Assembly (NCBI RefSeq): GCF_907164845.1
Contig: NZ_OU015430.1
Coordinates: forward strand, 434,001 to 498,000
Direction of reading: 5' to 3'
From: Lysobacter luteus
GTDB taxonomy: Bacteria; Pseudomonadota; Gammaproteobacteria; Xanthomonadales; Xanthomonadaceae
Length of the DNA: 64,000 nt
A program made the position numbers and the translations under genes. This document shows positions 1 through 64,000 of this stretch, one piece after another (positions within the stretch are counted from its first letter, which is position 1; the number at the start of each line of letters is the position of its first letter). The notes beneath the pieces are model-generated. The model was not told the origin of the DNA, made no database searches, and saw nothing but the letters and a program-made list of their open reading frames with translations.

Positions 1-111
1 GACCCCAGGGGTGACCGTCCGGCACCCGGCTTCGCCCGCGTTGACCGCGCATGGCCGGCAACAGTGGTACACCTCGGTGCCCGCGGCCTCGCCGCATCAG
101 CAGGAGCCGAG

Positions 112-300
112 ATGAGCAAGTTCCATCCGCCGGCGTCGCCCGCCGACGAAGTCCGCACCGACCAGGGTGAACTGCGCAAGCCCGACGACCGCGCCGACCA
201 GCCCGGCCAGGGCGCCAACCTCACGCCCGCATGGCAGCAGCGCCGTGGCGACGGCGCGCCGCCGCCGGAGGAGCTGCAAACCGAACGCCCCGAGGAGTGA
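112..300 (+). CDS. Small hypothetical protein, Pro/charged-rich
   Basis: A 62-residue protein with no signal peptide or membrane segment, rich in Pro, Gln, Asp, Glu and Arg, so probably largely disordered. The ATG was chosen because AGGAG lies five bases upstream; an in-frame GTG 16 codons earlier lacks such a site. I do not recognise the family and assign no function. It is followed after about 90 bases by the DsbA-family gene on the same strand. The good ribosome binding site and the lack of a competing gene argue that it is real, but a short reading frame in GC-rich DNA keeps confidence moderate. Confidence 0.5.
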   Translation: MSKFHPPASPADEVRTDQGELRKPDDRADQPGQGANLTPAWQQRRGDGAPPPEELQTERPEE

Positions 301-391
301 ACCGCCCGGCCACGCGCCCCGGTGGCGCGGCGGCATTGCGGACAGGGTCCGCCGGCCGCATCTACTGACCGACCTTCCAGGGAGCCCCGCC

Positions 392-1051
392 ATGTCCACG
401 CCGGTTCGCATCGACTTTGTCTCGGACGTCTCCTGCCCGTGGTGCGCAGTCGGGCTCAAGTCGCTGCAGCAGGCGATCGACCGCGTCGGTGATGCGGTGG
501 ACGTCGAGCTGCACTTCCAGCCATTCGAGCTCAACCCCCGGATGCCACCGGAAGGCGAGGACAGTGACGAGCACCTCGCCCTCAAGTACGGCGCAAGCGC
601 GGAGCAACTCGCACAGAACCGCGAGGTGCTCCGGCAGCGGGGTGCCGCGCTGGGCTTCGAGTTCAACCGGCGTAGCCGCGTCTACAACACCTTCGACGCG
701 CACCGGCTGCTGCACTGGGCAGGCACCCTCGGCCGGAGCCAGGAACTGGCGCTCAAGCAGGCGCTGCTGCGGGCGTATTTCACCGACGACCTGGACGTGT
801 CTTCGCATGAGGTGTTGGCCGACGCGGCCGCCACCGCCGGGCTGGACCGTGACGAGGCATTGCAAGTGCTCGGTTCCGATCGCCACGCCGACGACGTGCG
901 GGCGCGCGAGCAGCTCTATCAGCAGCGCGGGATCAGCGCGGTGCCGTCGGTGATCATCAACGACCGCCACCTGATCCAGGGCGGCCAGCCGGTGGAACTG
1001 TTCGAGCAGGCGCTGCGGCAGATCGCCGCCGAAGGGCCAGCGAACGGTTGA
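392..1051 (+). CDS. DsbA family oxidoreductase, FrnE-like
   Basis: A 219-residue thioredoxin-fold protein of the FrnE/DsbA group, expected to act as a thiol oxidoreductase or isomerase. The redox motif CPWC follows the first beta strand (IDFVSDVSCPWCAVG, about residues 7-21), and the cis-Pro segment AVPSVIIND lies near the C terminus, followed by the last helix. There is no signal peptide, so it probably works in the cytoplasm, as is usual for FrnE. GGAG seven bases before the ATG supports this start rather than the longer open frame upstream. It ends next to the convergent DUF3247 gene. The family call is firm; the substrate is unknown. Confidence 0.88.
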   Translation: MSTPVRIDFVSDVSCPWCAVGLKSLQQAIDRVGDAVDVELHFQPFELNPRMPPEGEDSDEHLALKYGASAEQLAQNREVLRQRGAALGFEFNRRSRVYNTFDAHRLLHWAGTLGRSQELALKQALLRAYFTDDLDVSSHEVLADAAATAGLDRDEALQVLGSDRHADDVRAREQLYQQRGISAVPSVIINDRHLIQGGQPVELFEQALRQIAAEGPANG

Positions 1052-1054
1052 CGG

Positions 1055-1354
1055 TCACTCCGGGTCCAGCCGCCGCACCTCGCGGATCCGGTCGACCCAC
1101 AGGTCGCGCCAGCCGGCGGATTCGGGATGGTCCAGCGCCGGTTGCTCGATCCTCACCACCGCGTTCATTCCTTCGCGCCCGTCGGGGCCGAAGAACATCT
1201 GCGCGATCGGCCGGGCGGCGACGATGCCGGTGACCTCGCTGCCGTCCTCCAGCCCCAGCAGGACATGGGCGCCGTTGGGCAGCCGCTCGATGTTGCGCTG
1301 GATCGCGGCGATGGCGTCCGGGTCGGTATGCACGCGCTCGGCATTGCGGGTCAT
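1055..1354 (-). CDS. DUF3247 family protein
   Basis: A 99-residue soluble protein resembling the small DUF3247 family of xanthomonads. An N-terminal helical stretch is followed by beta-rich sequence (VLLGLEDGSEVTGIVAARP) and a C-terminal segment with WRDLWVDRIREVRRL, a pattern reminiscent of small beta-barrel folds. The start has CAGGAG at good spacing (gcaggagacccccATG); the open frame runs far upstream only because the opposite strand of the Ku gene is open. Function is not known. It is divergent from the Ku gene and convergent with the DsbA-family gene. Confidence 0.72.
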   Translation of the reverse strand: MTRNAERVHTDPDAIAAIQRNIERLPNGAHVLLGLEDGSEVTGIVAARPIAQMFFGPDGREGMNAVVRIEQPALDHPESAGWRDLWVDRIREVRRLDPE

Positions 1355-1516
1355 GGGGGTCTCCTGCGTGGCTTGCCCGGACGCTAGCGCGGGCAGCCGC
1401 AAGCCGCGGTGAACCCGGCAGGCGACCGCGCGGGCGCAACGCCGGCGATTCAACGCGCGCGTCACATTCATCTTTTGATACTCGACGGCCCGCACTGCAC
1501 TGCGCAGGAGCCCGCC

Positions 1517-2476
1517 ATGGCCCGCCCGATCTGGTCCGGCACCCTCTCGTTCGGCCTGCTCAACATCCCGGTCTCGCTGATGTCGGGCGAGCGCAAGACC
1601 GACATCTCGTTCCGGATGCTCGATTCGCGCAACAACCAGCCCATCCGCTACGAGCGCGTCAACGCCGAGACCGGCGAGGAAGTCGCCTGGAAGGACATCG
1701 TCAAGGCGTTCGAGTACGACAAGGGCAGCTACGTCGTGCTCGAGCCCGACGACATCAAGTCGGCCGCGCCCGAGAGCCACGACGCGATCGAGGTCGAGGC
1801 CTTCGTCGACGTGGAGTCGATCGGTCCGCAGTTCTTCGAGAAGCCCTATGTGCTGGTGCCGGCCAAGAAGGCCGAGAAGGGCTACGTGCTCCTGCGCGAG
1901 GCGCTGGCGCGCACGGGCAAGATCGGCATCGCCCGGGTCGTCATCCGCACGCGCGAGAGCCTCTGCGCGGTCATGCCGCAGGACAATGCGCTGCTGCTGA
2001 TGATGATGCGGTATCCCCAGGAGCTGGTGGACATCGAGGAGTACCGCATTCCCGAGGGCAAGAGCGCGGACTACCGCATCACCGACAAGGAGCTGGAGTT
2101 CTCCGAACAGCTGATCCAGACGATGTCGGGCGAGTGGGAGCCGGGGAACTACCAGGACGAGTTCCGCCAGCGCCTGCAGGACGTCATCACCAAGCGCATG
2201 AAGGACAAGGGCGTGGTCAAGCACGACGACGAGGAGCCGGCGGTGCACGACCACGCGGCCACCAACGTGGTCGACTTCATGGAGCTGCTGCAGCAGAGCA
2301 TCGCCAAGAAGAAGCGAACCCCGGCCAAGAAGGCCGGCAAGGCGGCCGATGCCGACGACGGGAAGGAAGCCAAGCCCAGGAAGACAGCGAAGAAAACGGC
2401 CAAGAAGGCCGCGGCCAAGAAGCCCGCCAAGAAGGCCGCAGCCAAGAAGAAGTCCGGCGGCAAGAAGGCGGCCTGA
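1517..2476 (+). CDS. ku: Non-homologous end joining protein Ku
   Basis: Bacterial Ku, the homodimeric ring that binds DNA double-strand ends and recruits LigD. The N terminus MARPIWSGTLSFGLLNIPVS is the family signature and the beta-barrel core runs to about residue 260. At 319 residues it is long for the family because of a C-terminal tail of about 55 residues built from Lys/Ala repeats (AKKTAKKAAAKK and similar). Such basic extensions are known in some bacterial Ku proteins and aid DNA binding. AGGAG precedes the ATG by five bases. ligD follows after 21 bases, so the two probably form one transcript. Confidence 0.96.
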   Translation: MARPIWSGTLSFGLLNIPVSLMSGERKTDISFRMLDSRNNQPIRYERVNAETGEEVAWKDIVKAFEYDKGSYVVLEPDDIKSAAPESHDAIEVEAFVDVESIGPQFFEKPYVLVPAKKAEKGYVLLREALARTGKIGIARVVIRTRESLCAVMPQDNALLLMMMRYPQELVDIEEYRIPEGKSADYRITDKELEFSEQLIQTMSGEWEPGNYQDEFRQRLQDVITKRMKDKGVVKHDDEEPAVHDHAATNVVDFMELLQQSIAKKKRTPAKKAGKAADADDGKEAKPRKTAKKTAKKAAAKKPAKKAAAKKKSGGKKAA

Positions 2477-2497
2477 GGCGGCGCGCCGGACTGACCG

Positions 2498-4978
2498 ATG
2501 AGCCTGCGCGAGTACGACCGCAAGCGCCGCTTCGACCAGACGCCCGAGCCGTCCAGCGACAGCCCGGGCCGGCGTGGGCACCGGCCGATCTTCGTCATCC
2601 AGTTGCACCACGCGAGCGTGCGGCACTACGACTTCCGCCTCGAGATGGACGGCGCGCTCAAGAGCTGGTCGGTGCCGAAGGGGCCTTCATTGCGTGTCGG
2701 CGAGAAACGGCTCGCGGTCGAGGTGGAAGACCACCCGCTGTCGTATGCCGACTTCGAGGGTGACATCCCCGAGGGCCATTACGGCGCCGGCCACGTCGAC
2801 CTGTTCGACCGCGGGGTGTGGAGCTGCAACGGCGACCCGCTGGAGTCACTTGCCGCGGGCAAGATCGACTTCGTCCTGCACGGCGAAAGGCTCGGCGGTG
2901 GCTGGAAGCTGGTGCGCACGGCCAAGCCGGCCAGCAAGCCGCAATGGCTGCTGATCAAGCGCGATGACGAGCATGCCGCCGACACCGAAGCCGACGAACT
3001 GACCGATGCCCCCACGCCGAAAGGATGGAAAGGCCGCCGGCCGTCGGGGCCGGCGAAGAAGGCGGCCGCCCGGGCGAAGCCCCGCAAGGCCGCGGCACCG
3101 GCCCCCAGGACCCGCCGCCGCCGGATCGACTGGAAGGCCCGGGCGATGGCGCTGGACGGCGCCAAACCATTGCGCGGAACCACCGAGGTGGACCCGCAGC
3201 TCGCCACCCTGCGCGAGACGCCGCCGGCCGGCGAGGGCTGGCTGCATGAACTCAAATGGGACGGCTACCGGATGCTGGCGCGGATCGATGACGGCAAGGC
3301 CACCCTGCGCTCGCGCAACGGACTGGACTGGACCGCCGACTACCCCGATATCGTGGCCGCACTGGAATCGCTTGGTGCCGGTGACGCGAGCCTGGACGGC
3401 GAGCTGATCGCACTCGATGCAAAGGGGCGCAACAGCTTCGCCGACCTGCAACGCACCATCGAGGGCAGTGCGAGCGCGGTCCTGCGCTATGTCGTGTTCG
3501 ACCTGCCGACGCTGGCCGGCGTCGACCTGACGCGCACCCGGCTCGACGAGCGCAAGGCGCTGCTGGAAGCGCTGCTGGCCGACGTCGGCCGGGACGACTT
3601 GCTCGCCTACAGCCAGCACATCGTCGGGCATGGCGACCAGGTCTTCGCGGCCAGCAAGGGCCAGGAGATGGAAGGGATCATCAGCAAGGCGGTCGACGCG
3701 CACTACACCCCGGGGCGCTCGCGGACCTGGCTGAAGATCAAGCACGCCGAGAGCGACGAGTTTATCGTGGTCGGCTTCACCGCACCCAAGCGGTCGCGGG
3801 TGGGCTTTGGCGCGTTGCTGATGGCCACGCGGGAGGCCGGGCGCCTGAAGTACGTCGGTCGGGTGGGCACCGGTTTCGACGATGCGCGGCTGCGCTCGAT
3901 GACCACACGGTTGCAAAAGCTCGCGCGCAAGGAACCGACCCTGGTGCTGCCGGGGCACATCCCGTTCGCGCCGCGCGACGTGACCTGGGTCGAGCCTCGG
4001 CTGGTGGCCGAGGTGGCGTTCCGCGGCTGGGGGAAGGAGGGGCTTTTGCGGCAGGCGAGTTTCCAGCGCCTGCGCGAGGACAAGGAGGCGAGCGACGTGG
4101 GCGAGCAGGACACTTTCAAGCTGACCAGCCCGGACAAGCTGATCTACCCGGCCGAGAAGATCACCAAGCAGCAGGTCGCCGACTACTACCGCGCGATCGC
4201 ACCGCAACTGTTGCCCGAGGTGGCGCGGCGGCCGCTGTCGATGCTGCGTTGTCCGGACGGCCTCAAGGGCCAGTGCTTCTTCCAGAAGCACCATGCCGAC
4301 ACGCTCGGTCCCAACGTGCACGCGGTGCCGATCCGGGAGAAGGGCGTCGGCGGCCTGGAGGACTACGTCTACATCGAGGATGTCGAGGGCCTGCTCGACC
4401 TGGTGCAGATGAACGTGCTCGAGCTGCATCCGTGGGGCTCGCGGGTGGAGGACGTCGAGCACCCCGACCGGCTGGTGTTCGACCTGGACCCGGGCGAGGG
4501 CGTGGAATGGCCGGCGCTCAAGGCCGCCGCCCGCGACATCCGTGCGCGGCTGGAGGAGATCGGCATGCGCGGGTTCCTGCGCCTGTCCGGCGGCAAGGGC
4601 CTGCACGTGGTGGTGCCGATCGCGCCGGGGCCCAGTTGGAGCGAAGCCAAGGCCTTCTGCGAGGCCTTTGCCGATGCACTGGCGACGCAGGCGCCGGACC
4701 GCTACGTCGCCACGGCGTCGAAAGCCAAGCGCAAGGGCGTGATCTTCATCGACTGGCTGCGCAATGGCCGCGGCGCGACCAGCGTCGCCAGCTGGTCGCT
4801 GCGCGCGCGGGCGGGCGCCGGCGTGGCCGTGCCGCTCCGCTGGGACGAGCTTGGCCGTACCAGGTCGGGCGCAGACTACGACCTGACCCGCGCGCTACGG
4901 CGCGCCGCTGGCTTGCGCAAGGACCCGTGGGAGGGTTGGGACAAGGCCACCCGGCAGAAGCTTGCCGGCTTCGACTGA
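2498..4978 (+). CDS. ligD: DNA ligase D (LigD), three-domain NHEJ ligase
   Basis: An 826-residue multifunctional repair enzyme working with Ku. The order is 3'-phosphoesterase (residues about 30-155, HHASVRHYDFRLEMDG with likely metal ligands H38 and H43), a basic linker, ATP-dependent ligase (about 215-530, nucleotidyl Lys253 in ELKWDGYRM, C-terminal OB fold) and an AEP-type polymerase/primase (about 540-820, LIYPAEKIT and the metal-binding VFDLDPGEG). This PE-LIG-POL order is the Pseudomonas-type arrangement. All catalytic motifs looked for are present and the length is normal. The Lys/Arg/Ala-rich linker at 178-212 echoes the Ku tail. It lies just downstream of ku. Confidence 0.96.
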   Translation: MSLREYDRKRRFDQTPEPSSDSPGRRGHRPIFVIQLHHASVRHYDFRLEMDGALKSWSVPKGPSLRVGEKRLAVEVEDHPLSYADFEGDIPEGHYGAGHVDLFDRGVWSCNGDPLESLAAGKIDFVLHGERLGGGWKLVRTAKPASKPQWLLIKRDDEHAADTEADELTDAPTPKGWKGRRPSGPAKKAAARAKPRKAAAPAPRTRRRRIDWKARAMALDGAKPLRGTTEVDPQLATLRETPPAGEGWLHELKWDGYRMLARIDDGKATLRSRNGLDWTADYPDIVAALESLGAGDASLDGELIALDAKGRNSFADLQRTIEGSASAVLRYVVFDLPTLAGVDLTRTRLDERKALLEALLADVGRDDLLAYSQHIVGHGDQVFAASKGQEMEGIISKAVDAHYTPGRSRTWLKIKHAESDEFIVVGFTAPKRSRVGFGALLMATREAGRLKYVGRVGTGFDDARLRSMTTRLQKLARKEPTLVLPGHIPFAPRDVTWVEPRLVAEVAFRGWGKEGLLRQASFQRLREDKEASDVGEQDTFKLTSPDKLIYPAEKITKQQVADYYRAIAPQLLPEVARRPLSMLRCPDGLKGQCFFQKHHADTLGPNVHAVPIREKGVGGLEDYVYIEDVEGLLDLVQMNVLELHPWGSRVEDVEHPDRLVFDLDPGEGVEWPALKAAARDIRARLEEIGMRGFLRLSGGKGLHVVVPIAPGPSWSEAKAFCEAFADALATQAPDRYVATASKAKRKGVIFIDWLRNGRGATSVASWSLRARAGAGVAVPLRWDELGRTRSGADYDLTRALRRAAGLRKDPWEGWDKATRQKLAGFD

Positions 4979-5075
4979 CGCGGAAGGCCTTGTGCTGGCG
5001 GGCGTGGCCGTCGACAACGTGAACGCAGGCCCGGCCGTCGTTCATCGCATTCAGATGCCGGCGCTCCAGTGTCAA

Positions 5076-5087
5076 TAACATGTGAGG
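5076..5087 (+). promoter_or_regulatory. -10-like TAACAT six bases before the start codon
   Basis: TAACAT at 5076-5081 is followed by six bases (GTGAGG) and then the ATG of the transpeptidase gene. A sigma-70 start site seven bases past the -10 would fall on the A of the ATG, predicting a leaderless mRNA. No good -35 hexamer is visible. The same geometry recurs at five other genes in this window. Confidence 0.4.
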
Positions 5088-5909
5088 ATGGTCCGCACCC
5101 ATCCCCTTCGCGTCCTGTCGCGTGCCGCCGTCGTCCTGGCCGTTGCCACGATCGCCGGCTGCGGCAGCACCCCTGACCCGGTCGACGCGGCCGTCCGGCC
5201 TGCGCCCGTACCGGCCACCCGCACTGTCGAAGTGCCGCGGCCGCACGCGCCGACGCTGGCCGAGCGGCTCGCCCTCGCCGCGCCATCCGCCGATCCGCAG
5301 GTCATCGAGTTGGCGCTCGAGGCGCAGCGCTGCGCGACGCTGGACGGCCAGATCGGCTCGGTCGAGCGCTTGGCGGTCATCGACTACTCGCGCCCTTCAA
5401 CCGAGCAGCGCCTGTGGGTGTTCGACCTCACCGCCGCCGACCTGCTGTATTCCGAGCACGTGGCCCACGGCAAGTACAGCGGCGGGAACATGACCACGGA
5501 GTTCTCCAATAGCGAGGGCAGCTTGATGTCGAGCCTGGGTCTGTTCCGCACCGCCGAGACCTACGTGGGCGGCAACGGCTACTCGCTGCGCATGGACGGG
5601 CTGGAGCCGGGTTTCAACGACCGTGCGCGCGAGCGGCTGATCGTGATGCATGGCGCCGACTACGTGGATCCGCGCCAGGCGTTGCAGCAGGGCCGGCTGG
5701 GGCGCAGCTTCGGTTGCCCGGCCGTACGCGGCGAGATCGCGCAGGAACTGATCGACACGCTCAAGGACGGGCAGTTGCTGTTCGCCTACTACCCGGACAG
5801 CCAGTGGCTGGAGGGTTCACGCTTCCTGGGGTGCGACAGCGCGGGTGCAGGCGCTGTCGCTTCAGTCGCCAGCAAGGCTGCGCGCGGGGTTTCACGCGCC
5901 GCCGAATGA
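5088..5909 (+). CDS. Murein L,D-transpeptidase catalytic domain family lipoprotein
   Basis: A 273-residue cell-wall enzyme of the YkuD_2 type. The N terminus VVLAVATIAGC is a lipoprotein signal with a lipobox ending at Cys. The catalytic region contains RSFGCPAV, matching the S-x-GCP core with the nucleophilic Cys, preceded by the GNGYSLRMDGLEPG segment typical of the family. It should make or edit L,D cross-links or attach proteins to peptidoglycan. An in-frame GTG two codons upstream is possible, but the -10-like hexamer six bases before this ATG favours it. A second, different L,D-transpeptidase and an M23 peptidase follow on the same strand, giving a small wall-remodelling cluster. Confidence 0.85.
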   Translation: MVRTHPLRVLSRAAVVLAVATIAGCGSTPDPVDAAVRPAPVPATRTVEVPRPHAPTLAERLALAAPSADPQVIELALEAQRCATLDGQIGSVERLAVIDYSRPSTEQRLWVFDLTAADLLYSEHVAHGKYSGGNMTTEFSNSEGSLMSSLGLFRTAETYVGGNGYSLRMDGLEPGFNDRARERLIVMHGADYVDPRQALQQGRLGRSFGCPAVRGEIAQELIDTLKDGQLLFAYYPDSQWLEGSRFLGCDSAGAGAVASVASKAARGVSRAAE

Positions 5910-5950
5910 GCCTCGCGCAGCATCGATCCAAACCCCATGGAATCGATCGC

Positions 5951-6961
5951 ATGAAGCCTGTCATCCCGAGCCCTGCCGCGTCGTCCGGCATTCCTTCGCG
6001 CGTCGCCGTGCTGGCGCTGGCCTGTTCGCTGGCGCTGGTCCCGTACGCAGTGTCGGCGCAGGACGCCACCGGCGATCGCGCCACGGCCAACGATGCGGTG
6101 ACGACCACCGTCGAGGCAGGCGACTCCGGGTCGGCTGTGCTGCGCGCGCAGGTGCTGCTGGACCGTGCGCACTTCTCGCCCGGCGAGATTGATGGTGCGT
6201 ACGGCAGCAACACCCGCCGCGCGATCGAGGGCTTCCAGCGCAGCCGCGACCTGCCGGTCACCGGCACCGTCGACGCGGCGACCTGGGAGGCGCTCGACCT
6301 GGACACCGCCGATGTGCTGGTCTCCTACACCCTGACCGATGCCGACGTGACCGGACCGTTCAGCACCATTCCGGCGGACATGGAAGCCAAGGCCGAACTC
6401 GAGCGGCTCGGCTACTCCTCGGCGCTGGAGGCATTGGGCGAAAAGTTCCACGCCAGCCCGGCGCTTCTGAAGCGGCTGAATCCCGATGTCGCGCTGGAGG
6501 CTGGCGCGAACTGGCGGGTACCCAACGTCGCCGCAGCATCCTTGCCGGAAGGCGGCCATGTGGTGGTCGACAAGTCCGATGCGGTGGTGATGCTGGTCGA
6601 CGCCGAAGGCGCGACCGTCGCCCAGTGGCCGGCGACGATGGGCAGCTCGCACGACCCGCTGCCGATTGGCGAGTGGGAGATCAAGGGCGTGGCCAACGAT
6701 CCGGTGTTCCACTACAACCCGGATTTGTTCTGGGATGCGGATCCGAGCCACAGCAAGGCCAAGATCGCCCCGGGCCCGAACAATCCGGTCGGCGTGGTCT
6801 GGATCGACCTGTCGAAGGAGCACTACGGCATCCACGGGACGCCGGAGCCGTCGACGATCGGCAAGACCCAGTCGCACGGCTGCATCCGCATGACCAACTG
6901 GAGCGCGCGCACGCTGGCCGAAGCGGTCGGCCCGGGCACGCGTGCGGTCCTGCGCGAATGA
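5951..6961 (+). CDS. L,D-transpeptidase with peptidoglycan-binding domain
   Basis: A 336-residue exported transpeptidase. It has a signal peptide (residues 1-37, ending AVSAQ), a PG_binding_1 three-helix domain (about 55-115, GEIDGAYGSNTRRAIEGFQ), a middle region and a C-terminal YkuD domain with the conserved HG and SHGCIRM, Cys311 being the predicted nucleophile. Members form 3-3 cross-links in the periplasm using a tetrapeptide donor. The start is the first ATG giving a complete signal peptide; no strong ribosome binding site is seen. It lies 41 bases after the lipoprotein transpeptidase and 61 before the M23 gene, so the three may be co-transcribed. Confidence 0.92.
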   Translation: MKPVIPSPAASSGIPSRVAVLALACSLALVPYAVSAQDATGDRATANDAVTTTVEAGDSGSAVLRAQVLLDRAHFSPGEIDGAYGSNTRRAIEGFQRSRDLPVTGTVDAATWEALDLDTADVLVSYTLTDADVTGPFSTIPADMEAKAELERLGYSSALEALGEKFHASPALLKRLNPDVALEAGANWRVPNVAAASLPEGGHVVVDKSDAVVMLVDAEGATVAQWPATMGSSHDPLPIGEWEIKGVANDPVFHYNPDLFWDADPSHSKAKIAPGPNNPVGVVWIDLSKEHYGIHGTPEPSTIGKTQSHGCIRMTNWSARTLAEAVGPGTRAVLRE

Positions 6962-7022
6962 CCGCGCCTGACCCAAGCCGCCGCGCTGTCGGCTTCGGCA
7001 CCAGCGGTCTCGTGGGGCCGCG

Positions 7023-7760
7023 ATGCTGAGGCTTGCGCTGGTGTTCCTCGCCGGCCTGCTGGTGGGCGCAAACCTGGTGTATTTCGTGATGACCCGCGGC
7101 CAGGCCGACCCGGATGCGGCGCTGGTGTTCCAACGCGAGCGCAGCCAGCACGCCGTGCCGGCCGACACCCCGGCGGCGCCCGCCGAGCGCGTCGAGGCAC
7201 CAGCCCCGCCCCAGGACAAACCCGCCCCGGCCTTCGGCCCGTTGCCGGCCGAGCCTGGTCACACGAGCGGAACACCGGCGCCGGTCGAGCGCCCGCGAAC
7301 CGCGGTCCCGGCGGCCGGCGCAGGCGGATTGATCGTGCCGGTGAGTGGCATCGCGCCAGCGCAACTGTCCAACACCTTCGACGACGCCCGCGGCCAAGGG
7401 CGGGTGCACGAGGCGCTCGACATCATGGCGCCGCGTGGCACCCCGGTGGTCGCCGTGGCCGATGGCACGGTCGAGAAGCTTTTCGCCAGCGACCGGGGTG
7501 GACTGACGATCTACCAGTTCGAGCCGAGCGGCCGTTACGCGTACTACTACGCTCACCTCGACCGCTACGCCGCGGGGCTGGCCGAGGGCGACCGGCTGCG
7601 ACAGGGGCAGGTGGTCGGTTACGTCGGCAGCACCGGCAACGCCAGCGATGACGCGCCGCACCTGCACTTCGGGATCTTCGCCCTCGGGCCGGAGAAGCGC
7701 TGGTGGGAGGGCACCGCGATCAACCCGTATCCGCTCCTCACCGGCCGCCCGACGCCGTAG
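7023..7760 (+). CDS. M23 family metallopeptidase (LytM/peptidoglycan endopeptidase type)
   Basis: A 245-residue membrane-anchored or secreted protein with a hydrophobic N terminus (residues 3-23), a Pro/Ala-rich linker of about 75 residues and a C-terminal LytM domain. The zinc ligands are visible as HxxxD (H129, D133 in HEALD) and HxH (H213, H215 in PHLHFG), with the usual extra His178. Active M23 enzymes cut peptide cross-links in peptidoglycan. All metal ligands are present, so it is probably an active hydrolase rather than a degenerate EnvC-like activator. It closes the wall-remodelling cluster and converges with the membrane protein gene that follows. Confidence 0.9.
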   Translation: MLRLALVFLAGLLVGANLVYFVMTRGQADPDAALVFQRERSQHAVPADTPAAPAERVEAPAPPQDKPAPAFGPLPAEPGHTSGTPAPVERPRTAVPAAGAGGLIVPVSGIAPAQLSNTFDDARGQGRVHEALDIMAPRGTPVVAVADGTVEKLFASDRGGLTIYQFEPSGRYAYYYAHLDRYAAGLAEGDRLRQGQVVGYVGSTGNASDDAPHLHFGIFALGPEKRWWEGTAINPYPLLTGRPTP

Positions 7761-7768
7761 CGGCGGCG

Positions 7769-8464
7769 TCAGGCGCGTTCGAAGCGCTCGATCTCGCCCA
7801 GCTGGCGTTGCGCGCGCTGCAGGTTGCAGCCCGACAGGTCGTCGATCATCCCGCGCAGCCACGGGCTGGCCGGCGGATGGCGTGACCAGCGCATGGCCAG
7901 CCAGACGCTGGCGGCCATCGCCACCACGCCAAAGCCGAGCGTTGCCGCCACCCAACCCGGCGCGGCGGCGTACAGGTCGACCCCGAGCCAGAGCTTCGCG
8001 CCGACCAGGGTGGCAACCAGCCACAGGCACCACCACGGGAGGCCGAGGGCGATGGTGCTGACGGTCGTGAAGCGTTGTAGGCGGGCCAGCCGACGCTGGA
8101 TGTCCAGCACCGGGCCGGTGTAATACACCCCGCCGGCAAGCAACGCGCGGGTGACGCTGGCCCAGATCGCGGCGATGCCGTACGCGTGCAACACCAGTCC
8201 GGCGGCCAGCAGGTGCGGAGTATCCCGGTGGTCGACCCAGAACGTCGCGGCGACCACCACCATCGCAATCCAGACCAGCGCCTCCACCAGCTGCCAGACA
8301 CCGAACCGCCGCAGCGACATGCGGCTGCGATCGATCCGGCGCGCGCGACGCTCTTCCAGCGCCAACGCCTCCAGGCCATCGGCACGCAGGTCGACCTGCG
8401 TCCATGCCGCGTTCAATTCCCGGTCGAGCTGGCGCCAGGCGGCCCTGAGTTCGTCGAGTTCCAT
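7769..8464 (-). CDS. Membrane protein linked to a sigma factor, possible anti-sigma
   Basis: A 231-residue protein with a cytoplasmic helical N terminus of about 55 residues (MELDELRAAWRQLDREL) and four predicted membrane spans (about 60-80, 90-115, 135-155, 170-190). Its ATG overlaps the stop codon of the upstream sigma gene by one base (TGATG), so the two are translationally coupled. Position and topology suggest an anti-sigma factor, but I see no zinc-binding anti-sigma motif and do not recognise the family. An in-frame GTG one codon earlier is an alternative start. The role is inferred from context only. Confidence 0.75.
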   Translation of the reverse strand: MELDELRAAWRQLDRELNAAWTQVDLRADGLEALALEERRARRIDRSRMSLRRFGVWQLVEALVWIAMVVVAATFWVDHRDTPHLLAAGLVLHAYGIAAIWASVTRALLAGGVYYTGPVLDIQRRLARLQRFTTVSTIALGLPWWCLWLVATLVGAKLWLGVDLYAAAPGWVAATLGFGVVAMAASVWLAMRWSRHPPASPWLRGMIDDLSGCNLQRAQRQLGEIERFERA

Positions 8465-9054
8465 CACCGTGTCCTGCGAGTGGGGGTGGGGGTATCAGTG
8501 CCGCCGGGCGCGTCTGCGAACTGCGCGGCGATGCGCTGCCGCAGCCGATGCAGCCGGGTCGCTACGTTGCTCTCGCCGATGCCAAGCACCTCGGCGATCT
8601 CGCGATGGCTGCGTTCATCCAGGTAGAGCAGCATCAATGCGCGGTCGAGCGGGCCGAGCCGGTCGATGACGGCGCGCAACGTGCGCAGGCGGTCTGCCTG
8701 GCCGGTGTCGGCGGCAGGGTCGGGCAGTGCGGCGAGGGCCTCGTCGTCGAGGCCGGCATGGTGGCGCTCGTGCAGGGTGGCCGAGCGGACGTGCGAGATC
8801 GCGACGTTCAGCGCCACCCGGTAAAGCCAGGTGGAGAATCGGCTGCGCGCCGGGTCGAAGCGGCCGAATGCGCGCCAGGCCTGGATGCTGATGTCCTGCA
8901 CCAGGTCGTGCCGGTCCTCGGGGTGCCGGCAGTACCCGTGCGCGATCTTCAGGACGATGCCGCGATGCTGGTCGAGCAGGGCGGTGAAACGCGCCTGCAG
9001 CGAGTCGTCGGGGATGAGCGCGTCGATGGCGGCAGGGTCCGTCATGGTGTCCAT
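8464..9054 (-). CDS. RNA polymerase sigma factor, sigma-70/ECF family
   Basis: A 196-residue sigma factor of ECF size. Region 2 spans about residues 20-95, with the core-binding and -10-melting segments (DLVQDISIQAWRAFGRF, FSTWLYRVALNVAISHVR). Region 4 spans about 130-185 and ends in the helix-turn-helix HREIAEVLGIGESNVATRL. Region 3 and region 1.1 are absent, as expected for ECF proteins. The start is uncertain: ATGs exist at codon 1 and at codon 4, neither with a strong ribosome binding site. The downstream membrane gene is coupled to it and may control it. The regulon and signal are not visible here. Confidence 0.9.
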   Translation of the reverse strand: MDTMTDPAAIDALIPDDSLQARFTALLDQHRGIVLKIAHGYCRHPEDRHDLVQDISIQAWRAFGRFDPARSRFSTWLYRVALNVAISHVRSATLHERHHAGLDDEALAALPDPAADTGQADRLRTLRAVIDRLGPLDRALMLLYLDERSHREIAEVLGIGESNVATRLHRLRQRIAAQFADAPGGTDTPTPTRRTR

Positions 9055-9106
9055 GCCAAGGTGATTCGCACGGGCGCGCCGGTTATCACACGCGACCGCG
9101 GATTTC

Positions 9107-9799
9107 CTACAGGAGCGGCTCCAGCGCGGTCCACACGTGGTCCAGCAGGCGCGGTTGCGCCGCCGCCACCGGGTGCAGGTTGTCGGCCTGGAAGGCCGCC
9201 CGGTCCAGCGCGATCGGCTCGAGCAGGAACGGCAGCAGGGCCACGTCGAACCGCGAGGCCAGCGTGGAATAGTTGCCGGCAAACGCATCGGCATAGGCCG
9301 CGCCGAGGTTGGGCGGCATCTGCATGCCGACCAGCAGCACCTTCGCACCGGCGCCGTGGGCGGCGCCGATCATGTAGGCGAGGTTGGCTGCGGCCTGGGC
9401 GGTGGGCAGTCCGCGCAGCCCGTCGTTGGCCCCCAACGCGACCACCACCACCCGCGGGCGGTGCCGCGCCAGGGCGCCCACGATGCGCGCGCGGCCACCG
9501 GCGGTGGTTTCGCCGCTGATGCTCGCATTGACGACTTCCCAGCCCGGGTCCTGCTTTTCGAGGCGCTCGTCGAGCAACGCCACCCAGCCCTGCGCCGCCG
9601 GCATGCCATAACCGGCAGAGAGCGAATCGCCCATCACCAGCACGGTTGCATCGGGCGCTTCGCGTGCCGGCGTGGACTGCAGTTGCGCGGCGTGCAGCGA
9701 TGGAATCGCGACCACCACCCACAACAGCAAGCCAATGGCACATTGAACCGGGCGCGACGATGCCGCATATCTGCCCGAATGGTTGTCGTTCCGCTGCAT
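9107..9799 (-). CDS. tesA: Arylesterase / TesA-like SGNH hydrolase
   Basis: A 230-residue exported GDSL esterase/lysophospholipase. A signal peptide (about residues 1-38) is followed by block I MGDSLSAGYG with nucleophile Ser59, the GxND block GANDGLRG, and the catalytic DNLHPV near the C terminus (D206, H209). Family members hydrolyse acyl-CoA thioesters, lysophospholipids and aryl esters. GGAG lies before the ATG. The divergent neighbours are an ABC ATPase and an FtsX-like permease, the same tesA / ybbA-ybbP arrangement as in E. coli, which supports the assignment. Substrate range cannot be told from sequence. Confidence 0.9.
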   Translation of the reverse strand: MQRNDNHSGRYAASSRPVQCAIGLLLWVVVAIPSLHAAQLQSTPAREAPDATVLVMGDSLSAGYGMPAAQGWVALLDERLEKQDPGWEVVNASISGETTAGGRARIVGALARHRPRVVVVALGANDGLRGLPTAQAAANLAYMIGAAHGAGAKVLLVGMQMPPNLGAAYADAFAGNYSTLASRFDVALLPFLLEPIALDRAAFQADNLHPVAAAQPRLLDHVWTALEPLL

Positions 9800-9858
9800 C
9801 TGTTGCTCCGATCCGCGGGCGCGCCGGACGGCACCACCCCCTTCCTGTCGAAGAATCC

Positions 9859-10641
9859 ATGATGACCCATTCCGCCACCGCACCGGTCGACGTCCGTTCC
9901 GCCGCCGCCCGCCCGGCCCCGAACGCATCCCACCCGCCCGCGCTGGTGGTGGAGTCGCTCGGCAAGCGCGTGTCGCTGCCGTCCGGACCGCTGACGATCC
10001 TCGAAGGCGTCGGGTTCACCATCGCGCGTGGGGACACCGTGGCGATCGTCGGCGCGTCCGGCTCGGGCAAGAGCACGCTGCTGTCGCTGATGGCCGGGCT
10101 CGACATTCCCAGCGACGGCCGGGTCGTCCTCCACGGTGAGCCACTGTCGACGCTCGACGAAGATGGCCGGGCACGCGTGCGCGGGGAGAAGGTCGGCTTC
10201 GTGTTCCAGAACTTCCAGCTGCTGCCCTCGCTGACGGCGCTGGAGAACGTGATGCTGCCGCTGGAACTGCGCGGCGACGCGGAGGTGGAAGCGCCCGCAC
10301 GCGCGATCCTCGGCAAGGTCGGCCTTGGCGAGCGGCTCGGCCACTATCCGCGGCAGTTGTCGGGCGGTGAGCAGCAACGCGTCGCCCTCGCGCGCGCATT
10401 CGTGACCGAGCCGTCCCTGCTGTTCGCCGACGAGCCGACCGGCAACCTGGACAGCCATACCGGCCAGGCGATCATCGAACTGCTGTTCGCACTCAATGCC
10501 GAGGCCGGCACGACGCTGGTGCTGGTGACCCACGATGACCACCTGGCCGAACGTTGCAGCCATCGCCTGCGTCTCGACGCCGGACGGCTGGTGGCCGACG
10601 AGCGCATGCATCCGGTGGCCGACGGACGGGCCGGCGCGTGA
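9859..10641 (+). CDS. ybbA: ABC transporter ATP-binding protein, YbbA/LolD-like
   Basis: A 260-residue ABC ATPase of the MacB/LolD class, which usually moves or extracts lipids and proteins at the inner membrane rather than importing solutes. Walker A is GASGSGKST, the Q-loop is FVFQNFQLLPSL, the signature is LSGGEQQR, Walker B is LLFADEPTGNLD and the switch His is in LVTHDD. A non-conserved N terminus of about 35 residues precedes the domain. Two adjacent ATG codons are possible starts. Its stop overlaps the GTG start of the permease by three bases, so ATPase and permease are coupled. tesA is divergent 59 bases away. Confidence 0.92.
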   Translation: MMTHSATAPVDVRSAAARPAPNASHPPALVVESLGKRVSLPSGPLTILEGVGFTIARGDTVAIVGASGSGKSTLLSLMAGLDIPSDGRVVLHGEPLSTLDEDGRARVRGEKVGFVFQNFQLLPSLTALENVMLPLELRGDAEVEAPARAILGKVGLGERLGHYPRQLSGGEQQRVALARAFVTEPSLLFADEPTGNLDSHTGQAIIELLFALNAEAGTTLVLVTHDDHLAERCSHRLRLDAGRLVADERMHPVADGRAGA

Positions 10642-13220
10642 GCGCGCGGATCGGACCGGCCAACGTGTTGGCGATGGCGTGGCGGCAGATGCGCCGCGAC
10701 CTCAAGGCCGGCGATGTGCGCATCCTCCTCGCCGCGCTGGTACTCGCCGTGGTGGCGGTGACCGCTGTCGGGTTCGTCACCGACCGCGCCGAGCGCGCGC
10801 TCGCGATCGAGGCCAATCGCCTGCTCGGCGGCGACGCGGTGGTGCGTGGCGACTCGCCGATTGCGGCGGAGATCGAGCAGGCGGCCGCATCGGCCGGGCT
10901 GCGGCGCACGCACACGGTCGAACTCAACACGATGATCAGCGTCGCGCGCGCGGCGGCGGGTGCCGGTAATGCGGCAGGCGAGCCGCGGCTGCAGCTCGGC
11001 GACCTGCGCGCGCTGGGTGACGGGTTCCCATTGCGCGGTGCGTTCACGATTGCCGACGCACAGGGTGTTGAGCGTGTCGCAAGCGGGGTGCCTGCGCCGG
11101 GTACCGCATGGTTGAGCCGCGCCGGCGCGGACACGCTCGATGCTCGGATCGGCGACCTGGTCACCGTCGGCGAGTTGCAGCTGCAACTCGCGGCGCTGGT
11201 GGTCGCCGAACCCGACGCGGCGCTGGACTACTTCAACGTGGCGCCGAAGGTGTTCGTCAACCTCGACGACCTGCCGGCGACCGGGCTGGTGCAGGAAGGC
11301 AGCCGGATCCGCTACCGGCTGGTGGTCGCGGGCGAGGCGGCATCGGTTGAACGCTTCGTCGCCGCCACCCGGCCGGCACTCGCGCGGGGCCAGCGGCTGG
11401 AGACGGTCGCCGACGCGCGTCCCGAGGTCCGCTCCGCACTCGACCGCGCCAGCCGGTTCCTCGGGCTGGCGGCGCTGGTCTCGGTGGTGCTGGCCGCGGT
11501 GGCCGTGGCGATGGCCGCGCGCCGGCACAGCGAGCGGCATCTTTCGGGCACCGCAGTGATGCGCTGCCTCGGCGCGAGCCAGTCGACGCTGGCCGGCATC
11601 CACATCGGCGAGCTGGTGCTGCTGGGCCTGCTTGCAAGCACCGTCGGCGTTGCGGTCGCGTTCGTCCTGCAATGGGGCATCGGCGCCTGGCTGGAACCGG
11701 TGCTCGGCATGGCCATCCCGCCGGCGGGGTGGCTGCCGGCCGTGCAGGGATACGGGGTCGGTCTGCTGGTCCTGCTCGCGTTCGGCGCGCCGCCGGTGCT
11801 GGCGCTGCGGCGGGTGCCGGCGCTGCGGGTGCTGCGGCGCGACCTCGACCCGACCGAGCCCAGCGCATGGCTCGTGGCGCTGGCGGGACTCGGTGGCCTG
11901 GCCGCGCTGCTGTGGTGGAAGTCCGGTTCGGTCGAGGTCGGCACGGCGATGCTGGTCGGGCTCGTGGCCACCTTCGCGGTGCTCGCGGCGCTGGCCTGGG
12001 GGTTGATCGTGGTGTTGCGCCGGCTGCGGTCGCGTCTGCGCGGGAGCCTGCGCTACGGGCTGGCCAACGTCAGCCGCCGGCCAGCGACGAGCATCGCCCA
12101 GGTGTCATCGCTCGGGCTGGGGCTGATGGCGTTGCTGCTGCTGACCTTCGTGCGGACCGACCTGCTGGACCGCTGGCAGCTGCAGCTCGCAGCCGAAGCA
12201 CCCAACCGCTTCATCATCAACGTGCAGGACGACCAGGTCGACGACGTTCGCGGCTTCATCGCCGCGCAGGGCCTGGATGCGCCGACGCTGTATCCGATGG
12301 TCCGCGCGCGGCTGGTCGAGCACAACGGCGAACCGGTCACCGGCGACGACTACGCAAGCGCCGACGAAAGTGCGGACGACGAGGAGGCCCGCCGCGCGCG
12401 GCGTCGCGCCGACCGCGAGTTCAACCTGTCCATGGCGGCGGCGTTGCGCGAGGACAACCGGGTGGTCGCCGGCGACTTCTGGAGCGCTGCGACGCCGCCG
12501 GTGACACCGGAGATCTCGGTCGAGCAGGGCTACGCGGAGTCGCTGGGCTGGAAGATCGGCGACACGGTCGCATTCGACATCGCCGGGCAACGCTTCGTGG
12601 CGACGCTCACGAGCCTGCGCGACGTCGACTGGGAGAGTTTCCGGCCGAACTTCTTCGTGGTCGCCTCGCCCGGGGCACTCGATGGATTCCCCGCCAGCCA
12701 CATCACGGCGGTGACGGTACCCCCGGAGCAGATGCGATTCACCGCCGACCTCGTCGGGCGCTTTCCCAACCTGACCGTGATCGACATCGATGCGGTGCTC
12801 GACCAGGTGCGTGGGACCGCCGACCAGGTCTCGACCGTGGTCGAAGTGGTGTTCTGGTTCTCGCTGGGCGCGGGCGTGCTGGTGCTGATGGCGGCGGTCA
12901 GCGCCAGCCAGGACGAGCGACTGCTGGAAGGCGGCGTCATGCGAACGCTCGGCGGCAGCCGGCGCCAGTTGCGGCTTGCGCAAGCGTCGGAGTTCGCAGC
13001 GATCGGCCTGTTGTCCGGGCTGGTCGCGGCGATCGCGGCGTCGGTATTGGCTGGTGTCGTCGCCGAACAGGCCTTCGACCTGCCATGGGAACCCAACTGG
13101 GGGATGGCCGCCGCCGGTGGCGCGCTCGGCATGGTCGCCGCCCTGGTGGCTGGCCTGTTCGCGACGCGCCGCGTGCTGGACGCGCCGCCCTCGGTGGTCC
13201 TGCGCGAGCTGCAAAGCTGA
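10638..13220 (+). CDS. ybbP: ABC transporter permease, FtsX-like (YbbP type)
   Basis: An 860-residue inner-membrane permease partner of the preceding ATPase. An N-terminal span is followed by a large periplasmic domain, a first FtsX block of membrane helices (about residues 270-425), further helices, a second periplasmic domain (about 500-690) and a C-terminal FtsX block (about 710-850) ending in VLRELQS. The length and the paired FtsX domains match YbbP, not LolC/E. GTG is the start, overlapping the ATPase stop. YbbAP is proposed to act with the tesA product on lipids or hydrophobic compounds; that role is an inference from family literature. Confidence 0.92.
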   Translation: MSARIGPANVLAMAWRQMRRDLKAGDVRILLAALVLAVVAVTAVGFVTDRAERALAIEANRLLGGDAVVRGDSPIAAEIEQAAASAGLRRTHTVELNTMISVARAAAGAGNAAGEPRLQLGDLRALGDGFPLRGAFTIADAQGVERVASGVPAPGTAWLSRAGADTLDARIGDLVTVGELQLQLAALVVAEPDAALDYFNVAPKVFVNLDDLPATGLVQEGSRIRYRLVVAGEAASVERFVAATRPALARGQRLETVADARPEVRSALDRASRFLGLAALVSVVLAAVAVAMAARRHSERHLSGTAVMRCLGASQSTLAGIHIGELVLLGLLASTVGVAVAFVLQWGIGAWLEPVLGMAIPPAGWLPAVQGYGVGLLVLLAFGAPPVLALRRVPALRVLRRDLDPTEPSAWLVALAGLGGLAALLWWKSGSVEVGTAMLVGLVATFAVLAALAWGLIVVLRRLRSRLRGSLRYGLANVSRRPATSIAQVSSLGLGLMALLLLTFVRTDLLDRWQLQLAAEAPNRFIINVQDDQVDDVRGFIAAQGLDAPTLYPMVRARLVEHNGEPVTGDDYASADESADDEEARRARRRADREFNLSMAAALREDNRVVAGDFWSAATPPVTPEISVEQGYAESLGWKIGDTVAFDIAGQRFVATLTSLRDVDWESFRPNFFVVASPGALDGFPASHITAVTVPPEQMRFTADLVGRFPNLTVIDIDAVLDQVRGTADQVSTVVEVVFWFSLGAGVLVLMAAVSASQDERLLEGGVMRTLGGSRRQLRLAQASEFAAIGLLSGLVAAIAASVLAGVVAEQAFDLPWEPNWGMAAAGGALGMVAALVAGLFATRRVLDAPPSVVLRELQS

Positions 13221-13260
13221 TCCCGCGCGGGCCGATGCCGCGCACGGCTCCCGCCTGGCT

Positions 13261-13527
13261 TCAGGGCGCGGTCAGGCGGTCGGTCACCTCGGTGGCGCCG
13301 AAGCGGCGCGCATAGTCGCGCTCGCTGGCGATCCGCTCGACTTCATCGTCCGGGGTTTCCGGTGCGGCATAGACGGCGTACGCGGTGGTGCCGTCGTTGC
13401 GCCCGACATGGTGCAGCCGGTACCGGGGGCGCCCACCGCCGGTGTTTTCCGGATAGTGCGCGGGCGGGGCGCCATCCATGTCCAGCTCGCTGTTGTCGAC
13501 CGTGCCTCCGACGAATAGGGCGCGCAT
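13261..13527 (-). CDS. Conserved-looking small protein, function unknown
   Basis: An 88-residue soluble protein, MRALFVGGTVDNSELDMDG onward, with a beta-rich N-terminal half and a charged helical C terminus (DDEVERIASERDYARRF). GGAG precedes the ATG at good spacing (acggagaacgccATG). No signal peptide or cysteine motif is seen. I do not recognise a named family. It lies between ybbP (convergent) and the Fpg/Nei gene (same strand, about 120 bases upstream), and nothing in the context suggests its role. Confidence 0.62.
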   Translation of the reverse strand: MRALFVGGTVDNSELDMDGAPPAHYPENTGGGRPRYRLHHVGRNDGTTAYAVYAAPETPDDEVERIASERDYARRFGATEVTDRLTAP

Positions 13528-13646
13528 GGCGTTCTCCGTTGCGGGTGTGCAGGCAGGTTGGCCGCCGGTGTGTTGGGAGGCGATGAAGTGATCGTCCAAC
13601 AACCGTTTTGCGTTGGGGCGCGAGCCACGTAGATGAACCCGGGAGG

Positions 13647-14384
13647 CTAGCCGTAGCGCTTCTGGCAGTGGCCGCAGAAGAACGCGCGCCGCTGGGCGCG
13701 TCCGAGCTTGGCGCGGAACTCCAGCCGCCGCCCGCATCGCGGGCACTCGGTGCGGGTGTGGACCTGGTAGTGCTTCTTGAGCACGTAGTCCTTCTTCCAG
13801 CGATAGAAGTCGAAGCTGTACTCGCGCGCCTGGGTGACGAGTTCGCCGAGCTTTCGCGGCGACAACGCGCCCACCGGCGTTTCCGGATGCACGCGGATCC
13901 GGAACAGCACCTCGTTCTTGATGATGTTGCCGACTCCGGCAAACACGTCCTGGTCGAGCAGCGCGTCGGCCACCAGCGTGTCCGGCATCGCCCGCAGCTT
14001 GCGGCGCGCTGCCTTCGGGTCCCACGCGTCGGACATGACGTCCGCACCCCAGTCATAGAGGTCGTCGAGGTCGCCCTCGTGGAACTTCAACGAGCTCGAA
14101 TACAGGTTCAGCTCGCCGTTCGGAAAGCCGAGCGCCAGCCGCTCGGCGCTGCCCTCGCGACGTTCGTCGATCCGGTAACTGCCCCACAGCAGGAAGTGGA
14201 CCCGCAGGGTGAAGCCGTCGAACACGACCAGGAAGTGCTTGCCCCAGGTCCGCAGGGCCTGGACGCGCTGGCCCGCCATCCGCTGGATGTCGAGCCGGCT
14301 GTTGCCACCCACGTGCTTCACCCGGCGGCCGGCAAACTTCGCCGCCTCCTCGCGCAGGATCACCAGGGAGGGACCTTCGGGCAT
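13647..14384 (-). CDS. Fpg/Nei family DNA glycosylase (endonuclease VIII-like)
   Basis: A 245-residue base-excision repair enzyme. The mature N terminus PEGPS gives the catalytic Pro and adjacent Glu of the Fpg/Nei family. The H2TH region is present (ALLDQDVFAGVGNIIKNEVLF, about 140-165), and the C-terminal zinc finger is CPRCG...FFCGHCQ, including the Arg before the second Cys pair. It should remove oxidised bases and cut the abasic site. PEGP and the short length point to Nei more than MutM. It is divergent from the RsmC-like gene across 90 bases. Substrate preference is not determinable here. Confidence 0.88.
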   Translation of the reverse strand: MPEGPSLVILREEAAKFAGRRVKHVGGNSRLDIQRMAGQRVQALRTWGKHFLVVFDGFTLRVHFLLWGSYRIDERREGSAERLALGFPNGELNLYSSSLKFHEGDLDDLYDWGADVMSDAWDPKAARRKLRAMPDTLVADALLDQDVFAGVGNIIKNEVLFRIRVHPETPVGALSPRKLGELVTQAREYSFDFYRWKKDYVLKKHYQVHTRTECPRCGRRLEFRAKLGRAQRRAFFCGHCQKRYG

Positions 14385-14438
14385 GGGTGCAGCCTGCGAT
14401 CGGCCCGGTCATGGCGACGTGCACGCACCCATGCTCGC

Positions 14439-14450
14439 TAAACTGCGCGC
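14439..14450 (+). promoter_or_regulatory. Candidate -10 with GCGCG discriminator before the methyltransferase gene
   Basis: TAAACT followed directly by GCGCGC, about 30 bases before the methyltransferase ATG. The hexamer matches sigma-70 -10 at four of six positions. No clear -35 is visible. The same -10 plus GCGCG pattern occurs before at least three other genes in the window. Confidence 0.4.
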
Positions 14451-14474
14451 CCAGACCCCCGCGAAAACCAACCG

Positions 14475-15590
14475 ATGGCCCACGACGATCCCGCGCTGCA
14501 GGCGCTGATGCTGCCGTTCGAACAGGGCCTGCTGCCCTGGCCGGAGGCGGGTGGCGTGCTGTTTCTGCGGGCTCGCGACGGCGCGCCGTTGCACCGGGGC
14601 GCGTGGCCGGGCCTGGTCTGCGAACAGGGCTTCAAGCCCGAGGCGGATGCGCTGCGGCAGGCCGGGCTGGTCGTCGTGGACAGCCCGGATGCAGGGTCCG
14701 CCGGGAGTCGCCATCCGCTGGTGCTGGTGTTGCCGCCGCGCCAGCGCGACGAGGCCCGCGCGCTGTACGCGCACGCGGTATCGCGGGTCGCCCCCGGCGG
14801 GCGGGTGGTCGCCTGCCTGGCCAACAACGAGGGCGCCAAGTCCGGCGAGGCAGACCTGCGTCGCCTGGTCGGCCCGCTGGGCGGGCTGCTCAAGCACAAG
14901 AGCCGCTGCTACTGGAGTGCGCCACTGCACGTGGCCGACAGTGCGGCCGTCATCGACCACGCCTTGCTGGCCGAATGGGAAGCCCTGGACGCACCCCGGG
15001 CGATTGTCGGTGGCCGGTTCCGGAGCCGCCCGGGCGTATTCGCGTGGGACCGGATCGATCCGGCGTCCGCCCTGCTGGTCGAGCAGTTGCCGGCCGACCT
15101 GGCCGGACGGGCCGCCGACCTCGGCGCCGGGTTCGGCTACCTGTCGGCGGAACTGCTCGAGCGTTGCCCGGGGATCGCCGCGCTGGATCTTTTCGAGGCG
15201 GACCGCCGCGCGCTCGACCTGGCGCGGCACAACCTGGCGGCGTTCGAGTCGAAGGTGGCGATTGGCTACCACTGGCACGACGTGACCACCGGGTTGCCGG
15301 CGCAGTACGACGTTATCGTGACCAACCCGCCGTTCCATACCCAGGGCAGTGCCAACCGGCCCGACATCGGCCGGCGCTTCATCGCCGTCGCCGCCGATGC
15401 ACTCAAGCCGGGTGGGCGCCTGTGGCTGGTCGCCAACCGGCACCTGCCCTACGAGTCGGTGCTGGTCGAGAGCTTCGGGCAGGCGCGGGCGGTCGCCGAG
15501 CGCGACGGCTTCAAGATCATCGAGGCGGTGAAGGCTCGTCCGGTGCAAGCCCCGCGGCCGCCGCGCCGCGGACGCGAGGATTGGCGATGA
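14475..15590 (+). CDS. rsmC: 16S rRNA (guanine-N2) methyltransferase, RsmC-like
   Basis: A 371-residue two-domain SAM-dependent methyltransferase. The N-terminal half (residues 1-190) resembles the inactive paralogous domain of RsmC/RlmG. The C-terminal half carries the SAM-binding ADLGAGFGYLSAELL and the catalytic NPPFH motif at about residue 285, typical of N2-guanine and N6-adenine methylation. RsmC modifies G1207 of 16S rRNA; RlmG (G1835 of 23S) is the main alternative. It overlaps the downstream pseudouridine synthase by four bases (ATGA), so two rRNA-modification genes form an operon. Confidence 0.85.
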   Translation: MAHDDPALQALMLPFEQGLLPWPEAGGVLFLRARDGAPLHRGAWPGLVCEQGFKPEADALRQAGLVVVDSPDAGSAGSRHPLVLVLPPRQRDEARALYAHAVSRVAPGGRVVACLANNEGAKSGEADLRRLVGPLGGLLKHKSRCYWSAPLHVADSAAVIDHALLAEWEALDAPRAIVGGRFRSRPGVFAWDRIDPASALLVEQLPADLAGRAADLGAGFGYLSAELLERCPGIAALDLFEADRRALDLARHNLAAFESKVAIGYHWHDVTTGLPAQYDVIVTNPPFHTQGSANRPDIGRRFIAVAADALKPGGRLWLVANRHLPYESVLVESFGQARAVAERDGFKIIEAVKARPVQAPRPPRRGREDWR

Positions 15591-16294
15591 AGCTCGTCCG
15601 GCTGATCGCCAACCTCGGCTACGGCAGCCGCAAGCAGGTGGCGCTCATGTTCCGCGAGGGCCGCGTGACCGATGCCGAAGGCGAGGTGCTGTACGCCGAC
15701 GACCAGGTCACGCACGACGCGGTCCGCATCGATGGCGAACCACTCGACCCGCCGTCGGGGTTGGTGCTGATGCTGCACAAGCCGGTCGGCCATACCTGCT
15801 CGACCCGCGATCCCGGCCGGATCGTCTATGACCTGCTGCCACCGCGCTTCCGCCTTCGCTCGCCGTTGCTGTCGACGGTCGGCCGGCTCGATCGCGATAC
15901 CAGTGGCCTGCTGCTGATGACCGACGATGGCCAGCGGCTGCACCGGATCGTGTCGCCCCGCGCCAACCTCGCCAAGGTGTACGAGGCGACGCTGGCGCAG
16001 GACCTGCGCGGCGACGAGGGCGCGGTCTTCGCCAGCGGGACGCTGATGCTGGAGAACGAGAAGACCCCGCTGGCGCCGGCGTCGCTGGAGGTGGTCGACC
16101 CCCGCCATGCGCGCCTGACCCTGACCGAGGGTCGCTACCACCAGGTGCGGCGCATGTTCGCCGCGGTCGGCAACCACGTGGAAGCGCTGCATCGCAGCCG
16201 GATCGGCGGGCTGGACCTGGGCGGGTTGCCGGTGGGCGAGTGGCGCCAGCTGGACGCCACCGACCTGGACCGCCTGTTCGGCGCAGGCGCCTAG
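15587..16294 (+). CDS. rsuA: 16S rRNA pseudouridine synthase, RsuA family
   Basis: A 235-residue pseudouridine synthase. A short S4-like RNA-binding domain (residues 1-60, LIANLGYGSRKQVALMFREG) precedes the catalytic domain. The catalytic Asp is in GRLDRDTSGLL, and the C-terminal motif EGRYHQVRRMF is typical of RsuA/RluB/E/F. RsuA converts U516 of 16S rRNA; size and S4 domain suit RsuA best, though RluE-like specificity is not excluded. Its start overlaps the methyltransferase stop. Its 3' end overlaps the convergent DUF1415 gene by four bases, so the two stop codons interlock. Confidence 0.88.
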   Translation: MKLVRLIANLGYGSRKQVALMFREGRVTDAEGEVLYADDQVTHDAVRIDGEPLDPPSGLVLMLHKPVGHTCSTRDPGRIVYDLLPPRFRLRSPLLSTVGRLDRDTSGLLLMTDDGQRLHRIVSPRANLAKVYEATLAQDLRGDEGAVFASGTLMLENEKTPLAPASLEVVDPRHARLTLTEGRYHQVRRMFAAVGNHVEALHRSRIGGLDLGGLPVGEWRQLDATDLDRLFGAGA

Positions 16295-16833
16295 CGCTCC
16301 AGCAGCTTCAGATACCCGTCGACCCCGAGCCGCTCCATGGTCTCGATGTTGCGGTCGACGATGGCATCGGGGTCGGGGAATGCCTCCACCGCGCGTTCGA
16401 CGCTCTCCTCGCGCAGCAGGTGGAGCATCGGGTACGGCGAACGGTTGGTGCAGTTGGCCGGGTCCGCCGCGGACGTCCCGGCGAACCGGTAATCGGGGTG
16501 GAAGCTGGCGACCTGGATCTCGCCTTCCAGCCCGAGTGCGTCCACCGCCGCATCGGCCTGGTCGAGGAAGTCGTTGTAGTCGTCGAACTCCTGCAGCACG
16601 TGCGGATGGACCAGCAGGGTGGTGTCCACCACGTCCGGGTCGGTTTCCGCCAGCCAGGCGAGCTCGCTGGCTAGCTCTTCCAGCAGATCCCCGGGCGTGG
16701 TGGCCGGGCTGAGCACGTAGCGGATGCGGTCCTTGACGTGCACGGCCTTGGCGAACGGGCACAGGTTGAGGCCGATGACCGCCCGTTCCAGCCAGCGGCG
16801 GGTGGCGGCGATCGGGTCCTCGTCCATGCCCAT
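16291..16833 (-). CDS. DUF1415 domain-containing protein
   Basis: A 180-residue soluble protein covering the whole DUF1415 family. Conserved-looking features are the N-terminal IGLNLCPFA motif, the central VHPHVLQEFDDYNDFLD and the ASFHPDYRFAG segment. No biochemical role is established for the family that I know of. The conserved Cys and several His residues could bind metal, but that is speculation. It lies just downstream of yajQ on the same strand (13 bases), so the two are probably co-transcribed. Confidence 0.88.
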   Translation of the reverse strand: MGMDEDPIAATRRWLERAVIGLNLCPFAKAVHVKDRIRYVLSPATTPGDLLEELASELAWLAETDPDVVDTTLLVHPHVLQEFDDYNDFLDQADAAVDALGLEGEIQVASFHPDYRFAGTSAADPANCTNRSPYPMLHLLREESVERAVEAFPDPDAIVDRNIETMERLGVDGYLKLLER

Positions 16834-16846
16834 GGCCGCCGGCCGG

Positions 16847-17329
16847 TCAGTCGCGGAAGTTGTCGAACTGCAGCGGCAACTCGAACTCGGCGCCCTTGAG
16901 CAGCGCGATCGCGGCCTGCAGGTCGTCGCGCTTCTTGCCGTTGACGCGCAGCTTGTCGCCGTTGATCTGGCTGTCGACCTTGAGCTTGGCGTCCTTCAGC
17001 GACGACTGGATCTTCTTGGCGAGCTCGCGCTCGATGCCCTGCTTGACGGTGACCTTCTGCCGCGCGCCGGCGACGTTGGTCTCGACCTCGCCGAACTCCA
17101 GGCAGCGCACGTCGATGCCACGCGCGATCAGCCGCGCGCGCAGGATCTCCGTCATCTGCTGGAGCTGGAAGTCGCTCGGCGCGGACTGGGTGATGACCTG
17201 TTCGTCGAGCGCGAACTTCGCATCCACGCCCTTGAAGTCGAACCGGTTGCCCAGCTCGCGGTTGGCCTGGTCGACCGCGTTGGTGAGTTCGTGGCTGTCG
17301 ACTTCGGAGACGACGTCAAAGGAGGGCAT
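16847..17329 (-). CDS. yajQ: YajQ family cyclic-di-GMP-binding protein
   Basis: A 160-residue two-domain alpha/beta protein matching YajQ in length and along its whole sequence: N terminus MPSFDVVSEVDSHELTNAVD, RFDFKG, then QQGIE/VKQGIERELAKKI and a C-terminal FELPLQFDNFRD. In Xanthomonas a YajQ homologue binds cyclic di-GMP and interacts with a LysR-type regulator; in other bacteria it is a nucleotide-binding protein of unclear role. The start is at the conserved MPSFD. DUF1415 follows closely on the same strand. Confidence 0.95.
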   Translation of the reverse strand: MPSFDVVSEVDSHELTNAVDQANRELGNRFDFKGVDAKFALDEQVITQSAPSDFQLQQMTEILRARLIARGIDVRCLEFGEVETNVAGARQKVTVKQGIERELAKKIQSSLKDAKLKVDSQINGDKLRVNGKKRDDLQAAIALLKGAEFELPLQFDNFRD

Positions 17330-17413
17330 GGCGATGTCCGTGGTTCGTGGGCGTCAAAGGTTAACGCAGAGCCGCCGCACGCATTCCCGGCGCGGAGGCG
17401 AAGCCTTCGCCCG

Positions 17414-17695
17414 TCATCGCGGGCGGGTCGCGCGCGGCGGCGGGTCTTCGGGGTGGACCGGAGAATCGGCAGGCTCCGGCCTCGCCGGGGCATCGCGGGA
17501 CATGCCTGCCGGGGCCCCGAGACCGCCGGGGAGTGCGTCGTCCGGCCCCAACGTGGGCACGGGCCGGCCGTTTGCCGGTGCGGCGAGTGCCGGTTTCGGG
17601 GCCGATGGGCTGCAGCCGCCTGCAACCAGCAGGGCAAGGGCCGCGACCCATGCCGGGAGGAGCAGGCGAACGTGGAGGCTGCAGGCAACGGACAT
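17414..17695 (-). CDS. Small putative lipoprotein
   Basis: A 93-residue protein with a signal sequence and lipobox (LALLVAGGC, Cys at residue 28), followed by a Pro/Ala/Gly-rich tail of about 65 residues that looks disordered. AGGA lies seven bases before the ATG. It resembles the small proline-rich lipoproteins common in xanthomonads but has no recognisable domain. It is upstream of yajQ on the same strand, with about 85 bases between. A short Pro-rich frame in GC-rich DNA can arise by chance; the clean lipobox is the main argument for it. Confidence 0.55.
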   Translation of the reverse strand: MSVACSLHVRLLLPAWVAALALLVAGGCSPSAPKPALAAPANGRPVPTLGPDDALPGGLGAPAGMSRDAPARPEPADSPVHPEDPPPRATRPR

Positions 17696-17792
17696 CGCGA
17701 CGTCCTGCCGGTCAGATCGGATCGGCCTGAACAGGGCAAACGCGGAACGGAGGGTTGCGGGGACGGATTCCGGGCCGGACGCGACGGCCGGC

Positions 17793-17804
17793 TATCCTGC
17801 GCGT
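17793..17804 (+). promoter_or_regulatory. Candidate -10 with GCGCG discriminator
   Basis: TATCCT followed by GCGCGT, about 50 bases before the membrane protein start. It matches the -10 consensus at four of six positions and shares the GCGCG block seen at other starts. No convincing -35 element is visible. Confidence 0.35.
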
Positions 17805-17855
17805 CCCCCGCCGTCGCCCGCGTATGCAGGCGGCGACCTCATGGAGTCCGCCACC

Positions 17856-18437
17856 ATGCCCGTCCTGCTGCTGCCTGCACTGCTACTGGTCATGGTGCTG
17901 GTGTGGGCGTTGCTGCTGCCGGTCGCGCTGTGGCAGCGCTACCGGCGCGGCCGGGCGCGCCGGCGGGCCACGCCCTGGCTGGTGCGCGCCAATGCCTGGG
18001 CCCTGCTCGTATCGACGGTCGTGTTCGTGGCCGGTGCCTGGGTGGCCGGATTCTGGGTAGAGGGTGCCTTGTCCCATGCGGCCGTCGGCTTGGCCGCTGG
18101 CGTTGCACTCGGGATCGTTGGCCTCTGGTTGACCCGGTTCGACCGCGAGGCCTCGGACAGGTTCGTCCGAACCGGCTGGGCGCTCCCCCGCGGGGTGGCG
18201 GTGCCCGCCGGGCTGCGTCTGTACTACACCGCCAACCGGTGGCTGGTGCTCGGGCTCACCCTGCTGGTGGCCGGCCGCGTGGCGCTCGGGCTCTGGCAGC
18301 TGGGCCGGCTCTGGCGCGTCGACGGTTCGGAGCACGCGTGGCTTGCGCAGCAGGGTGGCTTGCTGGCGGTCGCCGGGGTCCTGCTGGGCCACTATCTCGC
18401 CTATACCTGGGGCCTGCGCCGGCGCCTGCCGCGTTGA
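17856..18437 (+). CDS. Multi-spanning membrane protein, function unknown
   Basis: A 193-residue integral membrane protein with about five predicted spans: residues 1-25, 45-70, 73-93, 125-148 and 165-185, with a short basic loop (RYRRGRARRR) after the first. I do not recognise the family. The ATG was chosen because GGAG lies nine bases before it; an in-frame ATG five codons upstream is an alternative. The EamA transporter begins seven bases after its stop, so the two are likely co-transcribed, but this gives no clear functional hint. Confidence 0.72.
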   Translation: MPVLLLPALLLVMVLVWALLLPVALWQRYRRGRARRRATPWLVRANAWALLVSTVVFVAGAWVAGFWVEGALSHAAVGLAAGVALGIVGLWLTRFDREASDRFVRTGWALPRGVAVPAGLRLYYTANRWLVLGLTLLVAGRVALGLWQLGRLWRVDGSEHAWLAQQGGLLAVAGVLLGHYLAYTWGLRRRLPR

Positions 18438-18444
18438 CCGCCCG

Positions 18445-19365
18445 ATGACCGGAACGACGCCACTGGATACCGACCCCTCCCGCACCGCCGCCTCGGGCTC
18501 CCCGATGCGGGCGGCGATGATCATGCTATTCGCGGTCGCCGCGTTCTCGCTGATGGACGCCGGCCTGAAGTCGCTGGCCGCGACCTACCCGCCGTTGCAG
18601 GTGGCGACCCTGCGCGGCGCCGCGTCGCTGCCGTTCGTGCTGGCCTGGGTAATGGCCACCAGCGGGCTGGCACCATTGCTGCGCGTGCGCTGGCCCCTGC
18701 ACCTGCTGCGCGGTGGCATCGGCATCGGGATGATGGCGGCATTCGCGTATGCGTTGCAGACGCTGCCGCTGACGACCGCCTATTCGATCTTTTTCGTCGC
18801 CCCGCTGCTGATCACCGCACTGTCGGTGCCGCTGCTGGGCGAGAAGGTCGGCCCGCGGCGCTGGGCGGCGATCGCGATCGGCCTGCTCGGGGTGCTGGTG
18901 TTGCTGCGCCCGACCGGCGAGGGGCTGCGCAGCTGGGCCGCGCTGGCGGTGCTGGTGGCGGCGCTGGGCTACGCGGTCAGCGCCATCACCGTGCGCGTGC
19001 TCGGGCGCACCGACTCGACCGCATCGATGATGGTCTGGCTACTGGCCTTGCTGGCCGTCGGCGGCGGGCTGCTCGCGTGGCCCCAGTGGGTACCGATCAG
19101 GTCGGCGGACGCCTGGGTGATCCTGGGGGTCGGCATCGCCGGAGCGCTTGGCCAGTACGCCATTACCGAGGCCTTCCGCATCGGCGAGGCATCGCAGATC
19201 GCCCCGCTCGAGTACACCGCGCTTATCTGGGGCGTGCTGCTCGACATCAGCCTGTGGGGCGTACTGCCTGACGCGGTCACCTGGCTGGGCGCCGCCATCA
19301 TCATTGCCAGCGGCCTCTACCTGCTGCGCCGCGAACGCGTGCACATCGAGGCCGAACATCCCTGA
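18445..19365 (+). CDS. DMT superfamily transporter (EamA domain)
   Basis: A 306-residue inner-membrane transporter with ten predicted helices arranged as two EamA repeats (about 20-150 and 165-300). The first helix carries FSLMDAGLKSLA and the repeats show typical features such as LQTLPLTTAYSIFF and PLEYTALIWG. EamA proteins often export amino acids, metabolites or drugs; the substrate here is unknown. The family resembles the RhaT/S-adenosylmethionine uptake-like EamA group. It follows a small membrane protein gene by seven bases. The nearest downstream gene is convergent. Confidence 0.9.
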   Translation: MTGTTPLDTDPSRTAASGSPMRAAMIMLFAVAAFSLMDAGLKSLAATYPPLQVATLRGAASLPFVLAWVMATSGLAPLLRVRWPLHLLRGGIGIGMMAAFAYALQTLPLTTAYSIFFVAPLLITALSVPLLGEKVGPRRWAAIAIGLLGVLVLLRPTGEGLRSWAALAVLVAALGYAVSAITVRVLGRTDSTASMMVWLLALLAVGGGLLAWPQWVPIRSADAWVILGVGIAGALGQYAITEAFRIGEASQIAPLEYTALIWGVLLDISLWGVLPDAVTWLGAAIIIASGLYLLRRERVHIEAEHP

Positions 19366-19401
19366 CCATCGCCGCTGGCCCGGCGACCGGCACCGCGTGC
19401 G

Positions 19402-19596
19402 CTATTCCTGCAGGCTGCCCTGGAGGGCGGCCGCAATCGCGGCATCGCCGTTGACGATGTCCTGCCAGCGCAACTCGTGGCCCTTCCGGTGTCCCTTCTG
19501 GACCAGCTTCAGGCCGTCGGGATCGATGGTGAGGGTGTAGGCGACGTCACCGACGGTGACTTCGCGGCGGACGGGCTTGTCGAGCTTGGTCGTCAT
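19402..19596 (-). CDS. Small hypothetical protein
   Basis: A 64-residue soluble protein. The sequence VTVGDVAYTLTIDPDGLKLVQKGHRKG suggests a small beta-sheet, followed by a C-terminal helix. GGAG precedes the ATG at good spacing (cggagaacgctATG), which also rules out an ATG six codons earlier. It lacks any motif I recognise. It lies between the convergent EamA gene and the terminator that ends the OmpW-like gene upstream. Short length limits confidence. Confidence 0.6.
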   Translation of the reverse strand: MTTKLDKPVRREVTVGDVAYTLTIDPDGLKLVQKGHRKGHELRWQDIVNGDAAIAAALQGSLQE

Positions 19597-19668
19597 AGCG
19601 TTCTCCGGGCTCAAGTGTCGACCACCGTAACGGCCGGGGTCGGGGGTTTCATGAACGGGTGTGACCCG

Positions 19669-19702
19669 AAAAGCGGACGGCGGACCCGCAGGCCCGCCGT
19701 CC
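19669..19702 (-). terminator. Rho-independent terminator of the OmpW-like gene
   Basis: On the minus strand, GGACGGCGG, a ten-base loop and CCGCCGTCC form a nine-pair GC stem, followed by GCTTTT. It begins about 20 bases after the stop of the OmpW-like gene. Confidence 0.7.
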
Positions 19703-19722
19703 AGGTCATCGGTCCCGCACGG

Positions 19723-20355
19723 TCAGAAGCGGGCACCGAGGCCCACGCCAACCACCACCGGGCTCGGTTCGGCCTCGCCGACGGTCTCGCCGTCGACCAT
19801 CACGTCGGAGCTGCCATGCAGGTAGCGCAGGTCGGCCCGGGCGAACCAGCTCGGGCTCAGCTTGACGTCGACGCCGGCGGTGGCCATGGCGCCCTTGGCG
19901 GTCTCGACGCCAAGGCGCTGGCCGGCGAGGTCACCCGTCGGCTCGACCTCCTCGCCGTCGTAGTTGCTCTCGTAGTAACCCAGGCCGACGAACGGCCGCA
20001 CGGTTTGCGCGCTGGTGCCGAAGTGGTACTGGCCGCTGACCGCATACGGCTGGGCTTCGACGCTGCCGGCCTTGCCGTTGGCGGTATTGACGCGGTGGCT
20101 GAACTTGTCAGCCGCGCCCCAGGCCTCGACGGCGATGTTGTCGGTCACGTAATAGGACGCGCTGAGCGTCGCGGCGCCGTCACCGTCCAGCTCGGCCTGC
20201 TGGCCGGCGACCGTGGTGTCGCCGATGGGCTCGGCCAGTGCATAGCCGCCGACCACGGCCCAGCGCTTGTCGCTGGTGTCGGTGGCGTCCTGTGCGAACG
20301 CGGCGGCGGGGGCGATGGCAAGCAGGGCCAGGGTCAAGGTGTGGATGCGTTTCAT
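19723..20355 (-). CDS. Outer-membrane beta-barrel protein, OmpW-like
   Basis: A 210-residue outer-membrane protein with a clean signal peptide (MKRIHTLTLALLAIAPAAAFAQ) and a mature part of alternating hydrophobic strands that ends in aromatic Phe (GVGLGARF), the signal for BAM assembly. Size and motifs such as ASYYVTDNIAVEAWGAA and VRPFVGLGYY fit the eight-stranded OmpW/OmpA-like barrel group. OmpW proteins form a narrow hydrophobic channel; the ligand is unknown. GGAG lies before the ATG. A strong terminator follows, so it is probably transcribed alone. Confidence 0.82.
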   Translation of the reverse strand: MKRIHTLTLALLAIAPAAAFAQDATDTSDKRWAVVGGYALAEPIGDTTVAGQQAELDGDGAATLSASYYVTDNIAVEAWGAADKFSHRVNTANGKAGSVEAQPYAVSGQYHFGTSAQTVRPFVGLGYYESNYDGEEVEPTGDLAGQRLGVETAKGAMATAGVDVKLSPSWFARADLRYLHGSSDVMVDGETVGEAEPSPVVVGVGLGARF

Positions 20356-20586
20356 GGGAGTTGTCTCCTCGTTCTGTGGGGGCGCCGGCCGGTGTCCTGG
20401 CAGGCGCGGCCAACCTAGCGAGGGACGCATGAACCGCGCTTGCCCGGCGGACGCGGCCTCAATGGAACCTTCATCGGCGGTCGTGCTATCGCGCGGCGCA
20501 CGTGGCCGGGCCGCGCTCCTGAACAAGCGCTGGACGGGCCGGGTGCGGAGCCGGCCATTCCCGCAAGGCGGGCCGGCGCGGCGTGA

Positions 20587-20616
20587 TTGGCGCCCCTGCA
20601 CCACTGCGGCCACAAT
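20587..20616 (+). promoter_or_regulatory. Candidate sigma-70 promoter for aceF
   Basis: TTGGCG (20587-20592), an 18-base spacer and CACAAT (20611-20616) lie about 30 bases before the aceF start, whose ribosome binding site GGAG is six bases from the ATG. The rest of the 290-base stretch between the OmpW-like gene and aceF holds no reading frame I would support, only GC-rich inverted repeats near 20555-20580. Confidence 0.42.
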
Positions 20617-20646
20617 AAGGGTCTTTCGCGCAGGTCGGAGCCGAGC

Positions 20647-22134
20647 ATGGCTGAGTTGAAGGAAGCACGCGTCCCCGATATCGGCGGCTACGACGGCGTG
20701 CCGGTGATCGAGGTGCTGGTGGCGGTGGGCGATACCGTCACGGTCGACCAGGGGCTGGTGACGCTCGAGTCCGACAAGGCGACGATGGAAGTGCCGGCGC
20801 CGTTCGCGGGTGTCGTGCGCGAGCTGAAGGTCAAGGTCGGCGACGAGATCGGCGAAGGCGCCGTGGTCGCGATGATCGAACCGGCCTCCGACGGGGCGGC
20901 CGAGGGTGGCGAAAAGCAGGCCGCGGACGCTTCCGCCGGCACGGACGGGGCGGCGGACAAGGCCACCGACGCCGCCAAGGCCGACGCGCGTCGCGCCGAG
21001 CCGGCGTCGCCCGGGCAGCAGGTCCGCACGAACGAAACGGCGACAGCCACCGAGCCGGCCAACGTGGGTGAACCCGACAACCTGGCAAAGCGCGAAGCCG
21101 CGCGTGCCCAGGCGGGTGCTGGCGCCGATGCCGGCGACAGCGACGCCGCCGCGCCGCGCTCGCCGCCGGTGGTGTTCGATGCCGACGAGCTGCTGCCCGA
21201 CAAGGTGCCGTACGCGAGCCCGGCGGTGCGCCTGTTCGCGCGCGAACTCGGCGTCGACCTGGCGCGCGTGACGGGCAGCCAGCGCGGCGGCCGGATCGGC
21301 CGCGAGGACGTGCAGAAGTTCGTCAAGGGCGTGATGTCCAGCGGCGGCGCGACGGCGAAGGCCGGCGGTGGCGGTGGCGGACTCGATCTGCTGCCCTGGC
21401 CGAAGGTCGACTTCGCCAAGTTCGGTCCGGTCGAGACCCGCGCGCTGTCGCGGATCCAGAAGCTGTCCGGCGCCAACCTCGCGCGCAACTGGGCGATGAT
21501 CCCGCACGTCACCCAGTTCGACGACGCCGACATCACCGAGCTCGAAGCACTGCGGGTGCAGCTCAACAAGGAAAACGAGAAGGCGATCGCCAAGGGCAAA
21601 GCGACCAAGCTCACGATGCTCGCCTTCCTGATGAAGGCCTCGGTGGCCGCGCTGAAGAAGTTCCCCGACTTCAACGCCTCGCTGGACGCCACCGGCGAGA
21701 ACCTGGTGCTCAAGCAGTACTTCCACATCGGCTTCGCCGCCGACACGCCCAACGGTCTGGTCGTGCCGGTCGTGCGGGACTGCGACACCAAGGGCGTGAT
21801 GGAGATCGCTGCCGAGACCGCCGAACTGGCCGCCAAGGCGCGCGACGGCAAGCTCGGACCGGCGCAGATGAGCGGCGGCTGCTTCTCGATCAGCTCGCTG
21901 GGCGGCATTGGCGGCACCGCGTTCACTCCGATCGTGAACGCGCCGGAAGTCGCCATCCTCGGCGTCTCGCGGTCGGACATGAAGCCGGTCTGGAACGGCA
22001 AGGCGTTCGAGCCGCGGCTGTCGCTGCCGCTGTCGCTGAGCTACGACCACCGCGTGATCGACGGCGCAGCCGCGGCGCGTTTCACCACCTACCTCGGCCA
22101 GATCCTCGGCGACATGCGCCGGGTCCTGTTGTGA
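20647..22134 (+). CDS. aceF: Dihydrolipoyllysine-residue acetyltransferase (PDH E2)
   Basis: A 495-residue E2 core subunit of pyruvate dehydrogenase. One lipoyl domain (residues 1-80, lipoylated Lys44 in ESDKATM) is followed by an Ala/Asp-rich flexible linker, an E3/E1-binding domain (about 189-226) and the catalytic CoA acetyltransferase domain (about 265-495) with the active-site DHRVIDG (His468, Asp472). A single lipoyl domain is at the low end for gammaproteobacterial E2. aceE is not next to it in this window. The downstream gene overlaps by four bases and lpd follows, so E2 and E3 are probably expressed together. Confidence 0.95.
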   Translation: MAELKEARVPDIGGYDGVPVIEVLVAVGDTVTVDQGLVTLESDKATMEVPAPFAGVVRELKVKVGDEIGEGAVVAMIEPASDGAAEGGEKQAADASAGTDGAADKATDAAKADARRAEPASPGQQVRTNETATATEPANVGEPDNLAKREAARAQAGAGADAGDSDAAAPRSPPVVFDADELLPDKVPYASPAVRLFARELGVDLARVTGSQRGGRIGREDVQKFVKGVMSSGGATAKAGGGGGGLDLLPWPKVDFAKFGPVETRALSRIQKLSGANLARNWAMIPHVTQFDDADITELEALRVQLNKENEKAIAKGKATKLTMLAFLMKASVAALKKFPDFNASLDATGENLVLKQYFHIGFAADTPNGLVVPVVRDCDTKGVMEIAAETAELAAKARDGKLGPAQMSGGCFSISSLGGIGGTAFTPIVNAPEVAILGVSRSDMKPVWNGKAFEPRLSLPLSLSYDHRVIDGAAAARFTTYLGQILGDMRRVLL

Positions 22135-22769
22135 GGGCACGCGCGCTGCTGTTGCTGCTGTTGGCGGTGCCGGCGGCGCATGCGGCCGAGTGCGAACTCG
22201 GGCTCGGGCACGGCTGGCCGCCGGCCACCGGCAACCACGGCGACGCGGTCGAAGCACTGCTTGCCAGTGGGACCCCGCCAGCACTGCAGGTCACCTGGTT
22301 GCCCACGCGAGGCGTCGAAAGCGCCCTGATGCTGGTGCCGCCGGCCAACGGTGGCGCGTGGACGTTGCGCCATGCGACCCCGGCCCAGCGTGTCGACCAC
22401 CGCGAGTCGATCTCCAACGGCGTTCGCCGCGTCCTGCTCACCGACCAGCAGCCCGAGGTGCGCGAAGTCCCGATACCGGAAACGTTGGCCGGCCGCCTGG
22501 TCGAAGGCTGGACACGCACTCTCCGGTCCGGCGTGGCGGCCGACCAGGAAGCCCGCTTCCACGACGGTGAGGTGCTGAGTTTCCGGATCGGCGACGACCG
22601 CTTCAGCGGCCCCGAGCCACGGTGTGGCGCGGGCGAGTTGCTGATCGAACAGGCCGAGGCGCTGATCGACGCGGCGGGTGAGCGCGATCCCGACGATTTC
22701 CCCAAGCGGTGGAATGCGTTGTGGCGCCTGCTCGACGAGCTTGACCGGGAACTGGCCACCGCCGGTTGA
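22131..22769 (+). CDS. Secreted hypothetical protein between aceF and lpd
   Basis: A 212-residue protein with a cleavable signal peptide (MRARALLLLLLAVPAAHAAE). The mature part has GLGHGWPPATGNHGDAVEALL early and a helical, acidic C terminus (DLEDR-type repeats around RLLDELDRELA). Only two cysteines are seen after the signal. GTG is the start, overlapping the aceF stop (GTGA), so translation is coupled. I do not recognise a family, and an exported protein between two cytoplasmic pyruvate dehydrogenase subunits is an odd partner. It may be a xanthomonad-specific insertion that uses the operon's promoter. Confidence 0.78.
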   Translation: MRARALLLLLLAVPAAHAAECELGLGHGWPPATGNHGDAVEALLASGTPPALQVTWLPTRGVESALMLVPPANGGAWTLRHATPAQRVDHRESISNGVRRVLLTDQQPEVREVPIPETLAGRLVEGWTRTLRSGVAADQEARFHDGEVLSFRIGDDRFSGPEPRCGAGELLIEQAEALIDAAGERDPDDFPKRWNALWRLLDELDRELATAG

Positions 22770-22825
22770 CCGGGCGCGCGCCGGCAGTGCCGGCCGCAAT
22801 CCACGACGAACAACAAGGAACAGAC

Positions 22826-24715
22826 ATGGCCAACACCATCGAGATCAAGGTTCCCGACATCGGCGACTTCGACGCGGTTCCGGTGATCGAGCTGCTGGTC
22901 GCGGTCGGCGACACCGTCGCGGTCGACCAGGGTCTGGTGACGCTGGAATCCGACAAGGCCACGATGGAGGTGCCCTCCAGCGCCGCCGGCGTGGTGCGCG
23001 AGCTGAAGGTCAAGGTCGGCGACGAAGTCGCCGAGGGCGCGGTCATCGCGATCCTCGAAGCGGAGGGTGAGGGCGAAGGCGAGGGCGGCGGGGCGGCTGA
23101 AGCCAAATCGTCAGCCAAGCAGGGCTCGGACGGCGGGAAATCGACGTCCGGGCCCGCCGATGCCAAGGCGCCGACCGCCGCGAAGGCCGAGCCGGCCGCA
23201 CAGGCAGCCGGGGCCGGCAGCGCGCCTGCACCTGCCGCGGGTGCGCTGCCCCGCAAACCGGCCGCCAATGCGCCGGATGCTGCAGCGGCGTCGGGGCGAA
23301 CGCCCGATGTTGAATGCGCGATGCTCGTGCTTGGAGCCGGCCCGGGCGGCTACACCGCCGCGTTCCGCGCCGCCGACCTCGGCCTGGACACGGTGCTGGT
23401 GGAACGATACGAAAGCCTCGGCGGCGTCTGCCTCAACGTGGGCTGCATCCCCTCCAAGGCCCTGCTGCACGCCGCGGCGGTGATCGACGAAGCCGCGCAC
23501 GCCAGCGACTTCGGCATCGACTTCGGCGCGCCGAAGATCGCGCTCGACGCGTTGCGCGCCTACAAGGACAAGGTCGTCGGCCAGTTGACCAAGGGCCTGG
23601 CCGGCATGGCCAAGCAGCGCAAGGTGCGCGTGGTAACCGGCACCGGCAGGTTCATTTCCGCCAACGAGGTCGAAGTCGAACACGACGGCAAGACCCAGCT
23701 GCTGCGCTTCGAGCAGTGCATCATCGCCGCCGGCTCGCAGGCGGTGAAGCTGCCGTTCTTCCCGTGGGATGACGAGCGGGTCATGGATTCCACCGACGCG
23801 CTCGAGCTGGCTGAAGTGCCGAAGAAGCTGCTCGTGGTCGGCGGCGGCATCATTGGCCTGGAGATGGCGACGGTCTACCGTGCGCTCGGCAGCGAGGTCA
23901 CGGTGGTCGAGTTCATGGACCAGCTGATGCCCGGCGCTGACCGCGACCTGGTCAAGCCGCTTGCCGATCGCCTGCGCAAACAGGGCGTGGCCGTGCACCT
24001 GGAGACCAAGGTGGTCGAGGCGAAGGCGCAGAAGAACGGCATCGCCTGCACGTTCGAAGGCGCCAGCGAGCCGGAGACCAAGCGTTTCGACCGCGTGCTG
24101 GTCGCGGTGGGCCGCGCACCCAACGGCGGCAAGCTCGATGCGGAAAAAGCCGGCGTGGCGGTCACCGACCGCGGCTTCATCCCGGTGGACCGGCAGATGC
24201 GCACCAGCGCGCCGCACATCTTCGCCATCGGCGACCTGGTGGGTCAGCCGATGCTCGCGCACAAGGCCACCCACGAGGGCAAGCTCGCCGCGGAAGTGGC
24301 TGCGGGCGAGAAGAAGGAATGGGTCGCGCGGGTGATCCCGTCGGTCGCCTATACCGACCCCGAGATCGCCTGGGTCGGCGTCACCGAGACCGAGGCTAAG
24401 GAGAAGGGCCTGAAGGTCGGCGTCGGCCGGTTCCCGTGGGCAGCCTCCGGCCGCGCGATCGGCATCGGTCGCACCGAGGGCTTCACCAAGCTGCTGTTCG
24501 ACGAGGCCACCCAACGCATCATCGGCGGCGGCATCGTCGGCGTGCACGCCGGCGACCTGGTCGCGGAAATCGCACTCGCCATCGAGATGGGCTGCGAGGT
24601 CGCCGACATCGGCCACACCATCCACCCGCACCCAACACTGAGCGAGTCGGTGGCGATGGCGGCGGAGGTGTTCGACGGCACCATCACCGACCTGTACATC
24701 CCGAAGAAGAAATAG
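22826..24715 (+). CDS. lpd: Dihydrolipoyl dehydrogenase with N-terminal lipoyl domain (PDH E3)
   Basis: A 629-residue E3 flavoprotein that reoxidises dihydrolipoamide with NAD+. Unlike the usual 475-residue form, it begins with a complete lipoyl domain (residues 1-80, Lys44 in ESDKATM) and an Ala/Pro linker. The FAD-binding GAGPGG (170-175) is followed by the redox disulfide Cys202/Cys207 in GVCLNVGCIPSKAL, an NAD-binding GGGIIGLEMA, and the C-terminal dimer domain with catalytic HPHPTLSE. The same lipoyl-E3 design is known in Neisseria (p64k) and some beta- and gammaproteobacteria. AAGGAA precedes the ATG; a terminator follows. Confidence 0.96.
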   Translation: MANTIEIKVPDIGDFDAVPVIELLVAVGDTVAVDQGLVTLESDKATMEVPSSAAGVVRELKVKVGDEVAEGAVIAILEAEGEGEGEGGGAAEAKSSAKQGSDGGKSTSGPADAKAPTAAKAEPAAQAAGAGSAPAPAAGALPRKPAANAPDAAAASGRTPDVECAMLVLGAGPGGYTAAFRAADLGLDTVLVERYESLGGVCLNVGCIPSKALLHAAAVIDEAAHASDFGIDFGAPKIALDALRAYKDKVVGQLTKGLAGMAKQRKVRVVTGTGRFISANEVEVEHDGKTQLLRFEQCIIAAGSQAVKLPFFPWDDERVMDSTDALELAEVPKKLLVVGGGIIGLEMATVYRALGSEVTVVEFMDQLMPGADRDLVKPLADRLRKQGVAVHLETKVVEAKAQKNGIACTFEGASEPETKRFDRVLVAVGRAPNGGKLDAEKAGVAVTDRGFIPVDRQMRTSAPHIFAIGDLVGQPMLAHKATHEGKLAAEVAAGEKKEWVARVIPSVAYTDPEIAWVGVTETEAKEKGLKVGVGRFPWAASGRAIGIGRTEGFTKLLFDEATQRIIGGGIVGVHAGDLVAEIALAIEMGCEVADIGHTIHPHPTLSESVAMAAEVFDGTITDLYIPKKK

Positions 24716-24755
24716 TGCGGGGCCACCCCGCTCGGCGCGCGGGCCCTGGAAAAGT

Positions 24756-24788
24756 GAAGCCCCGGCGGATCAGGCCGGGGCTTCTTTG
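24756..24788 (+). terminator. Rho-independent terminator after lpd
   Basis: GAAGCCCCGG and CCGGGGCTTC form a perfect ten-pair stem around a nine-base loop, followed by TTTGTT, about 40 bases after the lpd stop. It separates the pyruvate dehydrogenase genes from the atp operon. Confidence 0.85.
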
Positions 24789-24937
24789 TTCCCACCGCTG
24801 CTGTTTGCCTTGACGAGGAGAGAGACGCGGCGGGACGTACAGCTTCATTGACCGACCCCCGCGGGGAAGGTTCCCCGTCTCCCTGTCCCGTTCAGCTCCC
24901 GCTCCGGGGTTCGCCCGCCCCCGAGCCACCGCGGCGG

Positions 24938-24966
24938 TTGCCCGCAGCGCCCGTCCTGCCTATAAT
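24938..24966 (+). promoter_or_regulatory. Sigma-70 promoter of the atp operon
   Basis: TTGCCC (24938-24943), a 17-base spacer and a perfect TATAAT (24961-24966) lie about 55 bases before atpI. This is the closest match to consensus in the window. The predicted start near 24973 leaves an untranslated leader of about 50 to 60 bases. The rest of the 305-base interval after lpd holds only the terminator and GC-rich sequence without a supported gene. Confidence 0.72.
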
Positions 24967-25020
24967 TCCGCGGCTCCATCGGGCGCTTGTCGCCCAGCCC
25001 TCCGGACCGACGAACCCCGC

Positions 25021-26570
<1,550 letters not shown>

Positions 26571-26661
26571 TGATCCGCGCGGCGACCCGTGCCCCGGCAC
26601 GGGTCGTGCCCCCGGGCCGGCCCTCCAGGCCGGTCCATGCCAGTAACGTCGAGGACCCGTC

Positions 26662-27132
26662 ATGAATCCCAACATGACTTTCTTCGGTCAGATGATCTCC
26701 TTCGCGATCCTTGTCTGGTTCACGATGAAGTTCATCTGGCCGCCGCTGAATGCGGCCATCGAAGAGCGCCAGAAGAAAATCGCCGAGGGCCTGGCGGCTG
26801 CCGAGCGCAGCCAGAAGGACCTCGCCCAGGCGCAGCAGAGCGCCGACGCCGCGCTGCGCGAGGCACGGGTCAAGGCCAACGAGATCATCGAGCAGGCGCA
26901 CCAGCGCGCCAATCAGATCGTCGACCAGGCCAAGACCGATGCCGCGGTGGAAGCCACCCGCCAGAAGGCGATGGCCGACGCCGAGATCGTCGCGGCGCAG
27001 AACCGTGCCCGCGAGGACCTGCGCAAGCAGGTGTCGGTGCTGGCCGTCAGCGGTGCCGAGAAGCTGCTCCGCCGCGAGATCGACGCCAACGCCCACAAGG
27101 CGCTGCTCGACGAACTCGCCGCGCAGCTCTGA
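26662..27132 (+). CDS. atpF: F0F1 ATP synthase subunit b
   Basis: A 156-residue stator subunit. One N-terminal membrane helix (residues 5-26, [18 protein letters not shown]) leads into a long charged coiled coil with heptad Ala/Glu/Arg pattern ([19 protein letters not shown]) that reaches F1. The length equals E. coli b. GAGG is seen upstream of the ATG. It lies between atpE and atpH in the canonical order. Confidence 0.96.
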
Positions 27133-27173
27133 CCGCGCACTGACCCGATGCCCACAGCGATGAGCCCCAAGCA

Positions 27174-27701
27174 ATGAGCCAGTCCCTGACCCTCGCCCGA
27201 CCGTATGCGCGCGCCGCGTTCGCGGCCTCGCGCAACGACGGCCGTGCCGCGTCGTGGTCGCAGGCGCTCGCGTTCGCCGCGCAGGTCGCGGCCGACCCGC
27301 ACGTGCAGGCGCTGCTGTCGCACCCGCAGCTCTCCAACGACGACGCGGTCGCCCTGCTCGCCACCGACGGTGCCGACGAGGAGCTGAAGCGCTTCATCGG
27401 CCTGCTCGCCGACAACCACCGCCTGGTGCTGTTGCCGGAGATCGCGGGCCTGTTCGAGCAGCTGCGGGCCGAGGCCGAGCAGATCGTCAAGGCGCGCGTC
27501 ACCGCCGCAAGCGAACTGCCGGCGGCCGAGCTCGAGTCGATCCGCGCCGGCCTCAAGCGTCGCTTCGGCCGCGAGGTCGAGATCGAGACGGCGGTTGATC
27601 CGTCGCTGATCGGCGGCGCGGTGATCGATGCGGGCGACGTGGTGATCGATGGTTCGCTCAAGGGCAAGCTCGAGCGGCTCCAGGGCGCACTGGCCCACTG
27701 A
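27174..27701 (+). CDS. atpH: F0F1 ATP synthase subunit delta
   Basis: A 175-residue peripheral-stalk subunit linking b to the top of alpha. The N-terminal helical domain starts with [12 protein letters not shown], and the C-terminal domain has the conserved [23 protein letters not shown]. Size and position between atpF and atpA are standard. No strong ribosome binding site is visible, so it may rely on coupling to upstream translation. Confidence 0.96.
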
Positions 27702-27774
27702 CAAGGCAACACGTGGGCGGACGATGTCCGCCGAACGCGAAGGCGGGTCCGACCCGCCCAACCAGGAAAAGAAG

Positions 27775-29325
27775 ATGGCAACCACCCAGCTCAACCCGTC
27801 CGAAATCAGCGAACTGATCAAGACCCGCATCGAGAAGGTCAAGCTGTCCGCGGAGTCGCGCAACGAAGGCTCGGTCACTTCCGTGTCCGACGGTATCGTG
27901 CGCATCCACGGCCTCGCCGACGTCATGCAGGGCGAGATGATCGAGCTGCCGAACAACACGTTCGCGCTCGCGCTCAACCTGGAGCGCGACTCGGTCGGCG
28001 CCGTGGTCCTGGGTGACTACGAGCACCTGGTCGAGGGCGACGTCGCCAAGACCACCGGCCGCATCCTCGAAGTGCCGGTCGGCCCCGAGCTGCTGGGCCG
28101 CGTGGTCAACGCGCTGGGCGAGCCGATCGACGGCAAGGGTCCGATCGACGCCAAGCTGTCGGCGCCGGTGGAGCGCGTTGCCCCGGGCGTGATCTGGCGC
28201 AAGTCGGTCGACCAGCCGGTTCAGACCGGCTACAAGTCGGTCGACGCGATGATTCCGATCGGTCGCGGCCAGCGTGAGCTGATCATCGGCGACCGCCAGA
28301 CCGGCAAGACCGCGATGGCCATCGACGCGGTGATCAACCAGAAGGGCACCGGCATCAAGTGCGTGTACGTCGCGATCGGCCAGAAGGCCTCGACCGTCGC
28401 GAACATCGTGCGCAAGCTCGAGCAGAACGGCGCGTTGGACCACACCATCGTGGTCGCCGCAACCGCCTCCGAGTCGGCCGCGATGCAGTACATCAGCGCC
28501 TACTCGGGCTGCACCATGGGCGAGTACTTCATGGACCGCGGCCAGGACGCGCTGATCGTGTACGACGACCTGTCCAAGCAGGCCGTGGCCTACCGCCAGA
28601 TCTCGCTGCTGCTCAAACGCCCGCCGGGCCGCGAAGCCTACCCGGGTGACGTGTTCTACCTGCACAGCCGCCTGCTCGAGCGCGCCGCGCGCGTGTCCGA
28701 GGAGTACGTCGAGAAGTTCACCAACGGCGAGGTCAAGGGCCAGACCGGTTCGCTCACCGCGCTGCCGCTGATCGAGACCCAGGCCGGCGACGTCTCCGCG
28801 TTCGTGCCGACCAACGTGATCTCGATCACCGATGGCCAGATCTTCCTCGAGACCGACCTGTTCAACGCCGGCATCCGCCCGGCCGTGAACGCCGGCATCT
28901 CGGTGTCGCGCGTGGGTGGCGCGGCCCAGACCAAGATCATCAAGAAGCTGTCGGGCGGCATCCGCATCGCGCTCGCCCAGTACCGTGAGCTGGCTGCGTT
29001 CGCGCAGTTCGCCTCGGACCTGGACGAAGCGACCCGCAAGCAGCTCGAGCGCGGCCAGCGCGTCACCGAGCTGATGAAGCAGAAGCAGTACGCGCCGATG
29101 TCGATCGCGATGCAGGCGCTGTCGATCTACGCCGTCAACGAGGGTTACCTCGACGACGTCGCGGTCAACAAGATCATGGCCTTCGAGGAAGGCCTGCACG
29201 CCCACTTCGCCAACACCCAGGGCGAGCTGGTGAGCAAGATCAACAGCACGGGCAACTGGAACGACGAGATCGAGGCCCAGTTCAAGAAGGGCATCGAAGA
29301 GTTCAAGCAGACCGGCACCTGGTAA
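27775..29325 (+). CDS. atpA: F0F1 ATP synthase subunit alpha
   Basis: A 516-residue non-catalytic nucleotide-binding subunit. It starts [19 protein letters not shown] and has the P-loop [22 protein letters not shown] and the arginine finger region SVSRVGG before [12 protein letters not shown]. The length is typical. AGGAAAAGAAG precedes the ATG, which rules out the longer open frame upstream. It follows atpH by about 70 bases and precedes atpG by 13. Confidence 0.98.
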
Positions 29326-29338
29326 GGCGGGCACGACG

Positions 29339-30202
29339 ATGGCAGGCGGACGCGAAATCAAAACCAAGATCAAGAGCGTGCAGAACACCCGCAAGGTGAC
29401 GCGCGCGCTCGAGATGGTCTCGGCCTCGAAGATCCGCAAGGCGCAGGATCGGATGAAGACCTCGCGTCCGTATGCGCGGGTGATGAAGCAGGTGATCGGC
29501 CACCTGGCCCAGGCCAACTCCGATTACCAGCACCCGTACATGGTCGAGCGCAAGGATCCCAAGCGGGTCGGCTACCTGATCGTGTCGTCCGACCGCGGGT
29601 TGGCCGGCGGCCTCAACAACAACCTGTTCCGCAAGCTGCTGGGCGAGATCCGGCAGTGGAACGAGCAGGGCGTCGAGGTCGACGTCGTTACCATCGGCCA
29701 GAAGGCCTCGGTGTTCTTCCGCCGGATCAAGGTCAACATGCTCGGCTCGGTCAGCCACCTGGGCGATGCACCTCACCTGGAGCAGCTGGTTGGCGTGGTC
29801 AAGGTGATGCTGGACGGGTACAGCAACGGCGGCATCGACCGCGTGTTCCTGGCCTACAACGGCTTCGTCAACACGATGACGCAGAAGGCCACCTTCGACC
29901 AGTTGCTGCCGCTGCCGGCACCGGAAGCGCAGATCGCCAGGCACGACTGGGATTACATCTACGAGCCCGACGCCGAAGGCGTGCTGGACCACGTGCTGAC
30001 CCGCTACGTCGAGTCGCTGGTGTACCAGGCGGTGCTCGAGAACGTCGCCTCCGAGCATGCCGCGCGCATGGTCGCGATGAAGGCCGCGTCCGACAACGCC
30101 AACAAGCTGATCGACACCCTGCAGCTGGTCTACAACAAGGCCCGGCAGGCGGCGATCACCCAGGAAATCTCGGAAATCGTCGGCGGCGCCGCGGCGGTCT
30201 AA
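29339..30202 (+). CDS. atpG: F0F1 ATP synthase subunit gamma
   Basis: A 287-residue central rotor shaft subunit. The N-terminal coiled-coil helix [20 protein letters not shown] and the C-terminal helix ([22 protein letters not shown]) are both conserved, with the Rossmann-like middle domain between them. The gene begins 13 bases after atpA and ends about 60 before atpD. Confidence 0.97.
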
Positions 30203-31675
<1,473 letters not shown>

Positions 31676-31746
31676 TCACCCGCCGGCGCCGCGCCACCGC
31701 GTGACGCCGGCAGCGGTCTTCCCCTACGAGTAAAGCGAGACACCAG

Positions 31747-32172
31747 ATGGCATCCACGTTCCGTTGCGACATCGTCAGTGCCGAGGAAGAGATCTTCCAC
31801 GGCGAGGCCGTACTGCTGGTCGCCACCGGCGAGCTCGGCGAGCTCGGCATCGCGCCCAAGCATGCGCCGCTGATCACCCGCCTGAAGCCGGGCAAGGTCG
31901 TGGTGACCCTGCCCAACGGCGAGCAGCTGGACTTCGCGGTGTCCGGCGGCATCCTCGAGGTGCAGCCGCAGGTCGTGACCGTGCTGGCCGACACCGCGAT
32001 CCGCGCCCAGGACATCGACGAAGCGGCCGTGCGTGCCGCCAAGGAAGAAGCCGAACGCGTGCTCGCGCGTCGCGCCGAGCCGATGGAGATCGCCGAAGCC
32101 CAGGCCAAGATGGCCGAGGTCATGGCACAGCTGTCGGCACTCGAGCGCCTGCGCAAGAACGTCAAGCACTGA
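31747..32172 (+). CDS. atpC: F0F1 ATP synthase subunit epsilon
   Basis: A 141-residue subunit of the rotor that couples to gamma and can inhibit hydrolysis. The N-terminal beta sandwich contains [22 protein letters not shown], and a C-terminal two-helix domain (about residues 90-138) carries the regulatory part. It is last in the operon and is followed by a strong terminator. Confidence 0.96.
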
Positions 32173-32195
32173 CCCCCGTTTTTCCGGGGTACCGC

Positions 32196-32228
32196 AAACG
32201 CCGGCTTCGTGCCGGCGTTTTGCTTTTT
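32196..32228 (+). terminator. Rho-independent terminator of the atp operon
   Basis: AAACGCCGGC and GCCGGCGTTT form a perfect ten-pair stem with a TTCGT loop, followed by TGCTTTTTG, about 25 bases after the atpC stop. The A-rich left flank may also help end the convergent gtrA transcript. Confidence 0.9.
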
Positions 32229-32232
32229 GCGG

Positions 32233-32616
32233 TCAGCGCCGGTAGATCCAGTGCCGGGACACCAGGAAGCCGAACCCCCCGAGCAGCACCTCGATGGCGG
32301 GCTTCGCCAGCCACGACCACTTCAGCCCGGCCACGTCGTCGATGACGCCCATCGACCAGGTGCTGATTGCGGTGGTCAGCAGCCACAGGAGGATGAAGCG
32401 CAGGAACTGGCGGCGGCCCACGGCGGTATCGTCGCCGGCGAAGGTGAAGCGGCCGTTCAACCAGAACCCCAGCAGCGCCCCACTGACGCGGCCGGCGATG
32501 TTTGCCGGTTCAACCGGCAGGCCGTTGTGGCTGAGCAACACCATCACGCCCCAGTCGACCAGGTACTGCAGCGCGCCGACCAGCACGAAGGTGCGGCCTT
32601 GCCGGGTCAGGCTCAT
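32233..32616 (-). CDS. GtrA family membrane protein
   Basis: A 127-residue protein with four predicted membrane helices covering the GtrA domain (FVLVGALQYLVDWGVMVLL, then NIAGRVSGALLGFWLNGRFTF). GtrA proteins are thought to flip or transfer lipid-linked sugars during surface glycan modification. AGGAG lies upstream, and the ATG overlaps the stop of the upstream large membrane gene (ATGA), so the two are coupled. A longer frame upstream is not needed. Confidence 0.88.
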   Translation of the reverse strand: MSLTRQGRTFVLVGALQYLVDWGVMVLLSHNGLPVEPANIAGRVSGALLGFWLNGRFTFAGDDTAVGRRQFLRFILLWLLTTAISTWSMGVIDDVAGLKWSWLAKPAIEVLLGGFGFLVSRHWIYRR

Positions 32617-34628
32617 TCCGATCCGCTCCTTGCCGGGACGTGCCACCACTCCAGCGGGGCGGCGCTGGCCCTGGGCGCCGCGCCTGCCCGTTGCAGGCCG
32701 GCGTGCCGTGCCGGCGACGTCGTGGCGGGGTCAAGCACGACTTCCGATATGCGGTGGCGTCGCAGCAACGCCTGCCACTCCGCGCCCGACGGGTCCTGGT
32801 CCGCGCGCGCGGCATCGGCCTGCAGCACGGGCGCGTACCAGTCGACGGTGCGTCCGCGCCCGGCGAGCTCGGCGTGGAACGGGTTGCTCAACAGCAGGAC
32901 CACGGCATCGGGGGGCGCCTGTTCGCGGATGCGCGCGATCAACACGCGCTCGGGCGCGCGTTCCTCGAACAGGGCGGTGTCGTTACCCAGGCCAAGCAGG
33001 CTGCGCTTGACCCCGCCGGTGTGCAGCAGCCACTGGGCATTGGCCTGGAAGGCTAGGTCGAGCACGCACAGGCCGACCAGCAGCGCGGCCGCCCGGCGGG
33101 GGACGAGCCACGCCTGCACCGCCAAAGCGGCGGCCGGCAGGAGCAACACCATGCCCGGGTGGACGTAGCGGGCGTACTGCAGCGGCAACAATGGCAGCAC
33201 GACCGCCAACCCGGCGCAGATCGCCAGCCCGCGCCCGCGGCGTTCCAACAGGCCCGCCAGCCACGCACCGGCCAGCGCGATCAGCACGAAGCCCGCGCCG
33301 CCGTCCCAGCCTTCCAGGTAGCGGTCCGTGTCGAAGGTCAGTTGCCACGGCAGCAACGGCGACAACCCGGCCTGCCAGCGGGGATCATCGAAATCCACCG
33401 CGGGGAAATAGCCGGACTCGAACCAGCCATTGAACAGCGGCAGCACCGGGTTGCCGCTGACCCACCATGCCTGCGCGTAGCTGGGCAACGCGACCACGAG
33501 CATCGAAAGCAGCGCGAGTGCCCAGCCGCCCGGTCCGGCGCCGCGACCGATTCCGCGCGCCACGCCCCATGCCAGCAACGGCGCGGCCGCAATGCCATGA
33601 AGCGGCTTCAACGCGACCAGCAGTCCGAACAGCAATGACGCGACCAGCAGTCGTCTCTTGACGGTGGGGTCCAGCACCACGACCGCGAGCGCCACCATTG
33701 CGGCGGTGGCAGGGCCTTCCGTCTGCATCCCGCCGAGCAGGCCAGCGGTCATCGGCAACGTGGCGAACAGCGCCAGCGTGGCCCAGCGTGCCCAAGGCTG
33801 CAGCCCGACCAGGGCGCCTACCTGCCACAGTCCGGCGGCGGTCGCCAGCAGCCAGCCCAGGTTGACCGCGCTGCGCGCCTCGGCGCCGGACACCACCTGC
33901 GCGACCGCCTGCAGGACATCGCCGGCCCATGGCGCCAATGCCCAGACCTGATGGGTCGGGTCCAACGCGTACCGTCCGTTGACCAGCAACTGCCACGGCA
34001 GGCCGAGGTGATAGGCCAGGTCGTCGTACTGCATCGTTGGCAGCCACGCGGCGGCAGACCCCAGGCCGAGCGCCACGACGGCCCAGCCCGCGGCGCGCGG
34101 ACTGGCCGCAACCGCATCCCGCCAGGCGGCGGCGCACTGCGCGGCCTGCAGCCGCAGCGCGCCCCGGCCCAGATAGACGACCAGCAACAGGGCGGGCAGG
34201 TAGACCCACCACCGGTGGACCGGCAAAGAGATCAACCACCCGAGTACCGCCGATAGCACCGCCAGCCCGCTCGACACGGCCAGCACCGGATGGCCGGTCC
34301 CCGCCAGCCGACTGCCAAACGCCATCGCGGCGACGAACAGGAGCACGCCGGCCAGAGCCGGGACCGGTCCGGTCAGGGCGACGAAGACCAACAGCCAGAC
34401 CGCGGCCAGCGCATAGGCCCACGGCCATTGCCGCCATGCGCGCAGCGGCCAGGCCACCAGCGCCACGAGTCCGGCCAGCAACAGGCTCTCGCCAAAGCGC
34501 CCCCACGGCAGCACCTGCCATGACCGGTGCGCGACCAGGCCAAGGAGACAGGCCAGCGGGCCACTCCAGATCAGGCCTTCGAGGAGGATGTGGCGACGCG
34601 TGGCGTGGGTCGGTGACAGGGTCGGCAC
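32613..34628 (-). CDS. Large multi-membrane protein, glycosyltransferase-39-like
   Basis: A 671-residue integral membrane protein with roughly 12 predicted spans and a C-terminal soluble region of about 130 residues (ARIREQAPPDAVVLLLSNPF). Topology resembles the ArnT/PMT class of lipid-sugar-using glycosyltransferases (GT-C fold). The loop after the first helices has no clear catalytic DE or DD pair that I can point to with certainty, so the enzymatic call is tentative. GTG is the start, with a -10-like TAGGAT six bases before it. Coupling to gtrA supports a role in modifying a surface glycan. It is divergent from glmU. Confidence 0.72.
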   Translation of the reverse strand: MPTLSPTHATRRHILLEGLIWSGPLACLLGLVAHRSWQVLPWGRFGESLLLAGLVALVAWPLRAWRQWPWAYALAAVWLLVFVALTGPVPALAGVLLFVAAMAFGSRLAGTGHPVLAVSSGLAVLSAVLGWLISLPVHRWWVYLPALLLVVYLGRGALRLQAAQCAAAWRDAVAASPRAAGWAVVALGLGSAAAWLPTMQYDDLAYHLGLPWQLLVNGRYALDPTHQVWALAPWAGDVLQAVAQVVSGAEARSAVNLGWLLATAAGLWQVGALVGLQPWARWATLALFATLPMTAGLLGGMQTEGPATAAMVALAVVVLDPTVKRRLLVASLLFGLLVALKPLHGIAAAPLLAWGVARGIGRGAGPGGWALALLSMLVVALPSYAQAWWVSGNPVLPLFNGWFESGYFPAVDFDDPRWQAGLSPLLPWQLTFDTDRYLEGWDGGAGFVLIALAGAWLAGLLERRGRGLAICAGLAVVLPLLPLQYARYVHPGMVLLLPAAALAVQAWLVPRRAAALLVGLCVLDLAFQANAQWLLHTGGVKRSLLGLGNDTALFEERAPERVLIARIREQAPPDAVVLLLSNPFHAELAGRGRTVDWYAPVLQADAARADQDPSGAEWQALLRRHRISEVVLDPATTSPARHAGLQRAGAAPRASAAPLEWWHVPARSGSE

Positions 34629-34640
34629 CGCGGCATCCTA
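34629..34640 (-). promoter_or_regulatory. -10-like TAGGAT six bases before the GTG start
   Basis: On the minus strand TAGGAT is followed by GCCGCG and then GTG of the large membrane gene, predicting a transcript that starts on the start codon. The facing -10-like TAGAAT for glmU lies 14 bases away, so the two promoters overlap. No strong -35 is seen. Confidence 0.42.
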
Positions 34641-34654
34641 GCAGGCGTCAACGT

Positions 34655-34660
34655 TAGAAT
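34655..34660 (+). promoter_or_regulatory. Candidate -10 hexamer of glmU
   Basis: TAGAAT, matching the -10 consensus at five of six positions, 32 bases before the glmU ATG. A start near 34667 leaves room for the GGAG ribosome binding site. A clear -35 is lacking. Confidence 0.45.
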
Positions 34661-34692
34661 TGGCCGCTGAAGCCGATCGCGCCGGAGTTCCG

Positions 34693-36057
34693 ATGCCCGC
34701 CCCACTGCACGTCGTCATCCTCGCCGCTGGCGAAGGCAAGCGGATGAAATCCGCGCTCCCCAAGGTGCTGCAGAAGATCGCGGGGCAGCCGATGCTCGGC
34801 CACGTCATCGCGACGGCGCGCGCGTTGCGGCCGGCGGGGATCCACGTGGTCTACGGCCACCATGGCGAGCGCGTCCGCGATGCCTTTGCAGACCAGCCCG
34901 ACCTGCACTGGAGCGAGCAGGCCCAGCGGCTCGGCACCGGCCACGCGTTGCAGCAGGCCATGCCGGACGTGCCACAGGACGCCCGCATCCTGGTGCTCTA
35001 CGGCGACGTGCCATTGATCACCGCCGATACGTTGCAGCGGCTGCTTGACGCGCCGGGACGGATCGCCGTGCTCGTCGCCGACCTCGAGGACCCCACCGGG
35101 TACGGCCGTATCGTCAGGGACGCACAGGGCAACGTCGGCCGCATCGTCGAGCACAAGGACGCCGACGAGGAACAGCGCGAGATCAGCACGGTCAACACCG
35201 GCATCCTGGTCGCCGACGGCGAACCGCTGCGGCGTTGGCTGTCGCATCTGGACAGCGACAACGCGCAGGGCGAGTACTACCTCACCGACGTGTTCGCCGC
35301 CGCCGCGGCGGAGTTCAGCGCGGCCGAGATGGTGCATGTCGAGGACCCGGTCGAAGTCGAGGGCGCAAACGACGCGTGGCAGCTGGCGCAGCTGGAGCGG
35401 GCGTTCCAGCGCCGCGCCGCACACGCCCTGTGCGTCACCGGGGCGCGGCTGGCGGACCCGGCCCGGATCGACGTGCGCGGCGAGGTGACGGTCGGCAGCG
35501 ATGTGGAAATCGATGTCGACGTGGTGTTCGAGGGACGGGTGGAACTCGCCGACGGGGTGCGGATCGGCCCGTTCTGCCGGTTACGCAATGTCAGGCTGGG
35601 CCCGGGGACCGAGGTGCGGGCGCACTGCGACCTGGATGGCGCGGTGGTCGAGGGCGCCGCGACGATCGGCCCGTTCGCACGGCTCCGGCCCGGCACGGTG
35701 CTCGCCGATGGCGTGCACATCGGCAACTTCGTCGAGACCAAGAACGCCAAGGTCGGCGTGACCAGCAAGATCAACCACCTCAGCTATGTCGGCGACGCGC
35801 TGATCGGGGTCGGCGTCAACGTCGGTGCGGGCACGATCACCTGCAACTACGACGGCGTGAACAAGTCGACCACGCGCATCGAGGACGGCGCCTTCATCGG
35901 CTCCAACAGCTCGCTGGTGGCGCCAGTGACGATCGGTAAGGAAGCGACCATCGCCGCCGGTTCGGTGGTGACCCGTGAAGCGCCCGCCGGCCGGCTGACA
36001 GTGGCGCGCTCGCGGCAGGCCGTGGTCGAGGGCTGGCAGCGGCCAAAGAAGAAGTAG
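34693..36057 (+). CDS. glmU: Bifunctional GlmU (N-acetylglucosamine-1-phosphate uridyltransferase / glucosamine-1-phosphate acetyltransferase)
   Basis: A 454-residue enzyme making UDP-GlcNAc for peptidoglycan and LPS. The N-terminal uridyltransferase domain has [11 protein letters not shown] (residues 10-20) and NTGIL. The C-terminal left-handed beta-helix acetyltransferase shows hexapeptide repeats and [19 protein letters not shown] and [17 protein letters not shown] lies six bases before the chosen ATG; the open frame 11 codons further up lacks a site. glmS follows after about 115 bases, completing the route from fructose-6-phosphate except glmM. Confidence 0.97.
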
Positions 36058-36137
36058 GCCACCCGCCGCGGTTGGCAGCCCGCCCGGGCGGCGGGGTCAC
36101 AGGCCCCGGCGATACTGCGCCCGCGGGTTTGCGCCGC

Positions 36138-36149
36138 TAGACTGCGCGG
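36138..36149 (+). promoter_or_regulatory. Candidate -10 with GCGCG discriminator before glmS
   Basis: TAGACT followed by GCGCGG about 25 bases before the glmS ATG, which is preceded by AGGAG. glmS may therefore have its own start site in addition to read-through from glmU. No clear -35 is visible. Confidence 0.4.
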
Positions 36150-36171
36150 ATACCTGCAGGAGCTGCTTCCC

Positions 36172-38001
<1,830 letters not shown>

Positions 38002-38030
38002 CCGCCGGCCGACAGGCGTCCGCGGAGGTA

Positions 38031-38056
38031 CGAAGCCCGGCATTTGCCGGGCTTCG
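38031..38056. terminator. Hairpin between the convergent glmS and btuB
   Basis: CGAAGCCCGGC and GCCGGGCTTCG form a perfect 11-pair stem with an ATTT loop. Neither side has a proper T-run, so it may act as a weak or factor-assisted terminator for both convergent genes. Confidence 0.5.
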
Positions 38057-38084
38057 TGTATGGCGGTTGCGATGCCGCGACCGG

Positions 38085-39953
38085 TCAGTCCGCCGGGGCG
38101 TATCGCAGGGTCACGAACCACTCGCGTCCGGGCTGGTTGTAGAACGCCACGGTCTCGTAGTCGCGATCGAACACGTTGGCGACGCGGCCCTGCAGGGTGA
38201 GGGCGCGGGTCAACGCGTATTCCGCGCGCAGATCCAGGGTGGCACGCCCGGCCAGCCGCATCGTGTTGGCGACGTCGTCGTAGCGCGGCCCTTCAGCGAT
38301 GCCGGTCAGTCCAATGCGCAGGTCGCCGAAGGCGCGGTCGAGCTCGACCCGCGCGCCGTGGCGGGCGCGGCGTGGCAGTTCCAGGTCGGTATTGAAGGTC
38401 CGGTTACGGGTGTCGAGCCAACTCAGGCTGGCGGCCACCTGCCAGTCGGCGACGTCGGTGGCGATGCCGAGCTCGGCGCCGCGCATGCGCGCACGCTCGA
38501 CATTGTTGGGCAAGCCGATCGCCGCGTCGAAGGCGATCAGGTCCTCGACCCTCGTGTCGAATGCATCCAGGCGCAGGTCGACCGTGCCGTTCTTCCAGCC
38601 GACGCCCAGCTCGGCCGTCTCCGACTCCTCCGGCCGCAGGTCCGGGTTGCCGAAGAACGGGTAGTACAGCTCGTTGAAGGTCGGCGCCTTGAACGCGGTC
38701 CCCCAGCCCGCACTGACCCGCCAACCGCCGGCGAAATCGAGGCCCCAGGCGAGGCTGCCGGTGGTGTGCCCGCCGAACTGCTCGTTGTCATCGCGGCGCA
38801 CCGCCGCCTGCAGGCCATGGCGCCCCGCGCGCGCCTGGTACTGGGCGAAGGCGGCGCGGTTGTCGCGCTCGTCGGTGACGTACACGGTGTCGCCGTCGAC
38901 ACGGTCGCGTACCCAGTCCACGCCCACGCTGAGCAGGTGGTCGCGGGCCAGGCCGAAGTCGCCCTGCAGGCCGGCGCTGTCGCGGTCGGTGTCGAAGAAG
39001 CCGATGTAGGTGCCGTGGTTGAACTGGTCGGAGGCATCGACGTTGCGGCCGGCCGTGAGCTTGAACTGGGCGGTGTCGGATGGTCGCCAGCGCACGCTGC
39101 CGCCGACCACCTGCTGCAGGGTCTCGGAGCGGTTGCTGTAGTCGCCGTCGAAGTCGTTCTCACCCTCGCTGCGCAGCCCCTGGGCCGACAGTTGCCAATG
39201 GCCGAGGTCGATGCCCGTACGCAACGAGAGCGCGTGCTGGACGTAGCCGTCGAGGTCGGGTTCGGGGGTGCTGATGAAGCACCCGCCCGAGAACGGGGTG
39301 GGCTCGGCGACGTCGCAGGCGTTGAATCCTTCGGTGCGCTGGAACGCGTAGTCGGCGCCGAACCAGGCACGCCCTTCGCGGCCGGCGAAGCCGACGCCGT
39401 ACTCGTGCGCGCCGTGGCTGCCGCCACCGATGTGCATGCGCGGCGCCCAGCCGGCGGCGTCGCGGCGGGTAAAGATCTGGATCACCCCGCCGATCGCCTC
39501 GCTGCCGTACAGGCTCGAGCGCGGCCCGCGGACAATCTCGATCCGCTCGATCAGCGCGACCGGCAGGTTCTGCAACGACACCAGGCCGGAAGTCGGCGAG
39601 CCCACGCGGATGCCGTCGACCAGCACCACGATGTGGTCGGACTCCGCGCCCCGCAGGAACAGCGTGGTCAGCTTGCCGGTGCCGCCCTGGTTGGCCAGCG
39701 ATACGCCGGCGCGGCCGGCGAGCAGGTCCGGCAGCGAACGCGCCTGGCTGCGCTCGATCGCATCGCGGTCGATCACCTCCACCGGCGCCAGCACGGCGTC
39801 GACATCGAGCAGGGTGCGGGTGGCGGTGACGACCACTTGGTCCAGGTCCTTCGCCTGCGGTGGCGCCGCGGCCTCGGCATGGGCGGGGGCGGCCGACAGG
39901 GCCGGGATGAGCAGCGCCACGGCGGCGGCGAGCGGGGCAAGGCGGAATCGCAT
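38085..39953 (-). CDS. btuB: TonB-dependent vitamin B12 receptor BtuB
   Basis: A 622-residue outer-membrane transporter. A signal peptide (residues 1-26, ending AHAE) is followed by the TonB-box-like DQVVVTATR (about 38-46), the plug domain (about 55-170, including RGAESDHIVVLVDG and the SEAIGGVIQIFTR end) and a 22-strand barrel ending with WFVTLRYAPAD. Length and plug motifs fit BtuB closely. The cobalamin riboswitch in its leader makes B12 uptake the clear function. It is convergent with glmS; no btuC or btuD is nearby. Confidence 0.94.
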   Translation of the reverse strand: MRFRLAPLAAAVALLIPALSAAPAHAEAAAPPQAKDLDQVVVTATRTLLDVDAVLAPVEVIDRDAIERSQARSLPDLLAGRAGVSLANQGGTGKLTTLFLRGAESDHIVVLVDGIRVGSPTSGLVSLQNLPVALIERIEIVRGPRSSLYGSEAIGGVIQIFTRRDAAGWAPRMHIGGGSHGAHEYGVGFAGREGRAWFGADYAFQRTEGFNACDVAEPTPFSGGCFISTPEPDLDGYVQHALSLRTGIDLGHWQLSAQGLRSEGENDFDGDYSNRSETLQQVVGGSVRWRPSDTAQFKLTAGRNVDASDQFNHGTYIGFFDTDRDSAGLQGDFGLARDHLLSVGVDWVRDRVDGDTVYVTDERDNRAAFAQYQARAGRHGLQAAVRRDDNEQFGGHTTGSLAWGLDFAGGWRVSAGWGTAFKAPTFNELYYPFFGNPDLRPEESETAELGVGWKNGTVDLRLDAFDTRVEDLIAFDAAIGLPNNVERARMRGAELGIATDVADWQVAASLSWLDTRNRTFNTDLELPRRARHGARVELDRAFGDLRIGLTGIAEGPRYDDVANTMRLAGRATLDLRAEYALTRALTLQGRVANVFDRDYETVAFYNQPGREWFVTLRYAPAD

Positions 39954-40107
39954 TCGATAGGTCTCCAGGCGCACGGCGGCCGTCCCCGGCATCGACCGTG
40001 CAGTATCGGGAAGTCGCGTGGAGAGGGTGGTCGAACGGACTCGGAGGGCGGACAGGCGCCGACGTCGCCGCCGCCATGCCCGCCGCATCGCAACCAGTCA
40101 GCTCCGC

Positions 40108-40292
40108 GGCCGGTCTCCGGACTCGCGAGGGTGTCGTTCGACACAGCCGTGGCGCCTTCCCATGCGATTGCACAGTGGCGGTGAGCCTTGGCCGGACCCG
40201 CCTGCGCGGATCCACTCGCTTACCGTTGCGGGGGCAGTGCCGGAATGGTCCGGGTGCTGTGCACCCGACGTCACCGGCTTCCCGTTTCAACC
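40108..40292 (-). promoter_or_regulatory. Cobalamin riboswitch (B12 element) in the btuB leader
   Basis: On the minus strand the leader carries, in order, GGGAAGCCGGTG, a GGTGCACAGCACC hairpin, CCGGCACTGCCCCCGCAACGG (split here: CCGGCACTGCC then CCCGCAACGGTAA), CACTGTG, and GAGTCCGGAGACCGGCC. These are the conserved blocks of the class I adenosylcobalamin riboswitch, including the GCAAC B12 box. It lies about 155 bases before the btuB ATG. Binding of cobalamin is expected to lower btuB expression. The 418-base interval holds this element, its leader and a -10-like TACACT at 40332-40337, with no gene. Confidence 0.93.
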
Positions 40293-40371
40293 CGCCGGCA
40301 GGACGCCGCCGGGTCACCTCGAAGCGCGGGCAGTGTACGCGATCGGACCGGGTGCGGGCCGGGGATGGTCG

Positions 40372-40722
40372 TTACGCCTCGTCCGGGCGCTCGGGCACCG
40401 TGTCGGCGGTCAGCACGGTGGTGCGTACCGGCCCCGCCGGGGGCTTGTGGCGCGGCGCCGGCAAGCCGGCGATCGCAGCTTCCGCCGCGCTCACCAGCTC
40501 GGTCCGGCGGGCATCGGGGACTTCCTGCCAATGGCAGTCCTGCAGGGCGCCTTCGATCGCGTACAGCAGGTTGAGGGTGGGTTTGAAGCCCGCGCGCTTG
40601 ACCCGCATGAAGGCTTCCACCGGCCCGGCCTCGGCGATGTCCTCGCGCGTGCGCAGACCGACCTGGCGCAGCCAGGCGGCCGACTTGGGCCCGATGTTGC
40701 GCAGCTTGGCGGCCTCGTTCAT
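40372..40722 (-). CDS. TfoX/Sxy C-terminal domain protein
   Basis: A 116-residue protein consisting mainly of the TfoX C-terminal domain (KLRNIGPKSAAWLRQVGLRTREDI onward, residues 5-75), a helix-hairpin-helix-like fold, with a Pro-rich tail. In full TfoX/Sxy this domain is joined to an N-terminal domain and controls competence genes; stand-alone copies are common and uncharacterised. The ATG overlaps the stop of the upstream reductase gene (ATGA). That pairing suggests co-expression rather than a shared pathway. Confidence 0.85.
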   Translation of the reverse strand: MNEAAKLRNIGPKSAAWLRQVGLRTREDIAEAGPVEAFMRVKRAGFKPTLNLLYAIEGALQDCHWQEVPDARRTELVSAAEAAIAGLPAPRHKPPAGPVRTTVLTADTVPERPDEA

Positions 40723-41201
40723 GCGAGCGACTCCAGGTAGACCCGGGCCAGTGCTTCCATGCCGCGCTGGTCGTCCTCGTCGAAGCGACCGGTGCGCGGA
40801 CTGTCGATATCGAACACGCCGACCAGGCTGTCGCCGTGCACCAGTGGCACCACCACTTCCGAACGCGACGCCGAATCGCAGGCGATGTGGCCGGGGAAGG
40901 CGTCCACGTCGGCCACGCGCTGGGTCTGGCGACTGCTGGCGGCGGCGCCGCAAACGCCCTTGTCGAGCGGGATCCGCACGCACGCCGGCTGCCCCTGGAA
41001 CGGCCCGACGACGAGCTCCCGGCCGTCGAAGAAGTAGAAGCCGACCCAGTTGAGGTCCGGCAATGCGTGGTAGACCAGCGCCGACAGGTTGGCGGCGTTG
41101 GCGATGCGATCGGATTCGCCGGACAGCAGCGCGCGGGCCTGCGCGGCGAGCTCGGCGTATTGCTCCGGCTTGCTGCCGGACAGGGCGCTGGCGGTGAACA
41201 T
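40719..41201 (-). CDS. msrC: Free methionine-(R)-sulfoxide reductase, GAF domain
   Basis: A 160-residue GAF-domain enzyme of the fRMsr type that reduces free methionine R-sulfoxide using thioredoxin. The three-cysteine pattern is present: GVCGAAA, a Cys in HIACDSASRS, and surrounding GPFQGQPACVRI. The conserved NWVGFYF and EVVVPL segments define the substrate pocket. No ribosome binding site is seen; instead a -10-like TACACT ends six bases before the ATG, pointing to a leaderless mRNA. It shares a 61-base divergent region with bioD. Confidence 0.9.
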   Translation of the reverse strand: MFTASALSGSKPEQYAELAAQARALLSGESDRIANAANLSALVYHALPDLNWVGFYFFDGRELVVGPFQGQPACVRIPLDKGVCGAAASSRQTQRVADVDAFPGHIACDSASRSEVVVPLVHGDSLVGVFDIDSPRTGRFDEDDQRGMEALARVYLESLA

Positions 41202-41213
41202 CGCGCGAGTGTA
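41202..41213 (-). promoter_or_regulatory. -10-like TACACT six bases before the msrC start
   Basis: On the minus strand TACACT is followed by CGCGCG and then the ATG, so the predicted transcription start is the A of the start codon. The divergent bioD promoter lies in the same 61-base interval. Confidence 0.45.
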
Positions 41214-41250
41214 GCAGCGGTGCACACGCGACTCCGGCCCCGCGAATCCC

Positions 41251-41262
41251 TACGATGCGCGG
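41251..41262 (+). promoter_or_regulatory. -10-like TACGAT six bases before the bioD start
   Basis: TACGAT is followed by GCGCGG and then the ATG, predicting a leaderless bioD mRNA. A -35 at normal distance would overlap that of the divergent msrC promoter. No consensus -35 or ribosome binding site is visible. Confidence 0.45.
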
Positions 41263-41967
41263 ATGATCTCCCCACCCGCGACTCCCCCCCGGCTTCCCGC
41301 GCGCTTCTACGTCACCGGCACCGACACGGGTGTAGGCAAGTCGGTCGCATCGGCGGCGTTACTGCATGCACTGCGCGCGCGTGGCGGCCGGGTGGTCGGG
41401 ATGAAGCCGGTCGCCAGTGGTTGCGAGGTTGTCGAGGGCGGTTGGCGCAACGAGGACGCGCTGCTGTTGCAGGCGGCCAGCGACCCGCGGCCGGCGTATG
41501 CAGACGTCAACCCGTACGCATTGCGTGCGCCGGTGGCGCCCGAGCTGGCGCTGCGAGACGAGGGCATCGAACTGTCGCTGGCGCGGATCCTCCAGGCCTA
41601 CGAGCGGCTTGCCGCGCAGGCCGACCGGGTCGTGGTCGAGGGTGTCGGTGGCTGGATGGCCCCGTTGTCGGCGACGCTCGACCAGCTCGACCTGGTACGC
41701 GCGCTGGACCTGCCGGTGGTGCTGGTGGTCGGGATGCGGCTGGGATGCATCAACCATGCGCGACTGACCGTGCGCGCACTGGCGGAGGACGGCGTCAGGC
41801 TTGCCGGCTGGATCGCCAACGAGGTGGAACCGGCGATGCCGCGGCTGGACGAAAACGTCGCGATCCTGCGCATGCGCCTGCCCGCACCTTACTGGGGGCG
41901 GCTGCCGCATGCCCCGACGCCCGACCCGGCCCGGCTTGCCTGCCACCTGCAGCTGCAGGCGGTCTGA
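41263..41967 (+). CDS. bioD: Dethiobiotin synthase
   Basis: A 234-residue ATP-dependent enzyme that closes the ureido ring of dethiobiotin from DAPA and CO2. The P-loop GTDTGVGKS (residues 17-25) and the second conserved EGVGGWMAPLS segment are present, with NEVEPAM for purine binding near the C terminus. Size is normal. bioD stands alone here, away from bioA, bioB, bioF and bioC, which is unusual for E. coli but common in xanthomonads. No ribosome binding site is seen. Confidence 0.94.
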   Translation: MISPPATPPRLPARFYVTGTDTGVGKSVASAALLHALRARGGRVVGMKPVASGCEVVEGGWRNEDALLLQAASDPRPAYADVNPYALRAPVAPELALRDEGIELSLARILQAYERLAAQADRVVVEGVGGWMAPLSATLDQLDLVRALDLPVVLVVGMRLGCINHARLTVRALAEDGVRLAGWIANEVEPAMPRLDENVAILRMRLPAPYWGRLPHAPTPDPARLACHLQLQAV

Positions 41968-42070
41968 ACTTTCGCGCCGGCGTAACCCTGCGGCGTTAGC
42001 GTTCCGCCACTGCGACGGGCGCCATGGGCCGGGCTGACTTCCGGCATGGGGACATGGCAAGCGTCATCAC

Positions 42071-42082
42071 TAAACTGCGCGG
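42071..42082 (+). promoter_or_regulatory. Candidate -10 with GCGCG discriminator before the RND adaptor
   Basis: TAAACT followed by GCGCGG about 30 bases before the adaptor ATG. The 13-base string from the CACT onwards is almost identical to that before the methyltransferase gene at 14439. No clear -35. Confidence 0.4.
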
Positions 42083-42108
42083 TACACGAAATGGATGACG
42101 AGGCCCCC

Positions 42109-43242
42109 ATGCGCCGCAACCCCCTGATCACCGCACTGTTGCTCGCCGGCGCACTCGCCCTTGGCGGGTGTGGCGACGATCCCGCGGCCGAAGGCGCCGC
42201 TGCCGGTGGTCCGCCGGGCGGCATGCAGCTCCCGGTCGAGACCGTGACCCTGCAACCCGAGCCGCTCGAGGGCGGGCTGCAGACCGTCGGCAGCCTGCGC
42301 GCGGACGAGTCCGTCGTGGTACGCCCGGAGGTGGGTGGCCGCATCGAGCGCATCCATTTCGAGGAGGGCGGCAGCGTCCGTGCCGGGCAGCCGCTCTTCA
42401 GCCTGGACGCGAGCCTGGCGCGTGCCAGCCTCAACGAGGCAGCCGCCAACCTCGAGAACAGCCGGCGCGCCAACGCGCGTGCCGCCGAGCTGGCCGAGAA
42501 GCAGTTGATCGCGCGCTCGGACTACGACCAGACCCGGGCCAACTACGCGGTCGACCAGGCCCGCGTGGCCTCGGCCCGCACCGCGCTCGACAAGATGACG
42601 CTGCGGGCGCCGTTCTCGGGCCGGATCGGCCTGCGCGAGGTCAGCGTCGGCGACTACGTCAGCATCGGCCAGGACCTGGTCACGCTGGTGCGGATGGACC
42701 CGATCGAGGTCGACTTCAGCGTGCCCGAGGGCGCGCTGCCGCAGCTGCGCCAGGGGCAGTCGATCAGCATCACCGTCGACGCGTTCCCCGGCGAGACGTT
42801 CGGCGGCAAGGTGGTCGCGATCGCGCCGGTGATCGACCCCAACAGCCGCAGCGTCCAGCTGCGCGCGCAGATCGCCAACCCCGACGCACGGTTGCGCCCG
42901 GGCCAGTTCGCCAAGCTCACGCTCGACACCAGCACCGGCGGCGACGCGATCCTGGTGCCCGAACAGGCCCTGATGCAGGAGGGCGAAACCCGTTTCGTGT
43001 TCACCGTGGTCGATGGCAAGGCCGTCCGCACCGAGGTCACCACCGGGCGTCGCGTGCCGGGCAAGGTGCAGGTGCTCGACGGGCTGCAGGCCGGCGACGT
43101 GGTGATCGTGGCCGGGCAGGGCAAGCCGATGATGCAGGACGGGATGCCGGTGATGGTGATGTCTGCCGAGGGCGCCGGGGCACCCGCCGCACCCGACGCG
43201 GCACCGGCGAACGCGCCCGACGACGACGCCGGCCAGGGCTGA
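42109..43242 (+). CDS. RND efflux periplasmic adaptor (MFP) lipoprotein
   Basis: A 377-residue membrane-fusion protein of the AcrA/MexA type. A lipobox (ALALGGC) ends the signal at about residue 22. The biotinyl-lipoyl-like half-motif, a short alpha-helical hairpin (about 100-150, LARASLNEAAANLENSRR) and the beta-barrel and membrane-proximal domains follow, with a Pro/Ala/Asp-rich C terminus. GAGG lies five bases before this ATG; an ATG six codons earlier is an alternative. The pump gene follows after 12 bases. No outer-membrane factor gene is adjacent. Confidence 0.92.
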   Translation: MRRNPLITALLLAGALALGGCGDDPAAEGAAAGGPPGGMQLPVETVTLQPEPLEGGLQTVGSLRADESVVVRPEVGGRIERIHFEEGGSVRAGQPLFSLDASLARASLNEAAANLENSRRANARAAELAEKQLIARSDYDQTRANYAVDQARVASARTALDKMTLRAPFSGRIGLREVSVGDYVSIGQDLVTLVRMDPIEVDFSVPEGALPQLRQGQSISITVDAFPGETFGGKVVAIAPVIDPNSRSVQLRAQIANPDARLRPGQFAKLTLDTSTGGDAILVPEQALMQEGETRFVFTVVDGKAVRTEVTTGRRVPGKVQVLDGLQAGDVVIVAGQGKPMMQDGMPVMVMSAEGAGAPAAPDAAPANAPDDDAGQG

Positions 43243-43254
43243 CGGGAGCACGCG

Positions 43255-46200
43255 ATGGTCCTCTCCGACATCTCCATCCGCCGCCCGGTCTTCGCCACCG
43301 TCATCAACCTGGTGGTGCTGCTGCTGGGCATCATCGCCTACGACCGCCTGGCCGTCCGGCAGATCCCCAACGTCGACACGCCGGTGGTGACGGTCAACAC
43401 CAGCTACCCCGGCGCGAGCGCGCAGGTGATCGAGTCGCAGGTGACCCAGCCGATCGAGGACGCGCTGTCCGGGGTCGAGGGCATCGAGTACATGCAGTCG
43501 GTCAGCCGCGAGCAGTCCAGCCAGGTGACCATCCGGTTCCGGCTCGACCGCGACCCCGACGGTGCCGCCAGCGACGTCCGCGACCGTGTTGCGCAGGCTC
43601 GCCAGCGGCTGCCGGACGAGGTCGATGAGCCGATCGTGCAGAAGCAGGAGGCCGACGCCGAGCCGATCATCTTCCTGGCGTTCTCCTCCGACCAGCACTC
43701 GCAGGTCGAGATCGCCGACTACGCCGAACGCCTCGTCAAGGACCGCATCCAGCAGATCCCCGGCGTCGCCCAGGCCCAGGTGTTCGCCAGCACCTATGCG
43801 ATGCGCGTGTGGATCCAGCCGCAGCGGCTGGCGGGCTTCGGCCTGACGCCGGGCGATGTCGAGCAGGCGCTGCGCAGCCAGAACGTGGAGATCCCGGCCG
43901 GCCGCGTGGAAGGGACCGACCGCGAGTTCACCGTGCTGCCGCAGACCGACCTGCAGACCCCGGAGGAGTTCGGCAACGTCATCCTCGGCGAGTCCAACGG
44001 CTACCTGGTGCGGCTCAAGGATGTCGCCAGGATCGAGCTGGGCGCCCAGCAGGAGCGGTTCCGGGCGCGCTACAACGGCGTCAACGCGGTGCCGCTGGGC
44101 ATCACCAAGCAGGCCGTGGCCAATCCGCTGGAGATCTCCGAAGCGCTGGAGGTGCTGATCCCGCAGATCCAGCGCACGCTGCCCGAGGGCCTGCAGCTGG
44201 ACATCGCGTTCGACTCGACCATCTTCATCGAGAAGTCGATCGAGGAGGTCTACAAGACCGTGATCGAGGCGGTGCTGCTGGTCGTCGTGGTGATCTTCCT
44301 GTTCCTTCGCAGCTGGCGCGCCACGCTGATCCCGCTGGTGACGATCCCGGTCTCGCTGATCGGCGCGTTCGCGCTGATGCTGGCGTTCGGCTTCACCATC
44401 AACACGCTGACGCTGCTGGCGATGGTGCTTGCGATCGGCCTGGTGGTCGACGACGCGATCGTGATGCTGGAGAACATCTACCGGCACATCGAGGAAGGCA
44501 TGCCGCCGTTCCAGGCGGCGCTCAAGGGCAGCAAGGAGATCGGGTTCGCCATCGTGGCCATGACCCTGACGCTGGCGGCCGTGTACGTGCCGCTGGCGTT
44601 CTCGACCGGTCGCACCGGCAAGCTGTTCGTCGAGTTCGCGATGACCCTGGCCGGCGCCGTGCTGGTCTCGGGTTTCACCGCGTTGACGCTGTCGCCGATG
44701 ATGTCGTCCAAGCTGCTGCGCCACGAGAAGAAGCATGGGCGCTTCTACGAGGCCGGCGAGCGCGTGTTGCGGCGGCTCGACGACGGTTACCGCGCCGTGC
44801 TGACACGGGCGCTCAAGCTGCGCTGGGCGGTGGTGGGCGTCGGGCTGGTGGTGTTCGCACTGGCCGGCGTGCTGTTCATGACACTGCCGCGCGAGCTGGC
44901 ACCCCAGGAGGACCAGGGCGTCATCATCGGCTTCGGCCAGGCGCCGGAGGGTTCGACCGTCGGCTACACCGACCGCTACGCGCGGATGATGGAGCAGGGC
45001 TTCGCGAGCGCGCCCGGCGTGGTGAGTTACTTCCAGCTGGTCGGCTTCCCGTCGGTGACCAACACCATCGGGTTCGTGATGCTCGAAGACTGGGACCAGC
45101 GCGACGCCGCGGTGCAGGAGGTGCAGGGCGCGCTGTTCCCGCAGTTCATGGGCATCCCGGGGATCATGGCGTTCCCGACGCTGCCGCCGCCGCTGGGCCA
45201 GGAAGGCTTCGGCCAGCCGGTCAACTTCGTGGTGCAGAGCACGGGCACCTGGGAGGAGCTTGGCGTCATCGTGCAGAAGATGATGGCCAGGATGGCCGAG
45301 AACCCGAACCTCACCAACCCCGACAGCGACCTCAAACTCAACAAGCCGCAACTGAGCATCACCGTCAACCGCGAGAAGGTGGCGGCGGTGGGCAGCGACG
45401 TGGCGACGGTCGGGCGCACGCTCGAGTCGTTGCTGGGCGGGCGCAACGTGACCCGCTTCAAGCGTGGGAGCGAGCAGTACGACGTGATCGTGCAGGTCGA
45501 GGACGCCGACCGCCGTACCCCGGGCGACCTGTCCAACATCTACGTACGCGGCGGCGACGGCCAGATGGTGCAACTGTCGAACCTGGTCGACGTGCGCGAG
45601 ACGGTCGCGGCCAAGGAGCTCAACCACTTCAACAAGCTGCGCGCGGCGACCATCAGTGCCGGTCTCGCGCCGGGCTACCCGATGGGCGAGGCGCTCGACT
45701 GGATGGAGGCGGCGCTGGCGGAAGTCGCGCCGGAGGCCACCTACGACCTGTCCGGGCAAAGCCGCGAGTTCCGCGAGTCGTCCAGCGACTTCGCGATGAT
45801 CTTCGGGCTCGCGGTGGTATTCATCTTCCTGGTGCTGGCCGCCCAGTTCGAAAGCTGGGTCGACCCCATGGTGATCCTGCTGGCGGTGCCACTGGCGGCG
45901 TTCGGCGCGTTCCTCGCGCTCACGCTGAGTGGCGGCAGCTGGAACATCTACTCGCAGATCGGACTGGTGACACTGGTGGGCCTGATCGCCAAGCACGGCA
46001 TCCTGATCGTGGAGTTCTCCAACCAGTTGCAGGAGCAGGGCCGGACGAAGTTCGACGCGGTGGTCGAGGCGGCGGCGCTGCGGTTGCGCCCGATCCTGAT
46101 GACCACCGGCGCGATGGTGCTCGGCTCGCTGCCCCTGGCGATCGCCAGTGGTGCCGGTGCCGAGGCACGCAACCAGATCGGCTGGGTGGTTGTCGGCGGC

Positions 46201-46335
46201 ATGGGCATCGGCACCTTCTTCACCCTGTTCGTGGTGCCGGTCATGTACCTGCTAATCGGTCGCGACCACCAGAAGGTTGCCGCCCGCCAGGCGCGGCGCG
46301 AAGCCGAACCCGCGCCGGCCGACCCCGCGGGCTGA
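43255..46335 (+). CDS. RND efflux pump permease, HAE-1 family
   Basis: A 1026-residue inner-membrane proton-driven pump with 12 predicted helices and two large periplasmic loops (about 35-335 and 555-860). The proton-relay residues are visible as DD in GLVVDDAIVMLENIYRH in helix 4. The FSDISIRRPVFA-type N terminus, the SQVTQPIEDALSGVEGI segment and the C-terminal AKHGILIVEFSNQLQE are family hallmarks. It is shorter in loops than AcrB and resembles the MexK/VexF-like branch. Substrates are not predictable. A hairpin follows the stop. It needs a TolC-like partner from elsewhere. Confidence 0.94.
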   Translation: MVLSDISIRRPVFATVINLVVLLLGIIAYDRLAVRQIPNVDTPVVTVNTSYPGASAQVIESQVTQPIEDALSGVEGIEYMQSVSREQSSQVTIRFRLDRDPDGAASDVRDRVAQARQRLPDEVDEPIVQKQEADAEPIIFLAFSSDQHSQVEIADYAERLVKDRIQQIPGVAQAQVFASTYAMRVWIQPQRLAGFGLTPGDVEQALRSQNVEIPAGRVEGTDREFTVLPQTDLQTPEEFGNVILGESNGYLVRLKDVARIELGAQQERFRARYNGVNAVPLGITKQAVANPLEISEALEVLIPQIQRTLPEGLQLDIAFDSTIFIEKSIEEVYKTVIEAVLLVVVVIFLFLRSWRATLIPLVTIPVSLIGAFALMLAFGFTINTLTLLAMVLAIGLVVDDAIVMLENIYRHIEEGMPPFQAALKGSKEIGFAIVAMTLTLAAVYVPLAFSTGRTGKLFVEFAMTLAGAVLVSGFTALTLSPMMSSKLLRHEKKHGRFYEAGERVLRRLDDGYRAVLTRALKLRWAVVGVGLVVFALAGVLFMTLPRELAPQEDQGVIIGFGQAPEGSTVGYTDRYARMMEQGFASAPGVVSYFQLVGFPSVTNTIGFVMLEDWDQRDAAVQEVQGALFPQFMGIPGIMAFPTLPPPLGQEGFGQPVNFVVQSTGTWEELGVIVQKMMARMAENPNLTNPDSDLKLNKPQLSITVNREKVAAVGSDVATVGRTLESLLGGRNVTRFKRGSEQYDVIVQVEDADRRTPGDLSNIYVRGGDGQMVQLSNLVDVRETVAAKELNHFNKLRAATISAGLAPGYPMGEALDWMEAALAEVAPEATYDLSGQSREFRESSSDFAMIFGLAVVFIFLVLAAQFESWVDPMVILLAVPLAAFGAFLALTLSGGSWNIYSQIGLVTLVGLIAKHGILIVEFSNQLQEQGRTKFDAVVEAAALRLRPILMTTGAMVLGSLPLAIASGAGAEARNQIGWVVVGGMGIGTFFTLFVVPVMYLLIGRDHQKVAARQARREAEPAPADPAG

Positions 46336-46344
46336 TCGCGCGCA

Positions 46345-46376
46345 CAAAAAACCCGGCAGCGCGGGCTGCCGGGTTT
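46345..46376. terminator. Bidirectional terminator between the RND pump and phasin genes
   Basis: AAACCCGGCAGC and GCTGCCGGGTTT form a perfect 12-pair stem with a GCGG loop. On the minus strand it is followed by TTTTTTG, an ideal terminator for the phasin gene; on the plus strand it lies a few bases after the pump stop. Confidence 0.85.
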
Positions 46377-46420
46377 CGTGTTCCTGCCGAAGCCGGAGAG
46401 AGAGACGGTGGCGGCTGCGC

Positions 46421-46861
46421 TTACTTCGCCGGCTTGCTGCCCTTGGTCGCGCTGTCGACGTAGGCTTCGGCCTTCTGCGTCGCGTTGCGGGCGGCCTGCT
46501 CGACGTTGGCCTGCGTGGTGCGGGCCGTCGACTCCAGCTGCGCCTTGGCGATGCTGGCGATCTGCTCGTTGGTGCTGACCGTGCGGCCAATCACTTCCTG
46601 GCCGGTGGCGACGCCGCGCTCGATGTTCTCGCGGGCGACCTGCGCGGCCTTCGGCCACAGGTCCTTCAGGCCTTCGGCGTCACGGACCTGGGTGGCTTCG
46701 CCGAGGAAGGCAAACGTGGCGTTGGCGCGGTCCTCGATGGCCGCCAGCTGCAGGCCGAACACGGCCCCGGCGTTGTCGAGGGCGAGGCGGTTGACCTGTG
46801 CCGCGGTCTCGGCGAACTGGCGCGTCGCGGCGGCGAACTGTTCGTTGAACTGCTGGTACAT
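46421..46861 (-). CDS. Phasin family protein
   Basis: A 146-residue all-helical, amphipathic protein of the phasin family, rich in Ala and Gln (FNEQFAAATRQFAETAAQVN). Phasins coat polyhydroxyalkanoate granules, but many family members act in stress responses or bind other surfaces. No PHA synthase gene is in this window. AGGAG lies six bases before the ATG. It has the best-supported minus-strand promoter here and a terminator with a six-T run, so it is a single-gene unit likely to be well expressed. Confidence 0.88.
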   Translation of the reverse strand: MYQQFNEQFAAATRQFAETAAQVNRLALDNAGAVFGLQLAAIEDRANATFAFLGEATQVRDAEGLKDLWPKAAQVARENIERGVATGQEVIGRTVSTNEQIASIAKAQLESTARTTQANVEQAARNATQKAEAYVDSATKGSKPAK

Positions 46862-46912
46862 GGTGGGCTCCTGCTGCTGCGCCGACAAAGGGTTTGCCGG
46901 TTTGTGCGATGC

Positions 46913-46941
46913 AGCATAAACCCGTTTTTGTTGCAATGCAA
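46913..46941 (-). promoter_or_regulatory. Sigma-70 promoter of the phasin gene
   Basis: On the minus strand TTGCAT (46941-46936), a 17-base spacer and TATGCT (46918-46913). Both hexamers and the spacing are good. The start would lie about 45 bases before the ATG, leaving the AGGAG site in the leader. Confidence 0.68.
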
Positions 46942-46943
46942 CA
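46931..46943 (-). promoter_or_regulatory. Candidate PhbF/PhaR-type operator over the phasin -35
   Basis: TGTTGCATTGCAA on the minus strand contains a GTTGCA-N-TGCAAC dyad and matches the consensus TG-N-TGC-N3-GCAA reported for the PhbF regulator of Herbaspirillum. It covers the -35 element, where a repressor would block RNA polymerase. Regulator identity is inferred; no phbF/phaR gene is in the window. Confidence 0.5.
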
Positions 46944-46980
46944 TCCCGCGCTCGGGGCCGTTCAGGCGGCCGCCCGGGGG

Positions 46981-47337
46981 TCATTGACCCCGGTAGCGGC
47001 ACCCCGAGGTGCAGGTCTCATGCACCACCACCTCGCTCAATAGCGGCAGGGCCGGCTTGAGCCGCTCCCAGATCCACACCGCAAGCCGCTCGCTGGTCGG
47101 GTTCTCCAGCCCCTCGACGTCGTTGAGGTAATGGTGGTCAAGGCGCTCGTACAGCGGCTGGAACGCCTGCTTGACGTCGGCGAAGTCCATCACCCAGCCG
47201 CTGTCGGCGCCGATCGCGCCGCTGAGGTGGATCTCCACCCGGAACGAGTGGCCGTGCAGCCGCGCGCACTTGTGCCCCTCGGGGACGTTGGGCAGGCGGT
47301 GCGCGGCTTCGAGGGTGAAGATCTTGAAGATGTCCAT
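46981..47337 (-). CDS. queD: 6-carboxytetrahydropterin synthase QueD
   Basis: A 118-residue enzyme of queuosine and archaeosine biosynthesis, forming 6-carboxytetrahydropterin from dihydroneopterin triphosphate. The zinc ligands are in EAAHRLPN and HGHSF, with the catalytic Cys in GHKCARLHG and HHYLND downstream. Length and motifs are typical. The start codon directly follows a -10-like TAGAAT and GCGCGG, with no ribosome binding site, predicting a leaderless mRNA. It is divergent from the Fnr-type gene. Confidence 0.95.
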
Positions 47338-47349
47338 CCGCGCATTCTA
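47338..47349 (-). promoter_or_regulatory. -10-like TAGAAT six bases before the queD start
   Basis: On the minus strand TAGAAT is followed by GCGCGG and then ATG. The layout is the same as at bioD (TACGAT, GCGCGG, ATG) and predicts transcription beginning on the start codon. Confidence 0.48.
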
Positions 47350-47416
47350 TCGTCCGCCCGCTGTACACCACCGGTCGATCGGCCCGGGAACGCCCCGGTG
47401 CCGGCCTGTCGCGTGG

Positions 47417-47428
47417 CACGATGGCGGC
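47417..47428 (+). promoter_or_regulatory. -10-like CACGAT six bases before the fnr start
   Basis: CACGAT is followed by GGCGGC and then the ATG, the same spacing as the other candidate leaderless starts but with a poorer hexamer. No ribosome binding site is visible. Confidence 0.3.
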
Positions 47429-48190
47429 ATGGAAACCAACGTGGTCGACCTGGCCCAGCTGCGTCGCGGTTGCGCGCAGTGCTCCCTCCAGCAGCTGTGC
47501 CTGCCCGCGGGTATCGGGCAGCAGGATCTGCAGCAACTCGACGATATCGTCAGGCGTCGCCGCCCGGTGGCCACGGGGGAGCGCCTGTTCCGCCCGGGCG
47601 ATGCACTGACGTCGGTCTACGTGGCCCGCGACGGCGCATTCAAGACCGTCAGCACGAGCGAGGACGGCGGCGAGCAGGTGGTCGGCTTCCACCTGCCAGG
47701 CGAGTTGATCGGTCTGGATGCGCTGGGCCACGGCCGCCACCGTTGCGAGGCGGTGGCGCTGACCACGGCGAATGTCTGCGAGGTCCCGTTCGAACAGCTG
47801 GCCACCGTCGCGGCCCAGGTCCCCAGCCTGCAGCAGCAACTGCTGCGCGTGATCGGCCAGAGCGTGGGTCGCGACCAGGACCACCTGGGGATGCTGGTGC
47901 GGCGGCAGGCCAATGAGCGCATCGCGTTGTTCCTGCACGGCCTCGGCGAGCGATTGCGCAATATCGGTGAGTCGGGCAGCCGCTACCGGTTGCCGATGAG
48001 CCGCGAGGACATCGCGCGCTACCTCGGCCTTGCGCTGGAGACGGTGAGCCGCGGTTTCACCCGGCTGCAGGAGGACGGCGTGGTCGCCGTCACCGGGCGG
48101 CGGATCGAGATCCTGCAGCCCGACGAACTCGCGCGCCTTGCGCATGGCGGCGAACCGGCCCCGCCTGTCCAGCGCCGCGCGCGGTCCTGA
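47429..48190 (+). CDS. fnr: Fnr/Anr-type oxygen-sensing transcription regulator
   Basis: A 253-residue Crp/Fnr-family regulator. The N terminus carries CAQCSLQQLC, giving Cys15, Cys18 and Cys24 in the same spacing as E. coli Fnr ligands, and NVCEVPF supplies the fourth at Cys117. A cyclic-nucleotide-like domain and a C-terminal winged helix (about 180-235, SREDIARYLGLALETVSRGFTRLQ) follow. The E..SR recognition pattern (ETVSR) suits TTGAT half-sites. A [4Fe-4S] switch is thus predicted. Such a site stands before ccoN, about 10 kb away. An extra Cys106 is not a known ligand. Confidence 0.93.
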   Translation: METNVVDLAQLRRGCAQCSLQQLCLPAGIGQQDLQQLDDIVRRRRPVATGERLFRPGDALTSVYVARDGAFKTVSTSEDGGEQVVGFHLPGELIGLDALGHGRHRCEAVALTTANVCEVPFEQLATVAAQVPSLQQQLLRVIGQSVGRDQDHLGMLVRRQANERIALFLHGLGERLRNIGESGSRYRLPMSREDIARYLGLALETVSRGFTRLQEDGVVAVTGRRIEILQPDELARLAHGGEPAPPVQRRARS

Positions 48191-48239
48191 TCCAACGCGC
48201 CATCCCGGTAGCCTCCCGCCCGGCGCGCTTGCCGCGCGG

Positions 48240-48965
48240 CTAGACCGTCCGCGGCAGGCAGCCCAGTGCGGCCAGCCAGCCGTGCACGGCCGGTACCTGC
48301 ATCAGCCACGGCGAGGCGATGGTCAGTACGCCCGCCAGCAGGACCAGCACGGCCGCCGCGTGGCGCCAGCCGCGGCGTTGCAGGCGCTGGCCCAGGCGCG
48401 CGCCCGACCACGTCAACGGCAGCATCAGCGGCAGGGTGCCGAGCCCGAACGCCGCCATCGTCAGTGCACCGTTGCGCGCGTCGGCCTGCAGCCAGGCCGC
48501 CGCAAGCAGGGTCGTGCTCAGCCCGCACGGCATCCAGCCCCACAGCATGCCCAGCCCGATTCGCTTGGCCGGCGTGTCAGCCGGCAACAGCCGGCGCTGC
48601 AATGGTCGCAGCCAGCGCCACAGGCCGGCGCCCGGTCGCGGCAGGAAGCCGAGTCGGCCGCGCGTATCGAGCAGCCGCAGGGCCACGATGACCAGGACCA
48701 CGCCGACGGCGGCGCGCACGCCGATCGCGAGCCAGTCGAGCCTGGCCAGGTCGACGATGCCATGGCCGAGCCCGCCGGCGATCGCGCCCGCCAGCGTGTA
48801 GCCCAGCACGCGCCCGGCATTGGGCTCGAGCGCGGCGATCCAGCTGGTGCGGCCGCCCGCGGCGGAAAAGCCGGTGGCGATGCCGCCACACATCGCCGCG
48901 CAGTGCGCGCCACCCAGCACGCCGCTGAGCAGCGCGGCCCCCAGGGTCAGCCAATCGACCGGCAC
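48240..48965 (-). CDS. SafE/UreH-like membrane protein of the cbb3 cluster
   Basis: A 241-residue integral membrane protein of the sulfite exporter TauE/SafE (cytochrome biogenesis transmembrane) type with about six helices. The signature is GVLGGAHCAAMCGGIA in the first helix and GMLWGWMPCGLS in the fourth, whose Cys and Met residues suggest copper or thiol handling. Homologues stand at this place after ccoS in many cbb3 clusters. It begins three bases after the ccoS stop on the same strand and is convergent with fnr. Confidence 0.85.
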   Translation of the reverse strand: MPVDWLTLGAALLSGVLGGAHCAAMCGGIATGFSAAGGRTSWIAALEPNAGRVLGYTLAGAIAGGLGHGIVDLARLDWLAIGVRAAVGVVLVIVALRLLDTRGRLGFLPRPGAGLWRWLRPLQRRLLPADTPAKRIGLGMLWGWMPCGLSTTLLAAAWLQADARNGALTMAAFGLGTLPLMLPLTWSGARLGQRLQRRGWRHAAAVLVLLAGVLTIASPWLMQVPAVHGWLAALGCLPRTV

Positions 48966-48968
48966 GGC

Positions 48969-49217
48969 TCAGTCCCTGCCGCCGGCACTGTCGTGGCCGG
49001 GGGCGTCGCCATCAACCTCGCCCTCGCGCGTGTCCCCACCGGCGCGCGCGGCGCGGTCCAGCCGCTGCGAGCGCTCTTGCGGGTCCTCGCGCAGGATGTC
49101 GATCGCCGGGGTGTCCAGGTCCTCGAACTGCCCGCGTCGCACGGCCCACACGAAGGCCCACACCGCTGCGGCAAGCAGCAGCAGGCTCAGCGGGATCATC
49201 ACCAGCAGGATGTTCAT
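48969..49217 (-). CDS. ccoS: cbb3 oxidase assembly protein CcoS
   Basis: An 82-residue protein with one N-terminal membrane helix (residues 3-24) and the conserved motif RRGQFEDLDTPAIDILREDP, which defines CcoS. It is needed to put cofactors into CcoN. The C-terminal acidic tail is longer than usual. Its ATG overlaps the ccoI stop (ATGA), fitting translational coupling. Confidence 0.94.
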   Translation of the reverse strand: MNILLVMIPLSLLLLAAAVWAFVWAVRRGQFEDLDTPAIDILREDPQERSQRLDRAARAGGDTREGEVDGDAPGHDSAGGRD

Positions 49218-51634
49218 GGGGTTTCTCCCGTCGCCGGCACCCGTGCCAGTCGCAGCGCATTGGCGGTGACGACCAGCGAGGACAGCGCCATGCCGAGCGC
49301 GGCGATCCAGGGGGTTACCAGCCCGGCCGCGGCCAACGGCAGCGCGAGGACGTTGTAGCCGGCGGCCCAGGCGAGGTTCTGGCGGATCACCCGGCGGGTC
49401 CGGCGCGCCACCGCGACCGCCTGCGGGATCCGCGACAGCGAATGCCCGGTGAGCACCAGGTCGGCGGCGCGCTGCGCCAGCGCCGCGCCATCGGCGACCG
49501 CCAGCGAGACGTCGGCGCCGGCCAGCACCGGGGCGTCGTTGAGGCCGTCTCCGACCATCGCCACCACCCGGCCGTCGCGCTGCAGGCCGCGGGCAAACGC
49601 CAGCTTGTCCTCCGGACTCTGCCGGGCGTGTGCGCGTTCGATGCCGACCGTCTGCGCGAACCGTTCGACCGGCCCGGCCGCGTCGCCGCTGGACAGGTGC
49701 ACCGTGAGGCCGGCATCGCGCAGGGCGGTTACGGTGTCGCGTGCGTCGGGCCGCTCGGACTCGCGCAGGGTGAAGCGAGCGATCGCCCGCTCGCCGTCAC
49801 CCAGCCAGAGCCGCCCGTCGTCCCCGGTGCTGGCGGCAAAGCCAGGCCGGCCCAGCCGCCAGCGCTCGCCGTCGACCGTTCCGACCACGCCCTCGCCGGG
49901 GATGGCCTTGAGCCGGCTCGCTACCGGCGCCGCCGCCACGCCGGCGAAGGCACGTGCGATGGGATGGCCGCTGTCGCGCTCGAGCGCCGCCGCGATGCCG
50001 AGTACCTGTTCCTGCGAATAGCCGGCAAACGGCTCGACACGCACCAGCGCCGGCTGGCCGTCACTGAGCGTCCCGGTCTTGTCGAACACCACGTCGGTGG
50101 CCTGGGCGAGCCGGTCGAGCGCGTTGTCGCGCACGGCCAGCACGCCGATCCGCGCCAGCGCGCCGTGCGCGGCGGCCAGCGCGGCTGGGACCGCGAGCGA
50201 CAGCGCGCACGGGCAACTGATGATGAGCAACGCCAGGGTGACCTCGAATGCGCGCGAGGGGTCATGGATGCGCCAGCCGATGAACACCACCAGCGTCGCC
50301 AGCAGCAGGCCGGCGACGAAGCGGTGCGCGACCCGGTCGGCCGCGATCGCCAGCGACGGACGCTCGGACTGGGCGCGCTCGACCAGCCGGGTGAGCTGCG
50401 ACAGCCGTGTCCCGCTGCCTGTCCCGGTGACCCGCAGGCGGGCCGGCTGCTCGCGACAGACCGTGCCGGCATACACCGGCGCGCCGATGTCCTTGGCCAC
50501 CGGGTGCGGCTCGCCGGTCAGCAGTGCTTCCTCGAACCGCGCAGCCACCAGCAGCTCGCCGTCGGCCGGCACCACCTCGCCCACCGCGACGCAGGCGACA
50601 TCGCCCACCGCCAGCGCGGCCAGCGGCACCGACTCGCGGCTGCCGTCGCTTCGCTCGCGCGTTGCGAACGCCGGCCGTGCGCGGGCGAGGGCATCGACCT
50701 GCGCGCTGGCGATCCCCCGCGCGCGCTTTTCCAGCATGCGCGCGGCCAGCAGCAGGAAGACGAACATGACCGCCGCGTCGTACCAGACATGGTCGCCGCC
50801 GCGCATGGTCTCGAACACGCTCGCGCCCCATGCCAGCAGGGTCGAACCGGCGATCAGCAGGTCCATCCCCAGCCGGCGCTGGCGAAGCTCCCGCCAGGCA
50901 CCCTCGATGAACGGCCAGCCGGCGTAGAACACGACCGGCGTGGAGACCAGGAAGGTGATCCAGCGGAAAAAGTCGCGCGTGGGCAACGGCATGGTGTTGC
51001 CGAAATCCAGGTACAGCGCCTCGGCCAGCATCATCGCCTGCATCGAACCCAGGCCGGCGATGCCGATGCGGATCAGGTCGCGGTTGCGCTCGCGCCGGCG
51101 CTCTGCCTCGCGCGCCTGGCCGCCGGCGAGGTAGGGCCGGTAACCCAGGGTGACCAGTTGCCGCAGCACGCCCGAAAGGGCGGTGCCGGCGGGATCCCAG
51201 GCCAGCCGGATCCGGCCGGTCACGGCGTTGGCGCTCGCTTCGAGCACGCCGGGCTGGCGTGCGAGCGCGCGGTCTATCAGCCACGCGCAGGCCGCGCAGC
51301 GCATGCCGTCGGTCAGCAGCGTGATCTCGCGCCCGCCGTCGACGTCGTGGGCGTGCTCGGCGAGCAGCTCGTCGCGATCCCAGACCGCCAGGTCCACCGG
51401 CTCGGTGCCGACCCGGGTCGCGCGTTCACTGCGCAGGCGGTAGTAGTCGCCCAGGTCGGCATCATCGATCCATTGCGCGGCGGCGGCGCAGCCTTCGCAG
51501 CAGAAGCCGCGCGGCTCGCCTTCGAACATGACACGCACCGGATCGGACGGCAGCGCCTCGCCGCAGTGGTAGCAGGCGCCGTCCGCGATTGCTGTCCTCG
51601 TTGCCGGCATGCGGGTGCCGCCGGCGTCCGCCAT
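49214..51634 (-). CDS. ccoI: Copper-translocating P-type ATPase CcoI
   Basis: An 806-residue P1B-type ATPase supplying copper to the cbb3 oxidase. The N terminus has CYHCG...FCCEGC, then the heavy-metal-binding GMRCAACAW, the membrane CPC motif (SCPCALS), the phosphorylation DKTGT, TGEP and GDGLNDAPVL. About eight helices are predicted. Start choice is not firm: this ATG gives a complete N-terminal Cys domain, but a GTG 11 codons up is possible. It follows ccoH and overlaps ccoS. Confidence 0.95.
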   Translation of the reverse strand: MADAGGTRMPATRTAIADGACYHCGEALPSDPVRVMFEGEPRGFCCEGCAAAAQWIDDADLGDYYRLRSERATRVGTEPVDLAVWDRDELLAEHAHDVDGGREITLLTDGMRCAACAWLIDRALARQPGVLEASANAVTGRIRLAWDPAGTALSGVLRQLVTLGYRPYLAGGQAREAERRRERNRDLIRIGIAGLGSMQAMMLAEALYLDFGNTMPLPTRDFFRWITFLVSTPVVFYAGWPFIEGAWRELRQRRLGMDLLIAGSTLLAWGASVFETMRGGDHVWYDAAVMFVFLLLAARMLEKRARGIASAQVDALARARPAFATRERSDGSRESVPLAALAVGDVACVAVGEVVPADGELLVAARFEEALLTGEPHPVAKDIGAPVYAGTVCREQPARLRVTGTGSGTRLSQLTRLVERAQSERPSLAIAADRVAHRFVAGLLLATLVVFIGWRIHDPSRAFEVTLALLIISCPCALSLAVPAALAAAHGALARIGVLAVRDNALDRLAQATDVVFDKTGTLSDGQPALVRVEPFAGYSQEQVLGIAAALERDSGHPIARAFAGVAAAPVASRLKAIPGEGVVGTVDGERWRLGRPGFAASTGDDGRLWLGDGERAIARFTLRESERPDARDTVTALRDAGLTVHLSSGDAAGPVERFAQTVGIERAHARQSPEDKLAFARGLQRDGRVVAMVGDGLNDAPVLAGADVSLAVADGAALAQRAADLVLTGHSLSRIPQAVAVARRTRRVIRQNLAWAAGYNVLALPLAAAGLVTPWIAALGMALSSLVVTANALRLARVPATGETP

Positions 51635-51666
51635 CGAATCGGTCAGGGAGACCACCGGACCATCAC

Positions 51667-52209
51667 CTACGGCGCCTGCAGCGCCGGACGCAGGCTCGCG
51701 GCCTGCTGGCCACCGGGCAGGCGGCCCTGCAGCCGCCACTGGCCGTCGACCGGGCCCAGTCGCACGTTCCAGTCGTGGTCGCCGGTGACCTCGGCCTCGA
51801 CCCGCCAACCGGTGTCGGTCGGCGGCAGTTCGAGCACGCGGTCCTGGCCGGCCAGGGTGGGGTGCAGCAGGTCCAGCCGCAACGGCGCGGACCGGTCGAA
51901 GTCGCCGCTGACCGGCAGTACCTCGACGATGCCCAGCTCGGCGTCGATACGCACGATCGCGCTGAGCTTGCGCTCCTGCGCCAGCGCGTCCGGTCCGAGG
52001 TCGGCGGTCTGGACCTGGGCGGTGCGGCTTACCTGGTCGGGCACCGCATCGGTGCTGCCATCGCCACTGGCGATGACCACCATGCTGATGCCGCCCACGA
52101 CGGCCGCCGCCACCAGCGCGATCACCAGCCACACCACCGGCTGCCGCCACGGCGACGACGGGGCTTCGCCGGTTGGCTCGGTGCGGGGCGTGTTCGGTTC
52201 GCGGGTCAT
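51667..52209 (-). CDS. ccoH: FixH/CcoH-like protein
   Basis: A 180-residue protein with a Pro-rich cytoplasmic N terminus, one membrane helix (about residues 25-48) and a periplasmic beta-rich domain (LRLDLLHPTLAGQDRVLELP, DHDWNVRLGPVDGQWRLQG) of the FixH type. CcoH stabilises the assembling cbb3 complex. Its ATG overlaps the ccoG stop by one base (TGATG). Sequence divergence from classical FixH is large, so position carries weight. Confidence 0.82.
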   Translation of the reverse strand: MTREPNTPRTEPTGEAPSSPWRQPVVWLVIALVAAAVVGGISMVVIASGDGSTDAVPDQVSRTAQVQTADLGPDALAQERKLSAIVRIDAELGIVEVLPVSGDFDRSAPLRLDLLHPTLAGQDRVLELPPTDTGWRVEAEVTGDHDWNVRLGPVDGQWRLQGRLPGGQQAASLRPALQAP

Positions 52210-53762
52210 CACATGGGTCCGAAGAAGGTGCTGTCGGCGACTTCGCGCACCGAGCCGTCGGCGGACTCGACCACGAAGCCGACTTCGTGGCGTCCGGTCA
52301 CCGTCGCCGGCGCGGTGAGCTCCACCGGGATCGACAGCACGTCGCCGGCGGCGGCCTCGACCGTGCGCGTGCCACCACGCAGCGTGATCGCCGGGTCGGC
52401 CTGCAGTTCGACCGTATACACCTGTGCCGTCTGCGACTTGTTGACGAGCTTGATCGTATAGCCGTTGTCCACGCCGTCCTCGACCACCCGGTACAGCGCA
52501 TTGCGGTCGCGCAGAACGTCGACGATCAGCGGGCTGCGCGCGGCGATGCCCCAGGCCCAGCCGGCCACCAGCACGAGCAACAGCGCGCCATAGATGAACA
52601 TGCGCGGACGCAACACCCGGCTCGGCTTGCCGTCGATCGCGTTCTGGGTGGAGTAGCGGATCAGGCCGTGCGGATAGCCCATCTTGTCCATCACGTCGTC
52701 GCAGGCGTCGATGCAGGCGCCACAGGCGATGCACTCGTACTGCAGGCCGTTGCGGATGTCGATGCCGACCGGGCAGACCTGCACGCACATCGTGCAGTCG
52801 ATGCAGTCGCCGAGTTCCTCCGGTGCGAACCTGGGCAGCGGGGCAGCCTCGGCACCGGCGTCGAAGGTGATCGTGCCGGCCGCCTGCAGCCGGTTCTGCG
52901 CCGCGCTCGGGTGGCGGCTGGCGCGGAACACGTAGTCATAGGCGCTGCGCACGTCCAGCAGGCCGCGCGCCCGCTCCAGCACGCTCGGCAGGCCTCGCTT
53001 GCGCGGGCCGCGCGGTTCGCCGCGCATCGGGTCGTAGGCGATGATCAGCGTGTTGCGGTCGAACATCGCGCTCTGGAAGCGCGCGTACGGGCACATGTAC
53101 TTGCACACCTGCTCGCGCAGGAAGCCGGCGTTGCCCCAGGTGGCCAACGCGTAGAACAGCACCCAGAAGATCTCCCAGCCATTCCAGTCGAACGGCCACA
53201 GCCGCGCGCCCAGCCCGGTGATGGGGGTAAAGAAGCCGACGAAGGTGAAGCCCGTCCACAGCGCGAAGACCAGCCACAGCACGTGCTTGGCACCCTTGCG
53301 AAGCACCTTCTCGCGGGTCCACGGGGCGGCGTCGAGCTTCATCCGCTTGGGCCGGTCGCCCTCGGTCCAGCGTTCCATCCACAGGAACACCTCGGTCCAG
53401 ACCGTCTGCGGGCAGGCATAGCCGCACCACAGCCGTCCGGCCAGCGCGGTCACGAAGAACAGCGTCAGCGCCAGGATGATCAGCAGCACGGCCAGCAGGC
53501 TGAAGTCCTGCGGCCAGAAGGTCAGGCCGAAGACGTGGAACTTGCGCGCCGGCAGGTCGAACAGCACCGCCTGACGCCCGTCCCACTTCAACCATGGGAA
53601 CAGGTAGTACATGCCCAGCAGCCAGAACACGGCCACCTTGCGCAGCCGGTCGAAGCGGCCGGACACGTCGCGGGGGTAGACCTTGCGTTCGCTGACGTAA
53701 AGCGAGTCGCCGCCGGGGGTGTCGCTTTGACCCAGCAGCTCGATGTCGATCTTCTTGCTCAC
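52209..53762 (-). CDS. ccoG: cbb3 oxidase accessory protein CcoG (RdxA/FixG)
   Basis: A 517-residue membrane iron-sulfur protein. Five or so membrane helices, a NosR/NapH-like cysteine pair (CGYACPQTVW) and a ferredoxin domain with two clusters (CIDCTMCVQVCP and CIACGACIDACD) are followed by a C-terminal Ig-like domain (about 400-517). CcoG is reported to reduce Cu(II) to Cu(I) for oxidase assembly. The order ccoG-ccoH-ccoI-ccoS is canonical. It follows the small TTG-start membrane gene by ten bases. Confidence 0.96.
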   Translation of the reverse strand: MSKKIDIELLGQSDTPGGDSLYVSERKVYPRDVSGRFDRLRKVAVFWLLGMYYLFPWLKWDGRQAVLFDLPARKFHVFGLTFWPQDFSLLAVLLIILALTLFFVTALAGRLWCGYACPQTVWTEVFLWMERWTEGDRPKRMKLDAAPWTREKVLRKGAKHVLWLVFALWTGFTFVGFFTPITGLGARLWPFDWNGWEIFWVLFYALATWGNAGFLREQVCKYMCPYARFQSAMFDRNTLIIAYDPMRGEPRGPRKRGLPSVLERARGLLDVRSAYDYVFRASRHPSAAQNRLQAAGTITFDAGAEAAPLPRFAPEELGDCIDCTMCVQVCPVGIDIRNGLQYECIACGACIDACDDVMDKMGYPHGLIRYSTQNAIDGKPSRVLRPRMFIYGALLLVLVAGWAWGIAARSPLIVDVLRDRNALYRVVEDGVDNGYTIKLVNKSQTAQVYTVELQADPAITLRGGTRTVEAAAGDVLSIPVELTAPATVTGRHEVGFVVESADGSVREVADSTFFGPM

Positions 53763-53772
53763 CGCGGGGGGA

Positions 53773-54069
53773 TTACTCCAGTGGCAATGATTTGTTGAAA
53801 CGGCTCGCCGGGCGCAGCAGCAACCAGGTGAACAGGCTGGCCGACGCGGTCGCCAGCCAGAACATGAAGAAGCCGATCGTGTAGCCCATCGAACGGGTGA
53901 TCGCGACTTCCGGGAAGGTCATGTCACGCAGTGCCAGCGGGTCGACGAAGGCGAAGAACACCATCGTCGCCACGCCGGCTGCGAAGAAGCTCGGCCACAG
54001 GATCGCGCCAAGCCGCTGCGCCATCGGGCGCGGCGGATGGTCGAACGGCGGTGGCACGTGGACACTCAA
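53773..54069 (-). CDS. Small two-helix membrane protein of the cbb3 cluster, TTG start
   Basis: A 98-residue protein with a Pro-rich N terminus (SVHVPPPFDHPPRP) and two predicted membrane helices (about 22-45 and 58-85). TTG is taken as the start because it overlaps the ccoP stop (TTGA) and gives the full N terminus; a GTG five codons later is the alternative. I recognise no named family, but the location between ccoP and ccoG suggests a role in oxidase assembly. Confidence 0.7.
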   Translation of the reverse strand: MSVHVPPPFDHPPRPMAQRLGAILWPSFFAAGVATMVFFAFVDPLALRDMTFPEVAITRSMGYTIGFFMFWLATASASLFTWLLLRPASRFNKSLPLE

Positions 54070-55028
54070 CGGGCAGGCTCCGCCGCCGCGGCGCTGGTCG
54101 CCGGGCTGCCGCCGGCGCCGGCCGGGTTGGACAGCGACCAGACGTAGGCCGCCACCAGCCGTGCGCGGGTCTCGCCCAGCAGCTCGCGGTGGGCCGGCAT
54201 GACCCCGTGGCGGCCGTTGGCGATGGTCTCGTGCAGGCTGGCCTTGCTGCTGCCGTACATCCAGTACGCATCGGTCAGGTCCGGCGCGCCCATCGCCTGG
54301 TTGCCCTTGCCGTCGACCCCGTGGCAGGCGACGCAGACGCCGTCGTACAGCGTCTTGCCGCGCGCGGCCATGTAGTCGTTGCCAAGCGACTGGCCCGGGC
54401 GTGCAAGGGTGCGGACATAGGCGATGACGTAGTCGATCGCGTGCTCGCCGCCCATGCCGGTCAACACCGTGCCCCACTCGGGCATGATGCCGTCGCGGCC
54501 ATCGAGCACCGTCTGCAGGACCTGCTCGGGCTCGCCGCCCCAGTGCCAGATGTCGTCGGCCAGGTTGGGGTAGCCGATCGCGCCCTGCGCCGAGGAGCCG
54601 TGGCAGGTGGCGCAGGTGTTGGAGAAGATCGAGCGACCCAGCTGCAAGGCGGTCTCGTCGGCCGCCAGGGCCGGCAGCGACGCGTTGCGGTAGGGCGCGA
54701 ACGTCTCTTCCAGGCGTGCGTCGGCGGCAGCCTTGTCGAGCGCGTGCTCGCGCGCCGAACTCCAGTCGCTGGTACCCGGGATCGTGCCCAGGCCGCCGTA
54801 CCAGACCAGGTAGCCGATGCCGAACGCGATCGCGATGTAGAAGCCGTTGATCCACCAGCGCGGCATCGGCTTGTTGTATTCGGTGATGTTCTCGTCCCAG
54901 TAGTGGCTGGTCTCCTCGGGCTTGGGATCGCCCGGGCGGCGCTTGGCCGTCCACCACAGCAGCCAGGCCACGCCGAGGATGTTGAGCGCCGCCAGCGCGG
55001 CGACGAACCAGTTCCAGCCCATGCTCAT
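54066..55028 (-). CDS. ccoP: cbb3 oxidase subunit III, di-haem cytochrome c CcoP
   Basis: A 320-residue subunit with two N-terminal membrane helices (about 5-28 and 58-80, the second after YNKPMPRWW) and two cytochrome c domains with CATCH and CVACH haem motifs. It passes electrons from cytochrome c to CcoO and CcoN. The WDEN.TEYNKP linker is a family hallmark. It overlaps ccoQ upstream by four bases and the TTG-start gene downstream. Confidence 0.97.
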   Translation of the reverse strand: MSMGWNWFVAALAALNILGVAWLLWWTAKRRPGDPKPEETSHYWDENITEYNKPMPRWWINGFYIAIAFGIGYLVWYGGLGTIPGTSDWSSAREHALDKAAADARLEETFAPYRNASLPALAADETALQLGRSIFSNTCATCHGSSAQGAIGYPNLADDIWHWGGEPEQVLQTVLDGRDGIMPEWGTVLTGMGGEHAIDYVIAYVRTLARPGQSLGNDYMAARGKTLYDGVCVACHGVDGKGNQAMGAPDLTDAYWMYGSSKASLHETIANGRHGVMPAHRELLGETRARLVAAYVWSLSNPAGAGGSPATSAAAAEPAR

Positions 55029-55180
55029 GCGCGCGACTCCCGCTCACCCGCGTCCGGCGCGTCGTCCAGCGCCAGCCGCGCGGTCTCCTCGAAGCTCTGC
55101 TTGTGGCGCGGCTGCCAGGCCCAGGCCCAGATGGCCACGAACAGCAGCGTCAGTACGATCGTGATGATTCCCGACAACAT
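55025..55180 (-). CDS. ccoQ: cbb3 oxidase small subunit CcoQ
   Basis: A 51-residue protein with one membrane helix (residues 3-22, IITIVLTLLFVAIWAWAW) followed by RHKQSFEETARLALDD. The short soluble tail with the QSFEE motif and the place between ccoO and ccoP identify it. CcoQ helps stabilise CcoP in the complex. It starts three bases after the ccoO stop and overlaps ccoP by four bases. Confidence 0.9.
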   Translation of the reverse strand: MLSGIITIVLTLLFVAIWAWAWQPRHKQSFEETARLALDDAPDAGERESRA

Positions 55181-55183
55181 GGT

Positions 55184-55798
55184 TCAGCCCCCGCGCGGTG
55201 CGTGCTTGCCGAGCGCCTGCAGGTAGGCGACCACGGCATCGAGTTCGGTCTTGCCGGCGACATCGCCGGCGGCGCTGGCGATTTCCTCGTCCGAGTACGG
55301 ATCGCCCAGACGCTGCAGCGCCTTCATGCTCACGGTGACCTGCGCCGCGTCGACCGCGGTTTCCTGCAGCCACGGGAAGGCCGGCATGTTGGATTCCGGG
55401 ACGACCGCGCGCGGGTCGACCAGGTGGACCCGGTGCCAGTCGTCGGAATAGCGGCCGCCCACGCGGGCCAGGTCAGGCCCGGTGCGCTTGGAACCCCACT
55501 GGAACGGCCGGTCGTAGACCGACTCGCCGGCGAGCGAATAGTGGCCGTAACGCTCGGTTTCGAAGCGCAGGGTCCGGACCATCTGCGAATGGCAGTTGTA
55601 GCAGCCCTCGCGTACGTAGATGTCGCGCCCGGCAAGCTCCAGCGCCGGGTACGGCTTGACGCCCGGCAGCGGCTTGATCGCCTCGGCCTGGTACATCAGC
55701 GGGACGATCTCCGCCAGGCCGCCCAGCGATACCGCCACCGCGACCAGGACGGCCATCAGGCCGATGTTCTTCTCGATTTTTTCGTGTCCGAATGCCAT
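55184..55798 (-). CDS. ccoO: cbb3 oxidase subunit II, mono-haem cytochrome c CcoO
   Basis: A 204-residue subunit with one N-terminal membrane anchor (about residues 12-33) and a cytochrome c domain with CYNCH and a Met ligand in the [10 protein letters not shown] segment. The [14 protein letters not shown] region is typical. It takes electrons from CcoP and passes them to CcoN. It lies ten bases after ccoN. Confidence 0.97.
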
Positions 55799-55808
55799 CT
55801 GTCTTTCC

Positions 55809-57314
55809 TCAGGCCCGCGCCGACTCGGGGTGCGGTGCCAGCACCGGATTCAGCACCGGCTCCTTGGCCGACTGCCACGTGCGGTACAGGTTCCACGCCA
55901 TCAGGCACATGCCGGCGACGATCATCAGCCCGCCGAGCAGGCGGCCCAGGTAGTACGGGTAGGTCGCGACCAGCGACTCGACGAAGCTGTAGGTCAGCGT
56001 GCCGTCGGCGTTGGTGGCACGCCACATCAGGCCCTGGGTGATGCCGGCGATCCACATCGAGACGATGTAGAACACCACGCCCAGTGTGTGGACCCAGAAG
56101 TGCGCGTCGATCCACTTGGTCGAGAACATCTTCTCCACGCCGACCAGCCGCGGGTACAGCGAATAGATCGAGCCGACGGTGATCATCGCCACCCAGCCCA
56201 GGGTGCCGGCGTGGACGTGGCCGACGGTCCAGTCGGTGTAGTGGCTCAGCGAGTTGACCGTCTTGATCGACAGCAGCGGGCCTTCGAAGGTCGCGATCAT
56301 GTAGAAACTGATCGCCACGATCAGGAACTTCAGGATCGGGTCGGTGCGCAGCTTGTGCCACACGCCCGAGAGCGTGAGGATGCCGTTCATCGCGCCACCC
56401 CAGGACGGCGCCAGCAGGATCACCGAGAACACCATGCCGACCGACTGCGCCCAGTCCGGCAGCGCGGTGTAGTGGAGGTGGTGCGGGCCGGCCCACATGT
56501 AGATCGAGATCAGCGCCCAGAAGTGCACGATCGACAGGCGGTACGAGTAGATCGGCCGCTGCGCCTGCTTGGGGACGAAGTAGTACATCATCGCCAGGAA
56601 GCCGACGGTCAGCAAGAACGCCACCGCGTTGTGGCCGTACCACCACTGCGCCATCGCATCGACCGCGCCGCTGTAGACCGGGTAGGACTTCCACATGCCG
56701 GCCGGGATGGCCAGGTTGTTGACGATATGCAGCAGGCCGACGCCGATGATGAAGGCGCCGTAGAACCAGTTGGCGACATAGATGTGCTTCACCTTGCGCT
56801 TGGTCACGGTGCCGAAGAACAGCCAGCCGTAGGCGACCCAGACGATCGCGATCAGGATGTCGAGCGGCCACTCCAGCTCGGCGTATTCCTTGCCCTGGGT
56901 CAGGCCCATCGGCAGGGTGACCAGCGCGCCGACCATCGCCGCCTGCCAGCCCCAGAACACGAACGCCGACAGGCGGTCCGAGATGAGGCGTGCATGGCAG
57001 GTGCGCTGCACCACGTACAGGCTGGTGCCGATCAGGGCGGTACCGCCGAAGCCGAAGATCACGCCGTTGGTGTGCAGCGGCCGCAACCGGCCGTAGCTGA
57101 GCCACGCGGTGTCGAAGTTCAGCGCCGGCCAGTACAGCTGGGCCGCGATGAGCACCCCGACCAGCATCCCGGCAATGCCCCAGAACATGGTCGCCACCAT
57201 GAACTGGTGGACCACCTTGTCGTTGTAGAAGGCATGCGCGGCATCGCGCACGTGGTTGCCCGCGACGGTGGGTGCCGACGCACCGACCTTCGTGGCGCTT
57301 TCAAACGCAGTCAT
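55809..57314 (-). CDS. ccoN: cbb3 oxidase catalytic subunit I CcoN
   Basis: A 501-residue haem-copper oxidase subunit with 12 predicted helices and the conserved His ligands for haem b, haem b3 and CuB ([51 protein letters not shown]). It has no Glu-Tyr cross-link in helix VI, as expected for the C family, whose Tyr lies in helix VII. AAGG lies before the ATG. It is the first gene of ccoNOQP, and a perfect Fnr/Anr box sits about 58 bases upstream. Confidence 0.98.
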
Positions 57315-57371
57315 GGGAGGGCCTTGGTTTTACGGTCGAGGATATTTTCGCGGCCGCCATCGCCCGCCGGC

Positions 57372-57385
57372 TTGATCCAGATCAA
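57372..57385. promoter_or_regulatory. Fnr/Anr binding site upstream of ccoN
   Basis: TTGATCCAGATCAA is a perfect match to the TTGAT-N4-ATCAA consensus. Its centre lies 64.5 bases before the ccoN start codon. An AT-rich stretch (AAAATATC on the minus strand, 57341-57348) lies where a -10 would be for a site centred near -42, the usual position for activation. Confidence 0.88.
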
Positions 57386-57439
57386 TTCACCGGGAGCGGA
57401 GGGGGTGGCGGACAGGTTTGGAGTCCATGGTAAGCAAAG

Positions 57440-57646
57440 TCAGGCACCGACGCCGTGCGCGTCGATCACCCCCGTGAAGATCCCGGCCGCGATCAGCCCG
57501 ACCAGCACGATGGAAAGCACGATGCGCCGGGTCAGCGCGTTGACCGTGCGTTTGCTGCGGCCGGTGTCGACCAGCATGTAGTACAGCCCGGCGCCCAGGT
57601 TGTAGACGATCAGGCCGAGGAATCCGAGGATCAACAGCGTCTTCAT
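57440..57646 (-). CDS. Twin transmembrane protein, DUF2909-like
   Basis: A 68-residue protein with two membrane helices (about 2-25 and 42-62) joined by a basic loop (DTGRSKRTVNALTRR). Size and the YYMLVDTGRSKRTVNALTRRI-type loop fit the small DUF2909 family found near cytochrome oxidase genes. Its ATG overlaps the stop of the upstream membrane gene (ATGA). ccoN begins about 125 bases downstream under its own promoter. Confidence 0.8.
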   Translation of the reverse strand: MKTLLILGFLGLIVYNLGAGLYYMLVDTGRSKRTVNALTRRIVLSIVLVGLIAAGIFTGVIDAHGVGA

Positions 57647-57996
57647 CGCGCCGCCTCGCCCGCGGCCAGCGCGGCAGGGCGCGCGGCGGCCGCGTGCACG
57701 CGCAGCCAGCGCCAGCGCACCACCATCGCGAGCGTCATCACGCCCAGAAACACCCCGTACGACACCGTGGTGGCCAGGACCTGCTGCCACATGTGGTGCT
57801 GGGGGTCGGCGGTGTCGATGCTCCAGTACATGCCCAGCGCCGATAGCGACGTGGCCAGCACCAGACTGGCGGTATCGAACGCCTTGCGGGCAAAGGTGCG
57901 CGGCTGGCGGGGAAACAGCCAGAACAGCACGGCCAGGATGGCGTACCAGGGAATGAACAGGATGAGTGCGAGGTTCAGTTCGACCAGCGGGTTCAT
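57643..57996 (-). CDS. Small membrane protein, function unknown
   Basis: A 117-residue protein with about three membrane helices: 8-28, 40-60 and 75-95, then an Ala-rich basic tail (AAAARPAALAAGEAAR). No domain was recognised. Overlap with the DUF2909-like gene indicates a two-gene unit. The unit is divergent from the MocR-type regulator across 123 bases, so it could be a target of that regulator, but the sequence gives no further support. Confidence 0.7.
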   Translation of the reverse strand: MNPLVELNLALILFIPWYAILAVLFWLFPRQPRTFARKAFDTASLVLATSLSALGMYWSIDTADPQHHMWQQVLATTVSYGVFLGVMTLAMVVRWRWLRVHAAAARPAALAAGEAAR

Positions 57997-58119
57997 CGGC
58001 GGGCGGGTGATCCATTGGGGCGACTGGCAGGATAGGACGACCGGATCAGCCGGCCTAGACTCAGAAATCCGTCAGAAAACCATATCAGTTGGGACCGTTC
58101 AGGCGCGTCCGACGCACCC

Positions 58120-59538
58120 ATGAAGCGCTACGAAGCCCTTGCCGAGGAAGTGGCCGAATCGATCCGGCGCGGCCTGCTCAAGCCCGGCGACCGGTTGCCG
58201 TCGGTCCGTCAGGCCAGCGCAGCGCGTGGGGTCAGCCCCTCGACCGTGTTCCAGGCCTACTACCTGCTGGAAGCGCGCGGGCTGGTCGAGTCGCGACCGC
58301 GCTCGGGCTATTACGTCACCCGCGCGGCCGGCGCCCAGCCGCCCGAGCCCGAGCAGGCCTCGCGCCCGGACGGCGAGTCGCGCAGTGTCGATGTCAGCGA
58401 CCTGGTGTTCGAGGTCATGCAGGCCTCGATGTCGCGCGAGGTGGTGCCGCTGGGATCGGCGTTCCCCAGCCCGTTGCTGTTCCCGCTCGACCGCCTCGGC
58501 CGCGCGCTGGCCGCCACCGCGCCGCAGCTGGATCCCTGGAGTACGGTCGACGACCTCACGCCGGGCAACGCCGGCCTGCGCCGTCAGATCGCGTTGCGCT
58601 ACCTGCTGGGCGGCATGCAGGTCGATGCGGAGGCGATCGTCGTCACCAACGGCGCGCTGGAAGCGCTGAACCTGGCGATCGGCGTTGTCACCGCGCCGGG
58701 CGACGCCGTGCTGGTGGAGTCGCCGTGCTTCTATGCGGCGCTACAGATCCTGCAGCGGCGCAACCTGCGCGCGATCGAGGTGCCGACCCATCCGCGCGAG
58801 GGCATCGACCTGGATGCCGTCGAGGCGGCCATCGCGCGCCACGCGCCCAGGGCCTGCTGGGTGATGGGCACCTTCCAGAACCCGCTGGGGGCCAGCATGC
58901 CGCCCGAGCGCAAGCGCGCGCTGGTCGAACTGTTGGCCCGCCATGCGATCCCGCTGATCGAGGACGACGTGTACGCCGAGTTGTATTTCGGCAGTGAGCG
59001 GCCGGTGCCGGCCAAGGCGTTCGACCGCGAGGGGCTGGTGATGCACTGCTCGTCGTTTTCCAAGTGCCTGGCCCCGGGGCACCGCATCGGCTGGGTCGCC
59101 GGCGGGCGGTTCGCCGGGCGGATCGCGCGGCACAAGCTCACCACCACCCTCAACACCAACGTGCCTTCGCAGATGGCGATCGCCCATTACCTGGAGCGCG
59201 GCGGGTTCGACCGCCACCTGCGGCGCCTGCGCAGGACGCTAGCGGCGCAGCAGGCCGAATACCTGGCCGCCGTCGGTCGGTACTTCCCGAGCGGCACCCG
59301 GGTGACGCGGCCGGCAGGGGGGTATTTCCTGTGGCTGGAACTCCCGGCCGGGACCGACGCGCTGGCGATCCAGCGTCAGGCCGCCGCGCAGGGCATCAGC
59401 GTCGCGCCCGGTCCGATGTTCTCGGCCAGCCGCGGCTTCGGCCATTGCCTGCGGCTCAACTGCGGCCATCCCCTGGATGCGCGCACGCAGGCGGCGCTTG
59501 CAACGCTGGGGAGATTGGCCACCGCGCACGCCGGCTGA
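58120..59538 (+). CDS. MocR-type GntR/aminotransferase transcription regulator
   Basis: A 472-residue fusion of an N-terminal GntR winged helix (residues 5-70, GDRLPSVRQASAARGVSPSTVFQAYY) and a PLP-dependent fold-type I aminotransferase-like domain (about 100-470). The PLP-binding Lys is in SSFSKCLAPGHRIGW. MocR regulators sense PLP or amino-containing ligands; this one belongs to the PdxR/YdcR-like group. No vitamin B6, GABA or taurine genes are adjacent, so its targets are unknown. Confidence 0.92.
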   Translation: MKRYEALAEEVAESIRRGLLKPGDRLPSVRQASAARGVSPSTVFQAYYLLEARGLVESRPRSGYYVTRAAGAQPPEPEQASRPDGESRSVDVSDLVFEVMQASMSREVVPLGSAFPSPLLFPLDRLGRALAATAPQLDPWSTVDDLTPGNAGLRRQIALRYLLGGMQVDAEAIVVTNGALEALNLAIGVVTAPGDAVLVESPCFYAALQILQRRNLRAIEVPTHPREGIDLDAVEAAIARHAPRACWVMGTFQNPLGASMPPERKRALVELLARHAIPLIEDDVYAELYFGSERPVPAKAFDREGLVMHCSSFSKCLAPGHRIGWVAGGRFAGRIARHKLTTTLNTNVPSQMAIAHYLERGGFDRHLRRLRRTLAAQQAEYLAAVGRYFPSGTRVTRPAGGYFLWLELPAGTDALAIQRQAAAQGISVAPGPMFSASRGFGHCLRLNCGHPLDARTQAALATLGRLATAHAG

Positions 59539-59586
59539 ATGCGCGCGACCGGCATGTTGGTCGTCACGACGCCTCTTATACGGCCG

Positions 59587-59600
59587 GGTAACGCGTTACC
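59587..59600. repeat. Perfect 14-base palindrome before the stress/membrane operon
   Basis: GGTAACGCGTTACC is a perfect inverted repeat in the 241-base space between the MocR gene and the three-gene operon. It lies just after an AT-rich TTATAC. It could be an operator. Otherwise the interval holds no gene that I would support. Confidence 0.45.
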
Positions 59601-59779
59601 GCCGAAGATGCGGGCCAAGGCCCGGCGATGCGGTATCCGCATATCCCCGGTCGCCGCACCCTCGTCCGAGGGCGGCGCCCGCGGTCGAAGCGCCCGCCCC
59701 GCAAGCCCACCTTCCGGTGCGGCATGACGCGAGGACCTCCGTTGCCAGGCCGCCTGCCCATCCCCCAAAGGAGAGGCCC

Positions 59780-60439
59780 ATGAGCACATCCCAGCAACCC
59801 CCCTCGCCATCCACGCGACAACCCCAAGGCGTCAACACGCCGGGTGCCGCAGGCGCCCCGTCCGGCACCGGGCATGCGGGCGACACCAAACTTAAACATT
59901 CCGCACACGAGCTTGGCGAGCAGGCCAAGGCGGAAGGCAAGGTACGCGTCGCCGAAGCGCGACGCACTGCCGCAGACAAGGTCGACACGCTGGCCGACAG
60001 CACCCAGGCGGCCGCCGCGCGGCTCCAGCAGGACGACATCGGCCATCTGTCCGAGTACGTCGCCAGCCTGGCCGACAGCATGACCCGCCTGTCGACCTCC
60101 CTGCGGGAAAAGAGCGGCGACGAAGTCCTGCGCGACGTCGGCCGGCTCGCCCGCGACAACCCGGCGCTGTTCGTGACCGGCGGCGTCGCCATTGGTTTCG
60201 GCCTCGCGCGGTTCGCGCGGGCCTCGGAGAAACGGCGTGCGCGGCAGGACACCGAGGACGTGTACTCGGCCCACGATTATCCGGTCCCCGTTGACGACAC
60301 GGCCAACCGGTCACGCCAGTCGACCAGTGCCAGCGGCACAACCTACACCAGCGCCCCGGGCGCGACGGAAGCCCGCGGCACGTCGGGTGCCAGCGACCGC
60401 CAGGCCCGCCCCGAAGGCACGAGAGGAGGAATCCACTGA
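59780..60439 (+). CDS. Hypothetical protein with one hydrophobic segment, first of a three-gene operon
   Basis: A 219-residue protein: a Pro/Ser/Thr-rich disordered N terminus (1-45), a charged helical region (46-115, ELGEQAKAEGKVRVAEARR), a conserved-looking DEVLRDVGRLARDNPALFVTGGVAIGFGLARFA segment with a short hydrophobic helix (about 130-145), and a Ser/Thr-rich tail. AAAGGAG is a strong ribosome binding site. The DNPALF-GGVAIGF pattern is known from small membrane proteins related to the DUF3618/holin-like group. The stop overlaps the next start (TGATG). Confidence 0.8.
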   Translation: MSTSQQPPSPSTRQPQGVNTPGAAGAPSGTGHAGDTKLKHSAHELGEQAKAEGKVRVAEARRTAADKVDTLADSTQAAAARLQQDDIGHLSEYVASLADSMTRLSTSLREKSGDEVLRDVGRLARDNPALFVTGGVAIGFGLARFARASEKRRARQDTEDVYSAHDYPVPVDDTANRSRQSTSASGTTYTSAPGATEARGTSGASDRQARPEGTRGGIH

Positions 60440-60888
60440 TGAGCGCGCAACCCAACCCCACCGGGACATCCGGAACCCACACGGCGGGCGCTTCCACGGA
60501 CGCCCCACATATCGAACCCTCCGTCGGCACCCTCCTGAAGCAGCTCATGCGTGAGGTGCCGGCGCTGCTCACCAACGAGATCGCGCTGGCCAAGAGCGAG
60601 ATGCGCGAGAACATGCAGCAGACCAAGGCCGGCATGGCATCGGTCGCCACCGGCGGCGCGGTGCTGATGGGTGGCTTCGTCATGCTGCTGCTGGCCGGCG
60701 TCTATGCGCTCAGCAACGTGGTTGCACCCTGGCTGGCGGCACTGATCGTCGGCGCGGTCGCGACCCTGATCGGCTTCGCGATGGTGCAGGCCGGCAAGAA
60801 AAAGCTGCAGAGCGAGTCGTTGCGGCCGGACCGCACGATCGATTCGCTTCGCCGGGACAAGGACACCATCCGCGGGAGGACCCCATGA
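60439..60888 (+). CDS. Phage holin family protein (holin superfamily III-like)
   Basis: A 149-residue membrane protein with a helical N-terminal region (about 28-60, LLKQLMREVPALLTNEIALAKSEM) and two membrane helices (about 68-92 and 96-117). This pattern is the Phage_holin_3_6 / Actinobacterial-holin-like family, which despite the name is usually a chromosomal cell-envelope protein and not part of a prophage. It is coupled to both neighbours by overlaps (TGATG before, ATGA after). Confidence 0.82.
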   Translation: MSAQPNPTGTSGTHTAGASTDAPHIEPSVGTLLKQLMREVPALLTNEIALAKSEMRENMQQTKAGMASVATGGAVLMGGFVMLLLAGVYALSNVVAPWLAALIVGAVATLIGFAMVQAGKKKLQSESLRPDRTIDSLRRDKDTIRGRTP

Positions 60889-61625
60889 ACACCGCAGACA
60901 CGGTCCGGGCGCAGTCCCGGAAGGACCCCGCCCAGCTGGAGCACGAGATCGACCAGCAGCGCGACCATATCGGCGAGCTCATCCACGCGCTGGAGAACCG
61001 GCTGTCGCCGGGCGATTTGTTCGAGCGCGTGCTCGGAAACGGCCATGGCCGCGAGTTCGCCGGCAACCTGGCCCGAACGGTAAAGGACAACCCGATGCCG
61101 ACGCTGCTCACGGTCGCCGGCCTCACGTGGCTCTACGCGGGCAGCCACGACGGCGCCCACGACGGCGCCGCGGACCCCAACGCCTCGGACAAGCCTGGCG
61201 TCGGCGAGCGCGTGGGTCAGGCCCGCGAGCAGGTTTCCGGCAAGATGCATTCGGCCAAGCAGCGTGTCGGCGAATCGGCCCACCATGCGATGGACTCGGC
61301 ACGCTCGCGCGCCCGCCGTGGCAAGCAGGGCTTCGAGCACATGCTCGACGACAACCCGATGGCGATCGGCGCGATGGCGATTGCGGCCGGGGCGTTGCTC
61401 GGCGCGATGCTCCCGCCTACGCGCAAGGAGGACGAATTGCTCGGGCCGGTGCGCGACCGGTTTGCCGATGACGCCAAGCATGCCGCCCGGAGCGGTTATG
61501 ACGCCGTGGCCGAGACCGGTCGCGAAGTGACCGCGGGCGAGCACGACCACGACACGGCGGGGGTGCGTTCGACATCCACCGCATCGACGACGTCCACGTC
61601 ACCGTCGGCGCAACCGGGTCTCTAG
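60885..61625 (+). CDS. DUF3618 domain-containing protein
   Basis: A 246-residue protein. The N terminus has the DUF3618 pattern (LEHEIDQQRDHIGELIHALENRLSP, about 18-42), then a short hydrophobic segment (DNPMPTLLTVAGLTWLYAG), an acidic/Gly spacer, a long amphipathic helical repeat region with KMHSAKQRVGESAHH and a second DNPMAIGAMAIAAGALLGAML segment. The Thr/Ser-rich C terminus looks disordered. The duplicated DNPM-hydrophobic motif also appears in the first gene of the operon. Function unknown; likely envelope or stress related. Confidence 0.85.
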   Translation: MNTADTVRAQSRKDPAQLEHEIDQQRDHIGELIHALENRLSPGDLFERVLGNGHGREFAGNLARTVKDNPMPTLLTVAGLTWLYAGSHDGAHDGAADPNASDKPGVGERVGQAREQVSGKMHSAKQRVGESAHHAMDSARSRARRGKQGFEHMLDDNPMAIGAMAIAAGALLGAMLPPTRKEDELLGPVRDRFADDAKHAARSGYDAVAETGREVTAGEHDHDTAGVRSTSTASTTSTSPSAQPGL

Positions 61626-61646
61626 CCGGGGAGCCTGCGATTACCC

Positions 61647-61667
61647 GGACGCCACGCCGTGGCGTCC
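61647..61667. terminator. Hairpin between DUF3618 and SCO genes
   Basis: GGACGCCA and TGGCGTCC pair around a five-base loop, flanked by GC-rich bases and followed on the plus strand by GGGGTTTGC. It lies between two convergent genes and may terminate both, but the T-run is poor. Confidence 0.42.
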
Positions 61668-61707
61668 CGGGGTTTGCATGCTGTGTCGGCGCCGCAGAGC
61701 GACCGCG

Positions 61708-62286
61708 CTACCGCAGCGCCTGCTTCACTGCGACTACGAACTCCGGATCCGGCCGGGTGCCCATCTGCTCGGTCCGCGCGAGAATGCGGCCTTCGGCGTC
61801 GACCAGTACCAGCGCGCTGGTGTGGTTGAACTCGCCGTCGGCCAGCGCACGGTAGCGGATACCGAGCACACCGGCCACGCCGCGCACGTCATCGGCCTTG
61901 GGGCTGGCGAGGGTCCAGCGGGCGGTATCGAGCTTGCGCTGGTCCGCCACCTTCTTCAGTGCGGCGGGATCGTCGCGCGCAGGGTCCATGCTGATCAGCA
62001 CGATGCCCAACCGGTTACGTTCGGCCGGGGTCAGCTGCTTTTCGATCGCCTTGCCGCTGTCGACAATCAACGGGCAGATGTACTGGCACGACGTGTAGAA
62101 CATCGCCACCAGCCTCGGCTTGCCGCGCAGGGTCTTCCAGCCGTAGGTGCCGCCGGCCTGGTCGGTCAGCTGCACCGGCAGCTGGTAGATCGAGTCGCGC
62201 GGCGGCGGCGTATCGGCGGCCGACACGGGGAGGCCCGCCACCAGCATGGTGCAGGCGGCGAGGAGGACGATCAGCAGGCGGTTCAT
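61708..62286 (-). CDS. SCO family copper chaperone-like protein
   Basis: A 192-residue exported thioredoxin-fold protein with a signal peptide (residues 1-27, ending VSAAD). The copper-binding CxxxC (TSCQYICP) and the distant His (EFNHTSAL) are intact. SCO proteins deliver copper to CuA or regulate thiols; here the location next to nitrite reductase suggests it serves NirK or linked copper sites. Its start overlaps the stop of the NirV-like gene (ATGA). Confidence 0.9.
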   Translation of the reverse strand: MNRLLIVLLAACTMLVAGLPVSAADTPPPRDSIYQLPVQLTDQAGGTYGWKTLRGKPRLVAMFYTSCQYICPLIVDSGKAIEKQLTPAERNRLGIVLISMDPARDDPAALKKVADQRKLDTARWTLASPKADDVRGVAGVLGIRYRALADGEFNHTSALVLVDAEGRILARTEQMGTRPDPEFVVAVKQALR

Positions 62287-63068
62287 GGCAAATCCCTGGC
62301 GCAACGGAAGCCGAGGTTGGCGGTCGTGTCGGGGGCGTTGAGCGATGACAGCATCGCCACCCGCATCAGCACCGCATAGTTGTCGCGGTCGTCCATCGAC
62401 AGCGCGCCGGCGCCGCAGAAGCGGGCGTTGTCCGGGTCACCCTGGTTGCGGTTGTCGGCGTCGACCAGCAGCGAGGAGAAATCGTCTGTCCATTCCCACA
62501 CGAGACCGTGCAGGTCCTGCACGCCGTACACGTTGGGCGTCTGCAGGCCGGCACGGGGCAGGGCGCTGTTGGAGGGGCGCGAGTACCAGGCCAGGATGCG
62601 TTCGCGCCACACCGGGTCCTTGCGCGCGTCACGACGGGTTTCGTCGGCGGCGGCCGCGTACTCCCATTCGTTCCATGTCGGCAGCCGTGCGCCCTGGGCC
62701 TCGCAATAGGCCGAGGCGGCGAACCAGCTGACCTGGACCACCGGCTGCGCCGGGTTGGCCTGCCCGAGGTCGGTCGGCCCCGCCCAATGCGACAGGTACC
62801 GCGGCTCGGCCATTACGGTCGCCACGCGGCCGCGCTGCCACTGTGGATTGGACTTCACGAACGCCAGGAACTCGCCGTTGGTCACCGGTCGCTTCATCAG
62901 CGCGAAGGGCGCGACGTCGACGTTGCCGACGACGTCCTCGTAGTTGAGCGTGCTGCGGAAGCTGCCGCCCGGAACGGTGGCGTAGTCCCCACCGCCGGCG
63001 ACCAGGCCGGCGGTGGGGGTTGCGAGCAGCAGCGCGGAGGCGAGCGCGGTTGCCAGCATCCGGGTCAC
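62283..63068 (-). CDS. nirV: Formylglycine-generating enzyme-like protein, NirV
   Basis: A 261-residue exported SUMF1/FGE-fold protein with a signal peptide (about 1-24). Fold signatures include VTNGEFLAFV, VVQVSWFAASAYCEAQGARLPTWNEWEYAA and the C-terminal LGFRCARD. The copper-site cysteines of true FGE do not appear in full. Genes of this kind next to nirK are called nirV in Rhodobacter and others; the function is not settled. GTG directly after the nirK stop is the likely start, with an ATG three codons later as alternative. Confidence 0.85.
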   Translation of the reverse strand: MTRMLATALASALLLATPTAGLVAGGGDYATVPGGSFRSTLNYEDVVGNVDVAPFALMKRPVTNGEFLAFVKSNPQWQRGRVATVMAEPRYLSHWAGPTDLGQANPAQPVVQVSWFAASAYCEAQGARLPTWNEWEYAAAADETRRDARKDPVWRERILAWYSRPSNSALPRAGLQTPNVYGVQDLHGLVWEWTDDFSSLLVDADNRNQGDPDNARFCGAGALSMDDRDNYAVLMRVAMLSSLNAPDTTANLGFRCARDLP

Positions 63069-63069
63069 G

Positions 63070-64000
63070 TCAGTGACCGGCGGACGCGTTGGCCGGCTTG
63101 ACCTTGCGGATCGCGGCCGCCTCGTCCTTGGTCACGCGGCCACCCGGGTTGCCCCAGCTGTTGAGCACGTAGGTCGAGATGTTGGCGACCTCGTCGTCGG
63201 TCAACTGGCTCATCGGCGGCATGATCGAGTTGTAGTCGGTGCCGTTGACCGTCACCGGGCCTTCCAGGCCGTGCAGGATCACGCGCGGCAGCGCGCTCGG
63301 ATCCTTGGCGATGTAGTCGGAGTTCGCCAGCGGCGGGAACACGCCTTCCATGCCGGCGCCGTTGGCCTGGTGGCAGGTGGAGCAGGTGCCCAGGAACAGC
63401 GCCTCGCCGGCCTTGACCTGCTGCTCGACCGTCAGGTCGCCGGTGCTGGCCGATTCGGCCGCCACCGTCACCGCTTCCATGTTGGCCTGCGCACGGTCGC
63501 CGATATAGACCGCGTCGACTTCAAGGCCGGAGTAGATCTCCTTGTTCTCCGGGCCACTGGCCTGGAGGATGCCCAGCGCGCCCTTGTTGAAGGCGCGGAA
63601 CAGGCTGTGGTCGACCAGCACGTAGCTGCCCGGCACTTCCATGTGGAATTCCATCATCGCCGCACCGCCCGAGGGGATCAGCGTGGTCTGCACGTTCTCC
63701 TGGTACTTGGTGCCGCCTTCGTACCAGACCTTGTCGAAGATCTCGCCGATCACGTGGAAGCTCGACACCAGGTTGGGGCCGCCGTTGCCGACGTACAGGC
63801 GCACGTTCTCGCCGGTGTTGGCGGTCAGCACCTTGTCACCGGTCAGCGAGCCTTCCGAGCCGTTGAACAGCACGTAGGTCGGGTGCTCGTCGATCGCCTT
63901 CTCCATGTCGAAGCCCTGCAGGCCCTTCTCCCGGTACTTGCCGGTGGTGTAGAAGTCGCCCTGCATGACGTAGTACTCCTTGTCGACCGGCGGCAGGCCT
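63070..64000 (-). CDS. nirK: Copper-containing nitrite reductase NirK with cytochrome c domain (5' part outside the window)
   Basis: The last 310 residues of a periplasmic NirK, cut by the window end. The second cupredoxin domain is present, with the [13 protein letters not shown] segment carrying the last type 2 copper His and the [15 protein letters not shown] end. A C-terminal extension of about 100 residues holds a cytochrome c domain with haem motif CSTCH and a probable Met ligand in [10 protein letters not shown]. Such haem-fused NirK proteins form a known subclass. The type 1 copper Cys is not in the window. nirV and SCO genes follow. Confidence 0.94.

Follow-up and report, generated by a model that had tools for sequence, protein, structure and literature searches.

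TANNNT boxes at a fixed distance upstream of ATG start codons predict leaderless genes in Lysobacter luteus

Six genes with a -10-like box close to the start codon

The window, a stretch of 64,000 nt from the genome of Lysobacter luteus, contains six genes that are preceded by a hexamer resembling a -10 element. All six hexamers of the initial annotation were found, and each is separated from the start codon by exactly six bases (Table 1). Five of the boxes have the form TANNNT, and the box of fnr is CACGAT. Four of the genes form two divergent pairs, i.e., msrC/bioD and queD/fnr. The name msrC was taken over from the initial annotation; the encoded protein has no NCBIfam match in the profile search. 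For the 671-aa protein, neither an NCBIfam nor a Pfam match was obtained at E 0.001, and matches to its gene were found in 11 of 40 genomes of the family, including its own.

Table 1. Boxes and genes with predicted leaderless transcripts in the window
Feature	Position	Strand	Remarks
Box TAACAT	5076..5081	+	TAACAT-GTGAGG-ATG(5088); -10-like, upstream of ldt
L,D-transpeptidase (YkuD_2) gene (ldt), predicted leaderless	5088..5909	+	Pfam PF13645, E 9e-63
Box TAGGAT	34635..34640	-	TAGGAT-GCCGCG-GTG(34628); -10-like, upstream of the 671-aa gene
671-aa gene, GTG start, predicted leaderless (weaker case)	32613..34628	-	Start called independently
Box TACACT of msrC	41208..41213	-	TACACT-CGCGCG-ATG(41201); TGC just upstream, extended -10
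GAF-domain gene (msrC), predicted leaderless	40719..41201	-	Pfam GAF/GAF_2/GAF_3
Box TACGAT of bioD	41251..41256	+	TACGAT-GCGCGG-ATG(41263)
bioD (dethiobiotin synthase), predicted leaderless	41263..41967	+	TIGR00347, 166.8 bits, cut-off 83.3
Box TAGAAT of queD	47344..47349	-	TAGAAT-GCGCGG-ATG(47337)
queD, predicted leaderless	46981..47337	-	TIGR03367, 111.3 bits, cut-off 89.25
fnr extended -10-like box TGGCACGAT	47414..47422	+	TGn + CACGAT (from 47417); CACGAT-GGCGGC-ATG(47429)
fnr-type regulator gene, predicted leaderless	47429..48190	+	NF008365, 231 bits, cut-off 228

The same six starts were chosen among the 66 genes of the window by a gene caller that relies solely on coding potential and on a prior for start codons and is blind to upstream signals; its start calls are uncurated and biased towards ATG. 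For the 64 window genes with enough flanking sequence, the pattern [TC]A-N3-T was observed seven times at a distance of six bases from the start codon (gap 6), compared to an expectation of 0.6 (P 3e-6), and the seventh case is CAGGCT before the gene at 14384 on the minus strand. The narrower pattern TA-N3-T was observed five times at gap 6, with 0.13 expected (P 2e-7). The earlier statement that none of the six genes has a ribosome binding site turned out to be too strict in two cases. The box TAGGAT at 34640 includes an AGGA seven bases 5′ of the GTG, which is the spacing of a Shine-Dalgarno site, and in the spacer GTGAGG at 5082 a GAGG directly abuts the ATG of ldt.

A genome-wide spacing peak of TANNNT at ATG start codons

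The initial annotation had proposed to count the exact six-base gap genome-wide and to abandon the leaderless reading if the number was not above that expected from base composition. This count was performed and was clearly in favor of the leaderless reading. Caller-free spacing counts as well as counts at called starts were made with a 1.24-Mb sample of the 2.77-Mb Lysobacteraceae genome. In this sample, TANNNT-Nk-ATG was found 83 times at k=6 and 40 times at k=7, compared to 7–38 times (median 20) at the remaining 29 spacings of k from 0 to 30. In the whole genome, 142 sites at k=6 compare with 84 sites for the reversed pattern and with 35 sites at k=9, a spacing that has the same codon phase. 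Among the called ATG starts, TANNNT was present at gap 6 in 52 of 813 and at gap 7 in 17 of 813, whereas the remaining gaps between 0 and 25 averaged 1.25 cases (798 genes). Outside the window, TA-N3-T at gap 6 preceded 48 of 744 ATG starts, with 1.5 expected. When all 1037 starts were included, 54 had the box at gap 6; after shuffling the 40 bases upstream of each start, the number averaged 3.5 and did not exceed 9 in 200 rounds. TANNNT boxes 6–7 bases before the start are thus enriched over other spacings. A second, broad TANNNT peak was found 26–32 bases upstream of other genes, which would result in leaders of about 20–26 nt.

An artefact of in-frame stop codons, i.e., TAG or TAA 12 bases upstream of the start, was considered as the origin of the peak and rejected, because neither TGA-N2-T (no case at gap 6) nor TA-N3-[ACG] (8 cases at gap 6 versus a mean of 9.1) is enriched. 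The TAC and TAT forms of the box are also enriched at gap 6. We estimate that the leaderless class comprises about 150 genes of this genome, or roughly 6% of the starts.

The originally described pattern, (T/C)A-N3-T followed by ATG or GTG, proved to be too wide. It was confirmed for TANNNT with ATG, but genome-wide neither for CANNNT nor for GTG. At called starts, CA-N3-T was found nine times at gap 6 versus a mean of 5.5, which is no clear excess, and the caller-free counts were 101 at gap 6 and 34, 73, 111, 106, and 125 at gaps 0, 3, 9, 12, and 15, respectively. GTG start codons showed no peak (24 caller-free sites at gap 6 versus 17–39 at other gaps), and 2 of 185 called GTG starts had the box at gap 6 or 7. 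GA-N3-T was also elevated at called starts, with 18 cases at gap 6 versus a mean of 5.6, and 12 cases at gap 3. In general terms, the class combines TANNNT with ATG as the only enriched start codon. As CANNNT and GTG have no genome-wide excess, fnr and the gene downstream of the box at 34640 have to be judged by their orthologs.

Genomic setting of the boxed genes

The 71 genes with a box at gap 6 or 7 differ from the other 942 genes in their surroundings. Shine-Dalgarno-like words precede 4 of the 71 boxed genes versus 370 of the 942 others (P 4e-10). A close co-directional neighbor is present for 9 of the 71 versus 272 of the 942 (P 0.002). In turn, 62 of the 71 boxed genes, compared to 670 of the 942 others, are divergent from their neighbor or more than 25 bases away from a co-directional one, the setting expected of the first gene in a transcription unit.

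Conservation of the box spacing

The conservation of the spacing was clear for msrC, moderate for queD, and limited to a minority of the orthologs for bioD, ldt, the gene at 34628, and fnr. Among 76 orthologs of msrC, 52 retain the exact gap of six bases, although their spacers comprise 38 different sequences. The gap is found in 21 of 21 loci of the Xanthomonas group, in 20 of 21 of Lysobacter/Luteimonas/Thermomonas, and in 4 of 5 of Stenotrophomonas/Pseudoxanthomonas, and in 1 of 14 loci of Rhodanobacteraceae and 0 of 3 of Arenimonas. In 13 of the 76 orthologs, a TA-N3-T box is instead located further upstream. For queD, gap 6 was found in 9 and gap 7 in 10 of 36 orthologs (19 together). Of 80 bioD loci, six have the box at gap 6, including both Novilysobacter-like loci, and one each at gap 7 and gap 8. 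In 23 of the 80, a similar box is present 28–49 bases before an in-frame ATG; in most Xanthomonas loci its distance to the ATG is 42–46 bases, corresponding to a leader of about 36–40 nt. For ldt, 20 other orthologs were listed, and TA-N3-T precedes an in-frame ATG at gap 6 in five, at gap 7 in one, and at gap 8 in two of them, while CA-N3-T at gap 6 occurs in one.

The spacing preference was also analyzed at the level of genomes. In all 60 sampled genomes of the family, sites with k=6 outnumber those with k=9 (median ratio 2.2). A survey of 151 genomes of the order with the reversed pattern as control had a mixed outcome, and two family genomes lacked an excess of gap-6 sites over the reversed pattern (G013, 235 versus 287; G068, 236 versus 259). 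Since neither the composition nor the codon phase of the reversed pattern is the same, it was replaced by k=9 as the control. With about even chances, the promoter box stays in place within the family, while leaders are acquired and lost. Leaderless starts would be limited to ATG, and a gene would change from one mode to the other when the sequence that separates the box from the ATG is inserted or deleted.

Leaderless transcripts as the proposed explanation

We are highly confident that the boxes are sigma-70-type -10 elements that start transcription at the ATG and thereby generate leaderless mRNAs. The hexamers would be the -10 elements of housekeeping promoters, and RNA polymerase would start at the seventh base after the box, which is the A of the ATG. 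The mRNA would have neither a 5′ leader nor a Shine-Dalgarno site, and the ribosome would start on the 5′-terminal AUG, as is the case with known leaderless mRNAs. At the level of sequence, support comes from the box itself, the counts at the exact spacing, the preference for ATG, the few Shine-Dalgarno words, the genomic setting with its rarity of operon-internal boxes, and the conservation of the gap with varying spacers, which is best seen in msrC. On this basis, msrC, bioD, and queD are very likely to be leaderless, ldt is likely to be so, and the GTG gene at 34628 and fnr are probably so.

TANNNT could instead be an element of translation initiation, e.g., an A/U-rich contact site of S1 or the ribosome, in a leadered mRNA whose transcription starts further upstream. 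Its location at Shine-Dalgarno distance and the rarity of Shine-Dalgarno words at boxed genes would both fit, but TA-N-A-[AC]-T looks like a -10 box, and other genes have TANNNT again at gaps of 26–32. In addition, such an element should work equally well within operons, where boxes at gap 6/7 are rarer, and the 13 msrC orthologs with a box further upstream also argue against it. We regard this explanation as improbable. Still far less probable, to a degree that makes it nearly negligible, are chance coincidences in upstream regions that are rich in short words. The CA-N3-T and GTG forms are indeed near chance level genome-wide; however, the numbers of TA-N3-T inside and outside of the window and the conservation at msrC speak against chance, and the genome-wide count already contradicts it.

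Two further alternatives concern single genes. The AGGA within TAGGAT might be a true Shine-Dalgarno site of the gene at 34628, and its mRNA would then be leadered. Its sequence and spacing fit, the leaderless signature is absent from GTG starts, and TAGGAT-N6-GTG is retained in one of nine other listed orthologs (L194). Yet TA-N3-T is present at gap 7 in L195, L196, and L198 and at gap 9 in L193, and these boxes (TACCAT, TAGCAT, TAGCAT, and TACGAT, respectively) keep the TA...T frame without the GG; the remaining four orthologs have none of these arrangements. We consider a Shine-Dalgarno site unlikely for this gene. Slightly less unlikely, though still doubtful, is that CACGAT has no promoter function and that transcription of fnr begins at a different promoter within the 91 bp that separate it from queD. 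Genome-wide, CA-N3-T is not clearly in excess, and among 20 other close orthologs, 12 lack both CA-N3-T and TA-N3-T at gaps 5–8 before the start. In contrast, CA-N3-T is present at gap 6 in three and at gap 7 in three of the 20 orthologs, and TA-N3-T at gap 6 in one. In all six cases with CA-N3-T, TGn, which was read by eye, precedes the box to give TGnCAC-N2-T, one of them being TGGCACACT. The same arrangement occurs at gap 8 in L150 (TGn also read by eye), and L060 has CACGAT itself at gap 6. The ortholog pattern would match the expected appearance of an extended -10 element with C as the first base.

Comparison with known leaderless genes

Leaderless genes in Xanthomonadales were already predicted in 2011, and the genes described here add to this known class. 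According to Zheng et al. 2011 (PMC3160421), leaderless (TA-led) bacterial genes carry TANNNT some 12 bases ahead of the start, which is the same position as found here, and Xanthomonadales and Legionellales are the gamma-proteobacterial groups in which they are most found. In 15 of 239 gamma-proteobacterial genomes, 3.0–5.7% of the genes were leaderless, compared to the estimate of roughly 6% for L. luteus; percentages per genome were given there, whereas single genes were followed across species here. Zhong et al. 2025 (PMC12340547) describe for Deinococcus-Thermus an adjacent -10 motif, TANNNT, which is located 6–7 bp upstream of the ORF, and the second signal there is GGAG. The commonest form of the motif is TACACT, the form of msrC, and it applies to nearly one third of the D. 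radiodurans genes, compared to roughly 6% here; functional tests appear in the section headings of that paper, whereas the boxes described here are known from sequence alone.

Mycobacterial leaderless mRNAs share the start codon at the 5′ end as a signal, which is predicted here, but both ATG and GTG work in mycobacteria (PMC4633059). The enrichment of only ATG in L. luteus is closer to E. coli, for which that paper cites an activity of under 10% for GTG. PMC4842269 reports leaderless starts with a -10-type motif in another proteobacterium, Bradyrhizobium japonicum; they were mapped there and are predicted here, and the motif there is the extended -10 TGnTA, whereas TGn is found before only 8 of 71 boxes in L. 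luteus. A literature search of titles and abstract openings yielded no paper with mapped leaderless Xanthomonas genes and none for "leaderless mRNA" together with Lysobacter, and the word "leaderless" occurs 0 times in the accessible part of PMC3771888.

For an estimated 150 genes, the start codon and the promoter could be placed to the base by sequence, which would aid gene annotation. Across the family, msrC and bioD would allow direct tests of how leaderless translation evolves in a gamma-proteobacterium and what it costs.

Further features of the promoter regions

Several additional features were analyzed as possible parts of the signal. A -35 partner of the kind present in classical sigma-70 promoters, where it lies about 17 bases 5′ of the -10 box, was scarcely seen, with TTG at spacers of 15–19 in 1, 5, 1, 1, and 0 of the 71 boxed genes, and hence little beyond the five cases at spacer 16. 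The leadered boxes also show little of a -35 element (TTG in 3 of 102 at spacer 16 and in 4 of 102 at spacer 17), and [TC]TG[AC] at spacer 17 occurs in 11 of the 102. An extended -10 was rejected as a general feature, with TGn before 8 of 71 boxes versus 7 of 102 leadered boxes; among the nine gap-6 sites of CA-N3-T in the L. luteus genome, one has TGn, namely fnr. Pairs of divergent leaderless genes do not represent a special arrangement, as 2 of 150 divergent pairs were found with 1.8 expected; this count leaves out queD/fnr, since fnr has CA. The initial annotation had pointed out that the boxes of bioD and queD are both followed by GCGCGG. The letters are correct, but as a shared spacer motif the hexamer may at most be a minor preference, and the msrC orthologs differ at this site. 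GCGCGG follows the box in 0 of 17 genes with gap 7, in 1 of 23 with gaps 8–19, in 1 of 122 with gaps 20–40, and in 2 of 119 with gaps 41–89, compared to 5 of 54 genes with gap 6, two of which are located in the window.

The TANNNT hexamer six bases upstream of ATG start codons

The genome is a single contig of 2.77 Mb, and the G+C content within the window is 70%. Inspection of the sequence bore out the six hexamers of the initial annotation, each separated from its start codon by six bases, and all six start codons named there were recovered by a gene caller that used coding potential and a start-codon prior, without upstream signals. The products were assigned by family searches; for msrC, a name taken from the initial annotation, the GAF domain alone was matched, and no Pfam or NCBIfam family matched the 671-aa protein. 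Relatives of the latter were present in 11 of 40 family genomes, with the own genome counted.

Window positions of the six genes and of neighboring features
Feature	Position	Strand	Hexamer	Product or remark
ldt	start codon at 5088	+	TAACAT	L,D-transpeptidase (YkuD_2)
34628 gene	32613-34628, GTG at 34628	-	TAGGAT	671-aa protein
msrC	start codon at 41201	-	TACACT	GAF-domain protein
bioD	start codon at 41263	+	TACGAT	BioD
queD	start codon at 47337	-	TAGAAT	QueD
fnr	start codon at 47429	+	CACGAT	Fnr-type regulator
msrC/bioD gap	41201-41263			61 bp
RF00174	40091-40336	-		Cobalamin riboswitch
Gene downstream of RF00174	38085-39992	-		

Pattern frequencies were determined in 1.244 Mb of the genome, made up of the window and 59 segments of 20 kb each (1.18 Mb). 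Independent of gene calls, TANNNT-Nk-ATG occurred 83 times at k=6 and 40 times at k=7; each of the 29 remaining spacings between 0 and 30 yielded 7-38 sites (median 20). Genome-wide, there were 142 sites with k=6, 84 with this pattern reversed, and 35 with k=9, a spacing that shares the codon phase with k=6. The initial annotation had pooled ATG with GTG and TA-N3-T with CA-N3-T; the signal was borne out for TANNNT with ATG, but in this sample no clear peak was seen for GTG (24 sites at k=6) or for CANNNT before ATG. TANNNT before TTG also lacked a clear k=6 peak (24 sites).

Among the 1102 genes called, TANNNT was present at gap 6 in 52 and at gap 7 in 17 of the 813 ATG genes with 100 bases upstream, and at gap 6 in 2 of 192 GTG genes. 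The proposed excess over base composition was confirmed: 54 cases were observed, whereas the count averaged 3.5 and reached 9 at most when the 40 bases upstream were shuffled 200 times. Outside the window, gap 6 was found in 48 of 744 genes (1.5 expected). Gaps 6 or 7 occurred in 68/798 ATG and 2/185 GTG genes (P = 9e-5); the starts are our own calls and the caller favors ATG, but the caller-free count likewise shows the enrichment at ATG.

Leaderless transcription as the most likely explanation

An in-frame stop codon as the origin of the signal was rejected: TA-N3-[ACG] occurred 8 times at gap 6 versus a mean of 9.1 elsewhere, TGA-N2-T was found 0 times, and TAC and TAT boxes were enriched too. 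GA-N3-T was also raised at gap 6 among ATG starts of the own-genome sample (18/798, where the other gaps averaged 5.6 and gap 3 had 12), for which we offer no account.

A Shine-Dalgarno-like word preceded 4 of the 71 genes with a gap-6/7 box, compared with 370 of 942 others (P = 4e-10), and a close position behind a co-directional gene was found for 9/71 versus 272/942 (P = 0.002). A -35 consensus was almost lacking in the gap-6/7 set and was rare in the leadered set. A second, broad peak of the same hexamer lies 26-32 bases before other ATG genes, which would result in leaders of 20-26 bases. At gap 6, the -10 box would set the start point on the A of the ATG, which would account for the spacing, the missing Shine-Dalgarno motif, and the genomic setting. 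Most likely, the six genes and the wider class are leaderless, a prediction from sequence. The whole-genome gap-6 excess (142 minus 35) and the scaled-up sample gap-7 excess (40 minus 20) give a class of about 150 genes, or about 6% of starts.

Leaderless genes are an already known kind (Zheng et al. 2011, PMC3160421). The same box arrangement at 6-7 bp is described for almost one third of D. radiodurans genes in work on Deinococcus-Thermus (PMC12340547). The ATG-only class of L. luteus resembles E. coli, cited with <10% activity for GTG, whereas mycobacteria use both ATG and GTG in the leaderless position (PMC4633059).

GCGCGG followed the box in 5 of 54 gap-6 candidates (2 inside the window), but in just one of the 122 boxes with gaps of 20-40; this spacer possibly marks a small promoter sub-family.

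Conservation at orthologous genes

Ortholog counts are loci, not independent events, and the Xanthomonas loci are closely related to one another. Sequence comparison showed clear conservation of the box spacing for msrC only and moderate conservation for queD. For msrC, found in 76 of 80 compared loci, TA-N3-T was at gap 6 in 52, at gap 7 in 2, further upstream in 13, and absent in 9. Gap 6 occurred in 21/21 Xanthomonas-group, 20/21 Lysobacter/Luteimonas/Thermomonas, 4/5 Stenotrophomonas/Pseudoxanthomonas, 6/12 MAG/other, 0/3 Arenimonas, and 1/14 Rhodanobacteraceae loci. The 52 spacers comprised 38 distinct sequences; a constant box and distance with varying intervening bases is expected of a promoter placing the start on the ATG. 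The 36 queD orthologs had gap 6 in 9, gap 7 in 10, a box further upstream in 3, none in 13, and no ATG in 1.

The nearest bioD matches among the loci found, own-genome records possibly being excluded, were from Lysobacter arseniciresistens (81%; now placed in Novilysobacter, Lysobacteraceae, Gammaproteobacteria) and L. concretionis (79%). Of 80 bioD loci, gap 6 was found in six (L060, L061, L081, L082, L085, L107), gap 7 in L134, and gap 8 in L093. In 23 loci (19 Xanthomonas), an in-frame ATG was preceded at a distance of 28-49 bases by a similar box with a G+C-rich stretch after it; as judged by eye, AGGA or a similar word often lay between box and ATG. The upstream-box search matched 32/80 loci. 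We infer that the leadered and leaderless bioD boxes descend from one ancestral promoter. The msrC and bioD boxes stand back to back, 37 bp apart. In relatives this distance looks variable by eye, so a fixed joint geometry seems not to be needed.

Of the six cases, those of the 34628 GTG gene and of fnr are the weakest. Nine other orthologs of the former, listed from 10 other loci, included TAGGAT-N6-GTG once, gap 7 three times, and gap 9 once. Among 20 close fnr orthologs (52-77% identity; 29 other loci listed), CA-N3-T was at gap 6 in 3 and at gap 7 in 3, each time with TG one base ahead of the box; L150 had it at gap 8, L155 had TAAGCT at gap 6, and 12 had neither CA-N3-T nor TA-N3-T. CACGAT was at gap 6 in L060 and, by eye, eight bases away in L061. 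For ldt, 20 other orthologs listed from 21 other loci showed gap 6 in 5, gap 7 in 1, gap 8 in 2, and CA-N3-T at gap 6 in 1.

Distribution across the family and class

In pooled loci, k=6 stood out against k=3-5 and 7-12 in Lysobacter/Luteimonas/Thermomonas (34 vs 3-8) and Stenotrophomonas/Pseudoxanthomonas (15 vs 1-8), less clearly in Xanthomonas (38 vs 4-34), and not in Rhodanobacteraceae (8 vs 4-10) or Arenimonas (4 vs 1-4). The k=6 count exceeded k=9 in 60/60 sampled family genomes, own counted (median ratio 2.2, lowest 1.25), with L. luteus fourth at 4.06. The reversed pattern, used as control, was more mixed, with no excess in some family genomes (G013, G068). Among 92 of 185 class genomes, picked by eye and mainly with low counts, L. 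luteus had the highest k=6 to k=9 ratio (median 1.14), and the next were 2.14 (same family) and 2.09.

Higher family ratios were found in genomes G374 (5.19), G174 (4.65), and G178 (4.10), and at least 8 family genomes were below 1.5, so that leaderless use may vary several-fold across the family. In the window, the Cobalamin riboswitch upstream of a minus-strand gene scored 81.8 bits (gathering threshold 31.5).
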